The translations under genes and the position numbers were made by a program. Source: Astropecten irregularis (Eukaryota > Echinodermata > Asteroidea > Paxillosida > Astropectinidae). Taken from it: a DNA stretch of 64,000 bases. Where the stretch lies: the NCBI GenBank assembly GCA_963971285.1, contig OZ020246.1:12569217-12633216 (forward strand), in the 5' to 3' direction. Shown in pieces: positions 1 to 64,000 of this stretch; position 1 is the stretch's first letter; each line of letters opens with the position of its first letter. Under the pieces are notes generated by a model. That model was not told the DNA's origin. It ran no database searches and saw only the letters and a list, made by a program, of their open reading frames with translations.

Positions 1-3000
1 CAAAAAAATGCCAATCAACTTGTCATGGAAGGATTTTTGTGTAATTTGAGGCCATTTTGTTTGTGACTGAAACTTCAAAAATGTTATGTGGTCCCCCACA
101 TGAGTTTTTCCGATTTTTGCCCCAAAACTGACTTTTTTCAGAAATGCGCGCTATCTTCCTCATAGGTCGCTATGACTACCAGGAGCCATTTCGAACAAAA
201 AAATGCCAATCAACTTGTCATGGAAGGATTTTTGTGTAATTTGAGGCCATTTTCTTCGTGACTGAAACTTCAAAAATTTTATGTGGTCCCCCACATGAGT
301 TTTTTCGATTTTTGCCCAAAAACTGACTTTTTTCAGAAATGCGCGCTATCTTCCTCATAGGTCGCTATGACTACCAGGAGCCATTTCGAACAAAAAAATG
401 CCAATCAACTTGTCATGGAAGGATTTTTGTGTAATTTGAGGCCATTTTGTTTGTGACTGAAACTTCAAAAATTTTATGTGGTCCCCCACATGAGTTTTTT
501 CGATTTTTGCCCAAAAACTGACTTTTTTCAGAAATGCGCGCTATCTTCCTCATAGGTCGCTATGACTACCAGGAGCCATTTCGAACAAAAAATGCCAATC
601 AACTTGTCAACTTGTCATGGAAGGATTTTTGTGTAATTTGAGGCCATTTTGTTTGTGACTGAAACTTCAAAAATTTTATGTGGTCCCCCACATGAGTTTT
701 TTCGATTTTTGCCCCAAAACTGACTTTTTTCAGAAATGCGCGCTATCTTCCTCATAGGTCGCTATGACTACCAGGAACCATTTCGAACAAAAAAATGCCA
801 ATCAACTTGTCATGGAAGGATTTTTGTGTAATTTGAGGCCATTTTGTTTGTGACTGAAACTTCAAAAATGTTATGTGGTCCCCCACATGAGTTTTTCCGA
901 TTTTTGCCCCAAAACTGACTTTTTTCAGAAATGCGCGCTATCTTCCTCATAGGTCGCTATGACTACCAGGAGCCATTTCGAACAAAAAAATGCCAATCAA
1001 CTTGTCATGGAAGGATTTTTGTGTAATTTGAGGCCATTTTCTTCGTGACTGAAACTTCAAAAATTTTATGTGGTCCCCCACATGAGTTTTTTCGATTTTT
1101 GCCCCAAAACTGACTTTTTTCAGAAATGCACGCTATCTTCCTCATAGGTCGCTATGACTACCAGGAGCCATTTCGAACAAAAAAATGCCAATCAACTTGT
1201 CATGGAAGGATTTTTGTGTAATTTGAGGCCATTTTCTTCGTGACTGAAACTTCAAAAATTTTATGTGGTCCCCCACATGAGTTTTTTCGATTTTTGCCCC
1301 AAAACTGACTTTTTTCAGAAATGCACGCTATCTTCCTCATAGGTCGCTATGACTACCAGGAGCCATTTCGAACAAAAAAATGCCAATCAACTTGTCATGG
1401 AAGGATTTTTGTGTAATTTGAGGCCATTTTCTTCGTGACTGAAACTTCAAAAATTTTATGTGGTCCCCCACATTAGTTTTTTCGATTTTTGCCCAAAAAC
1501 TGACTTTTTTCAGAAATGCACGCTATCTTCCTCATAGGTCGCTATGACTACCAGGAACCATTTCGAACAAAAAATGGCAAATCAACTTGTCATGGAAGGA
1601 TTTTTGTGTAATTTGAGGCCATTTTGTTTGTGACTGAAACTTCAAAAATTTTATGTGGTCCCCCACATGAGTTTTTTCGATTTTTGCCCCAAAACTGACT
1701 TTTTTCAGAAATGCGCGCTATCTTCCTCATAGGTCGCTACGACTACCAGGAGCCATTTCGAACAAAAAAATGCCAATCAACTTGTCATGGAAGGATTTTT
1801 GTGTAATTTGAGGCCATTTTCTTCGTGACTGAAACTTCAAAAATTTTATGTGGTCCCCCACATGAGTTTTTTCGATTTTTGCCCCAAAACTGACTTTTTT
1901 CAGAAATGCGCGCTATCTTCCTCATAGGTCGCTATGACTACCAGGAACCATTTCGAACAAAAAAATGCCAATCAACTTGTCATGGAAGGATTTTTGTGTA
2001 ATTTGAGGCCATTTTGTTTGTGACTGAAACTTCAAAAATGTTATGTGGTCCCCCACATGAGTTTTTCCGATTTTTGCCCCAAAACTGACTTTTTTCAGAA
2101 ATGCGCGCTATCTTCCTCATAGGTCGCTATGACTACCAGGAGCCATTTCGAACAAAAAAATGCCAATCAACTTGTCATGGAAGGATTTTTGTGTAATTTG
2201 AGGCCATTTTCTTCGTGACTGAAACTTCAAAAATTTTATGTGGTCCCCCACATGAGTTTTTTCGATTTTTGCCCCAAAACTGACTTTTTTCAGAAATGCA
2301 CGCTATCTTCCTCATAGGTCGCTATGACTACCAGGAGCCATTTCGAACAAAAAAATGCCAATCAACTTGTCATGGAAGGATTTTTGTGTAATTTGAGGCC
2401 ATTTTCTTCGTGACTGAAACTTCAAAAATTTTATGTGGTCCCCCACATTAGTTTTTTCGATTTTTGCCCCAAAACTGACTTTTTTCAGAAATGCGCGCTA
2501 TCTTCCTCATAGGTCGCTATGACTACCAGGAGCCATTTCGAACAAAAAAATGCCAATCAACTTGTCATGGAAGGATTTTTGTGTAATTTGAGGCCATTTT
2601 GTTCGTGACTGAAACTTCAAAAATTTTATGTGGTCCCCCACATGAGTTTTTTCGATTTTTGCCCAAAAACTGACTTTTTTCAGAAATGCACGCTATCTTC
2701 CTCATAGGTCGCTACGACTACCAGGAGCCATTTCGAACAAAAAAATGCCAATCAACTTGTCATGGAAGGATTTTTGTGTAATTTGAGGCCATTTTGTTCG
2801 TGACTGAAACTTCAAAAATTTTATGTGGTCCCCCACATGAGTTTTTTCGATTTTTGCCCAAAAACTGACTTTTTTCAGAAATGCGCGCTATCTTCCTCAT
2901 AGGTCGCTATGACTACCAGGAGCCATTTCGAACAAAAAAATGCCAATCAACTTGTCATGGAAGGATTTTTGTGTAATTTGAGGCCATTTTCTTCGTGACT

Positions 3001-6000
3001 GAAACTTCAAACATTTTATGTGGTCCCCCACATGAGTTTTTTCGATTTTTGCCCCAAAACTGACTTTTTTCAGAAATGCGCGCTATCTTCCTCATAGGTC
3101 GCTATGACTACCAGGAGCCATTTCGAACAAAAAAATGCCAATCAACTTGTCATGGAAGGATTTTTGTGTAATTTGAGGCCATTTTCTTCGTGACTGAAAC
3201 TTCAAAAATTTTATGTGGTCCCCCACATGAGTTTTTTCGATTTTTGCCCCAAAACTGACTTTTTTCAGAAATGCGCGCTATCTTCCTCATAGGTCGCTAC
3301 GACTACCAGGAGCCATTTCAAACAAAAAAATGCCAATCAACTTGTCATGGAAGGATTTTTGTGTAATTTGAGGCCATTTTGTTTGTGACTGAAACTTCAA
3401 AAATTTTATGTGGTCCCCCACATGAGTTTTTTCGATTTTTGCCCAAAAACTGACTTTTTTCAGAAATGCGCGCTATCTTCCTCATAGGTCGCTATGACTA
3501 CCAGGAGCCATTTCGAACAAAAAATGCCAATCAACTTGTCAACTTGTCATGGAAGGATTTTTGTGTAATTTGAGGCCATTTTGTTTGTGACTGAAACTTC
3601 AAAAATTTTATGTGGTCCCCCACATGAGTTTTTTCGATTTTTGCCCCAAAACTGACTTTTTTCAGAAATGCGCGCTATCTCTCTCATAGGTCGCTATGAC
3701 TACCAGGAGCCATTTCGAACAAAAAAATGCCAATCAACTTGTCAACTTGTCATGGAAGGATTTTTGTGTAATTTGAGGCCATTTTGTTTGTGACTGAAAC
3801 TTCAAAAATTTTATGTGGTCCCCCACATGAGTTTTTTTCGATTTTTGCCCAAAAACTGACTTTTTTCAGAAATGCGCGCTATCTTCCTCATAGGTCGCTA
3901 TGACTACCAGGAGCCATTTCGAACAAAAAAATGCCAATCAACTTGTCATGGAAGGATTTTTGTGTAATTTGAGGCCATTTTGTTTGTGACTGAAACTTCA
4001 AAAATTTTATGTGGTCCCCCGCATGAGTTTTTTCGATTTTTGCCCAAAAACTGACTTTTTTCAGAAATGCACGCTATCTTCCTCATAGGTCGCTATGACT
4101 ACCAGGAACCATTTCGAACAAAAAATTGCCAATCAACTTGTCATGGAAGGATTTTTGTGTAATTTGAGGCCATTTTGTTTGTGACTGAAACTTCAAAAAT
4201 TTTATGTGGTCCCCCACATGAGTTTTTTTCGATTTTTGCCCCAAAACTGACTTTTTTCAGAAATGCGCGCTATCTTCCTCATAGGTCGCTACGACTACCA
4301 GGAGCCATTTCGAACAAAAAAATGCCAATCAACTTGTCATGGAAGGATTTTTGTGTAATTTGAGGCCATTTTCTTCGTGACTGAAACTTCAAAAATTTTA
4401 TGTGGTCCCCCACATGAGTTTTTTCGATTTTTGCCCCAAAACTGACTTTTTTCAGAAATGCGCGCTATCTTCCTCATAGGTCGCTATGACTACCAGGAAC
4501 CATTTCGAACAAAAAAATGCCAATCAACTTGTCATGGAAGGATTTTTGTGTAATTTGAGGCCATTTTGTTTGTGACTGAAACTTCAAAAATTTTATGTGG
4601 TCCCCCACATGAGTTTTTCCGATTTTTGCCCCAAAACTGACTTTTTTCAGAAATGCGCGCTATCTTCCTCATAGGTCGCTATGACTACCAGGAGCCATTT
4701 CGAACAAAAAAATGCCAATCAACTTGTCATGGAAGGATTTTTGTGTAATTTGAGGCCATTTTCTTCGTGACTGAAACTTCAAAAATTTTATGTGGTCCCC
4801 CACATGAGTTTTTTCGATTTTTGCCCCAAAACTGACTTTTTTCAGAAATGCACGCTATCTTCCTCATAGGTCGCTATGACTACCAGGAGCCATTTCGAAC
4901 AAAAAAATGCCAATCAACTTGTCATGGAAGGATTTTTGTGTAATTTGAGGCCATTTTCTTCGTGACTGAAACTTCAAAAATTTTATGTGGTCCCCCACAT
5001 TAGTTTTTTCGATTTTTGCCCCAAAACTGACTTTTTTCAGAAATGCGCGCTATCTTCCTCATAGGTCGCTATGACTACCAGGAGCCATTTCGAACAAAAA
5101 AATGCCAATCAACTTGTCATGGAAGGATTTTTGTGTAATTTGAGGCCATTTTCTTCGTGACTGAAACTTCAAAAATTTTATGTGGTCCCCCACATGAGTT
5201 TTTTCGATTTTTGCCCAAAAACTGACTTTTTTCAGAAATGCGCGCTATCTTCCTCATAGGTCGCTATGACTACCAGGAGCCATTTCGAACAAAAAAATGC
5301 CAATCAACTTGTCATGGAAGGATTTTTGTGTAATTTGAGGCCATTTTGTTTGTGACTGAAACTTCAAAAATTTTATGTGGTCCCCCACATGAGTTTTTTC
5401 GATTTTTGCCCAAAAACTGACTTTTTTCAGAAATGCGCGCTATCTTCCTCATAGGTCGCTATGACTACCAGGAGCCATTTCGAACAAAAAATGCCAATCA
5501 ACTTGTCAACTTGTCATGGAAGGATTTTTGTGTAATTTGAGGCCATTTTGTTTGTGACTGAAACTTCAAAAATTTTATGTGGTCCCCCACATGAGTTTTT
5601 TCGATTTTTGCCCCAAAACTGACTTTTTTCAGAAATGCGCGCTATCTTCCTCATAGGTCGCTATGACTACCAGGAGCCATTTCGAACAAAAAAATGCCAA
5701 TCAACTTGTCAACTTGTCATGGAAGGATTTTTGTGTAATTTGAGGCCATTTTGTTCGTGACTGAAACTTCAAAAATTTTATGTGGTCCCCCACATGAGTT
5801 TTTTCGATTTTTGCCCAAAAACTGACTTTTTTCAGAAATGCACGCTATCTTCCTCATAGGTCGCTACGACTACCAGGAGCCATTTCGAACAAAAAAATGC
5901 CAATCAACTTGTCATGGAAGGATTTTTGTGTAATTTGAGGCCATTTTGTTCGTGACTGAAACTTCAAAAATTTTATGTGGTCCCCCGCATGAGTTTTTTC

Positions 6001-9000
6001 GATTTTTGCCCAAAAACTGACTTTTTTCAGAAATGCACGCTATCTTCCTCATAGGTCGCTATGACTACCAGGAACCATTTCGAACAAAAAATGGCAAATC
6101 AACTTGTCATGGAAGGATTTTTGTGTAATTTGAGGCCATTTTGTTTGTGACTGAAACTTCAAAAATTTTATGTGGTCCCCCACATGAGTTTTTTCGATTT
6201 TTGCCCCAAAACTGACTTTTTTCAGAAATGCGCGCTATCTTCCTCATAGGTCGCTACGACTACCAGGAGCCATTTCGAACAAAAAAATGCCAATCAACTT
6301 GTCATGGAAGGATTTTTGTGTAATTTGAGGCCATTTTCTTCGTGACTGAAACTTCAAAAATTTTATGTGGTCCCCCACATGAGTTTTTTCGATTTTTGCC
6401 CCAAAACTGACTTTTTTCAGAAATGCACGCTATCTTCCTCATAGGTCGCTATGACTACCAGGAGCCATTTCGAACAAAAAAATGCCAATCAACTTGTCAT
6501 GGAAGGATTTTTGTGTAATTTGAGGCCATTTTCTTCGTGACTGAAACTTCAAAAATTTTATGTGGTCCCCCACATTAGTTTTTTCGATTTTTGCCCCAAA
6601 ACTGACTTTTTTCAGAAATGCGCGCTATCTTCCTCATAGGTCGCTATGACTACCAGGAGCCATTTCGAACAAAAAAATGCCAATCAACTTGTCATGGAAG
6701 GATTTTTGTGTAATTTGAGGCCATTTTCTTCGTGACTGAAACTTCAAAAATTTTATGTGGTCCCCCACATGAGTTTTTTCGATTTTTGCCCAAAAACTGA
6801 CTTTTTTCAGAAATGCGCGCTATCTTCCTCATAGGTCGCTATGACTACCAGGAGCCATTTCGAACAAAAAAATGCCAATCAACTTGTCATGGAAGGATTT
6901 TTGTGTAATTTGAGGCCATTTTGTTTGTGACTGAAACTTCAAAAATTTTATGTGGTCCCCCACATGAGTTTTTTCGATTTTTGCCCAAAAACTGACTTTT
7001 TTCAGAAATGCGCGCTATCTTCCTCATAGGTCGCTATGACTACCAGGAGCCATTTCGAACAAAAAATGCCAATCAACTTGTCAACTTGTCATGGAAGGAT
7101 TTTTGTGTAATTTGAGGCCATTTTGTTTGTGACTGAAACTTCAAAAATTTTATGTGGTCCCCCACATGAGTTTTTTCGATTTTTGCCCCAAAACTGACTT
7201 TTTTCAGAAATGCGCGCTATCTTCCTCATAGGTCGCTATGACTACCAGGAGCCATTTCGAACAAAAAAATGCCAATCAACTTGTCAACTTGTCATGGAAG
7301 GATTTTTGTGTAATTTGAGGCCATTTTGTTCGTGACTGAAACTTCAAAAATTTTATGTGGTCCCCCACATGAGTTTTTTCGATTTTTGCCCAAAAACTGA
7401 CTTTTTTCAGAAATGCACGCTATCTTCCTCATAGGTCGCTACGACTACCAGGAGCCATTTCGAACAAAAAAATGCCAATCAACTTGTCATGGAAGGATTT
7501 TTGTGTAATTTGAGGCCATTTTGTTCGTGACTGAAACTTCAAAAATTTTATGTGGTCCCCCGCATGAGTTTTTTCGATTTTTGCCCAAAAACTGACTTTT
7601 TTCAGAAATGCACGCTATCTTCCTCATAGGTCGCTATGACTACCAGGAACCATTTCGAACAAAAAATGGCAAATCAACTTGTCATGGAAGGATTTTTGTG
7701 TAATTTGAGGCCATTTTGTTTGTGACTGAAACTTCAAAAATTTTATGTGGTCCCCCACATGAGTTTTTTCGATTTTTGCCCCAAAACTGACTTTTTTCAG
7801 AAATGCGCGCTATCTTCCTCATAGGTCGCTACGACTACCAGGAGCCATTTCGAACAAAAAAATGCCAATCAACTTGTCATGGAAGGATTTTTGTGTAATT
7901 TGAGGCCATTTTCTTCGTGACTGAAACTTCAAAAATTTTATGTGGTCCCCCACATGAGTTTTTTCGATTTTTGCCCCAAAACTGACTTTTTTCAGAAATG
8001 CGCGCTATCTTCCTCATAGGTCGCTATGACTACCAGGAACCATTTCGAACAAAAAAATGCCAATCAACTTGTCATGGAAGGATTTTTGTGTAATTTGAGG
8101 CCATTTTGTTTGTGACTGAAACTTCAAAAATTTTATGTGGTCCCCCACATGAGTTTTTCCGATTTTTGCCCCAAAACTGACTTTTTTCAGAAATGCACGC
8201 TATCTTCCTCATAGGTCGCTATGACTACCAGGAACCATTTCGAACAAAAAATGGCAAATCAACTTGTCATGGAAGGATTTTTGTGTAATTTGAGGCCATT
8301 TTGTTTGTGACTGAAACTTCAAAAATTTTATGTGGTCCCCCACATGAGTTTTTTCGATTTTTGCCCCAAAACTGACTTTTTTCAGAAATGCACGCTATCT
8401 TCCTCATAGGTCGCTATGACTACCAGGAGCCATTTCGAACAAAAAAATGCCAATCAACTTGTCATGGAAGGATTTTTGTGTAATTTGAGGCCATTTTGTT
8501 TGTGACTGAAACTTCAAAAATTTTATGTGGTCCCCCACATGAGTTTTTTCGATTTTTGCCCAAAAACTGACTTTTTTCAGAAATGCGCGCTATCTTCCTC
8601 ATAGGTCGCTATGACTACCAGGAGCCATTTCGAACAAAAAATGCCAATCAACTTGTCAACTTGTCATGGAAGGATTTTTGTGTAATTTGAGGCCATTTTG
8701 TTTGTGACTGAAACTTCAAAAATTTTATGTGGTCCCCCACATGAGTTTTTTCGATTTTTGCCCCAAAACTGACTTTTTTCAGAAATGCGCGCTATCTTCC
8801 TCATAGGTCGCTATGACTACCAGGAGCCATTTCGAACAAAAAAATGCCAATCAACTTGTCAACTTGTCATGGAAGGATTTTTGTGTAATTTGAGGCCATT
8901 TTGTTCGTGACTGAAACTTCAAAAATTTTATGTGGTCCCCCACATGAGTTTTTTCGATTTTTGCCCAAAAACTGACTTTTTTCAGAAATGCACGCTATCT

Positions 9001-12000
9001 TCCTCATAGGTCGCTACGACTACCAGGAGCCATTTCGAACAAAAAAATGCCAATCAACTTGTCATGGAAGGATTTTTGTGTAATTTGAGGCCATTTTGTT
9101 CGTGACTGAAACTTCAAAAATTTTATGTGGTCCCCCGCATGAGTTTTTTCGATTTTTGCCCAAAAACTGACTTTTTTCAGAAATGCACGCTATCTTCCTC
9201 ATAGGTCGCTATGACTACCAGGAACCATTTCGAACAAAAAATGGCAAATCAACTTGTCATGGAAGGATTTTTGTGTAATTTGAGGCCATTTTGTTTGTGA
9301 CTGAAACTTCAAAAATTTTATGTGGTCCCCCACATGAGTTTTTTCGATTTTTGCCCCAAAACTGACTTTTTTCAGAAATGCGCGCTATCTTCCTCATAGG
9401 TCGCTACGACTACCAGGAGCCATTTCGAACAAAAAAATGCCAATCAACTTGTCATGGAAGGATTTTTGTGTAATTTGAGGCCATTTTCTTCGTGACTGAA
9501 ACTTCAAAAATTTTATGTGGTCCCCCACATGAGTTTTTTCGATTTTTGCCCCAAAACTGACTTTTTTCAGAAATGCGCGCTATCTTCCTCATAGGTCGCT
9601 ATGACTACCAGGAACCATTTCGAACAAAAAAATGCCAATCAACTTGTCATGGAAGGATTTTTGTGTAATTTGAGGCCATTTTGTTTGTGACTGAAACTTC
9701 AAAAATTTTATGTGGTCCCCCACATGAGTTTTTCCGATTTTTGCCCCAAAACTGACTTTTTTCAGAAATGCGCGCTATCTTCCTCATAGGTCGCTATGAC
9801 TACCAGGAGCCATTTCGAACAAAAAAATGCCAATCAACTTGTCATGGAAGGATTTTTGTGTAATTTGAGGCCATTTTCTTCGTGACTGAAACTTCAAAAA
9901 TTTTATGTGGTCCCCCACATGAGTTTTTTCGATTTTTGCCCCAAAACTGACTTTTTTCAGAAATGCACGCTATCTTCCTCATAGGTCGCTATGACTACCA
10001 GGAGCCATTTCGAACAAAAAAATGCCAATCAACTTGTCATGGAAGGATTTTTGTGTAATTTGAGGCCATTTTCTTCGTGACTGAAACTTCAAAAATTTTA
10101 TGTGGTCCCCCACATTAGTTTTTTCGATTTTTGCCCCAAAACTGACTTTTTTCAGAAATGCGCGCTATCTTCCTCATAGGTCGCTATGACTACCAGGAGC
10201 CATTTCGAACAAAAAAATGCCAATCAACTTGTCATGGAAGGATTTTTGTGTAATTTGAGGCCATTTTCTTCGTGACTGAAACTTCAAAAATTTTATGTGG
10301 TCCCCCACATGAGTTTTTTCGATTTTTGCCCAAAAACTGACTTTTTTCAGAAATGCGCGCTATCTTCCTCATAGGTCGCTATGACTACCAGGAGCCATTT
10401 CGAACAAAAAAATGCCAATCAACTTGTCATGGAAGGATTTTTGTGTAATTTGAGGCCATTTTGTTTGTGACTGAAACTTCAAAAATTTTATGTGGTCCCC
10501 CACATGAGTTTTTTCGATTTTTGCCCAAAAACTGACTTTTTTCAGAAATGCGCGCTATCTTCCTCATAGGTCGCTATGACTACCAGGAGCCATTTCGAAC
10601 AAAAAATGCCAATCAACTTGTCAACTTGTCATGGAAGGATTTTTGTGTAATTTGAGGCCATTTTGTTTGTGACTGAAACTTCAAAAATTTTATGTGGTCC
10701 CCCACATGAGTTTTTTCGATTTTTGCCCCAAAACTGACTTTTTTCAGAAATGCGCGCTATCTTCCTCATAGGTCGCTATGACTACCAGGAGCCATTTCGA
10801 ACAAAAAAATGCCAATCAACTTGTCAACTTGTCATGGAAGGATTTTTGTGTAATTTGAGGCCATTTTGTTCGTGACTGAAACTTCAAAAATTTTATGTGG
10901 TCCCCCACATGAGTTTTTTCGATTTTTGCCCAAAAACTGACTTTTTTCAGAAATGCACGCTATCTTCCTCATAGGTCGCTACGACTACCAGGAGCCATTT
11001 CGAACAAAAAAATGCCAATCAACTTGTCATGGAAGGATTTTTGTGTAATTTGAGGCCATTTTGTTCGTGACTGAAACTTCAAAAATTTTATGTGGTCCCC
11101 CGCATGAGTTTTTTCGATTTTTGCCCAAAAACTGACTTTTTTCAGAAATGCACGCTATCTTCCTCATAGGTCGCTATGACTACCAGGAACCATTTCGAAC
11201 AAAAAATGGCAAATCAACTTGTCATGGAAGGATTTTTGTGTAATTTGAGGCCATTTTGTTTGTGACTGAAACTTCAAAAATTTTATGTGGTCCCCCACAT
11301 GAGTTTTTTCGATTTTTGCCCCAAAACTGACTTTTTTCAGAAATGCGCGCTATCTTCCTCATAGGTCGCTACGACTACCAGGAGCCATTTCGAACAAAAA
11401 AATGCCAATCAACTTGTCATGGAAGGATTTTTGTGTAATTTGAGGCCATTTTCTTCGTGACTGAAACTTCAAAAATTTTATGTGGTCCCCCACATGAGTT
11501 TTTTCGATTTTTGCCCCAAAACTGACTTTTTTCAGAAATGCGCGCTATCTTCCTCATAGGTCGCTATGACTACCAGGAACCATTTCGAACAAAAAAATGC
11601 CAATCAACTTGTCATGGAAGGATTTTTGTGTAATTTGAGGCCATTTTGTTTGTGACTGAAACTTCAAAAATTTTATGTGGTCCCCCACATGAGTTTTTCC
11701 GATTTTTGCCCCAAAACTGACTTTTTTCAGAAATGCGCGCTATCTTCCTCATAGGTCGCTATGACTACCAGGAGCCATTTCGAACAAAAAAATGCCAATC
11801 AACTTGTCATGGAAGGATTTTTGTGTAATTTGAGGCCATTTTCTTCGTGACTGAAACTTCAAAAATTTTATGTGGTCCCCCACATGAGTTTTTTCGATTT
11901 TTGCCCCAAAACTGACTTTTTTCAGAAATGCACGCTATCTTCCTCATAGGTCGCTATGACTACCAGGAGCCATTTCGAACAAAAAAATGCCAATCAACTT

Positions 12001-13400
12001 GTCATGGAAGGATTTTTGTGTAATTTGAGGCCATTTTCTTCGTGACTGAAACTTCAAAAATTTTATGTGGTCCCCCACATTAGTTTTTTCGATTTTTGCC
12101 CCAAAACTGACTTTTTTCAGAAATGCGCGCTATCTTCCTCATAGGTCGCTATGACTACCAGGAGCCATTTCGAACAAAAAAATGCCAATCAACTTGTCAT
12201 GGAAGGATTTTTGTGTAATTTGAGGCCATTTTCTTCGTGACTGAAACTTCAAAAATTTTATGTGGTCCCCCACATGAGTTTTTTCGATTTTTGCCCAAAA
12301 ACTGACTTTTTTCAGAAATGCGCGCTATCTTCCTCATAGGTCGCTATGACTACCAGGAGCCATTTCGAACAAAAAAATGCCAATCAACTTGTCATGGAAG
12401 GATTTTTGTGTAATTTGAGGCCATTTTGTTTGTGACTGAAACTTCAAAAATTTTATGTGGTCCCCCACATGAGTTTTTTCGATTTTTGCCCCAAAACTGA
12501 CTTTTTTCAGAAATGCGCGCTATCTTCCTCATAGGTCGCTATGACTACCAGGAGCCATTTCGAACAAAAAATGCCAATCAACTTGTCAACTTGTCATGGA
12601 AGGATTTTTGTGTAATTTGAGGCCATTTTGTTTGTGACTGAAACTTCAAAAATTTTATGTGGTCCCCCACATGAGTTTTTTCGATTTTTGCCCCAAAACT
12701 GACTTTTTTCAGAAATGCGCGCTATCTTCCTCATAGGTCGCTATGACTACCAGGAGCCATTTCGAACAAAAAAATGCCAATCAACTTGTCAACTTGTCAT
12801 GGAAGGATTTTTGTGTAATTTGAGGCCATTTTGTTCGTGACTGAAACTTCAAAAATTTTATGTGGTCCCCCACATGAGTTTTTTCGATTTTTGCCCAAAA
12901 ACTGACTTTTTTCAGAAATGCACGCTATCTTCCTCATAGGTCGCTACGACTACCAGGAGCCATTTCGAACAAAAAAATGCCAATCAACTTGTCATGGAAG
13001 GATTTTTGTGTAATTTGAGGCCATTTTGTTCGTGACTGAAACTTCAAAAATTTTAGGTGGTCCCCCACATGAGTTTTTTCGATTTTTGCCCAAAAACTGA
13101 CTTTTTTCAGAAATGCACGCTATCTTCCTCATAGGTCGCTATGACTACCAGGAACCATTTCGAACAAAAAAATGCCAATCAACTTGTCATGCAAGGATTT
13201 TTGTGTAATTTGAGGCCATTTTGTTCGTGACTGAAACTTTAAAAATTGTATGTGGTACCCCACATGAGTTTTTTAGTTTTTTGCCCCAAAACTGACTTTT
13301 TTCAGAAATGCGCGCTATCTTCCTCATAGGTCGCTATGACTACCAGGAACCATTTCGAACTAAAAAATGCCAATCAACTTGTCATGGAAGGATTTTTGTG
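1..13400. repeat. 195-bp satellite array, first block (about 69 monomers)
   Basis: A 195-bp unit repeats head to tail; the sequence ATGCCAATCAACTTG recurs at 8, 203 and 398. Monomers are nearly identical and differ at diagnostic sites: GTTTGTG/CTTCGTG/GTTCGTG, CACATGAG/CACATTAG/CGCATGAG, GCGCGC/GCACGC, and a 10-bp duplication of CAACTTGT. Variants recur at larger intervals: ATGGCAAATC at 1575, 6091, 7666, 8251, 9241 and 11206, and CCCGCATGAG near 4017, 5985, 7559, 9135 and 11100. This gives higher-order spacings of about 1575 and 1965 bp. The array ends inside a monomer at 13400. The short open frames in it are by-products and I see no gene. Confidence 0.98.
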
Positions 13401-13525
13401 AGTGTCTGTCTGCCTCTAGTGATCATCATGAGTCAAGTATTGCCACTCAAGTGAGTGTCTGTCTCCTTCTAGTAATCATCGTGAGTCAGGTATTGCCACT
13501 CAAGTGAATGTCTGTCTTTCTCTAG
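13401..13525. repeat. 53-bp minisatellite, about 2.4 units
   Basis: The units run GTGAGTGTCTGTCT, then CTAGTRATCATCRTGAGTCA, then GTATTGCCACTCAA. The same unit recurs throughout both HMBS-exon arrays. Most of it equals the inner part of the terminal inverted repeat of the 550/790-bp elements, so the minisatellite probably arose from an element end. Confidence 0.9.
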
Positions 13526-13812
13526 TGATCATTCATCTCATTTATTTATGTGCACTTTATAGACTCCCCACTCTTGAAAATAGAAGACGTGTTAACATGG
13601 TTAATTATTGCATTTTCTTATATAAGTATTTTTATAATCATTTCACCAACATAGATGCAAACCCTTACTGTTTATATGCTCCTGTGCGGCGGACAAGGCA
13701 TGCCGTACCTGTGATATACCATCTGACCCATCCAGTCCTTTTATGGGCCTTCTGCATTGAGAATCTACAATCCATTTTGTTTCATTCATTTTTGTCTTTC
13801 TTTATTTGACAG

Positions 13813-13996
13813 TTACAATGGACAGAAACGTTGACACGATTCAGGTTCAGCTACCTTCAAATATCAGGATAACCAGCCTGTTCACCTATGAACTGGAGAG
13901 GGCGCTAGTTGCTGACAAGCTTGATATGATCATCCATTCGTTAAAGGATTTGCCATCTGTGTTACATGAGGGAACGTCAATCTGAACCATATGCAG
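13813..13996 (+). pseudogene. HMBS exon copy 1 (stop-bearing)
   Basis: This is one exon resembling hydroxymethylbilane synthase (porphobilinogen deaminase), the cytosolic heme-pathway enzyme that joins four porphobilinogens. It has acceptor TTTGACAG and donor GTAAGG. The reading frame gives LFTYELERAL, then IIHSLKDLP, then LHEGTSI, an in-frame TGA, and TIC at the donor. Human HMBS has LFTKELEHAL, VVHSLKDLP and TIGAIC, so the TGA sits where the family has Gly. The family's Lys-Asp pair in HSLKD is kept. This copy differs from the others by K to R near the start (GACAGAAAC) and by ATATGCAG at the donor. No other HMBS exon is seen in the window. Confidence 0.82.
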
Positions 13997-14053
13997 GTAA
14001 GGATGTTTCCATATCAACATCTGCATGTATGATTTACAGCGGTTGCTAATGGG

Positions 14054-14603
14054 GTTGCCGTAGACAGTGTCTGTCTCCCTCTAGTAATCATGATGAGTCA
14101 GGTATTGCCACTCAAGTGAGTGTCTGTCTCCTTCTAGTAATCATCGTGAGTCAGGTATTGCCAACTGATCTTTACAAAAGATCTAATCTGACATCGGACT
14201 TGCTTGAAATATATCAAAATTTCGCATTATCATCACGGGTCAAAAAGTGGATGTTTTCACCAGGTCCGGACCTGATAGCCAGCGGGCAGTTTTCAACACT
14301 GGTAGCCAGGGGTCCTGGGTGCGAGACCCGAAACGGCATAATGTTTTTTTCCGACACCAAAAAATCTAATCTGACATCAGATTGGTTGCTATGTCCGTTT
14401 GTTTGTAGGCCTACTTGTTCTCCAGTGTCATAAGTTTACCTATCTGAAACCAAAATCTGAATTGGGTCGACCTAAAGTCGCTCCTGATCTATTGAGTTCA
14501 ATGACAATGCTGGGACGCCTGTCTGAAACGGGGGTTATAAATTGAGTGCCAATACCTGACTCATCATGATCACTAGAGGGAGACAGACATTGTCTATGGC
14601 AAC
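14054..14603. mobile_element. Inverted-repeat element, 550-bp class, copy 1
   Basis: Both ends carry an approximately 62-bp inverted repeat (GTTGCCATAGACA, then GTCTGTCTCCCTCTAG, then GAGTCAGGTATTGCCACTCA). The inside has one module with the palindrome GGTCCGGACC and the box-B-like GTGCGAGACCC, then a unique tail ending GTCGACCTAAAGTCGCTCC. No transposase frame is seen, so it would be non-autonomous. Twelve copies occur in the window in only two sizes, 550 and 790 bp. Confidence 0.85.
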
Positions 14604-14790
14604 CAAGTGAGTGTCTGTCTGCCTCTAGTGATCATCATGAGTCAAGTATTGCCACTCAAGTGAGTGTCTGTCTCCCTCTAGTGATCATCATGAGTCAAGT
14701 ATTGCCACTCGAGTGGATGTCTGTCTCCTTCTAGTAATCATCGTGAGTCAGGTATTGCCACTCAAGTGAATGTCTGTCTTTTTCTAGTGA
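14604..14790. repeat. 53-bp minisatellite, 3-4 units
   Basis: These are further 53-bp units directly after the right inverted repeat of the 550-bp element. The last unit decays into the HMBS intron sequence that begins CTTTCATCTCATTT. Confidence 0.85.
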
Positions 14791-15075
14791 TCTTTCATCT
14801 CATTTTATTTATGTGCACTTTATAGACTCCCCACTCTTGAAAATAGAAGACGTGTTAACATGGTTAATTATTGTATTATCTTATATAAGCATTTTCATAA
14901 TCATTTCACCAACATAGATGCAAACCCTTACTGTTTATATGCTCCTGTGCGGCGGACAAGGCATGCCGTAGCTGTGCTATACCATCTGACCCATCCAGTC
15001 CTTTAATGGGCCTTCTGCATTGAGAATCTACAATCCATTTTGTTTCATTCATTTTCCTCTTTCTTTATTTGACAG

Positions 15076-15259
15076 TTACAATGGACAAAAACGTTGACAT
15101 GATTCAGGTTCAGCTACCTTCAAATATCAGGATAACCAGCCTGTTCACCTATGAACTGGAGAGGGCGCTAGTTGCTGACAAGCTTGATATGATCATCCAT
15201 TCGTTAAAGGATTTGCCATCTGTGTTACATGAGGGAACGTCAATCTGAACCATCTGCAG
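15076..15259 (+). pseudogene. HMBS exon copy 2 (stop-bearing)
   Basis: This is a 184-bp HMBS exon with the same acceptor, donor and TGA as copy 1. It reads VDMIQ at the start (ATG for ACG), a variant shared only with copy 15. Just after the donor it joins the GGTCCGGACC-family module instead of the normal intron. Confidence 0.82.
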
Positions 15260-15675
15260 GTAAGGATGACCTGATAGCCAGCGGGCAGTTTTTAGCCAGG
15301 GGTCCCGGGTGCGAGACCCGAAATGTCATAATTTGTTTTTCCCGACACCAAAAAATCTAATCTAACATCGGACTCGCTTAAAATATATAAAAATTTAGCA
15401 TTATCATCACGGGTCAAAAAGTTGGAGTTTTCACCAGGTCCGGACCTGATAGCCAACGGGCAGTTTTCACCAGGTCATGTATATTTTTATATTTTGCTGG
15501 AAGTATTTATCAGGCTCATAGCTTTTATTGTTGCACTTGGTGCTAAGCCAATTGATCATCATAATAATGAATATCAGTAGAACTTTGTTTTGACATGTAA
15601 TGTAGTCCATTCAGTCCTTACACGTACAACTTCATTGCTTTTTTTTTTTATACAAACCAGCAACGCGCACATGTG

Positions 15676-15800
15676 GGGGCATAGGTGGCAAGTGCGTTTG
15701 GCACTCGCCTCTCACCAATGTGGCCCGGTTTCGATCCCGGCTTGGGTCATACCGTCATATGTGAGTAGAGTTGTGCAGAGTTGGATGATTAGCCCTCCCA
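15676..15800 (+). mobile_element. tRNA-derived SINE remnant
   Basis: An A-box-like stretch (GGTGGCAAGTGCG) is followed about 30 bp later by box-B-like GGTTTCGATCC, then GTCATATGTGAGTAGAG. That order (tRNA-like head, then a GTCATATGTG tail) is one I associate with SINEs of marine invertebrates. It lies in the MTF1 intron upstream of the zinc-finger exon. The stems are degraded, so it is not a tRNA gene. Confidence 0.6.
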
Positions 15801-15906
15801 AAATCATCATATGTAACACTAAACAGTCAGGGCTATCGTTTTTAGATTGAAATGCCTGTACGATCACTTTACAGTTATTATTGGTTCATTTCTATTGATT
15901 TTACAG

Positions 15907-16022
15907 GAGAGAAGCCATATTTTTGCCAAGAGGATGGATGTGATTGATCATTTAACACACAGTACAGTCTCAAGAGCCATAAGAAAGGACATGATAAACA
16001 GTCATCAACAGCAACATTGCAG
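15907..16022 (+). pseudogene. MTF1: MTF1 exon: last C2H2 zinc finger, with in-frame stop
   Basis: MTF1 is the nuclear zinc-finger factor that binds metal response elements and activates metallothionein genes. The exon follows acceptor TTTTACAG and precedes donor GTATGG. Its frame gives EKPYFCQEDGCD, TGA, SFNTQYSLKSHKKGHD: a C2H2 finger (C-x4-C-x12-H-x3-H). It closely matches the sixth finger of vertebrate MTF1 (FFCPSNGC, STQYSLKSH). The TGA sits where a Lys or Arg is expected, and CGA to TGA would be a single change. The exon has two bases before its first full codon and ends in phase 0, matching the next exon at 17045. Fingers 1-5 are not in the window: upstream lies repeat array. Either they lie beyond the left edge or this copy is truncated. 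Confidence 0.85.
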
Positions 16023-16063
16023 GTATGGTCTTACAATTCATTATGTAGTTATGTACGGTACAT

Positions 16064-16412
16064 GTGATTACACGAGCGCACAGTTTTGAATGGCGCCCTC
16101 TATTGATTAAATAAAACAAGAAACTGCGGTAGTGTCAGTAGGCCTATATCACTTTGTACATGTACACCGCCAATCATCTTTTATTGAAATCTGGGAAGCT
16201 GGAAAGCTAATCATGAGAAAAAGACCAGTGGGGAAATCCGGGAGATGTTGTCCATGCCAAATATTCTGCTATTAACTCCATGTTCCTTTCAGGAATGAAT
16301 CGCGCACCACACACCAAGCCGGAGTTGTATTGTATTTAGATCGATAAACACCACTGCAATTTCTTGTTTTAATCAATAGAGGGCCCCATTCAAAACCGTG
16401 TGCTCGGATTAC
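16064..16412. mobile_element. Inverted-repeat (MITE-like) element in MTF1 intron
   Basis: The left end GTGATTACACGAGCGCACAG and the complement of the right end (GTAATCCGAGCACACGG) begin arms of about 60 bp that share TTTTGAATGG, CCCTCTATTGATT and AAACAAGAAA. The ~230-bp centre holds no open frame. It is non-autonomous and I cannot assign a superfamily. Confidence 0.75.
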
Positions 16413-16627
16413 TGTTTAGGCTAGAAACTTGGGTAAACATTTCCAAATTATGAAACTTGGTGGAAGCAATTTACACTGCGGAAGACGGACATTGTTCCTG
16501 GTTACCACCCTTGACATAGTTTGTAAGTAGTGCAAAAGTGAAATGCTGCTTTAAAATAAGAATGTAGGTTTGCAGTGACACCATGTAATCTCTTCTGTGA
16601 GAGTGTGTGGTTCTGAGGGGAACCGTT

Positions 16628-16896
16628 GGTATTATCTCAACATTCCAAACAGTGTGCTCTGTTCGTCCTCAGGACATTGACTGGTTGTGTGACTTTGATG
16701 ATACTGAATATATAAAGCTCCAAGGATGCATTGGAGCAGAAACGGCTGGATTGGGTGGAATCCTACTGAATGAATGGTGACTCAGTGTGGGCATTGGAGC
16801 ATGACAGTAGAGAACTAGGATCATCAAAGTCTAGCAACCAGTCATTCTCCTGAGGACAAACAGAGCACACACTGGTTGGAACGTCAAGATAATACC
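16628..16896. mobile_element. Inverted-repeat element with ~78-bp arms
   Basis: The left arm begins GGTATTATCTCAACATTCC and the complement of the right end begins GGTATTATCTTGACGTTCC. Both continue through TGCTCTGTT, GTCCTCAGGA, TGACTGGTTG and GACTTTGATGAT. The centre is about 110 bp and has no coding signal. It sits in the MTF1 intron between the zinc-finger exon and the next exon. Confidence 0.75.
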
Positions 16897-17044
16897 ACCA
16901 TGCATAGCTTCAAGTCTTACTCAGCTTTAAAATATTCACAACTTAAGGTCGTCTTACAGACAAACCCATCTTTATCATGATTCCTCACCTATTTCCTGTA
17001 TAATGTAATGAATTCACATCCATGTTCATGTTTGGTTTGGATAG

Positions 17045-17161
17045 AGGGATGATTACAGCAGTGAAAGTATCGTAACTTCATCTTCAGCTAGTTTGACCTG
17101 CACATCAAGCGCAACCTGTACTTGCTCATGTGAATCCAAGAAAACACCCTCATCAACAGAG
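17045..17161 (+). pseudogene. MTF1: MTF1 exon: Ser/Thr/Cys-rich segment after the fingers
   Basis: This 117-bp exon lies between acceptor TTTGGATAG and donor GTATGC, in phase 0 at both ends. It continues the frame of 15907-16022 without adjustment. It encodes RDDYSSESIV, a Ser/Thr run, then TCTCSCESKK and PSSTE. I assign it to MTF1 from phase, order and spacing, not from a strong motif. It has no internal stop, but it belongs to a copy broken elsewhere. Confidence 0.65.
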
Positions 17162-17305
17162 GTATGCATCTAAGTATGTAAATAGTGAATAAAATAGACA
17201 TGTATGTAGGTGGTGCTTGAATCCTTAACATGCATAATTGTCACTTTATTACATCTTAGTTAGTTGTTAGTTTGTTACTACAAAAGTGTATAGTTTTTAT
17301 AATAG

Positions 17306-17806
17306 GGACCACTCAAAATGTTCAATGTTTTGGAATTTCTACTTTTCTTTTTTTTTAATAATAGGTCGGTGGGTCAAGGAAATAAATTGAACTGAACTGT
17401 TAATTGAAATTCACTTTTTACATCAAAATCCAGTATTTTCTTTTATTCTGAATAATTGCTTGAAATGCATGTACATGTACTGCAGTACACGTGCCATGGC
17501 CACACAAGCATTCCAAAAATTCAATCTTTGTCAACTTTGTTTCCAAATCAGAGTCATATCTGTGTGTTCTGGGACTGTAACTTTGCATTGGTTACATCAT
17601 ACCAACTAATGAAGACATTTTCAGGGCACCTGTGCACATTCCAGCAATTACCTCAACATAACGTTGATTAGAGATTTTTGCATGTATTCAATAATCAAAA
17701 TGCATGTAGGCTACAATGTACTAGATGAAAAATCAATTATTTTTTTTTAAAACAAATTTGGAAAAAAAGTCGAAATTTAAAAACATTGAACATTGTGAGT
17801 GGCTCC
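17306..17806. mobile_element. Imperfect inverted-repeat element, ~500 bp
   Basis: The left end GGACCACTCAAAATGTTCAA matches the complement of the right end (GGAGCCACTCACAATGTTC) over about 30 bp. The interior has T- and A-runs and no coding frame. It is probably an old MITE in an MTF1 intron. Confidence 0.5.
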
Positions 17807-17940
17807 TTAGCTAGTATTAAAGTGCTACCAAAATTGTAACCATTGTTTTGATAGACTAACACGGCTACCCACAATATATTTTTTCCAGAACATTTAAATG
17901 AACATTTTAAGATCTTAGCAAAGCTTTATCCATGAACCAG

Positions 17941-18067
17941 GTACCTATTGCAGATGGAATCATGAATGCAACAAGTCAACATGTCATCAAAGGAGACGAT
18001 GAATTTGTTCAAGTTGGGGAAGTGGTAGCACCTTCTCAATCAATAATAAGCCAACAAACAACTTCAT
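17941..18067 (+). pseudogene. MTF1: MTF1 exon: acidic segment
   Basis: This 127-bp exon ends at donor GTAAGT. Only the acceptor at 17940 (CATGAACCAG) gives the phase-0 entry needed after 17161; a second candidate at 17953 would run into a stop. It encodes VPIADGIMNA, then HVIKGDDEFVQVGEVV, and leaves one base that pairs with the next exon at 19462. The tract before this acceptor is weak, which is the main doubt. Vertebrate MTF1 also has an acidic activation region after its fingers. Confidence 0.62.
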
Positions 18068-18100
18068 GTAAGTATGGATTGATGTGCATTTGCCTTCAAT

Positions 18101-18130
18101 AACCAACTGATCTACTCAGCCCTATGTCAT
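18101..18130 (-). mobile_element. tRNA-SINE head fragment
   Basis: On the minus strand CATAGGGCTGAGTAGATCAG and then TTGGT match the start of the SINE at 53004-53077 (GGGCTGGATAGATCAG). Only the A-box part is present. It abuts the transposon-like frame at 18131-18297. Confidence 0.6.
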
Positions 18131-18297
18131 ACCGAGTGGCACAGCACTTTTTAAGTGTCTGTACCTCTTGAATGCGTGTGTCATTTGCCTGTGTTTTAGG
18201 AAGCTTCGTGATCGTAGGTTCAATGGCTTGAATGAAGTCTTCCACCTGGATCTTTTTGGGTGCTCCGGCAAAGTTCATATCCATTTCCAGTTCTTCA
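18131..18297 (-). pseudogene. Transposon-like coding fragment next to hammerhead motif
   Basis: An open minus-strand stretch reads EELEMDMNFAGAPKK, then VEDFIQAIEP, then LPKTQANDTR, and runs into the SINE head. The composition looks like real protein, but I do not recognise a domain. Its start lies within a few bases of the hammerhead motif at 18302-18345, which is encoded on the opposite strand. Hammerhead motifs are known from Penelope-like elements, so this may be a piece of one; that is inference from the neighbour only. Confidence 0.35.
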
Positions 18298-18301
18298 GTC
18301 T

Positions 18302-18345
18302 GTCTCCTGATGAGGACTAGAGCAGTCTAGTCGAAACGTTGAGAC
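18302..18345 (+). ncRNA. Hammerhead ribozyme-like motif (type I, minimal stem III)
   Basis: The conserved core CTGATGA is at 18307-18313 and GAAA at 18333-18336. Stem I pairs 18302-18306 (GTCTC) with 18341-18345 (GAGAC). Stem II pairs 18315-18320 (GACTAG) with 18327-18332 (CTAGTC), closed by a 6-base loop. After GAAA, ACGT could give only a 2-bp stem III with no loop, followed by T18340 as the expected cleavage position. Such tiny stem III forms are described for hammerheads in Penelope-like retroelements and may act as dimers. One extra G (18314) lies between the core and stem II, so activity is uncertain. Confidence 0.65.
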
Positions 18346-18894
18346 CTTATGAGAAGTGCGAACGACAATAGAAGTGCGAAAGTACGAACGATTCTTACAT
18401 AGCGTTTCAGCAAACCGATCCCCATACTAATTGTCACCATGCAAAGCCTCAAATCTTTCTTGGCACAGCATTGTTCAATACATAAACCTGCTTTTATGAT
18501 CCTTATGCAGCTGTCAATTGTAAGATGCACTATTAGACCCCTGGGAAAGGTGCGTCATTAACCACACATTCCTGACGCAGGGTAAATTGTCATTGACGCA
18601 TTTGGTCTGTAACAACATTGACGAATGGGTGCGTCAATGTCAGTCATAGACTTATGTGTAAATTGTGCTGCACACGCAGGGTTGTCTTTGCCAATGGTTT
18701 ATCCATCACTAGGACAGTAATTGTTCGTCACAATTAAGAAATGGTGCATCACATAACTGACTAAGGGTTCCGTCATGGTAGACAAATATCTGTCATAATT
18801 AGGACGCTGAGGTCCGTCATGTTATTTGAAAGCGCGGTGCACATTGAACAAGTGATGCACCATTCCCGGGGGTCATATAGTGCTTCGTACAATA

Positions 18895-19048
18895 GCGCTC
18901 CGCACTTGCGCTAAAAATAGCACCGGATCTCAGACAAACATTGCAACCATACAAACGTGGGATGGTGTGCGCGTGCATGTACACTACGTGTGTGAGACAA
19001 TGTTTGTCTGACATCCGGGGATGTTGTGACGTCATTAGTGCAGAGCGC
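18895..19048. mobile_element. MITE with GCRCTCCGCACT ends, short internally deleted copy
   Basis: The ends GCGCTCCGCACT and AGTGCAGAGCGC are inverted repeats flanked by TA on both sides (18893-18894, 19049-19050). Inner parts (CCGGATCTCAGACAAACATT, GTTTGTCTGACATCCGG) match the 265-bp family members at 21284 and 44946, in opposite orientation and shorter. The TA target site suggests a Tc1/mariner-type origin. Confidence 0.75.
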
Positions 19049-19260
19049 TATTGACAGCTACATTACTTTTCACTGACTTGGTTAGCAGCAAATTTCTACG
19101 CTAGCAGAGCAAGCAACAATGGGAGACTTTTGACTACCGGTAACCATTGTTAATCTCAAGAGGGTGCGCTTCATCAGTCTCGGGAAAGTGTGTTGAATTT
19201 GTTGTCATTGCTTTTGTGCACGAATATTCGTCATAAACACAACCGGCGTAAAATAAGTGC

Positions 19261-19371
19261 ATGGAAATGCCTGTTACATACTGTGCAGTGTTCGGTTGTG
19301 GTGGCAGGGGAGGACATGATTTCCCCAAGAACAAGCAAATGCAGAATCTGTGGAGATTGGCCATCAAATGA
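19261..19371 (+). pseudogene. THAP zinc-finger domain fragment (36 codons)
   Basis: From ATG 19261 the frame reads MEMPVTYCAVFGCGG, then HDFPKNK, then LWRLAIK and TGA. The pattern C-x4-C followed by FPK and W-x2-AI(K/R) is the first half of the THAP (C2CH) DNA-binding domain found in P-type transposases and THAP proteins. The second Cys and His of the domain and the AVPTF end are missing. It lies in the last MTF1 intron, so it is most likely a transposon remnant and not an MTF1 exon. Confidence 0.6.
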
Positions 19372-19461
19372 TTAACTCATAAGTTTGATCAATGAGCTTA
19401 AGACTTCAGTTTTCACTGATGAAACAATAATATGTCTGCATTATTTGTTGTTCTATTTTAG

Positions 19462-20582
19462 CTGCCCCAGAGCCAAAAGCACAACACGGTGGTCAGTCTG
19501 TCATCATCCATAGCATCCCCGCAGGATCAGCTGGTCAAAACCTGATCATTACCATCAATCAAGATTCTACTATGCCTACTCAAGTAGTGATAGCACCACA
19601 CCAGCTATCTCATCAGACATCAAACACTACACAAGGAACCCGTGGATATCCACTATGTACTACCTCAAATCACCCACCAGCTGAGTCATGCTTGCATCAT
19701 ACACAACCAGTCAAACCACATGTTGACTTAATATCAAAATGGCTCCAATGTAGAGAAAACAATACATTGTACTGTAGCACAAGAAAGCAATGTCAATGTT
19801 TCTGCATGTATCCCTGTTGCTCCAGTAGGTCTTACCATCTCTCAACCATGTACTCCAGCTATGCCACCTGTTGGATCAACTATTGTCCCTGTACCAGTTG
19901 TACTTACTATTGCTCCACCTGATCACACTGTCCTGCAGTTTAGTTCTGGTGTTCATGCACAGACTCAGATTCAAGTTATCACGGATGAACGCAAGGTTGG
20001 AATTCCACCGACGTCATTGTCTGTTTGTCAGCCAGGAAGCAGTTTCCCATCCACTGTAACCAGTAGACAAGATGTTTTTAAGGCAGAGCAGAGTGCTGAA
20101 AATGTTGTCATCAATACGCGTAGTGTGGATGAAAGTTGTCTAATACTTCACCAAACCGGGATGTTGATAAGTCGGCTCTTATGCTAAGCAAACAGTTTAA
20201 TGAGCATTGTGTGTCTGCTAATAATCCCGCGATTCAAGCTCCTGAAAGTCCATCATCTTGGAGCTCTAAATACCTTGAAACTAGTTCAATCAAACATTCA
20301 TGCTCATGCGATAACCAATTAAAGAATCAACAAAAGCAACGTTCAGATGATATGATTGAAAGTTGGTTAAATGATAAGAATAGCAGCATGTCTCAGTCTA
20401 CAACTCCCATGGAGTCACCAAGCATTCCCTTCAGTACCAAGGAAGGTGACAAACAACCCTGTCCACTGTGTAACTGTGTATGTCCATGTAATTGTAAAAA
20501 GGCTGAACCGTCTAGAAGTGAATTTCAAGATAGCATGTCTGTTATTTCATCATTTAGTTTGAGTGGTTTCTCTGATTTTTGA
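19462..20582 (+). pseudogene. MTF1: MTF1 last exon, copy A: C-terminal region with two frameshifts
   Basis: The acceptor TATTTTAG ends at 19461, and the first two bases complete the Ser codon left by 18067. The frame gives APEPKAQHGG, SVIIHSIPAG and NLIITINQD, then is lost between about 19720 and 19800. A second frame carries VAPVGLTISQP, AMPPVGSTIV and VITDERKVG. Near 20138 a TAATA, where copy B has TTA, adds two bases. The last frame resumes with MIESWLNDKNSS and ends CPLCNCVCPCNCKK, then GFSDF and TGA. The Cys cluster matches the one in human MTF1 (CQCQCAC) that is required for metal-induced activation. Loss of frame in both this copy and copy B argues for pseudogenes, though sequencing error in homopolymers is possible. 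Confidence 0.85.
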
Positions 20583-21283
20583 TTGAGACATAAATGGGGA
20601 AAAACCAAAGTATGATACTATACCTTTAAGTTTAAACAGTATTATGAATCAAGAATTTGTAAGTACGTGTATTAATTTGTGACCAGTCACATCCAGCAAC
20701 GTTTGCTGATTGTTTCTCCCGAGTTACAATGTGATTATTATCACCATAAATAGTTTATGGATTGGTTTGTATGAGAGGTATGTGATGTCAGTTTTGGAAT
20801 CAAGTGGACTCAAGAGGTTTGACATGAATTGTTGTAATATACTTGTATTAAAAAAGACAATAATTGTGATGTACAGAAAGAGCAATATAATTCCATTTAA
20901 TGATTGTAAATGTATTTAATTTTAACGTGTTTAATTTTAATGAAATAAGCAATGAAATTAGTGAGTTGCTGCTATTGTGTATTACATGTATAGCTAGTTT
21001 CCAATTGATCAAACTTACATTAATTTTTGGAGAACTGACACACTGTGAAGTATAATGCAGTCTTGGTTTTATATGTTTCCACTTGTAGAAACCTGCCGTA
21101 TATTTTATATTTTGTGATGATCTGATTTGATTTGTGGACATTGTTGATGACATTGTGACATCATCAATGGCATCTTTGAATTAGACCGTAGGTTGTAGCT
21201 AGGTGTGATTGCTATAAGGTTTATGAAATCATATTGGTTAGTGACATAGATTGCATGTAATCATATTGATAAGATGCCTAATA
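20583..21283 (+). other. Probable MTF1 3' untranslated region
   Basis: AT-rich sequence follows the MTF1 stop and is conserved in the duplicate at 44245-44945. It holds AAACCAAAGTATGATACTAT, a short piece of the interspersed family seen at 24185 and 56215. I see no coding exon and no convincing polyadenylation site before the MITE. Confidence 0.45.
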
Positions 21284-21548
21284 GCACTCCGCACTAATGA
21301 CGTCACACGAGTGATTTGGCCAGTGCATGTATGTACAAAATCCCCGGATGTCAGACAAATATTGACTCACATGTGCAGTGTACACCATGCATGCACGCGC
21401 ACACAAACCACTCACGTTTGCATGGTTGCTATGTTTGTCTCAGATCCGGTGTGAGGTCACTGCATTAAGCGTCTTTTTGGCAAATTTCAGCGCTATATAA
21501 GTGTCTTTTTATTATTAACCTACTATTTTTAGTGCAAGTGCGGAGTGC
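21284..21548. mobile_element. 265-bp MITE, copy A
   Basis: The ends GCACTCCGCACT and AGTGCGGAGTGC form a 12-bp inverted repeat with TA on the left (21282-21283). The interior has the palindromic pair CCCCGGATGTCAGACAAA and TTTGTCTCAGATCCGG. It is non-coding. The duplicate at 44946-45210 keeps TA on both sides. Confidence 0.8.
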
Positions 21549-22480
21549 TTATATTGTTTCAATGAACTATGATGGTACAATGTATTAGCAAAACATTAGG
21601 CAGGTTATGCCTGTGACTACCTGCACTGGGAAAATTCTGCCATCTTGTACATGTGATGAAAGATCAATTTTGAATTACACAATGTTGTGTTCAAAAGCAT
21701 GTGCATATATGTACAGTCACATACATTTCATACACTCCTTTCATGATTGGCCTGTAAACAATGAAAGATGCATTGAAAATGTATGGATTTTAAGTGACTG
21801 TTACCCCATAGACTGATATTTGTGTTACAGATTCTGTCAAAATATTACTCAAATATTGCTACAGGTATTGAAGAGATGAAATAATATTTGTATTGTGTTT
21901 AAAGTCAAGTTTCCTTTTAAGGTTACATTTGGAATCATTGATGCTATGTGCGATTTTAAGAAAATATAGTTCACTTGTACGAAATGAACACCTTTTCGTG
22001 CTTTCCATCTGTTATGTTCTTAATAAAAATTAACAGCCCACACAATAGGGTGGGGGGGGGGGTGGAGCTGGGCAACAAACCAGAGCATAAATAGCCAAGA
22101 TTATCATTCATTTATGCCTGTGCCGTGTATGAAATATTATGTACCCGACTCAATGCACCACACTAAATACATGTAGCTGAAAAATCAATGGGCCGTTAAG
22201 CTGAATATCATATTCTGTGTAACCTCAAATGTTTTTTAAAATATGCAATTTGGGGGTCGTGCAACTAATATATTGTGTAATTACGACTGGTTATCACAAC
22301 CTGGGGGTTCAGTGCTTCAACCTGTTGTGGAGACTTGAAAAATGTTGGCTTAAAATCTAGCGCTACGTACATTGTTATGAACATGGAGGGTTCATGAAAA
22401 CTGGTTACTCGGTTACAGAAAAAGCACATTTTGGGGGATGTTTTTTTTTTCTCGGGCTAATTAGCAAAAATTATAATTAG
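21549..22480. other. No gene seen; region shared by both duplicate copies
   Basis: AT-rich sequence with a G-run at 22049-22061 and AATAAA at 22021. The latter could serve as a polyadenylation signal for MTF1, but it lies about 1.4 kb past the stop. The matching region is 45211-46145. Confidence 0.4.
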
Positions 22481-22614
22481 CTAACAAACAAAAATTTGAA
22501 AAGAATTGGGTAGATGAGGGTTCAAACTACCATTTACAGTATTGCACCAAAAACCAAACCCAAGACGAATGGGGAACAATATGCGATACTGACTGGAATG
22601 AACCAGACGCCAAG
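22481..22614 (+). CDS. SRCR-domain exon, copy A
   Basis: A frame open through the exon gives FEKNWVDEG, NYHLQYC, then TQDEWGTICDTDW and NEPDAK, ending at donor GTATGT. WGTICD-x2-W-x3-DA is the signature of the scavenger receptor cysteine-rich domain, which is followed by VVC in the next exon. SRCR domains sit in secreted or membrane receptors that bind microbial or modified ligands, and they are greatly expanded in sea urchins and amphioxus. The acceptor at ATAATTAG (22480) is my choice; it gives 2 bases plus 44 codons. No neighbouring SRCR exon is visible, so this is an isolated exon of a partial gene or pseudogene. Confidence 0.72.
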
Positions 22615-23216
22615 GTATGTGAAATGTTACATAATCAATCATTATTCGTGAAACAATGTTTCTGTGTGAAAACACATGAAAGTTCTATTTATTCAAATGT
22701 CTCTGTGAACTAAAATCCCCTGAAATACTATCATCGTGGAGGGAACTGCAGCTGAATACCTCAAGATCTGAAAGTTACAGGTGCACCCAATTAGTAAATA
22801 GTCCCAAAATACGTCCGTTAAGCACTCAAAATATTTTTAAAAAGAGAGTTGTGAGAGCTATGAAAATGAGGGATTGACGAAATATGGCACTGGACCTCTT
22901 GCCTTCCATTTGTGACCATTTGTGATGCAATTTTGGGTGAGAAAATGGGTCTATTTCAGCCGCTTTGCAGAGGGATGTTTTTTGGAAAATGCCTTCTTTG
23001 ACCTTGATTTAGGGGTGGTCAGCTGAGAATGAGTATATCTCAAAAATTCAATGGTCAACCCGCCATAAAATGAAAAGAAAATGAAAGGTGACATGTTAAT
23101 CATCATTTTTCTGTGCAACTTGAACAGCTGTGAAAATGATGTATTATTTTTAAATGATTTTATATAAGTATAAGGATTTATCACTGTTGTCTAAAGGAGT
23201 TTATTTGCTTTAGAGA

Positions 23217-23552
23217 TGGTATCGATTCTGGCGACGGTATCGATTCTATCGGCGGTATCGATTCTATCGGCGGTATCGATTCTATCGGCGGTATCGATTC
23301 TTTTGGCGGTATCGATTCTTTCGACGGTATCGATTCTATCGGCGGTATCGATTCTATCGGCGGTATCGATTCTTTCGGCGGTATCGATTCTTTCGGCGGT
23401 ATCGATTCTTTCGGCGGTATCGATTCTTTCGGCGGTATCGATTCTTTCGGCGGTATCGATTCTTTTGGCGGTATCGATTCTTTTGGCGGTATCGATTCTA
23501 GCTATGGTATCGATTTTTAGCTTTGGTATCGATTTTTAGCTATGGTATCGAT
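23217..23552. repeat. 18-bp ATCGAT minisatellite, copy A
   Basis: About 18 units of GGTATCGATTCTWTCGGC occur. An 18-bp unit keeps any frame open, which explains the Val-Ser-Ile-Leu repeat frame across it; this is not a protein. The last units degrade to TAGCTATGGTATCGAT. Copy B (46881-47270) has more units. Confidence 0.97.
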
Positions 23553-24184
23553 TTTAGCATTGTACATTGCACATTGATTCTTGATTCTTGAGGCTACATG
23601 GGACTACATCAATGCAGGGGGCAAATTTGGTGCCGTGTACATGATGTAAGCCAGTGAATGAGGTAAACAAAAAACCTCTAATTAATTATCATTTTAATGG
23701 ATTAAAAGAGAAATTAATAATTGAAAGTCACATGTAAAATACTATACAAACGTTTGTGCCTATATCGAAGATGACATCATTATGACTTCATCAATAATTG
23801 ATCCAAGCGAGAGACCTCACGCCCCCACCCCCCATACACACACCCACACATTTCAATATAGTAGGAATCATTTTTTAGAATGAAAGTTTCATTCAACATC
23901 ACTGTTGATTTTTATGAAAGTTTCCAAAGACAATTAATTTGATTTGAAGACCCCAGCTTGTAATAGCTAGCTTGCATGGTTTCATTGGAGAGTTCATTTT
24001 AATTGTTTAGGCCAAATTTTATCAATTTTCTTCTTCCCCATCTAAGTATTTTTTTAATTATTGATGCAAAGGTAGTATCATACTTTGGTAGCATATACCG
24101 AAACCGAAATCTGCAAGGTTTACTTATAACTTGCAGGGTATAAAGATGGTGTTGGTAGAAACGTAGTGTTATAATTTTTCTGCC

Positions 24185-24420
24185 TGAACTTGTATTTATC
24201 CAGTAAAATCAGTGACTAAAATGATTTTTGATCTTTTGAAGATCAAAATTAAAAGTGGAAAAAAAAATACTGTGGCCGTTTTTCATTGTTTTTTTCAAAA
24301 GTGGGCACCGTATGTGACTGAAACTTTCACAGATGACTGTTCTTGCATCTTTTTTTATATTTTTGCCCATAAATCTGCATTTCTTTGACAAAAACCTAAG
24401 TCTGATATTACCTTTAAGTA
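24185..24420 (+). repeat. Interspersed repeat family member
   Basis: Shared features are GATCTTTTGAAGATC, TACTGTGGCC, GTGGGCACCGTATGTGACTG, GATGACTGTT, TTTTGCCCATAAATCTGCAT and CTGATATTACCTTTAA. Other copies are at 56215-56440, 57050-57290 and, on the minus strand, 60755-60960. No coding frame is shared, so it is a non-autonomous dispersed element of unknown class. Confidence 0.75.
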
Positions 24421-24645
24421 TTCGTATAATTATTGATCCTATCGTTTGTTTATTTGTGTGTGATTTATTTGTTTTATTTGTTTTATAAGTTGAATTGGCA
24501 GCATATTAGAAATAATTGGCACTGCTGATCCTATACTGCTATAATTATATTCTGAAGTAAAAACGACCTAAACGGATAGCGAACATCCGACGCATGAGGG
24601 CGCTATTGTTGTAAACACACACGCATTCATGAGATACCATCTGAC

Positions 24646-24735
24646 CATGTGTACATCAGCTGCTGCATTGAACGATTTGAGGAGATTTTTGTCTGCTTTC
24701 CTGCCCGAGTCCTAAGCAGAAGAGGCATTTTCCAG
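24646..24735 (+). other. Possible exon ending at a GTGAGT donor, duplicated
   Basis: Sequence from ATGTGTACATCAGC to GGCATTTTCCAG, followed by GTGAGT, is kept in both copies (here and 57496-57591). The 22-residue frame from the ATG stops before the donor, and copy B has two extra bases near the start. It could be a noncoding first exon. I recognise no protein. Confidence 0.25.
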
Positions 24736-24854
24736 GTGAGTCTTGGTCTGAGGTTTACTAGAGATTATCTTAAATACACTTTTAGCTCAAAACGAAGTCT
24801 TTTTGTGGCTTTTTTTTACAGCAAATTTTAAATGCAACTTCAACTTGTACACGA

Positions 24855-24955
24855 ATTGCACTGACGACCATCATTTGTGCACAACTCTATGGAACCAGCA
24901 GAGGGCGTTTTGAGATAAATTGCTGCTGCTGCATTCAAAGTGTATCATTGTAGGT
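24855..24955 (-). mobile_element. Old partial copy of the 254-bp inverted-repeat element
   Basis: This stretch (GACGACCATCATTTGTGCAC, then AGAGGGCGTTTTGA, then TTGTAGG) is the reverse complement of the right half of the element at 24968-25221. It is present in both copies of block 2, so it is older than the duplication. Confidence 0.7.
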
Positions 24956-24967
24956 AAAAAAAATGGC

Positions 24968-25221
24968 GGAAAGAATTCCACTGACGGCCATGACGGAAAC
25001 AGGGTTATTTCCTCCAAGAGTTAACTTATTTGATGCAAGTCATGATGAACTTCAATCTCTGGAGTGAAAACTGGTGTAGCTTATCTAAAAAGTGAGATTT
25101 TCAGGTTTTTTGGACCTACAATTATACACTTCGAATGCAGCGGTAGCCATTTTTATCAAAACGCCCTCTGTTGGTCCCATATGTTTGTGCACAAGTGATG
25201 GCCGTCAGTGGAATTCTTTCC
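24968..25221. mobile_element. 254-bp MITE with 8-bp target duplication; empty site in duplicate
   Basis: Terminal inverted repeats of about 24 bp start GGAAAGAATTCCACTGACGG and end CAGTGGAATTCTTTCC. The target duplication AAAATGGC is at 24960-24967 and 25222-25229. At the matching place in copy B (near 57812-57822) a single AAAATGGC runs directly into ATTACCTCAG, which is an empty site. The 8-bp duplication fits a hAT-type origin. A 34-codon frame from ATG 24964 crosses the left end and is probably chance. Confidence 0.88.
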
Positions 25222-25230
25222 AAAATGGCA

Positions 25231-25333
25231 TTACCTCAGTTTAGTACACTCAGGTTAGCTGGTACCGAGACCCAGTTGTATTTAGGTAAGTTAGTTTACT
25301 GTAGAAGCTGAGTGTACTTAACTGAGGTAACCC
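25231..25333. mobile_element. Short foldback sequence
   Basis: TTACCTCAGTTTAGTACACT and its partner AGTGTACTTAACTGAGGTAA form a ~23-bp inverted repeat around 57 bp. Block 2 copy B keeps only the left part, so the right part was lost there or the duplication ended inside it. Sequence on either side (25035-25115 and 25330-25415) is also inverted relative to each other. Confidence 0.65.
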
Positions 25334-25717
25334 CCAAAAAATCTCGTAAAACTCACTTTTTAGATATGCTACACCAGTGTTACACAGCTGAGATTGAAGT
25401 TTATCATAAATTGTATTCAGTATACTGCTGTGCATTTTCGGAGCTTTTGAAAACAGGAAAACGCTTTGAAAAAATTAGCGGTTGCCCGAGCTCCGATTTA
25501 TAAAAATGAATGACAGCGCTGTATTGCGCACGTGTTGATAATGTGCACGATCAATGGATGCATAGCGCTGTATGTAGGAGTGTGTAAAACATGCTACAAC
25601 AATCGTTGCGTCATGGTATACATGAGTTTCTGGGCTCGATCTACGTGCGTGTTTGGGAATCTTGCGATGATTTGGTGCCGGCAACCTTACAGAATATTCA
25701 GTCATAATGTCACTTGC

Positions 25718-25951
25718 TACATTCACAATGGTATGGTGTTCCATTTGTGCCGTCAACGGGTCGCATTTGTTTTTTGGGGGTTTTTTGGCGTCGCATTTAC
25801 AATACAATACAAATTGATACAAGTAATAAACTGAGCACTGGAAACTGCTCATCGGCAAAAAAAAAATGCGACGCCAAAAAACAAATGTGACGGCAAAAAA
25901 ATGCGACGCGTTGACGGCACAAATGGAACACCATACCAGAGTGAATGTTAA
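25718..25951. mobile_element. Foldback element with ~75-bp arms
   Basis: The left arm GGTATGGTGTTCCATTTGTG, then CCGTCAACG, TCGCATTTGTTTTTT and GGCGTCGCATT, is mirrored in the right arm at 25861-25951. The centre is about 60 bp. Long arms with a short loop will form a strong hairpin. No coding signal is seen. Confidence 0.8.
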
Positions 25952-26157
25952 AAGTCCAAGAATGACGTCATCATGTTTACAAACTCACTCCTCGCACTTT
26001 TCGGATTTCGGGCAAATTGAGGGGAGAATGAAAACTCCTCTAAAGAGTGTATCCAGTGGAATATTTGTTAAAAAAGAACTTCTGTGTATTCATGAGTCCA
26101 TATCCTGCCTGAAAAAACAAAAACTCAAAATACCATTCCGACCTTTTGAGTTTGGCT
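25952..26157. other. Unique spacer before the long array
   Basis: Low-copy sequence runs between the foldback element and the array; AATTATTG at 26160 starts array sequence. I see no gene. Confidence 0.5.
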
Positions 26158-26369
26158 TTAATTATTGTATTTTCTTATATAATCATTTTCATAATCATTT
26201 CACCAACATAGATGCAAACCCTTACTGTTTATATGCTCCTGTGCGGCGGACAAGGCATGCCGTAACTGTGCTATACCATCTGACCCATCCAGTCCTTTGA
26301 TGGGCCTTCTGCATTGAGAATCTACAATCCATTTTGTTTCATTCATTTTCCTCTTTCTTTATTTGACAG

Positions 26370-26534
26370 TTACAATGGACAAAAACGGTTCAGCTACCTT
26401 CAAATATCAGGATAACCAGCCTGTTCACCTATGAACTGGAGAGGGCACTAGTTGCTGACAAGCTTGATCATCCATTCGTTAAAGGATTTGCCATCTGTGT
26501 TACATGAGGGAACGTCAATCTGAACCATCTGCAG
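26370..26534 (+). pseudogene. HMBS exon copy 3 (internally deleted)
   Basis: This copy is 165 bp, 19 bp shorter than the rest. About 14 bp are lost after AAAAACG, and 5 bp are lost in CTTGATATGATCATCC, which breaks the frame before HSLKD. The TGA in the TSI context is still there. Confidence 0.82.
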
Positions 26535-26591
26535 GTAAGTATGTTTCCATATCAACATCTGCATGTATGATTTACAGCGGTTGCTAATGGG

Positions 26592-27146
26592 GTTGCCATA
26601 GACAGTGTCTGTCTCCCTCTAGTGATCATGATGAGTCAGGTATTGCCACTCAAGTGAATGTCTGTCTCCTTCTAGTAATCATCGTGAGTCAGGTATTGCC
26701 CACTGATCTATACAAAAGATCTAATCTGACATCGGACTACATGTAGCTTGAAATATATCAAAATTTCGCATTATCATCACGGGTCAAAAAGTGGATGTTT
26801 TCACCAGGTCCGGACCTGATAGCCAGGGGGCAGTTTTCAACACTGGTCGCCAGGGGTCCTGGGTGCGAGACCCGAAACGGCATAATGTTTTTTTCCGACA
26901 CCAAAAAATCTAATCTGACATCAGATTGGTTGCTATGTCCGTTTGTTTGTAGGCCTACTTGTTCTCCAGTGTCATAAGTTTACCTATCTGAAACCAAAAT
27001 CTGAATTGGGTCAACCTAAAGTCGCTCCTGATCTATTGAGGTCAATGGCAATGCTGGGACGCCTGTCTGAAACGGGGTTATAAATTGAGTGGCAATACCT
27101 GACTCATCATGATCACTTGAGGGAGACAGACATTGTCTATGGCAAC
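26592..27146. mobile_element. Inverted-repeat element, 550-bp class, copy 2
   Basis: Same structure as copy 1, with GTTGCCATAGACAG at the left end and CTATGGCAAC at the right. A 5-bp ACATG insertion (CGGACTACATGTAGCTTG) lengthens it to 555 bp. Confidence 0.85.
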
Positions 27147-27705
27147 CAAGTGAGTGTCTGTCTCCCTCTAGTGATCATCATGAGTCAAGTATTGCCACTC
27201 AAGTGAGTGTCAGTCTCCTTCTAGTAATCATCGTGAGTCAGGTATTGCCACTCAAGTGAGTGTCTGTCTCCTTCTAGTAATCATCGTGAGTCAGGTATTG
27301 CCACTCAAGTGAGTGTCTGTCTCCTTCTAGTAATCATCGTGAGTCAGGTATTGCCACTCAAGTGAGTGTCTGTCTCCTTCTAGTAATCATCGTGAGTCAG
27401 GCATTGCCACTCAAGTGAGTGTCTGTCTCCTTCTAGTAATCATTGTGAGTCAGGTATTGCCACTCAAGTGAGTGTCTGTCTCCTTCTAGTAATCATCGTG
27501 AGTCAGGCATTGCCACTCAAGTGAGTGTCTGTCTCCTTCTAGTAATCATCGTGAGTCAGGTATTGCCACTCGAGTGAGTGTCTGTCTCCTTCTAGTAATC
27601 ATCGTGAGTCAGGTATTGCCACTCAAGTGACTGTCTGTCTTCTTCTAGTAATCATCGTGAGTCAGTTATTGCCACTCAAGTGAATGACTGTCTTTCTCTA
27701 GTGAT
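27147..27705. repeat. 53-bp minisatellite, longest run (about 10 units)
   Basis: Ten near-identical units are spaced 53 bp apart from 27151, all in one direction, next to the right inverted repeat of a 555-bp element. Elsewhere in the array the same position holds two to six units. CRISPR is excluded because there are no variable spacers. Confidence 0.95.
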
Positions 27706-27985
27706 TATTCATCTCATTTATTTATGTGCACTTTATAGACTCCCCACTCTTGAAAATAGAAGACGTGTTAACATGGTTAATTATTGTATTTTCTTATATA
27801 AGCATTTTCATAATAATTTCACCAACATAGATGCAAACCCTTACTGTTTATATGCTCCTGTGCGGCGAACAAGGCATGCCGTAGCTGTGCTATACCATCT
27901 GACCCATCCAGTCCTTTGATGGGCCTTCTGCATTGAGAATCTACACATTTTGTTTCATTCATTTTCCTCTTTCTTTATTTGACAG

Positions 27986-28169
27986 TTACAATGGAGAAAA
28001 ACGTTGACACAATTCAGGTTCAGCTACCTTCAAATATCAGGATAACCAGCCTGTTCACCTATGAACTGGAGAGGGCGCTAGTTGCTGACAAGCTTGATAT
28101 GATCATCCATTCTTTAAAGGATTTGCCATCTGTGTTACATGAGGGAACGTCAATCTGAACCATCTGCAG
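27986..28169 (+). pseudogene. HMBS exon copy 4
   Basis: 184 bp; type a (MEKNVDTIQ start, PSNIRITSLF). The shared TGA is present, and the frame is otherwise open. Confidence 0.82.
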
Positions 28170-28226
28170 GTAAGGATGTTTCCATATCAACAGCTGCATG
28201 TATGCTTTACAGCGGTTGCTAATGGG

Positions 28227-29016
28227 GTTGCCGTAGACAGTGTCTGTCTCCCTCTAGTGATCATGATGAGTCAGGTATTGCCACTCAAGTGAGTGTCTTT
28301 CTCCTTCTAGAAATCATCGTGAGTCAGGTATTGCCCACTGATCTATACAAAAGATCTAATCTGTCATCGGACTTGCTTGAAATATATCAAAATTTGGCAT
28401 TATCATCACGGGTCAAAAAGTGGATGTTTTCACCAGGTCCGGACCTGATAGCCATCGGCCATTTTTCACCAGGTCCAGACCTGATAGCCAGGGGTCGCGG
28501 GTGCAAGACCCGAAACTTCATAATGTTTTTTCCAGACATTAAAAAATCTAATCTGACATCGGACTTGCTTGAAATATATCAAAATTTGGCATTATCATCA
28601 CGGGTCAAAAAGTGGATGTTTTCACCAGGTCCGGACCTGATAGCCATCGGCCATTTTTCACCAGGTCCGGACCTGATAGCCAGGGGTCCCAGGTGCGAGA
28701 CCCGAAACTTCATAATTTTTTCCAGACATTAAAAAATCTAATCTGACATCGTACTTGCTTGAAATATATCCAAATTTGGCATTATCATCACGGGTCAAAA
28801 AGTGGATGTTTTCACCAGGTCCGGACCTGATAGCCATCGGCCATTTTTCACCAGGTCCTGACCTGATAGCCAGGGGTCCCGGGTCCTAAAGTCGCTCCTG
28901 ATCTATTGAGTTTAATGGCAATGCTGGGACGCCTGTCTGAAACGGGGTTATAAATTGAGTGGCAATACCTGACTCATCATGATCACTAGAGGGAGACAGA
29001 CATTGTCTATGGCAAC
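28227..29016. mobile_element. Inverted-repeat element, 790-bp class, copy 3
   Basis: The same ~62-bp ends enclose three tandem ~175-bp modules (TCTAATCTGACATCG, CGGGTCAAAAAGTG, GGTCCGGACCTGATAGCC, GGTGCGAGACCCG) in place of the one module plus unique tail of the 550-bp class. The third module is cut short by CCTAAAGTCGCTCC. Confidence 0.85.
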
Positions 29017-29484
29017 CAAGTGAATGTCTGTCTGCCTCTAGTGATCATCATGAGTCAAGTATTGCCACTCAAGTGAGTGTCTGTCTCCTTCTAGTAATCA
29101 TCGTGAGTCAGGTATTGCCACTCAAGTGAGTGTCTGTCTCCTTCTAGTCTTCATCGTGAGTCAGGTATTGCCACTCAAGTGAATGTCTGACTTTCTCTAG
29201 TGATTATTCATCTCATTTATTTATGTGCACTTTATAGACTCCCCACTCTTGAAAATAGAAGACGTGTTAACATGGTTAATTATTGTATTTTCTTATATAA
29301 GCATTTTCATAATAATTTCACCAACATAGATGCAAACCCTTACTGTTTATATGCTCCTGTGCGGCGAACAAGGCATGCCGTAGCTGTGCTATACCATCTG
29401 ACCCATCCAGTCCTTTGATGGGCCTTCTGCATTGAGAATCTACAAATTTTGTTTCATTCATTTTCCTCTTTCTTTATTTGACAG

Positions 29485-29668
29485 TTACAATGGAGAAAAA
29501 CGTTGACACAATTCAGGTTCAGCTACCTTCAAATATCAGGATAACCAGCCTGTTCACCTATGAACTGGAGAGGGCACTAGTTGCTGACAAGCTTGATATG
29601 ATCATCCATTCTTTAAAGGATTTGCCATCTGTGTTACATGAGGGAACGTCAATCTGAACCATCTGCAG
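29485..29668 (+). pseudogene. HMBS exon copy 5
   Basis: 184 bp; type a (MEKN, PSNIRITS) with GGCACTAG for GGCGCTAG. The shared TGA is present. Confidence 0.82.
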
Positions 29669-29725
29669 GTAAGGATGTTTCCATATCAACAGCTGCATGT
29701 ATGATTTACAGCGGTTGCTAATGGG

Positions 29726-30275
29726 GTTGCTGTAGACAGTGTCTGTCTCCCTCTAGTGATCATGATGAGTCAGGTATTGCCACTCAAGTGAGTGTCTTTC
29801 TCCTTCTAGAAATCATCGTGAGTCAGGTATTGCCCACTGATCTATACAAAAGATCTAATCTGTCATCGGACTTGCTTGAAATATATCAAAATTTCGCATT
29901 ATCATCACGGGTCAAAAAGTGGATGTTTTCACCAGGTCCGGACCTGATAGCCAGCGGGCAGTTTTCAACACTGGTAGCTAGGGGTCCTGGGTGCGAGACC
30001 CGAAACAACATAATGTTTTTTTCCGACACCAAAAAATATAATCTGACATCAGATTGGTTGCTATTTCAGTTTGTTTGTAGGCCTATTTGTTCTCCATTGT
30101 CATAAGTTTACCTATCTGAAACCAAAATCTGAATTGGGTCGACCTAAAGTCGCTCCTGATCTATTGAGTTCAATGGCAATGCTGGGACGCCTGTCTAAAA
30201 CGGGGGTTATAAATTGAGTGGCAATACCTGACTCATCATGATCACTAGAGGGAGACAGACATTGTCTATGGCAAC
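29726..30275. mobile_element. Inverted-repeat element, 550-bp class, copy 4
   Basis: The left end has GTTGCTGTAGACAG and the inner module reads GCGGGCAGTTTTC. The counterpart 4363 bp downstream is 34089-34638. Confidence 0.85.
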
Positions 30276-30846
30276 CAAGTGAGTGTCTGTCTGCCTCTAG
30301 TGATCATCATGAGTCAAGTATTGCCACTCAAGTGAGTGTCTGTCTCCTTCTAGTAATCATCGTGAGTCAGGTATTGCCACTCAAGTGAGTGTCTGTCTCC
30401 TAGTAATCATCATGAGTCAAGTATTGCCACTCAAGTGAGTGTCTGTCTCCTTCTAGTAATCATCGTGAGTCAGGTATTGCCACTCGAGTGAGTGTCTGTC
30501 TCCTTCTAGTAATCATCGTGAGTCAGGTATTGCCACTCAAGTGAAAGTCTGTCTTTCTCTAGTGATCATTCATCTCATTTTATGTGCACTTTATAGACTC
30601 CCCACTCTTGAAAATAGAAGACGTGTTAACATGGTTAATTATTGTATTTTCTTATATTAGCATTTTCATAATCATTTCACCATAAAAGATGGAAACCCTT
30701 ACTGTTTATATGCTCCTGTGCGGCGGACAAGGCATGCCGTAGCTGTGCTATACCATCTGACCCATCCAGTCCTTTTATGGGCCTTCTGCATTGAGAATCT
30801 ACAATCCATTTTGTTTCATTCATTTTTGTCTTTCTTTATTTGACAG

Positions 30847-31030
30847 TTACAATGGACAAAAACGTTGACACGATTCAGGTTCAGCTACCTTCGTATATCA
30901 GGATAATCAGCCTGTTCACCTATGAACTGGAGAGGGCGCTAGTTGCTGACAAGCTTGATATGATCATCCATTCTTTAAAGGATTTGCCATCTGTGTTACA
31001 TGAGGGAACGTCAATCTGAACCATCTGCAG
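30847..31030 (+). pseudogene. HMBS exon copy 6
   Basis: 184 bp; type b (MDKN, PSYIRIISLF). The shared TGA is present. The upstream intron carries CACCATAAAAGATGG in place of the CACCAACATAGATGC of type a units. Confidence 0.82.
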
Positions 31031-31087
31031 GTAAGGATGTTTCCATATCAACAGCTGCATGTATGATTTACAGCGGTTGCTAATGGG

Positions 31088-31877
31088 GTTGCCGTAGACA
31101 GTGTCTGTCTCCCTCTAGTGATCATGATGAGTCAGGTATTGCCACTCAAGTGAGTGTCTGTCTCCTTCTAGTAATCATCGTGAGTCAGGTATTGCCCACT
31201 GATCTATACAAAAAATCTAATCTGACATCGGACTCGCTTGAAATATATCAAAATTTGGCATTATCATCACGGGTCAAAAAGTGGATGTTTTCACCAGGTC
31301 CGGACCTGATAGCCATCGGCCATTTTTCACCAGGTCCAGACCTGATAGCCAGGGGTCGCGGGTGCAAGACCCGAAACTTCATAATGTTTTTTCCAGACAT
31401 TAAAAAATCTAATCTGACATCGGACTTGCTTGAAATATATCCAAATTTGGCATTATCATCACGGGTCAAAAAGTGGATGTTTTCACCAGGTCCGGACCTG
31501 ATAGCCATCGGCCATTTTTCACCAGGTCCGGACCTGATAGCCAGGGGTCCCAGGTGCGAGACCCGAAACTTCATAATTTTTTCCAGACATTAAAAAATCT
31601 AATCTGACATCGTACTTGCTTGAAATATATCCAAATTTGGCATTATCATCACGGGTCAAAAAGTAAATGTTTTCACCAGGTCCGGACCTGATAGCCATCG
31701 GCCATTTTTCACCAGGTCCTGACCTGATAGCCAGGGGTCCCGGGTCCTAAAGTCGCTCCTGATCTATTGAGTTTAATGGCAATGCTGGGACGCCTGTCTG
31801 AAACGGGGTTATAAATTGAGTGGCAATACCTGACTCATCATGATCACTAGAGGAAGACAGACATTGTCTATGGCAAC
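31088..31877. mobile_element. Inverted-repeat element, 790-bp class, copy 5
   Basis: Three-module class. Open frames on both strands across the modules mirror the tandem repetition and are not genes. Confidence 0.85.
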
Positions 31878-32348
31878 CAAGTGAATGTCTGTCTGCCTCT
31901 AGTGATCATCATGAGTCAAGTATTGCCACTCAAGTGAGTGTCTGTCTCCTTCTAGTAATCATCGTGAGTCAGGTATTGCCACTCAAGTGAGTGTCTGTCT
32001 CCTTCTAGTCTTCATCGTGAGTCAGGTATTGCCACTCAAGTGAATGTCTGACTTTCTCTAGTGATTATTCATCTCATTTATTTATGTGCACTTTATAGAC
32101 TCCCCACTCTTGAAAATAGAAGACGTGTTAACATGGTTAATTATTGTATTTTCTTATATAAGCATTTTCATAATAATTTCACCAACATAGATGCAAACCC
32201 TTACTGTTTATATGCTCCTGTGCGGCGAACAAGGCATGCCGTAGCTGTGCTATACCATCTGACCCATCCAGTCCTTTTATGGGCCTTCTGCATTGAGAAT
32301 CTACAATCCATTTTGTTTCATTCATTTTTGTCTTTCTTTATTTGACAG

Positions 32349-32532
32349 TTACAATGGACAAAAACGTTGACACGATTCAGGTTCAGCTACCTTCGTATAT
32401 CAGGATAATCAGCCTGTTCACCTATGAACTGGAGAGGGCGCTAGTTGCTGACAAGCTTGATATGATCATCCATTCTTTAAAGGATTTGCCATCTGTGTTA
32501 CATGAGGGAACGTCAATCTGAACCATCTGCAG
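32349..32532 (+). pseudogene. HMBS exon copy 7
   Basis: 184 bp; type b exon (PSYIRIIS) downstream of a type-a intron (CACCAACATAGATGC). This is a recombinant unit; its counterpart one period later (copy 10) is type a. The shared TGA is present. Confidence 0.82.
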
Positions 32533-32589
32533 GTAAGGATGTTTCCATATCAACAGCTGCATGTATGATTTACAGCGGTTGCTAATGGG

Positions 32590-33379
32590 GTTGCCGTAGA
32601 CAGTGTCTGTCACCCTCTAGTGATCATGATGAGTCAGGTATTGCCACTCAAGTGAGTGTCTGTCTCCTTCTAGTAATCATCGTGAGTCAGGTATTGCCCA
32701 CTGATCTATACAAAAAATCTAATCTGACATCGGACTCGCTTGAAATATATCAAAATTTGGCATTATCATCACGGGTCAAAAAGTGGATGTTTTCACCAGG
32801 TCCGGACCTGATAGCCATCGGCCATTTTTCACCAGGTCCAGACCTGATAGCCAGGGGTCGCGGGTGCAAGACCCGAAACTTCATAATGTTTTTTCCAGAC
32901 ATTAAAAAATCTAATCTGACATCGGACTTGCTTGAAATATATCCAAATTTGGCATTATCATCACGGGTCAAAAAGTGGATGTTTTCACCAGGTCCGGACC
33001 TGATAGCCATCGGCCATTTTTCACCAGGTCCGGACCTGATAGCCAGGGGTCCCAGGTGCGAGACCCGAAACTTCATAATTTTTTCCAGACATTAAAAAAT
33101 CTAATCTGACATCGTACTTGCTTGAAATATATCCAAATTTGGCATTATCATCACGGGTCAAAAAGTGGATGTTTTCACCAGGTCCGGACCTGATAGCCAT
33201 TGGCCATTTTTCACCAGGTCCTGACCTGATAGCCAGGGGTCCCGGGTCCTAAAGTCGCTCCTGATCTATTGAGTTTAATGGCAATGCTGGGACGCCTGTC
33301 TGAAACGGGGTTATAAATTGAGTGGCAATACCTGACTCATCATGATCACTAGAGGGAGACAGACATTGTCTATGGCAAC
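32590..33379. mobile_element. Inverted-repeat element, 790-bp class, copy 6
   Basis: Three-module class; almost identical to copy 5, with small changes (CTGTCACCCTC at the left end, CATTGGCC in the third module). Confidence 0.85.
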
Positions 33380-33847
33380 CAAGTGAATGTCTGTCTGCCT
33401 CTAGTGATCATCATGAGTCAAGTATTGCCACTCAAGTGAGTGTCTGTCTCCTTCTAGTAATCATCGTGAGTCAGGTATTGCCACTCAAGTGAGTGTCTGT
33501 CTCCTTCTAGTCTTCATCGTGAGTCAGGTATTGCCACTCAAGTGAATGTCTGACTTTCTCTAGTGATTATTCATCTCATTTATTTATGTGCACTTTATAG
33601 ACTCCCCACTCTTGAAAATAGAAGACGTGTTAACATGGTTAATTATTGTATTTTCTTATATAAGCATTTTCATAATAATTTCACCAACATAGATGCAAAC
33701 CCTTACTGTTTATATGCTCCTGTGCGGCGAACAAGGCATGCCGTAGCTGTGCTATACCATCTGACCCATCCAGTCCTTTGATGGGCCTTCTGCATTGAGA
33801 ATCTACAAATTTTGTTTCATTCATTTTCCTCTTTCTTTATTTGACAG

Positions 33848-34031
33848 TTACAATGGAGAAAAACGTTGACACAATTCAGGTTCAGCTACCTTCAAATATC
33901 AGGATAACCAGCCTGTTCACCTATGAACTGGAGAGGGCACTAGTTGCTGACAAGCTTGATATGATCATCCATTCTTTAAAGGATTTGCCATCTGTGTTAC
34001 ATGAGGGAACGTCAATCTGAACCATCTGCAG
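33848..34031 (+). pseudogene. HMBS exon copy 8
   Basis: 184 bp; type a, identical in its variants to copy 5, exactly one 4363-bp period upstream. The shared TGA is present. Confidence 0.82.
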
Positions 34032-34088
34032 GTAAGGATGTTTCCATATCAACAGCTGCATGTATGATTTACAGCGGTTGCTAATGGG

Positions 34089-34638
34089 GTTGCCGTAGAC
34101 AGTGTCTGTCTCCCTCTAGTGATCATGATGAGTCAGGTATTGCCACTCAAGTGAGTGTCTTTCTCCTTCTAGAAATCATCGTGAGTCAGGTATTGCCCAC
34201 TGATCTATACAAAAGATCTAATCTGTCATCGGACTTGCTTGAAATATATCAAAATTTCGCATTATCATCACGGGTCAAAAAGTGGATGTTTTCACCAGGT
34301 CCGGACCTGATAGCCAGCCGGCAGTTTTCAACACTGGTAGCTAGGGGTCCTGGGTGCGAGACCCGAAACAACATAATGTTTTTTTCCGACACCAAAAAAT
34401 ATAATCTGACATCAGATTGGTTGCTATTTCCGTTTGTTTGTAGGCCTATTTGTTCTCCATTGTCATAAGTTTACCTATCTGCAACCAAAATCTGAATTGG
34501 GTCGACCTAAAGTCGCTCCTGATCTATTGAGTTCAATGGCAATGCTGGGACGCCTGTCTGAAACGGGGGTTATAAATTGAGTGGCAATACCTGACTCATC
34601 ATGATCACTAGAGGGAGACAGACATTGTCTATGGCAAC
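34089..34638. mobile_element. Inverted-repeat element, 550-bp class, copy 7
   Basis: Counterpart of copy 4. It differs by GCCGGCAG for GCGGGCAG and by CTGCAACC for CTGAAACC. Confidence 0.85.
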
Positions 34639-35209
34639 CAAGTGAGTGTCTGTCTGCCTCTAGTGATCATCATGAGTCAAGTATTGCCACTCAAGTGAGT
34701 GTCTGTCTCCTTCTAGTAATCATCGTGAGTCAGGTATTGCCACTCAAGTGAGTGTCTGTCTCCTAGTAATCATCATGAGTCAAGTATTGCCACTCAAGTG
34801 AGTGTCTGTCTCCTTCTAGTAATCATCGTGAGTCAGGTATTGCCACTCGAGTGAGTGTCTGTCTCCTTCTAGTAATCATCGTGAGTCAGGTATTGCCACT
34901 CAAGTGAAAGTCTGTCTTTCTCTAGTGATCATTCATCTCATTTTATGTGCACTTTATAGACTCCCCACTCTTGAAAATAGAAGACGTGTTAACATGGTTA
35001 ATTATTGTATTTTCTTATATTAGCATTTTCATAATCATTTCACCATAAAAGATGGAAACCCTTACTGTTTATATGCTCCTGTGCGGCGGACAAGGCATGC
35101 CGTAGCTGTGCTATACCATCTGACCCATCCAGTCCTTTGATGGGCCTTCTGCATTGAGAATCTACAATCCATTTTGTTTCATTTATTTTTGTCTTTCTTT
35201 ATTTGACAG

Positions 35210-35393
35210 TTACAATGGACAAAAACGTTGACACGATTCAGGTTCAGCTACCTTCGTATATCAGGATAATCAGCCTGTTCACCTATGAACTGGAGAGGGC
35301 GCTAGTTGCTGACAAGCTTGATATGATCATCCATTCTTTAAAGGATTTGCCATCTGTGTTACATGAGGGAACGTCAATCTGAACCATCTGCAG
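35210..35393 (+). pseudogene. HMBS exon copy 9
   Basis: 184 bp; type b, like copy 6 one period upstream. The shared TGA is present. Confidence 0.82.
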
Positions 35394-35450
35394 GTAAGGA
35401 TGTTTCCATATCAACAGCTGCATGTATGATTTACAGCGGTTGCTAATGGG

Positions 35451-36242
35451 GTTGCCGTAGACAGTGTCTGTCTCCCTCTAGTGATCATGATGAGTCAGGT
35501 ATTGCCACTCAAGTGAGTGTCTGTCTCCTTCTAGTAATCATCGTGAGTCAGGTATTGCCCACTGATCTATACAAAAAATCTAATCTGACATCGGACTCGC
35601 TTGAAATATATCAAAATTTGGCATTATCATCACGGGTCAAAAAGTGGATGTTTTCACCAGGTCCGGACCTGATAGCCATCGGCCATTTTTCACCAGGTCC
35701 AGACCTGATAGCCAGGGGTCGCGGGTGCAAGACCCGAAACTTCATAATGTTTTTTCCAGACATTAAAAAATCTAATCTGACATCGGACTTGCTTGAAATA
35801 TATCCAAATTTGGCATTATCATCACGGGTCAAAAAGTGGATGTTTTCACCAGGTCCGGACCTGATAGCCATCGGCCATTTTTCACCAGGTCCGGACCTGA
35901 TAGCCAGGGGTCCCAGGTGCGAGACCCGAAACTTCATAATTTTTTCCAGACATTAAAAAATCTAATCTGACATCGTACTTGCTTGAAATATATCCAAATT
36001 TGGCATTATCATCACGGGTCAAAAAGTGGATGTTTTCACAAGGTCCGGACCTGATAGCCATCGGCCATTTTTCACCAGGTCCTGACCTGATAGCCAGGGG
36101 TCCCGGGTCCTAAAGTCGCTCCTGATCTATTGAGTTTAATGGCAATGCTGGGACGCCTGTCTGAAACGGGGTTATAAATTGAGTGGCAATACCTGACTCA
36201 TCATGATCACTAGAGGGAGACAGACATTGTCTAGATGGCAAC
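35451..36242. mobile_element. Inverted-repeat element, 790-bp class, copy 8
   Basis: Three-module class with 2 extra bases at the right end (GTCTAGATGGCAAC), giving 792 bp. Confidence 0.85.
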
Positions 36243-36710
36243 CAAGTGAATGTCTGTCTGCCTCTAGTGATCATCATGAGTCAAGTATTGCCACTCAAGT
36301 GAGTGTCTGTCTCCTTCTAGTAATCATCGTGAGTCAGGTATTGCCACTCAAGTGAGTGTCTGTCTCCTTCTAGTCTTCATCGTGAGTCAGGTATTGCCAC
36401 TCAAGTGAATGTCTGACTTTCTCTAGTGATTATTCATCTCATTTATTTATGTGCACTTTATAGACTCCCCACTCTTGAAAATAGAAGACGTGTTAACATG
36501 GTTAATTATTGTATTTTCTTATATAAGCATTTTCATAATAATTTCACCAACATAGATGCAAACCCTTACTGTTTATATGCTCCTGTGCGGCGAACAAGGC
36601 ATGCCGTAGCTGTGCTATACCATCTGACCCATCCAGTCCTTTGATGGGCCTTCTGCATTGAGAATCTACAAATTTTGTTTCATTCATTTTCCTCTTTCTT
36701 TATTTGACAG

Positions 36711-36894
36711 TTACAATGGAGAAAAACGTTGACACAATTCAGGTTCAGCTACCTTCAAATATCAGGATAACCAGCCTGTTCACCTATGAACTGGAGAGGG
36801 CACTAGTTGCTGACAAGCTTGATATGATCATCCATTCTTTAAAGGATTTGCCATCTGTGTTACATGAGGGAACGTCAATCTGAACCATCTGCAG
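36711..36894 (+). pseudogene. HMBS exon copy 10
   Basis: 184 bp; type a. By position it corresponds to copy 7, which is type b, so one of the two was converted. The shared TGA is present. Confidence 0.82.
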
Positions 36895-36951
36895 GTAAGG
36901 ATGTTTCCATATCAACAGCTGCATGTATGATTTACAGCGGTTGCTAATGGG

Positions 36952-37501
36952 GTTGCCGTAGACAGTGTCTGTCTCCCTCTAGTGATCATGATGAGTCAGG
37001 TATTGCCACTCAAGTGAGTGTCTTTCTCCTTCTAGAAATCATCGTGAGTCAGGTATTGCCCACTGATCTATACAAAAGATCTAATCTGTCATCGGACTTG
37101 CTTGAAATATATCAAAATTTCGCATTATCATCACGGGTCAAAAAGTGGATGTTTTCACCAGGTCCGGACCTGATAGCCAGCGGGCAGTTTTCAACACTGG
37201 TAGCTAGGGGTCCTGGGTGCGAGACCCGAAACAACATAATGTTTTTTTCCGACACCAAAAAATATAATCTGACATCAGATTGGTTGCTATTTCCGTTTGT
37301 TTATAGGCCTATTTGTTCTCCATTGTCATAAGTTTACCTATCTGAAACCAAAATCTGAATTGGGTCGACCTAAAGTCGCTCCTGATCTATTGAGTTCAAT
37401 GGCAATGCTGGGACGCCTGTCTGAAACGGGGGTTATAAATTGAGTGGCAATACCTGACTCATCATGATCACTAGAGGGAGACAGACATTGTCTATGGCAA
37501 C
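36952..37501. mobile_element. Inverted-repeat element, 550-bp class, copy 9
   Basis: One-module class with TTTATAGGCC for TTTGTAGGCC in the unique tail. Confidence 0.85.
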
Positions 37502-38072
37502 CAAGTGAGTGTCTGTCTGCCTCTAGTGATCATCATGAGTCAAGTATTGCCACTCAAGTGAGTGTCTGTCTCCTTCTAGTAATCATCGTGAGTCAGGTAT
37601 TGCCACTCAAGTGAGTGTCTGTCTCCTAGTAATCATCATGAGTCAAGTATTGCCACTCAAGTGAGTGTCTGTCTCCCTCTAGTAATCATCGTGAGTCAGG
37701 TATTGCCACTCGAGTGAGTGTCTGTCTCCTTCTAGTAATCATCGTGAGTCAGGTATTGCCACTCAAGTGAAAGTCTGTCTTTCTCTAGTGATCATTCATC
37801 TCATTTTATGTGCACTTTATAGACTCCCCACTCTTGAAAATAGAAGACGTGTTAACATGGTTAATTATTGTATTTTCTTATATTAGCATTTTCATAATCA
37901 TTTCACCATAAAAGATGGAAACCCTTACTGTTTATATGCTCCTGTGCGGCGGACAAGGCATGCCGTAGCTGTGCTATACCATCTGACCCATCCAGTCCTT
38001 TGATGGGCCTTCTGCATTGAGAATCTACAATCCATTTTGTTTCATTCATTTTTGTCTTTCTTTATTTGACAG

Positions 38073-38256
38073 TTACAATGGACAAAAACGTTGACACGAT
38101 TCAGGTTCAGCTACCTTCGTATATCAGGATAATCAGCCTGTTCACCTATGAACTGGAGAGGGCGCTAGTTGCTGACAAGCTTGATATGATCATCCATTCT
38201 TTAAAGGATTTGCCATCTGTGTTACATGAGGGAACGTCAATCTGAACCATCTGCAG
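38073..38256 (+). pseudogene. HMBS exon copy 11
   Basis: 184 bp; type b (PSYIRIIS). The shared TGA is present. Confidence 0.82.
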
Positions 38257-38313
38257 GTAAGGATGTTTCCATATCAACAGCTGCATGTATGATTTACAGC
38301 GGTTGCTAATGGG

Positions 38314-39103
38314 GTTGCCGTAGACAGTGTCTGTCTCCCTCTAGTGATCATGATGAGTCAGGTATTGCCACTCAAGTGAGTGTCTGTCTCCTTCTAGTAA
38401 TCATCGTGAGTCAGGTATTGCCCACTGATCTATACAAAAAATCTAATCTGACATCGGACTCGCTTGAAATATATCAAAATTTGGCATTATCATCACGGGT
38501 CAAAAAGTGGATGTTTTCACCAGGTCCGGACCTGATAGCCATCGGCCATTTTTCACCAGGTCCAGACCTGATAGCCAGGGGTCGCGGGTGCAAGACCCGA
38601 AACTTCATAATGTTTTTTCCAAACATTAAAAAATCTAATCTGACATCGGACTTGCTTGAAATATATCAAAATTTGGCATTATCATCACGGGTCAAAAAGT
38701 GGATGTTTTCACCAGGTCCGGACCTGATAGCCATCGGCCATTTTTCACCAGGTCCGGACCTGATAGCCAGGGGTCCCATGTGCGAGACCCGAAACTTCAT
38801 AATTTTTTCCAGACATTAAAAAATCTAATCTGACATCGTACTTGCTTGAAATATATCCAAATTTGGCATTATCATCACGGGTCAAAAAGTGGATGTTTTC
38901 ACCAGGTCCGGACCTGATAGCCATCGGCCATTTTTCACCAGGTCCTGACCTGATAGCCAGGGGTCCCGGGTCCTAAAGTCGCTCCTGATCTATTGAGTTT
39001 AATGGCAATGCTGGGACGCCTGTCTGAAACGGGGTTATAAATTGAGTGGCAATACCTGACTCATCATGATCACTAGAGGGAGACAGACATTGTCTATGGC
39101 AAC
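38314..39103. mobile_element. Inverted-repeat element, 790-bp class, copy 10
   Basis: Three-module class with GGTCCCATGTGCGAG in the second module, shared only with copy 11 at 40525. Confidence 0.85.
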
Positions 39104-39518
39104 CAAGTGAATGTCTGTCTGCCTCTAGTGATCATCATGAGTCAAGTATTGCCACTCAAGTGAGTGTCTGTCTCCTTCTAGTCTTCATCGTGAGTCAGGT
39201 ATTGCCACTCAAGTGAATGTCTGACTTTCTCTAGTGATCATTCATCTCATTTATTTATGTGCACTTTATAGACTCCCCACTCTTGAAAATAGAAGACGTG
39301 TTAACATGGTTAATTATTGTATTTTCTTATATAAGCATTTTCATAATAATTTCACCAACATAGATGCAAACCCTTACTGTTTATATGCTCCTGTGCGGCG
39401 AACAAGGCATGCCGTAGCTGTGCTATACCATCTGACCCATCCAGTCCTTTGATGGGCCTTCTGCATTGAGAATCTACAAATTTTGTTTCATTCATTTTCC
39501 TCTTTCTTTATTTGACAG

Positions 39519-39702
39519 TTACAATGGAGAAAAACGTTGACACAATTCAGGTTCAGCTACCTTCGTATATCAGGATAACCAGCCTGTTCACCTATGAACT
39601 GGAGAGGGCGCTAGTTGCTGACAAGCTTGATATGATCATCCATTCTTTAAAGGATTTGCCATCTGTGTTACATGAGGGAACGTCAATCTGAACCATCTGC
39701 AG
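39519..39702 (+). pseudogene. HMBS exon copy 12
   Basis: 184 bp; type c, a mixture: MEKN as in type a, PSYIR as in type b, ITS as in type a. The unit is only 765 bp because the left inverted repeat at ~39759 runs straight into minisatellite units, so its element was lost by recombination between the inverted repeat and a 53-bp unit. The shared TGA is present. Confidence 0.82.
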
Positions 39703-40283
39703 GTAAGGATGTTTCCATATCAACAGCTGCATGTATGCTTTACAGCGGTTGCTAATGGGGTTGCCGTAGACAGTGTCTGTCTCCTTCTAGTAATCATCGT
39801 GAGTCAGGTATTGCCACTCAAGTGAGTGTCTGTCTCCTAGTAATCATCATGAGTCAAGTATTGCCACTCAAGTGAGTGTCTGTCTCCCTCTAGTAATCAT
39901 CGTGAGTCAGGTATTGCCACTCGAGTGAGTGTCTGTCTCCTTCTAGTAATCATCGTGAGTCAGGTATTGCCACTCAAGTGAAAGTCTGTCTTTCTCTAGT
40001 GATCATTCATCTCATTTTATGTGCACTTTATAGACTCCCCACTCTTGAAAATAGAAGACGTGTTAACATGGTTAATTATTGTATTTTCTTATATTAGCAT
40101 TTTCATAATCATTTCACCATAAAAGATGGAAACCCTTACTGTTTATATGCTCCTGTGCGGCGGACAAGGCATGCCGTAGCTGTGCTATACCATCTGACCC
40201 ATCCAGTCCTTTGATGGGCCTTCTGCATTGAGAATCTACAATCCATTTTGTTTCATTCATTTTTGTCTTTCTTTATTTGACAG

Positions 40284-40467
40284 TTACAATGGACAAAAAC
40301 GTTGACACGATTCAGGTTCAGCTACCTTCGTATATCAGGATAATCAGCCTGTTCACCTATGAACTGGAGAGGGCGCTAGTTGCTGACAAGCTTGATATGA
40401 TCATCCATTCTTTAAAGGATTTGCCATCTGTGTTACATGAGGGAACGTCAATCTGAACCATCTGCAG
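40284..40467 (+). pseudogene. HMBS exon copy 13
   Basis: 184 bp; type b. The shared TGA is present. Confidence 0.82.
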
Positions 40468-40524
40468 GTAAGGATGTTTCCATATCAACAGCTGCATGTA
40501 TGATTTACAGCGGTTGCTAATGGG

Positions 40525-41314
40525 GTTGCCGTAGACAGTGTCTGTCTCCCTCTAGTGATCATGATGAGTCAGGTATTGCCACTCAAGTGAGTGTCTGTCT
40601 CCTTCTAGTAATCATCGTGAGTCAGGTATTGCCCACTGATCTATACAAAAAATCTAATCTGACATCGGACTCGCTTGAAATATATCAAAATTTGGCATTA
40701 TCATCACGGGTCAAAAAGTGGATGTTTTCACCAGGTCCGGACCTGATAGCCATCGGCCATTTTTCACCAGGTCCAGACCTGATAGCCAGGGGTCGCGGGT
40801 GCAAGACCCGAAACTTCATAATGTTTTTTCCAGACATTAAAAAATCTAATCTGACATCGGACTTGCTTGAAATATATCAAAATTTGGCATTATCATCACG
40901 GGTCAAAAAGTGGATGTTTTCACCAGGTCCGGACCTGATAGCCATCGGCCATTTTTCACCAGGTCCGGACCTGATAGCCAGGGGTCCCATGTGCGAGACC
41001 CGAAACTTCATAATTTTTTCCAGACATTAAAAAATCTAATCTGACATCGTACTTGCTTGAAATATATCCAAATTTGGCATTATCATCACGGGTCAAAAAG
41101 TGGATGTTTTCACCAGGTCCGGACCTGATAGCCATCGGCCATTTTTCACCAGGTCCTGACCTGATAGCCAGGGGTCCCGGGTCCTAAAGTCGCTCCTGAT
41201 CTATTGAGTTTAATGGCAATGCTGGGACGCCTGTCTGAAACGGGGTTATAAATTGAGTGGCAATACCTGACTCATCATGATCACTAGAGGGAGACAGACA
41301 TTGTCTATGGCAAC
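40525..41314. mobile_element. Inverted-repeat element, 790-bp class, copy 11
   Basis: Three-module class, nearly identical to copy 10 at a distance of 2211 bp. Confidence 0.85.
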
Positions 41315-41729
41315 CAAGTGAATGTCTGTCTGCCTCTAGTGATCATCATGAGTCAAGTATTGCCACTCAAGTGAGTGTCTGTCTCCTTCTAGTCTTCATC
41401 GTGAGTCAGGTATTGCCACTCAAGTGAATGTCTAACTTTCTCTAGTGATTATTCATCTCATTTATTTATGTGCACTTTATAGACTCCCCACTCTTGAAAA
41501 TAGAAGACGTGTTAACATGGTTAATTATTGTATTTTCTTATATAAGCATTTTCATAATAATTTCACCAACATAGATGCAAACCCTTACTGTTTATATGCT
41601 CCTGTGCGGCGAACAAGGCATGCCGTAGCTGTGCTATACCATCTGACCCATCCAGTCCTTTGATGGGCCTTCTGCATTGAGAATCTACAAATTTTGTTTC
41701 ATTCATTTTCCTCTTTCTTTATTTGACAG

Positions 41730-41913
41730 TTACAATGGAGAAAAACGTTGACACAATTCAGGTTCAGCTACCTTCGTATATCAGGATAACCAGCCTGTTC
41801 ACCTATGAACTGGAGAGGGCGCTAGTTGCTGACAAGCTTGATATGATCATCCATTCTTTAAAGGATTTGCCATCTGTGTTACATGAGGGAACGTCAATCT
41901 GAACCATCTGCAG
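41730..41913 (+). pseudogene. HMBS exon copy 14
   Basis: 184 bp; type c, like copy 12 exactly 2211 bp upstream. The shared TGA is present. Confidence 0.82.
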
Positions 41914-41970
41914 GTAAGGATGTTTCCATATCAACAGCTGCATGTATGCTTTACAGCGGTTGCTAATGGG

Positions 41971-42520
41971 GTTGCCGTAGACAGTGTCTGTCTCCCTCTA
42001 GTGATCATGATGAGTCAGGTATTGCCACTCAAGTGAGTGTCTTTCTCCTTCTAGAAATCATCGTGAGTCAGGTATTGCCCACTGATCTATACAAAAGATC
42101 TAATCTGTCATCGGACTTGCTTGAAATATATCAAAATTTCGCATTATCATCACGGGTCAAAAAGTGGATGTTTTCACCAGGTCCGGACCTGATAGCCAGC
42201 GGGCAGTTTTCAACACTGGTAGCTAGGGGTCCTGGGTGCGAGACCCGAAACAACATAATGTTTTTTTCCGACACCAAAAAATATAATCTGACATCAGATT
42301 GGTTGCTATTTCCGTTTGTTTGTAGGCCTATTTGTTCTCCTTTGTCATAAGTTTACCTATCTGAAACCAAAATCTGAATTGGGTCGACCTAAAGTCGCTC
42401 CTGATCTATTGAGTTCAATGGCAATGCTGGGACGCTTGTCTGAAACGGGGGTTATAAATTGAGTGGCAATACCTGACTCATCATGATCACTAGAGGGAGA
42501 CAGACATTGTCTATGGCAAC
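41971..42520. mobile_element. Inverted-repeat element, 550-bp class, copy 12
   Basis: One-module class, the last complete element of the array. Minisatellite units follow at 42521-42865. Confidence 0.85.
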
Positions 42521-42865
42521 CAAGTGAGTGTCTGTCTCCCTCTAGTGATCATCATGAGTCAAGTATTGCCACTCAAGTGAGTGTCTGTCTCCTTCTAGTA
42601 ATCATCGTGAGTCAGGTATTGCCACTCAAGTGAGTGTCTGTCTCCTTCTAGTGATCATCCTGAGTCAAGTATTGCCACTCAAGTGAGTGTCTGTCTCCCT
42701 CTAGTAATCATCGTGAGTCAGGTATTGCCACTCGAGTGAGTGTCTGTCTCCTTCTAGTAATCATCGTGAGTCAGGTATTGCCACTCAAGTGAGTGTCTGT
42801 CTCCTTCTAGTAATCATCGTGAGTCAGGTATTGCCACTCAAGTGAATGTCTGTCTTTCTCTAGTG
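42521..42865. repeat. 53-bp minisatellite, about 6 units
   Basis: The units alternate GTGATCATCMTGAGTCAAG and GTAATCATCGTGAGTCAGG forms. The last one passes into the HMBS intron at TCATTCATCTCATTT. Confidence 0.9.
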
Positions 42866-43150
42866 ATCATTCATCTCATTTAATTATGTGCACTTTATAG
42901 ACTCCCCACTCTTGAAAATAGAAGACGTGTTAACATGGTTAATTATTGTATTTTCTTATATAAGCATTTTCATAATCATTTCACCAACATAGATGCAAAC
43001 CCTTACTGTTTATATGCTCCTGTGCGGCGGACAAGGCATGCCGTACCTGTGCTATACCATCTGACCCATCCAGTCCTTTTATGGGTCTTCTGCATTGAGA
43101 ATCTACAATCCATTTTGTTTCATTCATTTTCCTCTTTCTTTATTTGACAG

Positions 43151-43334
43151 TTACAATGGACAAAAACGTTGACATGATTCAGGTTCAGCTACCTTCAAAT
43201 ATCAGGATAACCAGCCTGTTCACCTATGAACTGGAGAGGGCGCTAGTTGCTGACAAGCTTGATATGATCATCCATTCGTTAAAGGATTTGCCATCTGTGT
43301 TACATGAGGGAACGTCAATCTGAACCATCTGCAG
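43151..43334 (+). pseudogene. HMBS exon copy 15
   Basis: 184 bp; type d with VDMIQ, as in copy 2, and like copy 2 joined to the GATAGCC module right after the donor. Copies 2 and 15 are therefore the same terminal unit found at two places, each next to MTF1 sequence. The shared TGA is present. Confidence 0.82.
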
Positions 43335-43486
43335 GTAAGGATGACCTGATAGCCAGCGGGCTGTTTTTAGCCAGGGGTCCCAGGTGCGAGACCCGAAATG
43401 TCATAATTTGTTTTTCCCGACACCAAAAAATCTAATCTGACATCGGACTCGCTTGAAATATATAAAAATTTGGCATTATCATCATG

Positions 43487-44244
43487 GGTCTTACCATCTC
43501 TCAACCATGTACTCCAGCTATGCCACCTGTTGGATCAACTATTGTCCCTGTACCAGTTGTACTTACTATTGCTCCACCTGATCACACTGTTTCCTGCAGT
43601 TTTATAGTTCTGGTGTTCATGCACAGACTCAGATTTAAGTTATCACGGATGAACGCAAGGTTGGAATTCCACCGACGTCATTGTCTGTTTGTCAGCCAGG
43701 AAGCAGTTTCCCATCCGCTGTAACCAGTAGACAAGATGTTTTTAAGGCAGAGCAGAGTGCTGAAAATGTTGTCATCAATACGCGTAGTGTGGATGAAAGT
43801 TGTCTTACTTCACCAAACCGGGATGTTGATAAGTCGGCTCTTATGCTAAGCAAACAGTCTAATGAGCAGTGTGTGTCTGCTAATAATCCCGCGATTCAAG
43901 CTCCTGAAAGTCCATTATCTTGGAGCTCTAAATACCCTGAAACTAGTTCAATCAAACATTCATGCTCATGCGATAACCAATTGAAGAATCAACAAAAGCA
44001 ACGTTCAGATGATATGATTGAAAGTTGGTTAAATGATAAGAATAGCAGCATGTCTCAGTCTACAACTCCCATGGAGTCACCAAGCATTCCCTTCAGTACC
44101 AAGGAAGGTGACAAACAACCCTGTCCACTGTGTAACTGTGTATGTCCATGTAATTGTAAAAAGGCTGAACCGTCTAGAAGTGAATTTCAAGATAGCATGT
44201 CTGTTATTTTATCATTTAGTTTGGGTGGTTTCTCTGATTTTTGA
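43487..44244 (+). pseudogene. MTF1: MTF1 last exon, copy B: 5'-truncated
   Basis: Sequence homologous to 19828-20582 starts abruptly at GGTC after array sequence, so the acceptor and the upstream exons are missing. It has a net +4 change near 43590 relative to copy A (extra TT in TGTTTCCTGCAG, extra AT in TTTATAG) and CAG-ATT-TAA where copy A has CAA. The frame is therefore broken early. From about 43681 it is open for 187 codons: SVCQPGSSFP, RQDVFKAEQS, MIESWLNDKN, and the cluster CPLCNCVCPCNCKK to TGA. Near 43805 it keeps the TTA that is disrupted in copy A. With no promoter or 5' exons it is probably not functional. Confidence 0.85.
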
Positions 44245-44945
44245 TTGAGACATAAATGGGGAAAAACCAAAGTATGATACTATACCTTTAAGTTTAAACA
44301 GTATTATGAATAAAGAATTTGTAAGTACGTGTATTAATTTGTGACCAGTCACATCCAGCAACGTTTGCTGATTATTTCTCCCGAGTTACAATGTGATTAT
44401 AATCACCATAAATAGTTTATGGATTGGTTTGTATGAGAGGTATGTGATGTCAGTTTTGGAATCAAGTGGACTCATGAGGATTGACATGAATTGTTGTAAT
44501 ATACTTGTATTAAAAAAGACAATAATTGTGATGTACAGAAAGAGCAATATAATTCCATTTAATGATTATAAATGTATTTAATTTTAACGTGTTTAATTTT
44601 AATGAAATAAGCAATGAAATTAGTGAGTTGCTGCTATTGTGTATTACATGTATAGCTAGTTTCCAATTGATCAAACTTCCATTAATTTTTGGAGAACTGA
44701 CACACTGTGAAGTATAATGCAGTCTTGGTTTTATATGTTTCCACTTGTAGAAACCTGCCGTATATTTTATATTTTGTGATGATCTGATTTGATTTGTGGA
44801 CATTGTTGATGACATTGTGACATCATCAATGGCATCTTTGAATTAGACCGTAGGTTGTAGCTAGGTGTGATTGCTATAAGGTTTATGAAATCATATTGGT
44901 TAGTGACATAGATTGCATGTAATCATATTGATAAGATGCCTAATA

Positions 44946-45210
44946 GCACTCCGCACTAATGACGTCACACGAGTGATTTGGCCAGTGCATGCATGTACAA
45001 AATCCCCGGATGTCAGACAAATATTGACTCACATGTGCAGTGTACACCATGCATGCACGCGCACACAAACCACTCACGTTTGCATGGTTGCAATGTTTGT
45101 CTGAGATCCGGTGTGACGTCACTGCATTAAGCGTCTTTTTGGCAAATTTCGGCGCTATATAAGTGTCTTTTTATTATTAACCTACTATTTTTAGTGCAAG
45201 TGCGGAGTGC
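44946..45210. mobile_element. 265-bp MITE, copy B
   Basis: The ends GCACTCCGCACT and AGTGCGGAGTGC are flanked by TA at 44944-44945 and 45211-45212. It was copied as part of the duplication, not inserted independently. Confidence 0.82.
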
Positions 45211-46145
45211 TAATATTGTTTCAATGAACTTTGATGGTACAATGTATTAGCAAAACATTAGGCAGGTTATGCCTGTGACTTCCTGCACTGGGAAAATTCT
45301 GCCATCTTGTACATGTAATGAAAGATCAATTTTGAATTACACAATGTTGTGTTCAAAAGCATGTGCATATATGTACAGTCACATACATTTCATACACTCC
45401 TTTCATGATTGGCATGTAAACAATGAAAGATGCATTGAACATTTATGGATTTTAAGTGACTGTTACCCCATAGACTGATATTTGTGTTACAGATTCTGTC
45501 CAAATATTACTCAAATATTGCTACAGGTATTGAAGAGATGAAATAATATTTGTATTGTGTTTAAAGTCAATTTTCCTTTTAAGCTTCCATTTGGAATTAT
45601 TGATGCTATGTGCGATTTTAAAAAAATATAGTTCACTTGTACGAAATGAACACCTTTTCGTGCTTTCCGTCTGGTATGTTCTTAATAAAAATTAACAGCC
45701 CACACAATAGGGTGGGGGGGGGGGGGGGGGGTGGAGCTGGGCAACAAACCAGAGCATAAATAGCCAAGATTATCATTCATTTATGCCTGTGCCATGTATG
45801 AAATATTATGTACCCGACTCAATGCACCACACTAAATACATGTAGCTGAAAAATCAATGGGCCGTTAAGCTGAATATCATATTCTGTGTAACCTCAAATG
45901 TTTTTTAAAATATGCAATTTGGGGGTCGTGCAACTAATATATTGTGTAATTACGACTGGTTATCACAACCTGGGGGTTCAGTGCTTCAACCTGTTGTGGA
46001 GACTTGAAAAATGTTGGCTTAAAATCTAGCGCTACATTGTTATGAACGTGGAGGGTTCATGAAAACTGGTTACTCGGTTACAGAAAAAGCACATTTTGGG
46101 GGATGTTTTTTTTTTCTCGGGCTAATTAGCAAAAATTATAATTAG

Positions 46146-46279
46146 CTAACAAACAAAAATTTGAAAAGAATTGGGCAGATGAGGGTTTAAACTACCATTT
46201 ACAGTATTGCACCAAAAACCAAACCCAAGACGAATGGGGAACAATATGCGATACTGACTGGGATGAACCAGACGCCAAG
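46146..46279 (+). CDS. SRCR-domain exon, copy B
   Basis: Matches 22481-22614, with V to A, S to L and N to D changes (NWADEG, GLNYHLQYC, DTDWDEPDAK) and the same donor GTATGT. The frame is open in both copies. As in copy A, no second SRCR exon is seen nearby. Confidence 0.7.
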
Positions 46280-46880
46280 GTATGTGAAATGTTACATAAT
46301 CATTATTCGTGAAACAATGTTTCTGTGTGAAAACACATGAAAGTTCTATTTATTCAAATGTCTCTGTGAACTAAAATCCTTTGAAATACTGTCATCGTGG
46401 AGGGAACTGCAGCTGAATACCTCAAGATCTGCAAGTTACGGGTGCACCCATGTAAATAGTCCCAAAATCCGTCCGTTAAGCACTCAATATATTTTAAATG
46501 AGAGTTGTGAGAGCTATGAAAATGAGGGATTGACAAAATATGGCACTGGACCTCCTGCCTGGAATCTGGCCTTCCATTTGTGACCATTTGTGATGCAATT
46601 TTGGGTGAGAAAATGGGTCTATTTCAGCCGCTTTGCAGAGGGATGTTTTTTGGAAAATGGCTTCTTTGACCTTGTTTTAGGGGTGGTCAGCTGAGAATGA
46701 GTAAATCTCAAAAATTCAATGGTCAACCCACCATAAAATGAAAAGAAAATGAAAGGTGACATGTTAATCATCATATTTCTGTGCAACTTGAACAGCTGTG
46801 AGAGTTATGTATATTTCTAAATGATTTTTGAAGTATAAGGATTTATCACTGTTGTCTAAGAAAGTTTATTTGCTTTAGCG

Positions 46881-47270
46881 ATGGTATCGATTTTAGAGAT
46901 GGTATCGATTCTGGCGATGGTATCGATTCTGGCGACGGTATCGATTCTATCGGCGGTATCGATTCTATCGGCGGTATCGATTCTTTTGGCGGTATCGATT
47001 CTTTGGGCGGTATCGATTCTATCGGCGGTATCGATTTTATCGGCGGTATCGATTCTTTTGGCGGTATCGATTCTTTCGGCGGTATCGATTCTTTCGGCGG
47101 TATCGATTCTTTCGGTGGTATCGATTCTATCTGCGGTATCGATTCTCTCGATGGTATCGATTCTTTTGGCGGTATCGATTCTTGCGGCGGTATCGATTGT
47201 AGCAATGGTATCGATTCTAGCTATGGTATCGATTTTAGCAATGGTATCGATTTTAGCTATGGTATCGATT
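46881..47270. repeat. 18-bp ATCGAT minisatellite, copy B
   Basis: About 21 units of GGTATCGATTCTTTCGGC with more variants at both ends (GGCGATGG, TAGCAATGG). Open frames on both strands reflect the 18-bp period only. Confidence 0.97.
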
Positions 47271-47621
47271 TAGTCAATCCCAGGCCCATAACCATGCCAT
47301 AGGGCAGGTAGGGTTGGACTAAAATCGCATCATTTTTGCATGGCTGAGGTTTTCAGTAAAACAAATTTTCGCCGGTGAATTTTTGTGAATGTTTTAGGTT
47401 CCAAGGAAAGCTAGCTATGAGGAAAATGCACATTGATTCTTGATAGGCTACATGGGAGTTATACATCAAATGCAGGGGGCAAATTTGGTGCCGTGTACAT
47501 GATGTAAGCCAGTGAATGAGGTAAAAAAAACTCTAATTAATGATCATTTTAATGGATTAAAAGAGAAATTAATCATTGAAAGTCACATGTAAAATACTAT
47601 ACAAACGTTTGTGCCTAGTGT

Positions 47622-48045
47622 TCACCTAGTCCCAAAACCCGTCCGCCGAGCTCATTAATAAAAGTTGAGCACTCAATATATTATAAATGAGAGAATTCTG
47701 AGAGCCCTGAAATTGAGGGATTGAAGAAATATGGCACTGGACCTCCTGCCTGGACTTTGGTTTTCCATTTGTGACCATTTTTGATTCAATTGGGTGAGAA
47801 ATTGTGTTTAATTAAGTCGCTTTGCAGAGGGATTTTTTTTAATGGCTTCTTTGACTGAAGTGAACCATATACTATGTTTTAGGGGTGGCCAGCTGAGGAT
47901 GACTATATCTCAAAAATTAAATGGTCAACCCGCCATAAAATGAAAAGAAAATGAAAGGTAACATGTTCATCTTCATTTTTCTGTGCAACCTGAACACATG
48001 TGAGACTCTTGAGTATTTTAAAATGATTTTTGAAGTATTCAATGT
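47622..48045. repeat. Third, older copy of part of block 1
   Basis: Sequence from CACCTAGTCCCAAAAC to TTTGAAGTAT matches 22797-23190 and 46450-46850 with more differences and several indels (GAGGGATTGA, ATATGGCACTGGACCTC, CGCTTTGCAGAGGGAT, AGGGGTGGCCAGCTGAG). It follows directly after the end of copy B and predates the recent duplication. Confidence 0.8.
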
Positions 48046-48346
48046 TGGCTATGGGATGGGATCGGAGTTTATTTACAATTTTCTGCAACAAACTCATGCA
48101 CAGCGCCCTCTAATGCCAGTTTGAAGTTATTTTTTGGTGATTGCACGCCGACGTCAGGATTTCCCATTTTCTTACGACGTTTCGTTGTTCTGCTTTTTAG
48201 GTAAGTATTTAAGAAACAATATTCTCAAATCTTGTTAATTCAACCTTTTGTAAGGTCATTCCTAAAATATATGTGACAAATGTTGAAATTACATCATAAA
48301 TCTAAGCCTGATATTGACTTCAAATCTTGTTCAAATGTGTGCTTGA
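48046..48346. other. Region 3' of the retroelement integrase; possible LTR not resolved
   Basis: This lies downstream of the integrase stop on the minus strand. It contains CAGCGCCCTCTAATG and a donor-like TTTTTAGGTAAGTA. I could not find a matching second LTR or a clear TG...CA pair, so element boundaries are not assigned. Confidence 0.35.
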
Positions 48347-49249
48347 CTATGGGCCTGTTTGTTTATGACGAATCCTGCGGATCCGGATCCCATTTACGGA
48401 CTGTGGTTGCTGTTTGTTTGGCACATGATCTAGATCTGGCGGTTCTAGGTTTGGTATTCCTTCTTTGGTTTTGAGAAGATGTTTTCTGTTTCTTCTCAGT
48501 TCTCCCATGGGTGTTTTCACAATGTATGATCTAGGTTCTTGTGTTTTCTGTGTCACCACAGCTGGTTGCCAGGTCCCATATTTTTGCTGCACTCTGACTG
48601 TGTCCCCTATGTTCAGATTCGGTAGTTTACCCGAACTTCTGTCATGATACATTTTTTGAACATTTTGCCTGCTGATCAGTTGATGTTGGACATTAGTTTG
48701 AACTTTTGGTTCCAACAATTTGGCATGTGTAGGAAGAATACTCCTTGTTCTCCTAATCATTAACAACTGACATGGAGATCCTAGATTTTGATCTATGGGT
48801 GTGTTTCTATACTCCAATAGACTCAGGTAAGGATCTTGTTTACTTTTGTTTGCTTTCTTCAGCAACTGCTTCACAGAGTGAATGGTTCTTTCAGCCATTC
48901 CATTTGACTGTGCATACCCTGGGCTAGACTTCACATGATCAAATTGCCATGATTGTGCAAATTCCCTGAACACATTGCTACTATACTGCGGGCCACCATC
49001 TGAGATCACTTGATCTGGAATTCCATGACGAGCAAATATGCTCTTTAGTGCAGTAATTACTCCTTTACTGGTGGTATCATCAAGCAACATTATTTCTGGA
49101 AATTTGGAATAGTAGTCTACTACTATCAAATATGTTCTTGAACCCAGGTGAAATAGATCAGTCCCAACTTTGGACCATGGACGTTCTGGTGTAGGGTGTG
49201 GCATCATTGGCTCTCTTATGTTTGATTTCCTATAGTAGACAGACTGCAC
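48347..49249 (-). CDS. Ty3/gypsy integrase (core and C-terminal domain)
   Basis: This is the integrase of an LTR retrotransposon, which inserts the reverse-transcribed copy into chromosomes. The 300-residue frame has the complete DDE triad: D31 (VGTDLF), D84 (ISDGGPQY) and E120 (SNGMAERT), with 35 residues between the last two. A C-terminal module with GDTVRVQQ and GTWQPAVV follows, then a basic tail (RIRRIRHK). The zinc-binding N-terminal domain lies just upstream at 49255-49430 in a different frame, so the polyprotein is broken by a frameshift near 49250. The core is well preserved while the reverse transcriptase is deleted, so this copy cannot move by itself. Confidence 0.96.
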   Translation of the reverse strand: MQSVYYRKSNIREPMMPHPTPERPWSKVGTDLFHLGSRTYLIVVDYYSKFPEIMLLDDTTSKGVITALKSIFARHGIPDQVISDGGPQYSSNVFREFAQSWQFDHVKSSPGYAQSNGMAERTIHSVKQLLKKANKSKQDPYLSLLEYRNTPIDQNLGSPCQLLMIRRTRSILPTHAKLLEPKVQTNVQHQLISRQNVQKMYHDRSSGKLPNLNIGDTVRVQQKYGTWQPAVVTQKTQEPRSYIVKTPMGELRRNRKHLLKTKEGIPNLEPPDLDHVPNKQQPQSVNGIRIRRIRHKQTGP

Positions 49250-49254
49250 ACCTG

Positions 49255-49430
49255 CTACACAAGTCCTCTATTTGTTTAGACATCCCTGGCCAATACAGAG
49301 TATCTCTTGCCCTAGCTTTGCACTTGTTCATGCCTAGGTGACTACTGTGTATCTTTGCCAGCATTTCTTGCTGTAGTGTCTTGGGAACAATGATCTTTTC
49401 TCCTTTGAATAGTATACTCTTCGGCTACAT
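49255..49430 (-). pseudogene. Gypsy integrase zinc-binding domain, frame-shifted
   Basis: On the minus strand the frame gives ILFKGEKIIVPKT, LAKIHSSHLGMNK, LYWPGMSKQIEDL and CSRCAVC: the H-x3-H ... C-x2-C (HHCC) domain. It is out of frame with the linker upstream (shift near 49427) and with the core downstream (shift near 49250). Confidence 0.85.
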
Positions 49431-49660
49431 GAATTTCTTCAGGAAAATCCCAATATGGTCTTTCTGGCACCTCTTTTTTGGTTTCTGGCCAGCCATCTAG
49501 AACTGTATTTGTCAACATTTGTAGTGTTTTGTCTTTCTTTGTTTCAGCTCTGAACTCACTACGTTTCTCATTACTCATAGGTAGATTTGATACCAGCATG
49601 TGCACTTGCATTTCTATTTCATTTTGCACTACGGTTTGTTCTGCTAGGCAGGTAAGCTCT
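49431..49660 (-). pseudogene. Gypsy polyprotein linker between RNase H and integrase
   Basis: The minus frame AEQTVVQNEIEMQVHML, then MSNEKRSEFR, DKTLQML and DGWPETKK is typical of the RNase H-integrase linker in gypsy elements. It is shifted relative to the RNase H frame near 49655. Confidence 0.8.
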
Positions 49661-49842
49661 TGACAAAGTATCTGTTATTATCATTTCTTTGCTTGTCCCA
49701 GGCTTATGTATGAGCTTTATGTCATATTTCTGTACTGCTAACAGTAGTCTTTGAATGCGTGGTGGCGCTGCTGACAGAGGATTTCTGGTTATTGCTTCTA
49801 GAGGCTTGTGATCACTTATTACAGTCACGTGTCTACCATTGC
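49655..49842 (-). pseudogene. Gypsy RNase H C-terminal part
   Basis: The frame gives VISDHKPLEAI, APPRIQRLLLAVQKYD, LIHKPGTSKE and TDTLSRAYL, the usual end of the RT/RNase H region. Its N-terminal side is joined by a deletion to the start of the reverse transcriptase. Confidence 0.88.
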
Positions 49843-50248
49843 CTGATTCAACTCTTTGGGATCTAGACAAAGTCTGAGCTTGCCATTTGGTTTCTCTACA
49901 ATTACCAATGAATTTACCCAATCTGTAGGATAATCAACTTTCTCTACAATGTTCTGTTCAACCAATCTGTCCAGTTCTTGTTTGAGTCTATCTTGTAGTG
50001 CAAACGGTACTCGCCGTGGTGGGTGTACAACTGGAGTAGCGTTCTCAACAATCTTGACATATATGTGATGATTTCTGCTGACATCGGCATATTCCTTTGT
50101 GATGTCTGTTTTCTCCACGTTGTCTATGCGCTTGATGAGCTGCATTTTGATGGCTGCATCCAGTCCCAGCAAGTTCTGTCCATTTTTGACGTCAATGAAC
50201 TCGATCTTGTGTGAGATGCCACGATGGCACACTTTGATCACACACTTG
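49843..50248 (-). pseudogene. Gypsy protease end and RT N-terminus, internally deleted
   Basis: The frame starts in the end of the aspartic protease (NLLGLDAAIK) and continues into the RT start: VVHPPRRVPFALQ, LDRLVEQNIVEKV, WVNSLVIVEKPNG and LCLDPKELNQA. After Asn-Gln it jumps to RNase H near 49840. The RT palm with its YxDD catalytic site is missing. Gag and the protease active site are also absent: the sequence runs into the CATCTCR repeat at 50249. Confidence 0.9.
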
Positions 50249-50597
50249 CATCTCACATCTTGCATCTCGCATCTCGCATCTCACATCTCGCATCTCACAT
50301 CTCGCATCTCGCATCTCACATCTCGCATCTCACATCTCGCATCTCACATCTCACATCTCGCATCTCGCATCTCACATCTCACATCTCGCATCTCACATCT
50401 CGCATCTCACATCTCCCCCCTCACATCTCGCATCTCACATCTTGCATCTTGTATCTCGCATCTCGCATCTTGCATCTCGCATCTCCCCCCTCACATCTCA
50501 CATCTCGCATCTCGCATCTCGCATCTCCCCCCTCACATCTCGCATCTCACATCTTGCATCTTGCATCACCCCTCTCACATCTCACATCTCACATCTT

Positions 50598-50632
<35 letters not shown>

Positions 50633-50773
50633 ACATCTCGCATCTCACATCTCGCATCTCACATCTCGCATCTCACATCTCGCATCTCACATCTCACATC
50701 TCGCATCTCGCATCTCGCATCTCACATCTCGCATCTCGCATCTCACATCTCGCATCTCACATCTCGCATCTCA

Positions 50774-50828
<55 letters not shown>

Positions 50829-50997
50829 ACATCTCGCATCTCGCATCTCACATCTCGCATCTCACATCTCGCATCTCGCATCTCCCCTCTCACATCTCGC
50901 ATCTCACATCTCCCCTCTCACATCTCGCATCTCGCATCTCCCCTCTCACATCTCGCATCTCACATCTCACATCTCACATCTCGCATCTCGCATCTCA

Positions 50998-51031
<34 letters not shown>

Positions 51032-51134
51032 ACATCTCGCATCTCACATCTCGCATCTTGCATCTCCCCTCTCACATCTTGCATCTCGCATCTCCCCTCT
51101 CACATCTCGCATCTCACATCTCCCCTCTCGCATC
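50249..51134. repeat. Heptamer (CATCTCR) microsatellite, 886 bp
   Basis: CATCTCG and CATCTCA alternate irregularly, with some CATCTTG, and CCCCCTCA or CCCTCTCA interruptions at irregular spacing. Three heptamers make 21 bp, so all three plus frames are open and give Ile-Ser-His-Leu-Ala-Ser-His repeats; these are not genes. The array may have grown from GCATCTCACA motifs in the retroelement, since similar hexamers lie at its edge. Confidence 0.97.
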
Positions 51135-51540
51135 CCGGGTGCCAGACCCGAAACCACATAATTTTTTTCCTGACATTAAAAAATCTAATCTGACATCGGA
51201 CTCGCTTGAAATGTATCAAAATTTTGCATTATCATCACGGGTCAAAAAGTGGATGTTTTTACCAGGTCCGGACCTGATAGCCAACGGCCAGTTTTCAGCC
51301 AGGGGTCCGGGTTCGAGACCCAAAACGGCATAATTTTTTTTCCCAACATCAAAAAATCTAATCTGACATCGGACTCGCTTGAAATGTATCAAAATTTTGC
51401 ATTATGATCACGGGTCAAAAAGTGGATGTTTTCACCAGGTCCGGACATAGCCAACGGCCAGTTTTTACCAGGTCCGGACCGGATAGCCAGTGGTCCCAGG
51501 TTTGTTTGAGACCCAGAGCGGCAGTATTTTTTTCCCAGAT
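51135..51540. repeat. Outlying copies of the GGTCCGGACC module
   Basis: Two modules (TCTAATCTGACATCGGACTC, CGGGTCAAAAAGTGGATG, GGTCCGGACC, GGGTTCGAGACCC) match the inner part of the 550/790-bp elements, but without their inverted-repeat ends. The module therefore exists on its own. The box-B-like GGTTCGAGACC is better preserved here. Confidence 0.85.
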
Positions 51541-52130
51541 TCCAAAACTGCCACATTTTGACACGTGAGTCTAAAATAAAAATTCTGCTCCTCCGGGTCT
51601 CGAAACTGGGATTTCTTGCTCACAGGTCCGGACCTGTTCCAAACTGCCACTTTTTGACACGCGAGTTGAAAAAAACAAAAATTCTTCAGATCCGGGTCTC
51701 AAACCAGGAATTTTTTGCTCTCAGGTCCGGACCTGTTCCAAACTGCCACTTTTTGACACGTGAGTTGAAAAAACAAATTCTGCTGCTCCGGGTCTCGAAC
51801 CTGGGTTTTCTGGCTCTCAGGTCCAGATCTGTTCCAAACTGCCACTTTTTGACACGTGTCTGAAAACTTATTTCATATATAATTTTGTCTTTTCAGAATT
51901 TGCTAGAAAACTAGAAAAAGAAGCTAGTGGATCCATGGAAGATTATGGCATGCTGTCAAGGTCTGGATCTAAATCATCGCACAGGTATGATGTCTAAATC
52001 TTTTCCCAGATTCAAAAAAAAAAATTTGACACCACACTCGCTTGAAATATATCCAAATTTTGCATTATTGTCACGGGTCAAAAAGTTGCAGTTTTCACCA
52101 GCTCCGGACCCGAGAGCCACTTTTTGACAC
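51541..52130. repeat. ~100-bp tandem variant of the module in reverse orientation
   Basis: Four diverged units contain CCGGGTCTCGAACCTGGG, CTCTCAGGTCCGGACCTG, TTCCAAACTGCCAC and TTTTTGACACGTGAGT. The unit looks like the complementary orientation of the module. A possible exon (51897-51984) lies inside this stretch, so part of it must be unique sequence. Confidence 0.75.
51897..51984 (+). CDS. Possible exon of unrecognised gene
   Basis: Between acceptor TTGTCTTTTCAG and donor GTATGA the frame reads FARKLEKEASGS, then MEDYGMLSRSG and SKSSH. The acceptor is strong and the composition looks coding. I do not recognise the protein. Its exit phase (2 bases left) does not fit the phase-0 start of the sphingomyelinase exon at 52772, so it is not the directly preceding exon of that gene. 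Confidence 0.4.
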
Positions 52131-52146
52131 TTGAATCGAAAAAATG

Positions 52147-52640
52147 GAACTTTGGATTTCGAAATGTTATGTCTTGTTGTGACTTGTAATGACTTATGGT
52201 GTTTTATTTTGACTTGAGGTGACTTGTGATGACTTGAGTTGACTTGTGGTGACTTGTGATGACTTGTGGTGACTTGTGGTGACTTGTGATGACTTGAGTT
52301 GACTTGAATTGTGGTGACTTTTGGTGACTTGTGGTGACTTGTGGTGACTTGAGTTGACTTGTGGTGACTTGTGACTTTTGGTGACTTGTAGTGACTTGTG
52401 GTGACTTGTGATGACTTGAGTTGACTTGTGGTGACTTGTGGTGACTTGTGATGACTTGAGTTGACTTGTGGTGACTTGTGACTTGTGGTGACTTGTGTTG
52501 ACTTGTGGTGACTTGTGGTGACTTGTGGTGACTTGTGACTTGTGTTGCCCTCTGGTGTCTTGTGATGACTTGTGGTGACTTGTGATGACTTGAGGTGACT
52601 TGTGTTGCCCTCTGGTGACGTGTGTTGCCCTCTGGTGACT
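52147..52640. repeat. 10-bp GACTTGTGGT microsatellite
   Basis: Units of GACTTGTGGT, GACTTGTGAT and GACTTGAGTT with occasional CCTCTGGT interruptions. Minus-strand Ser-Gln-Val-Thr-Thr-Ser-His-His-Lys frames are by-products. Confidence 0.97.
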
Positions 52641-52771
52641 TGTGATGAGTCAATAACCAACTGTGGCAAGACTCCAACAAACACTAAGAAGTTTTGTGGG
52701 TATTTTTTATACTGTACCATTTCATGTGGAGGAAATTATAGTTTTCCTCTGACTTTTGCACTGATTTGCAG

Positions 52772-52956
52772 GGTGATCGTTGTTCCTTGAACAAGCCCGG
52801 TATGAGGATGGATTACATCTTGTATGATACCAGGACCGGATTGCCGAGTGACTTGCCTTGAGAGTAGCCTGATACTGGCCAGCATACCAGGGACCAACAT
52901 ACACTACTCAGACCACACAGGTGTGGAAGCCCTCTTTGAAATGCAGAAGATCAAAG
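52772..52956 (+). pseudogene. Neutral sphingomyelinase (SMPD2-type) exon with frameshift
   Basis: SMPD2 hydrolyses sphingomyelin to ceramide and phosphocholine at internal membranes. After acceptor GATTTGCAG the frame gives GDRCSLNKPGMRMDYILYD. One frame later it gives PGPDCRVTCLESS, SIPGTNIHYSDHTG and VEALFEMQKI to donor GTCAGT. GMRMDYILY matches GVRIDYVLY of human SMPD2, and YSDH carries the catalytic His of the DNase I-like fold. A one-base indel between about 52820 and 52840 joins the two frames. Either the copy is broken or the sequence has an error there. One base is left at the donor, and it matches the next exon at 53747. The upstream catalytic exons are not seen. Confidence 0.72.
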
Positions 52957-53003
52957 GTCAGTCCTACATCATTAGTTTTTATTGAAAGGTGAACAAAGAA
53001 AAA

Positions 53004-53077
53004 TTGACTGGAGTGGGATTTGAACGTATGACCTCCTGAGTGCCGTACAGGTGCTCTACCAACTGATCTATCCAGCC
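53004..53077 (-). mobile_element. tRNA-derived SINE head
   Basis: On the minus strand GGCTGGATAGATCAGTTGGT, then AGAGCACCTG, CTCAGGAGGTC, GTTCAAATCC and CTCCAGTC. The ends GGCTGGA and TCCAGTC can pair as an acceptor stem. Box A (TAGATCAGTTGG) and box B (GTTCAAATC) are recognisable. The anticodon loop lacks U33 and the T stem does not pair, so it is not a tRNA gene. A tail with CAATTTTTCTTTGTTCACC follows. It lies in the sphingomyelinase intron. Confidence 0.75.
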
Positions 53078-53746
53078 CTATGTTGGTGGTTTCCCTCATA
53101 GTCAATTATCTTTGTTCGTTTGGCAGTCAGAAGCCATGAAACCATGCACATAGGCCTACTGCTTTAGTCAGTTTCCCTTGTGGTTATTTGATGATTATAT
53201 AATTATTTTTATATTATATTTGTACATCAGTTGAGCTGAGCCTTGGTCTGAACTATGCAAACCTGTTTTATGGTTTTATTATTTATAATTATTTCAATAT
53301 TTATTGCAATCATGACCTGCAGTGAATATTGTCAAAGTGTTCAATCAAGATTGAAAATTGAGCATTGAGTGAGTGAAATAACCTGGAGCCAATTTCATTT
53401 AAATGCTATTAAAGCACAAACATTTGCTTAGCACAAAAATGTCTTGCCCAATACAAAAGCAACCAACCATTAAAAGTTGCATTTGATATTCATGGTCAAT
53501 GAACAACAGCTAAAGAACAATCACAAGTGATACACAACACATTCAAATGTTTTTTTTTATTAAGACAGAAATGTCATGCTTAGCAAATGTTTGTGCTAAG
53601 CAGCGCCGTAAAATTGGCCCCTGTTTATTGCTTATAGTGGCAAGGTTGAGAAGTATTGGTGTACAGCCAATACACAGTGTTTTCAGTAACAAGTTTTTTG
53701 GTTGTTCATCTTTCTCTGTTATTATTTCTTTGACTGAATACTGTAG

Positions 53747-53859
53747 GTCTAGGATCCAACGTTTCAGGCACCGAGGAGGAGCATCTCTCTGCGCTACTGG
53801 AAATCCTTCTGTATATCAATAATTTCAACCTGGTCACTATTAAGGAACAGCATGTCTAG
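53747..53859 (+). CDS. Sphingomyelinase-like gene, next exon (C-terminal)
   Basis: The acceptor GAATACTGTAG supplies two bases that complete the codon left by 52956. The frame is then LGSNVSGTEEEHLSALLE, ILLYINNFNLVTIKEQHV and TAG. Past the stop the same frame reads FVIFLLLMCLSLG, a hydrophobic run such as family members have at the C-terminus, so the TAG may be a mutation. Assignment rests on phase and position. Confidence 0.5.
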
Positions 53860-53967
53860 AACCTCATGTCCTCATTCGTCATCTTTCTCCTACTGATGTG
53901 CTTGTCGCTGGGTTGAGTCTTCCACTGTTGCACCAGCCGGTCTGCTCCTGTTTTGTGCTCTAGAGCT

Positions 53968-54209
53968 CTAGAGGTGCAATCCAATAAATTATCAGATGAT
54001 GACGACATCCTAAAATCAATATGACGACATCCTAAAATCAAGATGACGACATCCTGAGATAATTTATCAGGGGACGTTGACATATCCTAAAATCAAGATG
54101 ACGACTTCTTGAGATAATTTATCACGGGATGACGACATCCTAAAATCAAGATATCATCATCCCAAGATGCTTAGTCTCAAGATCTCAACAAGTCGGATGG
54201 CACCTCTAG
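53968..54209. mobile_element. MITE with CTAGAGGTGC ends and internal ATGACGACATCC repeats
   Basis: The ends CTAGAGGTGC and GCACCTCTAG are inverted repeats. The inside has five copies of a ~25-bp motif (GACGACATCCTAAAATCAA) with GATAATTTATCA between them. It starts about 110 bp after the sphingomyelinase-like stop. No coding frame. Confidence 0.72.
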
Positions 54210-54472
54210 GGTTCCATACATTTACATTTCTAAAACTGTATTTACTACGATTATCAAAGTGCCTGAACCAAAGAAATTAATTTGTACAAATGCACAATTT
54301 GAAGTGGATCAAGAATCTATAATCCTATTTATTCTTTTCTTACTGGCTGTATAGAAATTGATATAAATCTATCACAACATTATTATAGCTGAAGAAAGTA
54401 TCAAAATATGTAACAATGATGTGCGCCAATATGAATGATGACCACAAATCTTGCAGAAATGATTATACAATA

Positions 54473-54610
54473 CAGTGGAATGTCACTACAACAAACATGG
54501 CAGGATTCACAGAAATTGTCCATTATAGTGGTCATTTGTACACAAAATTATTGGGAGCCCAAGGATGATGTTCAGTATAGCCCAATGTTCATTGTAGCAG
54601 CGTTCCACTG
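54473..54610. mobile_element. 138-bp MITE with CAGTGGAA ends and TA target
   Basis: The ends CAGTGGAATGTCACTACAA and CGTTCCACTG (complement CAGTGGAACG) are flanked by TA at 54471-54472 and 54611-54612. CAGTGGAAC starts and TA targets fit pogo/Tigger-like elements of the Tc1/mariner superfamily. The interior is non-coding. Confidence 0.72.
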
Positions 54611-54612
54611 TA

Positions 54613-55753
54613 CTGTACTTTTTTCTAAATTGTATAAACTCAATAAGTTACATGTATAATGTTCATGTACAGCTTTAGACACATCAGTGTCTATTACTGA
54701 ACATTGACATATTGTGTATGCTTTAGAGTTTGGAATGCTTGTTGTTTCAATTCAGGGCTTTTAGGCTTTGAGAAAGATCATGGTTTGATGGAAATGTCAG
54801 TTGCCTTGATATATTTCAGGTCATTCTTGTGGTTGATGAGCAGTTTGCAGCATTTTATCACTCATATATTTTAATGTATATTTATTCAGATTGACTTCAC
54901 ATCATTATCAGTGTGTGTATGTCTGGTTTTTCAACTGACTGAATTGCAATGCAACATTTGATCAGGTTCGAATCCTGCTCTAGTCAATATAACTTCGTCC
55001 ACCATTCTACAATATTTATCATGTCAGAGTCTACAGAATGGTTGTAGTATGTACAAACTGTAGTTTTGCAAATGGAAGTCTGTATCTATGTCAAGTTTAG
55101 CAAAGACACTACATTACAATAATGTGTGAAGAAAGTAACTTTCAAGCTGTATTATCTTAAATTTGACATGTTTTCCTCTTCCAAAATTATGTCAGTTATC
55201 TGGGCCTAATTGCATCAAATGTTGGAATTAGGGGCGCAATTTTAGCAATGCCAAATTTAATTTTAATTTTAATTTTCTGCCCTTATGACATCTCAGTCGA
55301 CTAAAGGAACTGGCACTGACAAGGGATGCAAAATTATGCGTCCTTTTCCATGACTTAGTGAATAAATCTGGGCTAGAGAGAAGGAACGGGAGGGAGGGAG
55401 GGGTTTCAACACGCATGCTCTTAATGGACACATGGCCATATTTGCATTCATTCATGCGAAAAATCAGTCAGGTGTGAAAAAATCCACATTTGAAGGCAGA
55501 TATCTCTGTCATCCCTTGCTCATTTTCCCTGTAGTTTCTAGAAATGTGATTGATTCTTTAAAATTAAATTATCGTTGTGCAAATTACTTTTTGATAGCCT
55601 TGAGTCATATTGTCTTTATTCATTCATGCATGAAGTACTTATCATATGAATAATATCAAATGAAAGCTGAGGAACTAAGCTTTCCAGATATGTGTCATTT
55701 ATTATTCAAAAGTGAAATTTCAAATAGTATTAAACATTGACAAATCTCGGTTT
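54613..55753. other. No gene seen
   Basis: AT-rich unique sequence. The only recognised item is the 3' half of a tRNA SINE at 54964-54988 (GGTTCGAATCC, CTCTAGTC). Short open frames here have no recognisable features. Confidence 0.5.
54964..54988 (+). mobile_element. tRNA-SINE 3' half fragment
   Basis: AGGTTCGAATCCTGCTC, then TAGTCAAT, corresponds to the T-arm and acceptor end of the SINE at 53004-53077. The A-box half is missing. Confidence 0.55.
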
Positions 55754-55878
55754 CGCTTTATCTGGGACACCCTGTAAATATTCAGGCTCAAGTATTATTC
55801 TCAACGCTCTCTTTTGAATTCTTTCAAGCAAATAACTTTGACATTTAGATAGCCATTCCATACAGGTGTGGCATATTC
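55754..55878 (-). pseudogene. Non-LTR retrotransposon RT C-terminal fragment
   Basis: On the minus strand the frames give EYATPVWNGYL, then after a one-base shift CQSYLLERIQKRALRII and LEPEYLQGVPDKA. The pattern Y-x-x-P-V-W followed by LE-x-IQKRA-R-I is typical of the segment after the catalytic motifs in jockey/CR1-like reverse transcriptases. The catalytic domain upstream is not visible. An old LINE fragment. Confidence 0.62.
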
Positions 55879-56214
55879 AGTTATGAAATTTGGTCATAAT
55901 GCATGTTTTGACAGAATCCTTTATACTTGGCAAAGTTAGCTCCCCATGGATTACACTGTTCTATGTTACAATCTATGCTGTATTTGGTAGCTCTCATTAT
56001 GATATTCATAATTCAAATTCAATCAAACATTTTGAAAATTGGGGTTGTTCACAAGTTGAAATTCTGAGAAGGATTCTGGCACTAATTTATTCATAGATTA
56101 GTCCAATCATAGATAAGGAGTTTAAACATACTTTAAACCATATCAGGTGATATTCAAATAAATGATTTGAAACGATGGCAAGTAACACAAATATCATGTC
56201 TTGAGTTTCATTCA
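55879..56214. other. No gene seen
   Basis: AT-rich sequence between the LINE fragment and a dispersed repeat. It may be degraded LINE at its left end. Confidence 0.4.
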
Positions 56215-56440
56215 TTACTGAGTCCGAGTATAATGAGCAAAAATAATTTTGATCTTCGGAAGATCACAAATCCTGTGAAAGGATTTATAAATACTGTGGG
56301 CAATTAATTTTGATTGTTTCCTTTAAAAAGTTGACACCCTATGGGACTGGGAATTTCACGGAAGACTGCTTTTGTATCTTTCTTTACCATTAATCTGCAT
56401 TTCTTTGACAAAACCAAAGTATGATATTACCTTTAGTACA
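56215..56440 (+). repeat. Interspersed repeat family member, diverged
   Basis: Shares GAGCAAAAATAATTTTGATC, GAAGATCAC, TACTGTGGGC, GACACCCTATGGGACTGGGA and CTGATATTACC-like text with the family at 24185-24420. It is more diverged and lies before the duplicated block. Confidence 0.65.
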
Positions 56441-56608
56441 TTTAGGCTGATTTTAAGTCACAACCTAAACACCTTCCATTTAACATAAAACTGGGTTTAA
56501 TGTCTGTTGGCTTCCAATACTAAGATAAATAATGGAATCGTGGGGCAATTTTTATTTAAAAACCTAAATCTCAGTGTCTGTTGCTCATGAAATGTGATGT
56601 CAATCCAA

Positions 56609-57900
56609 ATCGAAGATGACATCATTATGACTTCATCAATAATTGATCCAAGCGAGAGACCTCACGCCCCCACCCCCCATGCACACACCCACACATTTCA
56701 ATATAGTAGGAATCATTTTTTAGAATGAAAGTCTCATTCAACATCTCTGTTGACTCTATGAAAGTTTCCAAAGACAATTAATTTGATTTGAAGACCCCAG
56801 CTTGTAATAGCTTGCATGGTTTCATTGGAGAGTTCATTTTAATTGTTAAGGCCAAATTTTATCAATTTTCTTCTTCCCCATCTAAGTATTTTTTTTAATT
56901 ATTGATGCAAAGGTCGTATCATACTTCGGTAGCATATACCGAAACAGAAATCTGCAAGGTTTACTTATAACTTGCAGGGTATAAAGATGGTGTTGGTAGA
57001 AACGTAGTGTTATAAAAACTTATAATTTTTCTGCCTGAACTTGTATTTATCCAGTGACTAAAATGATTTTTGATCTTTTGAAGATTAAAAGTGGAAAAAA
57101 TTAAAAGCGATACAAAAATGATAAAAAAAAATACTGTGGCCGTTTTTCATTGTTTTTTTCAAAAGTGGGCACCGTATGTGACTGAAACTTTTACAGATGA
57201 CTGTTTTTTGCATCTTTTTTGATATTTTTGCCCATAAATCTGCATTTCTTTGACAAAAACCTAAGTCTGATATTACCTTTAAGTATTCGTATAATTATTG
57301 ATCCTATCGTTTGTTTATTTGTGTGTGATTTATTTGTTTTATAAGTTGAATTGGCAGCATATTAGAAATAATTGGCACTGCTGATCCTATACTGCTATAA
57401 TTATATTCTGAAGTAAAAACGACCTAAACGGATAGCGAACATCCGACGCATGAGGGCGCTATTGTTGTAAACACACACGCATTTACGAGAGACCATACAT
57501 GTGTACATCAGCCGGTTGCTGCATTGAACGATTTGAGGAGATTTTTGTCTGCTTTCCTGCCCGAGTCCTAAGCAGAAGAGGCATTTTCCAGGTGAGTCTT
57601 GGTCTGAGGTTTACTAGAGATTATCTTAAATACACGTTTAGCTCAAAACGAGGTCTTTTTGTGGCTTTTTTTTACAGCAAATTTTAAATGCAACTTCAAC
57701 TTACAAGAATTGCACTGACGACCATCATTTGTGCACAACTCTATGGAACCAGCAGAGGGCGTTTTGAGATAAATTGCTGCTGCTGCATTCAAAGTGTATC
57801 ATTGTAGGTAAAAAAAAATGGCATTACCTCAGTTTAGTACACTCAGGTTAGCTGGTACCGAGACCCAGTTGTATTTAGGTAAGTTAGTTTACTGTAGAAG
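56609..57900. repeat. Segmental duplication block 2, copy B
   Basis: Collinear with 23764-25308 but lacking the 254-bp MITE. It contains a second dispersed-repeat member (57050-57290) and the exon-like stretch at 57496-57591. It is separated from block 1 copy B by about 9 kb, whereas the A copies of blocks 1 and 2 are adjacent. Confidence 0.93.
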
Positions 57901-58375
57901 TAGCTGCAGTAACTGTAGCCTAATATAATATTACTCCTGACGTTGTTGTCGTATATAGCCTAGGGCTACAGGAAGATATATATGGAAATCATCTGTTGAG
58001 AATTCACCACCCCTAAAATGACTGTTATTCAGCGATCTGTGGCATAATGACTCACCCTGGTGTTCCTGATGCCGTGAAGAAGCATTCAGAAGAAACAAAA
58101 TTCAATTCCCATTTCGGATTTCAACAAAACGAGCAATTTTCGGCCCAAATCTCAGTACATACAAAAATGACTTGGATTCTGAGTCAAATTTCCCACAGTG
58201 CTTTGCGAAATAATATAATGAAATACATAAGAATTTAACTCTACCCTAGTACCCTGTCCAGTCTACATTTCATTTACGTGCAATGGAGCGAACGGCACCA
58301 GTCTACTCCCTGATCTACACGTGCAGAATTCTCCATCTCGAGAATACTGCAGCTACTGTAGAAGCTAGGTACCAG
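57901..58375. other. No gene seen
   Basis: Unique sequence between block 2 copy B and the inverted duplication. A 63-codon frame from 58047 and a 93-codon frame from 58283 show no recognisable features; the latter runs into the inverted-repeat arm. Confidence 0.4.
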
Positions 58376-58418
58376 CTAGTTGCGATGATCGTAACCCTAG
58401 GTCTGACATGGGGACAGG

Positions 58419-58485
58419 GCCCGATGAACAGGGATAATAATAATGTACAGCGCTTTGATCTTCTTGGAAAGGCGCTTTATTATTA
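58419..58485. mobile_element. Small insertion with AATAATAATGTACAGCGC motif
   Basis: The sequence AATAATAATGTACAGCGCTT, GATCTTCTTGGAAAGGCGC, TTTATTATTA is absent from the right arm. AT-rich trinucleotide runs around paired GCGC motifs are typical of short elements in marine animal genomes. Complementary ends (AATAATAA and TTATTATT) could fold. Confidence 0.6.
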
Positions 58486-58695
58486 CCTTAGGGTTACGAC
58501 ACTTTGTTGGAAAAAAACGATCGAAACACTTTTTGGCCAACTTGTGAAGTACAATTGTCCTTAATTTTCCACTTTCCAAAATCCTAACACAAAATCTGAC
58601 TACATGGATCTGATTGATACTTATCAATGAGTCATATAAAACCACTTTGAATATCGAAAAATCATTTTCTGCAGAAAAAATGACCCAAAACTTAC

Positions 58696-58759
58696 CGAAG
58701 GTGTCCAGATTCCCTCCGTTCACCCTCAGTCGGCCATTTTGAATAGTGCGCAGTGCCAT
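58696..58759 (-). CDS. First coding exon, left copy (MALRTIQNGR...)
   Basis: Starting at ATG on the minus strand the frame gives MALRTIQNGRLRVNGGNL, then DTF plus one base at donor GTAAGT. The right-arm copy at 60149-60212 has S for G, P for L and A for V at three places. Of five differences in the 64-bp exon, three change the protein. The N-terminus resembles that of animal B-type cyclins (vertebrate cyclin B1 starts MALRVTRNS), but a short stretch like this is weak evidence. The remaining exons would lie to the left; none is recognised. Confidence 0.5.
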
Positions 58760-58837
58760 CTCGACCAAAATACGTCACGCGAAATGTCGTTTTGGCTGTT
58801 TCACCTTTCAAACTCAAACTCATAGCCCTATGGAGGG

Positions 58838-60070
58838 TGTCCCCAGAATAACATGTGCGCTGTTTGTGATATAGCGCGTACGCGCATATCGTATGGAGGA
58901 GGGTTTATTTTAAGTCCACATTGTTTGCCCATGTCAAGCTGCCGCTGACAATTCAATTCTTTCATCATGAACTGAAGGAAATTGCTAAGATTTTCAAACG
59001 ATTTCCTTTACGAATGGTCCCACAAACAGACAAATCAAGTCACAAACTTGGCGCCGACCCAATCCATGATCAAACAGAAATAAAATGTCATCCACCTAAT
59101 ATCATCACAGGTCGTGCAGTGGTCGGAATTAACGGGTGGACTGCAAAATATATCTGGTCATCAATTACACCCAAAATGATCATACCCGGTAGGACAGTGA
59201 GAACATATTCCTAAAAATATCACCGGAATATTCCATCGGAAAAAAACACCATTTCTTACTGCAAATCTGTACCGAGCCGGCCGGCCGGCCGTGAGCCACC
59301 GTCCGTAACGTTGGAACGAACCCGGCCGCGATCCAAAAAGGTAGCCCTTCCGACCGAGCGCAACACTTCATTTCAAGCCCACGGCACGCGTATTGTACTG
59401 ATTGAGACTTTCGCTGGTGCACGTACACAATGTACGTTTGCTTTGAAACTGTAGCTATTACGCACGCGGATACCAGGCTGTCTGTCTCTGCGGTGTGGGC
59501 AATGTTTTTACGTCTTAATTTAATGCAATCGTTGGTCGGTTTCGGAAGGATTTTACGATATATTTTTTTAGATTAAGTATAATTAAGAAAAGAGTGTTTC
59601 TACTTGGCCAATTGAACAAAATAACTGAGTGAAATTCAAGTAACATTTATAATCTGATCAGCCTGCGATTTGCAGTACTTTGGAAGGACGGTAGATCAGA
59701 ATATTTTTTTTCAGATCTCGTAACGATATAACGCATACATATCGTGTATATACACTCCATTTCTTCCTCCATGAACCGTATTTTCGCATGTGTTCGATGT
59801 CGCTGTTGGATGTCGGAAAAAAAATCACGCCGTATACGTTTTTCTTCACCTGTCGTGAGCGGCGAAAAATAAACTTAATTCGGCAGATTCGGCACACGTA
59901 TAGGGTGTTTTGAGGGGGTCTGGTCAATTCTATAACCTGTAATTTTTTAACCCAATACACCGAGCATGCTGTGTGCGGCGCGGCGGCCGTTGCTATGGAG
60001 TATGGACACGCTCACACACTGTATCATGCGATATGCCGTGTATAGCACTGAACAGCGCACGTGATACGAG
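58838..60070. promoter_or_regulatory. CpG-rich spacer between divergent first exons
   Basis: This 1.2-kb spacer is richer in CG dinucleotides than the rest of the window (for example 58855-58895, 59270-59420 with GGCCGGCCGGCCG, and 59960-60065). It separates the two head-to-head exons. It is not itself palindromic. It probably contains two opposite promoters. Open frames here have no recognisable domain. Confidence 0.5.
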
Positions 60071-60089
60071 CCCTCCATAGGGCTGTGAG

Positions 60090-60148
60090 TTTGAGTTTGA
60101 AAGGTGGAACAGCCAAAACGACATTTCGCGTGACGTATTTTGGTCGAG
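60090..60148 (+). promoter_or_regulatory. Proximal promoter / 5' leader of right copy
   Basis: GTTTGAAAGG contains TTTGAA (60096-60101), the CHR element of cell-cycle promoters, 48 bp before the ATG. TTTCGCG and GTGACGTA follow at 60124-60136, resembling E2F and CRE sites. The same motifs are conserved in the left arm. This fits a cell-cycle gene but is only suggestive. Confidence 0.35.
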
Positions 60149-60212
60149 ATGGCACTGCGCACTATTCAAAATAGCCGACCGAGGGCGAACGGAGGGAATC
60201 TAGACACCTTCG
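60149..60212 (+). CDS. First coding exon, right copy (MALRTIQNSR...)
   Basis: Frame MALRTIQNSRPRANGGNL, then DTF plus one base, with donor GTAAGT at 60213. It is 64 bp, the same length as the left copy. The start is chosen because the similarity to B-type cyclin N-termini begins there and the upstream sequence looks like promoter. A downstream exon starting with two bases before a codon is needed; the candidate at 61139 does not have that phase, so the next exon is unresolved. Confidence 0.5.
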
Positions 60213-60467
60213 GTAAGTTTTGGGTCATTTTTCTGCAGAAAATGATCTTTCGATATTCAAAGTGGTTTTATATGACTCATTGATAAGTACCAATCAGATC
60301 CATGTAGTCGGATTTTGTGTTGGGATTTTGGAAAGTGGGAAATTAAGGACAATTGTATTTCACAAGTTGGCCAAAAAGTGTTTCGATCGTTTTTTATTAA
60401 CAAAGTGTCGTAACCCTTAAGGTCCCAGTCCCCATGTCAGACCTAGGGTTACGATCATCGCAACTAG

Positions 60468-61138
60468 GAGTCGACAGTGCATGTGTATACCTGTGTGCAG
60501 TGCAGTTATTGACGTTGCATGCGTGTTGAGTGCCATTTGTTGTGTCTCTGTCCTTATCTAATCTTTGCCTCGGAACTAAAAACACCTGGCAATATTTAGC
60601 TTGCTCACATAAAACAAGGATGCGGCTATCAGCAGTTTGCATGAGGTTTGTTAATCATAGTAACTCTCTTCTTACACTTTCTCTTACTCTTGTAGAACAT
60701 TTGGTGATAGTGTAGGTTAGGCCACCTAAGCAGATAATGGCTTTAATGGTAATATCATAAAGTGGTTTTATCAAAGAAATTACAAATTATGGGCAAAAAC
60801 ATCAAGACAGATACTTAACAGTCTTTTGTGAAAATTTCAGTCCCTTACGGCATGTACGGTGCCCACTTCCTGAGAAAAATACAGCCACTCAATCTGTGAA
60901 CATTTCTGTTTTGGTTTCTTACCAAAGTACATGTATGATACTGCCTTTAAATGCACTGCCAAGTTTCCACAATTGTAACCTCAATATTCAAGATATATAC
61001 CAAGGTTTTTAGGTGACTAACTTTACAAAAGTGGTTTAAGCTACAATTAGTGACCTTAATTACACTATTAGTTTACCATACATTTTCTCCATTGACCGCC
61101 TTCAATTTGTTCTGTATTTCGTTATTCCAGATTGGTAG
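60468..61138. other. No coding signal; dispersed repeat on minus strand
   Basis: 60755-60960 is a reverse-oriented, diverged member of the family at 24185-24420 (TTATGGGCAAAAACATC, CGGTGCCCAC, AAGTACATGTATGATACTGC). The rest is unique. Confidence 0.5.
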
Positions 61139-61223
61139 GCCTTGGGCCAAAAATCCACGAGCTCTTTTGAAGATGAAGACAGTGATAAAGTCCAGGAACT
61201 GCCTCACAAGAAAGATTTGATCA
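61139..61223 (+). CDS. Possible exon of unrecognised gene
   Basis: Between a candidate acceptor (ATTGGTAG, 61138) and donor GTGAGT the frame reads ALGQKSTSSFEDEDS, then DKVQELPHKKDLI. The acidic, charged composition and strong donor look coding. A better acceptor at CCAG (61130) would put TAG in this frame, which weakens the call. I do not recognise the protein. Confidence 0.35.
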
Positions 61224-61255
61224 GTGAGTAGAACCCTTCATTACTCCATTTTCAC

Positions 61256-61404
61256 AATGGGAGACTTTGGAGAATCGGTCTTGAGTCAACAGCGCACGCA
61301 CAAACCATGCTTGCGCAATTGTGAGCATGCGCGTGTTGTATTACATTCTCGTGCGTGCACGTGCGAGTTTGACTTGAAGACCGGTTCTCCAAAAGTCTCC
61401 CATT
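61256..61404. mobile_element. MITE with ~36-bp inverted repeats
   Basis: AATGGGAGACTTTGGAGAAT and the complement of the right end (AATGGGAGACTTTTGGAGAA) continue through CGGTCTT and CAA. The centre is a CG-rich ~75 bp with GCGCACGCAC and GTGCGTGCAC, itself partly palindromic. A similar end (CAATGGGAGACTTTTGACTA) lies at 19118, upstream of the THAP fragment. Confidence 0.78.
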
Positions 61405-61764
61405 TTGACATAACCGGTCGTAGAGGCCTCCAAGGGCTCCAAAGTTGTTAACTGATATAACCACCAAGACAATTTCCAGCCCCTCAAATGAAAGTTACTT
61501 GAAGATTTGTGAATTAATTACTCAGCATGGTGTTAAATGGTGTCATGTATACATGTAGGATAATCGAGAAAAACTACTAATTTTGAGTCTGACTTCCGTA
61601 CGTATGTGTCCGACTATCTACATGTAGCGTGCTTTGTGAGATCCATATTATCACATGTCTTACATAATTCTGAAAGCCCTGTAGCAGTTTCCCTATATCC
61701 TCAAGACTCATTGAGCTAGAGCCTCACAACACACATCTTACAGAATAAGAAGACCTTAAGAAAA
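61405..61764. other. Transition sequence before the second satellite block
   Basis: Unique sequence. I see no gene. Satellite identity begins near ATCATGTGGTCCCCCA. Confidence 0.45.
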
Positions 61765-64000
61765 ATCATGTGGTCCCCCAAAGCAGTTTTGTTCAATTTT
61801 TGCCCAAAAGTGACTTTTTTCAGAAATGCGCGCTATCTTCCTCATAGGTAGCTATGACTACCAGGAACCATTTCGAGCTTGAAAAATGCCAATCAACTTG
61901 TCATGCAAGGATTTTTGTGTAATTTGAGGCCATTTTGTTCGTGACTGAAACTTCAAAAATTTTATGTGGTCCCCCACATGAGTTTTTTTGATTTTTGCCC
62001 AAAAACTGACTTTTTTCAGAAATGCGCGCTATCTTCGTGACTGACACTTCAAAAATTTTATGTGGTCCCCCACATGAGTTTTTTCGATTTTTGCCAAAAA
62101 ACTTACTTTTTCCAGAAATGCGCGCAATTTTCCTCATAGGTCGCTATGACTACCAGGAGCCATTTCGAACAAAAAAATGCCAATCAACTTGTCATGGAAG
62201 GATTTTTGTGTAATTTGAGGCCATTTTGTTCGTGACTGAAACTTCAAAAATTTTATGTGGTCGCCCACATGAGTTTTTTAGATTTTTGCCCCAAAACTGA
62301 CTTTTTTTCAGAAATGCGCGCTATCTTCCTCATAGGTCGCTATGACTACCTGGAACCATTTCGAACAAAAAAATGCCAATCAACTTGTCATGGAAGGATT
62401 TTTGTGTAATTTGAGGCCATTTTGTTCGTGACTGAAAATTCAAAAATTTTATGTGGTCCCCCACATGAGTTTTTTTCGATTTTTGCCCAAAAACTGACTT
62501 TTTTCAGAAATGCGCGCTATCTTCCTCATTGGTCGCTATGACTACCAGGAGCCATTTCGAACAAAAAAATGCCAATCAACTTGTCATGGAAGGATTTTTG
62601 TGTAATTTGAGGCCATTTTGTTCGTGACTGAAACTTCAAAAATTTTATGTGGTCCCCCACATGAGTTTTTTCGATTTTTGCCCCAAAACTGACTTTTTTC
62701 AGAAATGCGCGCTATCTTCCTCATAGGTCGCTATGACTTACCAGGAACCATTTCGAACAAAAAAATGCCAATCAACTTGTCATGGAAGGATTTTTGTGTA
62801 ATTTGAGGCCATTTTGTTCGTGACTGAAACTTCAAAAATTTTATGTGGTCCCCCACATGAGTTTTCTCGATTTTTCCCCCAAAACCCTGACTTTTTTCAG
62901 AAATGCGCGCTATCTTCCTCATAGGTCGGTATGACTACCAGGAACCATTTCGAAAAAAAAAATGCCAAGCAACTTGTCATGCAAGGATTTTTGTGTCATT
63001 TGAGGCCATTTTGTTCGTGACTGAAACTTCAAAAATTGTATGTGGTCCCCCACATGTGTTTTCTTGATTTTTTCCCAAAAACTGACTTTTTTCAGAAATG
63101 CGCGCTATCTTCCTCATAGGTCGCTATGACTACCAGGAACCATTTGGAACAAAAAAATGCCAAGCAACTTCTCTTGCAAGGATTTTTTTGTCATTTGAGG
63201 CCATTTTGTTCGTGACTGAAACTTCAAAAATTTTATGTGGTCCCCCACATGATTTTTTTGATTTTTGCCCAAAAACTGACTTTTTTCAGAAATGCGCGCT
63301 ATCTTCCTCATAGGTCGCTATGACTACCAGGAACCATTTCGAACAAAACAATGCCAATCAACTTGTCATGGAAGGATATTTGTGTAATTTGAGGCCATTT
63401 TGTTCGTGACTGAAACTTCAAAAATTTTATGTGGTCCCCCACATGATTTTTTTCGATTTTTGCCCCAAAACTGACTTTTTTCAGAAATGCGCGCTATCTT
63501 CCTCATAGGTCGCTATGACTACCAGGAACCATTTCGAACAAAAAAATGCCAATCAACTTGTCATGCAAGGATTTTTGTGTAATTTGAGGCCATTTTTTTC
63601 GTGACTAAAACTTCAAAAATTGTATGTGGTCCCCCACATGAGTTTTTTCGATTTTTGCCCAAAAACTGACTTTTTTCAGAAATGCGAGCTATCTTTCTCA
63701 TAGGTTGCTATGACTACCAGGAACCATTTCGAACAAAAAAATGCCAATCAACTTGTCATGCAAGGATTTTTGTGTAATTTGAGGCCATTTTGTTCGCTAC
63801 TGAAACATCAAAAATTTTATGTGGTCCCCCACATGAGTTTTTTTCGATTTTTGCCCAAAAACTGACTTTTTTCAGAAATGCGCGCTATCTTCCTCATAGG
63901 TCGCTATGACTACCAGGAACCATTTCCAACAAAAAAATGCCAATAACTTTGTCATGCAAGGATTTTTGTTTAATTTGAGGCCATTTTGTTCGTGACTGAA
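61765..64000. repeat. 195-bp satellite array, second block (about 11.5 monomers)
   Basis: Same monomer and orientation as 1-13400 but more diverse (GTCATGCAAGG variants, CACATGTGTT, TTCGCTACTG, GAGCTATC). The first two monomers are the most degraded, and one is shortened where CTATCTTCGTGACTGACAC skips part of the unit, as expected at an array edge. The array runs off the right end of the window. Confidence 0.97.

Follow-up and report, generated by a model that had tools for sequence, protein, structure and literature searches.

Tandem arrays of gene-derived units that make silencing RNA are known in Drosophila from Stellate / Suppressor of Stellate. In Drosophila virilis foldback transposon ends gave rise to a satellite (Tetris / TIR-220; PMC4079207). 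Gene fragments carried in an inverted-repeat element are described for Turmoil-1 of C. elegans (PMC2572040). The locus presented here lies in a 64,000-nucleotide stretch of contig OZ020246.1 of Astropecten irregularis; this whole stretch is referred to below as the window. It most probably originated from a dead gene fragment of the heme-synthesis enzyme hydroxymethylbilane synthase (HMBS), a foldback-like element and a minisatellite, which grew together by unequal exchange.

A BLASTN search with copy 1 as a query revealed 15 copies of one HMBS exon within the window, all on the forward strand and located between positions 13801 and 43343 (Table 1). The exon is 184 nt long in the copies free of deletions (13813-13996 in copy 1) and is bordered by the acceptor TTTGACAG and the donor CAGGTAAG (form CAG/GTAAG), both present in 15/15 copies; at the donor side copy 1 has ATGCAG in place of CTGCAG. 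The same TGA behind EGTSI is common to 15/15 copies. The frame is open as far as this TGA in 14 of the 15, and the translations are near-identical in 14/15 copies; in copy 4 the frame reads MEKNVDTIQVQLPSNIRITSLFTYELERALVADKLDMIIHSLKDLPSVLHEGTSI and ends at the TGA. Copy 3, the only one of the 15 with indels inside the exon, has lost 14 and 5 nt, which breaks its frame ahead of the TGA. The DNA coding for HSLKD is found in all 15 copies. The number of copies, the splice-like borders, the coordinates of copy 1, the shared in-frame TGA and the retention of HSLKD (claimed for nearly all copies) had been proposed in the first-pass annotation and are borne out by these searches, as well as by the PF01379 match described below.

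Table 1. Coordinates of the features found in the window (positions are those of the window).
Feature	Positions	Strand	Remarks
195-bp satellite, left block	1..13400	+	68.2 copies, starts at or before window start
Left array remnant, two units	13398..15470	+	Ends in 192-bp-repeat-like sequence upstream of MTF-1-like exon
HMBS exon copy 1	13813..13996	+	TGA at 13983-13985; BLASTN, motif search, Pfam
HMBS exon copy 2	15076..15259	+	BLASTN, motif search
MTF-1-like relic, copy A	15905..20582	+	Zinc-finger exon with TGA; last exon with frame break
Main array, thirteen exon copies, higher-order pattern	26158..43490	+	Unit analysis
HMBS exon copy 3	26370..26534	+	Frame broken, deletions of 14 and 5 nt
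53-bp minisatellite, longest run	27147..27693	+	10.3 copies
HMBS exon copy 4	27986..28169	+	BLASTN, motif search, Pfam, PDB, NCBIfam
Transposon-like element, example	28226..29017		TL 28226-28286, 192-bp repeats, TR 28957-29017
HMBS exon copy 5	29485..29668	+	BLASTN, motif search
HMBS exon copy 6	30847..31030	+	BLASTN, motif search
HMBS exon copy 7	32349..32532	+	BLASTN, motif search
HMBS exon copy 8	33848..34031	+	BLASTN, motif search
HMBS exon copy 9	35210..35393	+	BLASTN, motif search
HMBS exon copy 10	36711..36894	+	BLASTN, motif search
HMBS exon copy 11	38073..38256	+	BLASTN, motif search
HMBS exon copy 12	39519..39702	+	BLASTN, motif search
HMBS exon copy 13	40284..40467	+	BLASTN, motif search
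HMBS exon copy 14	41730..41913	+	BLASTN, motif search
HMBS exon copy 15	43151..43334	+	BLASTN, motif search
MTF-1-like last-exon fragment, copy B	43487..44244	+	Adjoins array end; frame-broken
195-bp satellite, right block	61768..64000	+	Extends to window end

The homology of the exon to HMBS is far above chance. Comparison of the LFTYELERAL frame with protein databases gave the HMBS match that had been anticipated. In the Pfam scan, which took in copies 1 and 4 of the 15, PF01379 was matched with E = 2e-10 and 1.6e-10 and with scores of 41 and 41.3 bits, respectively, the gathering score being 22.1. Copy 4 was also matched by the NCBIfam hemC model (E = 5e-11, 42.2 bits, below the whole-protein cut-off of 164, which a fragment is expected to miss) and by porphobilinogen deaminase from PDB at 3.6e-07. 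The human HMBS sequence used as the tblastn query matches PDB chains over 1-361. It recovered all 15 exon copies in the window and no further HMBS exons there; one extra match with E = 4.4 was taken as chance. A complete HMBS coding gene is absent from the window, which contains only the part corresponding to approximately human residues 57-115, with a stop.

From SLFT onward, 23 of 41 residues are identical to human HMBS. The match of the 22 residues ahead of SLFT is marginal (5/22 equal human without gaps, shuffle p = 0.047), so the true start of the exon is uncertain; the tblastn pieces that extend into the intron start at human 44-46. TTGD and IGEK are well-kept parts of the HMBS enzyme. 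In the gapped alignment human TTGDK is replaced by VTMDK or a close variant (human TTGDKILDT pairs with VTMDKNVDT, and with VTMDRNVDT in copy 1), human IGEK is replaced by IRIT or IRII, and the copies have four extra residues between these two sites. The position of the TGA is occupied by Gly in the human enzyme. Since the stop and the altered TTGD and IGEK are common to the copies, the sequence suggests that the HMBS piece was probably dead before amplification. The first-pass annotation had considered the exon to be either dead by that time or a divergent end exon; death before amplification is probable, not proven.

The possibility that TGA is read as a sense codon was considered separately and rejected. 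The TGA stands at a Gly site in HMBS and, in the zinc-finger exon of the neighbouring relic, at a site where other fingers carry Lys or Arg. No single meaning of TGA fits both positions, and frame breaks occur in the neighbouring exons as well.

The exon copies are arranged head to tail in units of graded identity, as is characteristic of a tandem array. They form two blocks (2 + 13 copies) separated by 10.7 kb with a gene relic, so of the single tandem array described earlier the tandem arrangement stands and the continuity does not. The unit length, taken from start codon to next start codon inside the blocks, is 765-1616 nt. Identity between 13 units is 90.67-99.86% in the best aligned stretch (copies 2 and 15 were excluded, and units of unlike types were aligned over a part of the unit). 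The closest pairs (99.86, 99.71 and 99.63%) are spaced by 2211, 2863 and 4363 nt or by sums of these, and two types of interior alternate in most units. The alternating interiors and the spacings of the closest units demonstrate a higher-order tandem array, as expected from unequal exchange. The similarity of the units, up to 99.86%, and the double occurrence of the MTF-1-like block would also be produced if a few real units had been multiplied by the assembler or if haplotypes had remained unmerged. Such an artefact is improbable, as among the 13 compared units no two are identical over the full length, the units differ in the number of minisatellite copies and in the type of insert, and the two MTF-1-like blocks are ~4% divergent and differ by indels.

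The unit is formed by the 53-bp minisatellite (M), a flank, the exon, another flank, a 61-bp end (TL), one M, an interior and the inverted partner of TL (TR), in this order. M or a piece of it is located upstream of the exon in 14/15 copies and is absent before copy 3; its copy number varies from unit to unit. The intron-like flank upstream of the exon extends up to 274 bp, and a further flank of ~60 bp follows the exon in 13 of the 15 copies, being missing after copies 2 and 15. The TL-TR pair is found downstream of 12 exons and is absent after copies 2, 12 and 15; in one of these 12 pairs TR is matched over 53 of 61 bases. The interior is either ~360 bp long and partly resembles a 192-bp repeat, or consists of three 192-bp repeats. 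M itself corresponds approximately to TL positions 14-61 plus five bases, so the unit displays the foldback-type combination of inverted ends with related tandem repeats. The longest inverted pairs have 118 nt at 85% (among the 25 of 953 pairs listed). Repeat and inverted-repeat analysis agrees with the early description of a minisatellite and transposon-like ends, both of which are real. The minisatellite pattern had 0 matches in viral contigs and genome contigs, a collection without animal genomes in which near relatives may be excluded.

The 61-bp inverted ends after 12/15 exons, as well as the near-identical minisatellite before 14/15, are also compatible with the HMBS fragment being a transposon cargo and the array being a result of repeated or nested insertions of a mobile element (foldback or other TIR). 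Tandem repeats within the ends of foldback elements have been described (PMC4079207). This origin is unlikely, since the exon is placed outside the TL-TR pair, with TR and the minisatellite on its left and TL on its right, and since the head-to-tail units share one orientation and show the graded identities expected from exchange. The 12-nt flanks are unmatched at the 11 of 12 TL-TR pairs compared (one right end is incomplete), but the right flank is itself minisatellite. As no target-site duplication is seen at these 11 pairs, the element is called a transposon on the basis of its inverted ends.

That the splice sites and the HSLKD motif are intact had been regarded as unusual for junk, a view which an alignment of all 15 exon copies with their flanks does not support. 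In the exon 10/184 columns are variable (5.4%), as compared with 20/217 (9.2%) in the upstream flank, 3/51 (5.9%) in the downstream flank and 23/268 in both flanks together; Fisher p for the exon is 0.18, 1.0 and 0.27, respectively. The raw upstream count is 34/243, from which the first 26 columns were set aside (14 of them vary through copy 3 alone, past its breakpoint). The downstream count was made without copies 2 and 15, where this flank is missing, and with 19 nearly empty columns dropped; indels were not counted in these column tests. The splice-motif columns are variable in 3 of 32 cases, with 2.3 expected at the overall rate. Among the variable columns ahead of the stop, 5 alter the amino acid and 4 are silent; with a share of 0.74 assumed for neutrality, this split has p = 0.25. 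The power of the constraint tests is low, since 9 columns ahead of the stop vary and the copies are related by descent and perhaps also by sequence exchange. Two counter-points can be mentioned here: the exon rate is lower than the upstream one (5.4 vs 9.2%), if not clearly below the downstream one (5.9%), and the frame before the TGA is open in 14/15 copies. In the 15-copy alignment no excess conservation of the exon or of the splice columns in comparison with the flanks is detectable. The exon copies resemble one another because they are close relatives.

The acceptor and the donor core, kept in 15/15 copies, leave some room for an array that regulates its parent gene, either by small or antisense RNAs or decoys directed against HMBS or by poison exons in transcripts crossing it; in Drosophila, silencing RNA is made from the tandem gene-derived arrays of Stellate / Suppressor of Stellate. 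The probability of such a role appears to be very low, for the exon and splice columns are without detectable excess conservation and all 15 exons point the same way, an arrangement not expected to form an exon hairpin. More likely, the array is a young satellite built from a gene fragment within repeat-rich DNA, and its sequence reveals no function.

The surroundings of the array are decayed as well. The exon downstream of the two left units is a C2H2 finger, and the last exon of the relic contains CPLCNCVCPCNCKK. We take the relic with its C2H2-finger exon and CPLCNCVCPCNCKK last exon to be MTF-1-like; Pfam gave no match on this last exon. The sites of the frame break differ between copies A and B of the relic, each of them reading on where the other breaks. 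Region 19828-23562 is duplicated at 43487-47243 with 96.0% identity, and region 14595-15415 at 42670-43490 with 96.5% identity, so that an array, an MTF-1-like piece and a GGTATCGATTCT minisatellite follow one another twice in this order. The doubled order fits a larger duplication with subsequent loss of 15416-19827 from the second copy. The RNA-family scan of 13401-61800 gave one tRNA match, and none was found by ARAGORN. Altogether, the surroundings resemble a graveyard of genes flanked by satellite blocks; a pericentromeric location would be no more than a guess.

The following course of events would account for the present arrangement. An HMBS fragment of ~520 bp, comprising one exon with an intron-like flank on either side, would have become a pseudogene piece and would have come to adjoin the 53-bp minisatellite and a transposon-like element, the 61-bp inverted ends of which are related to that minisatellite. 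Unequal exchange, in which the minisatellite and other repeats would have mispaired, would then have expanded this composite in tandem to 15 copies. The expansion would have occurred beside the MTF-1-like relic.

No paper joining porphobilinogen deaminase, exon and satellite DNA was found in the open literature, and the matches listed for HMBS combined with repeat terms include none on such an array. The locus clearly illustrates the fusion of a host exon with an inverted-repeat element and a minisatellite into one amplifying unit, and it helps to see how gene fragments can turn into satellite DNA. It also serves as a warning that splice sites of intact appearance do not, on their own, indicate selection when the array is recent. 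Should transcripts or small RNAs be found, the array would serve to test whether gene-fragment arrays can act as regulators. As in Stellate / Suppressor of Stellate, gene-derived units form a tandem array. With Tetris (PMC4079207) the locus shares inverted ends and related tandem repeats as the starting point of a satellite-like array and differs from it by the host-gene piece inside each unit. With Turmoil-1 it has in common a fragment of a host protein-coding gene tied to an inverted-repeat element in an animal, but the Turmoil-1 fragments are inside the inverted repeats (PMC2572040), whereas the HMBS exon belongs to a tandem array and does not lie between TL and TR. Both the conversion of foldback ends to a satellite and the presence of gene fragments in inverted-repeat elements are known, and the locus, which combines the two, is a further case of this kind.

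An MTF-1-like gene end is present in two copies next to the array of HMBS exon copies. Each copy has a break in its reading frame at a place where the other one stays readable, and the copy at 43487-44244 starts mid-exon, at the array border. The minisatellite with the GGTATCGATTCT unit occupies an equivalent position in each of the two duplicated blocks.

Repeats and other features of the window
Feature	Position	Strand	Remarks
MTF-1-like gene end, two copies	15905-20582; 43487-44244		
18-bp minisatellite	23218-23562; 46883-47270		
1.2-kb repeat, two copies	23764-24967; 56609-57822		92.8% identity between copies
Retroelement-like reading frames	48347-50280	-	
14-bp minisatellite	50237-51134		adjoins retroelement-like frames
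tRNA match	53005-53077	-	Rfam, 32 bits
Inverted pair, ~354 bp	58485-58837; 60071-60423		95.2% identity

The 192-bp repeat of the array (28349-28884) has relatives outside of it (51133-51535) with 85-87% identity. The repeat may originate from a SINE, because it contains a motif resembling the tRNA B box; an Rfam search at the repeat sites gave no match. The score of the separate tRNA match is barely above the Rfam cut-off (29 bits), and ARAGORN did not find this tRNA.

The inverted pair possibly represents the ends of another element. One of the retroelement-like frames harbors an integrase core (PF00665, E 6.1e-12), and these frames are presumably Ty3-like.
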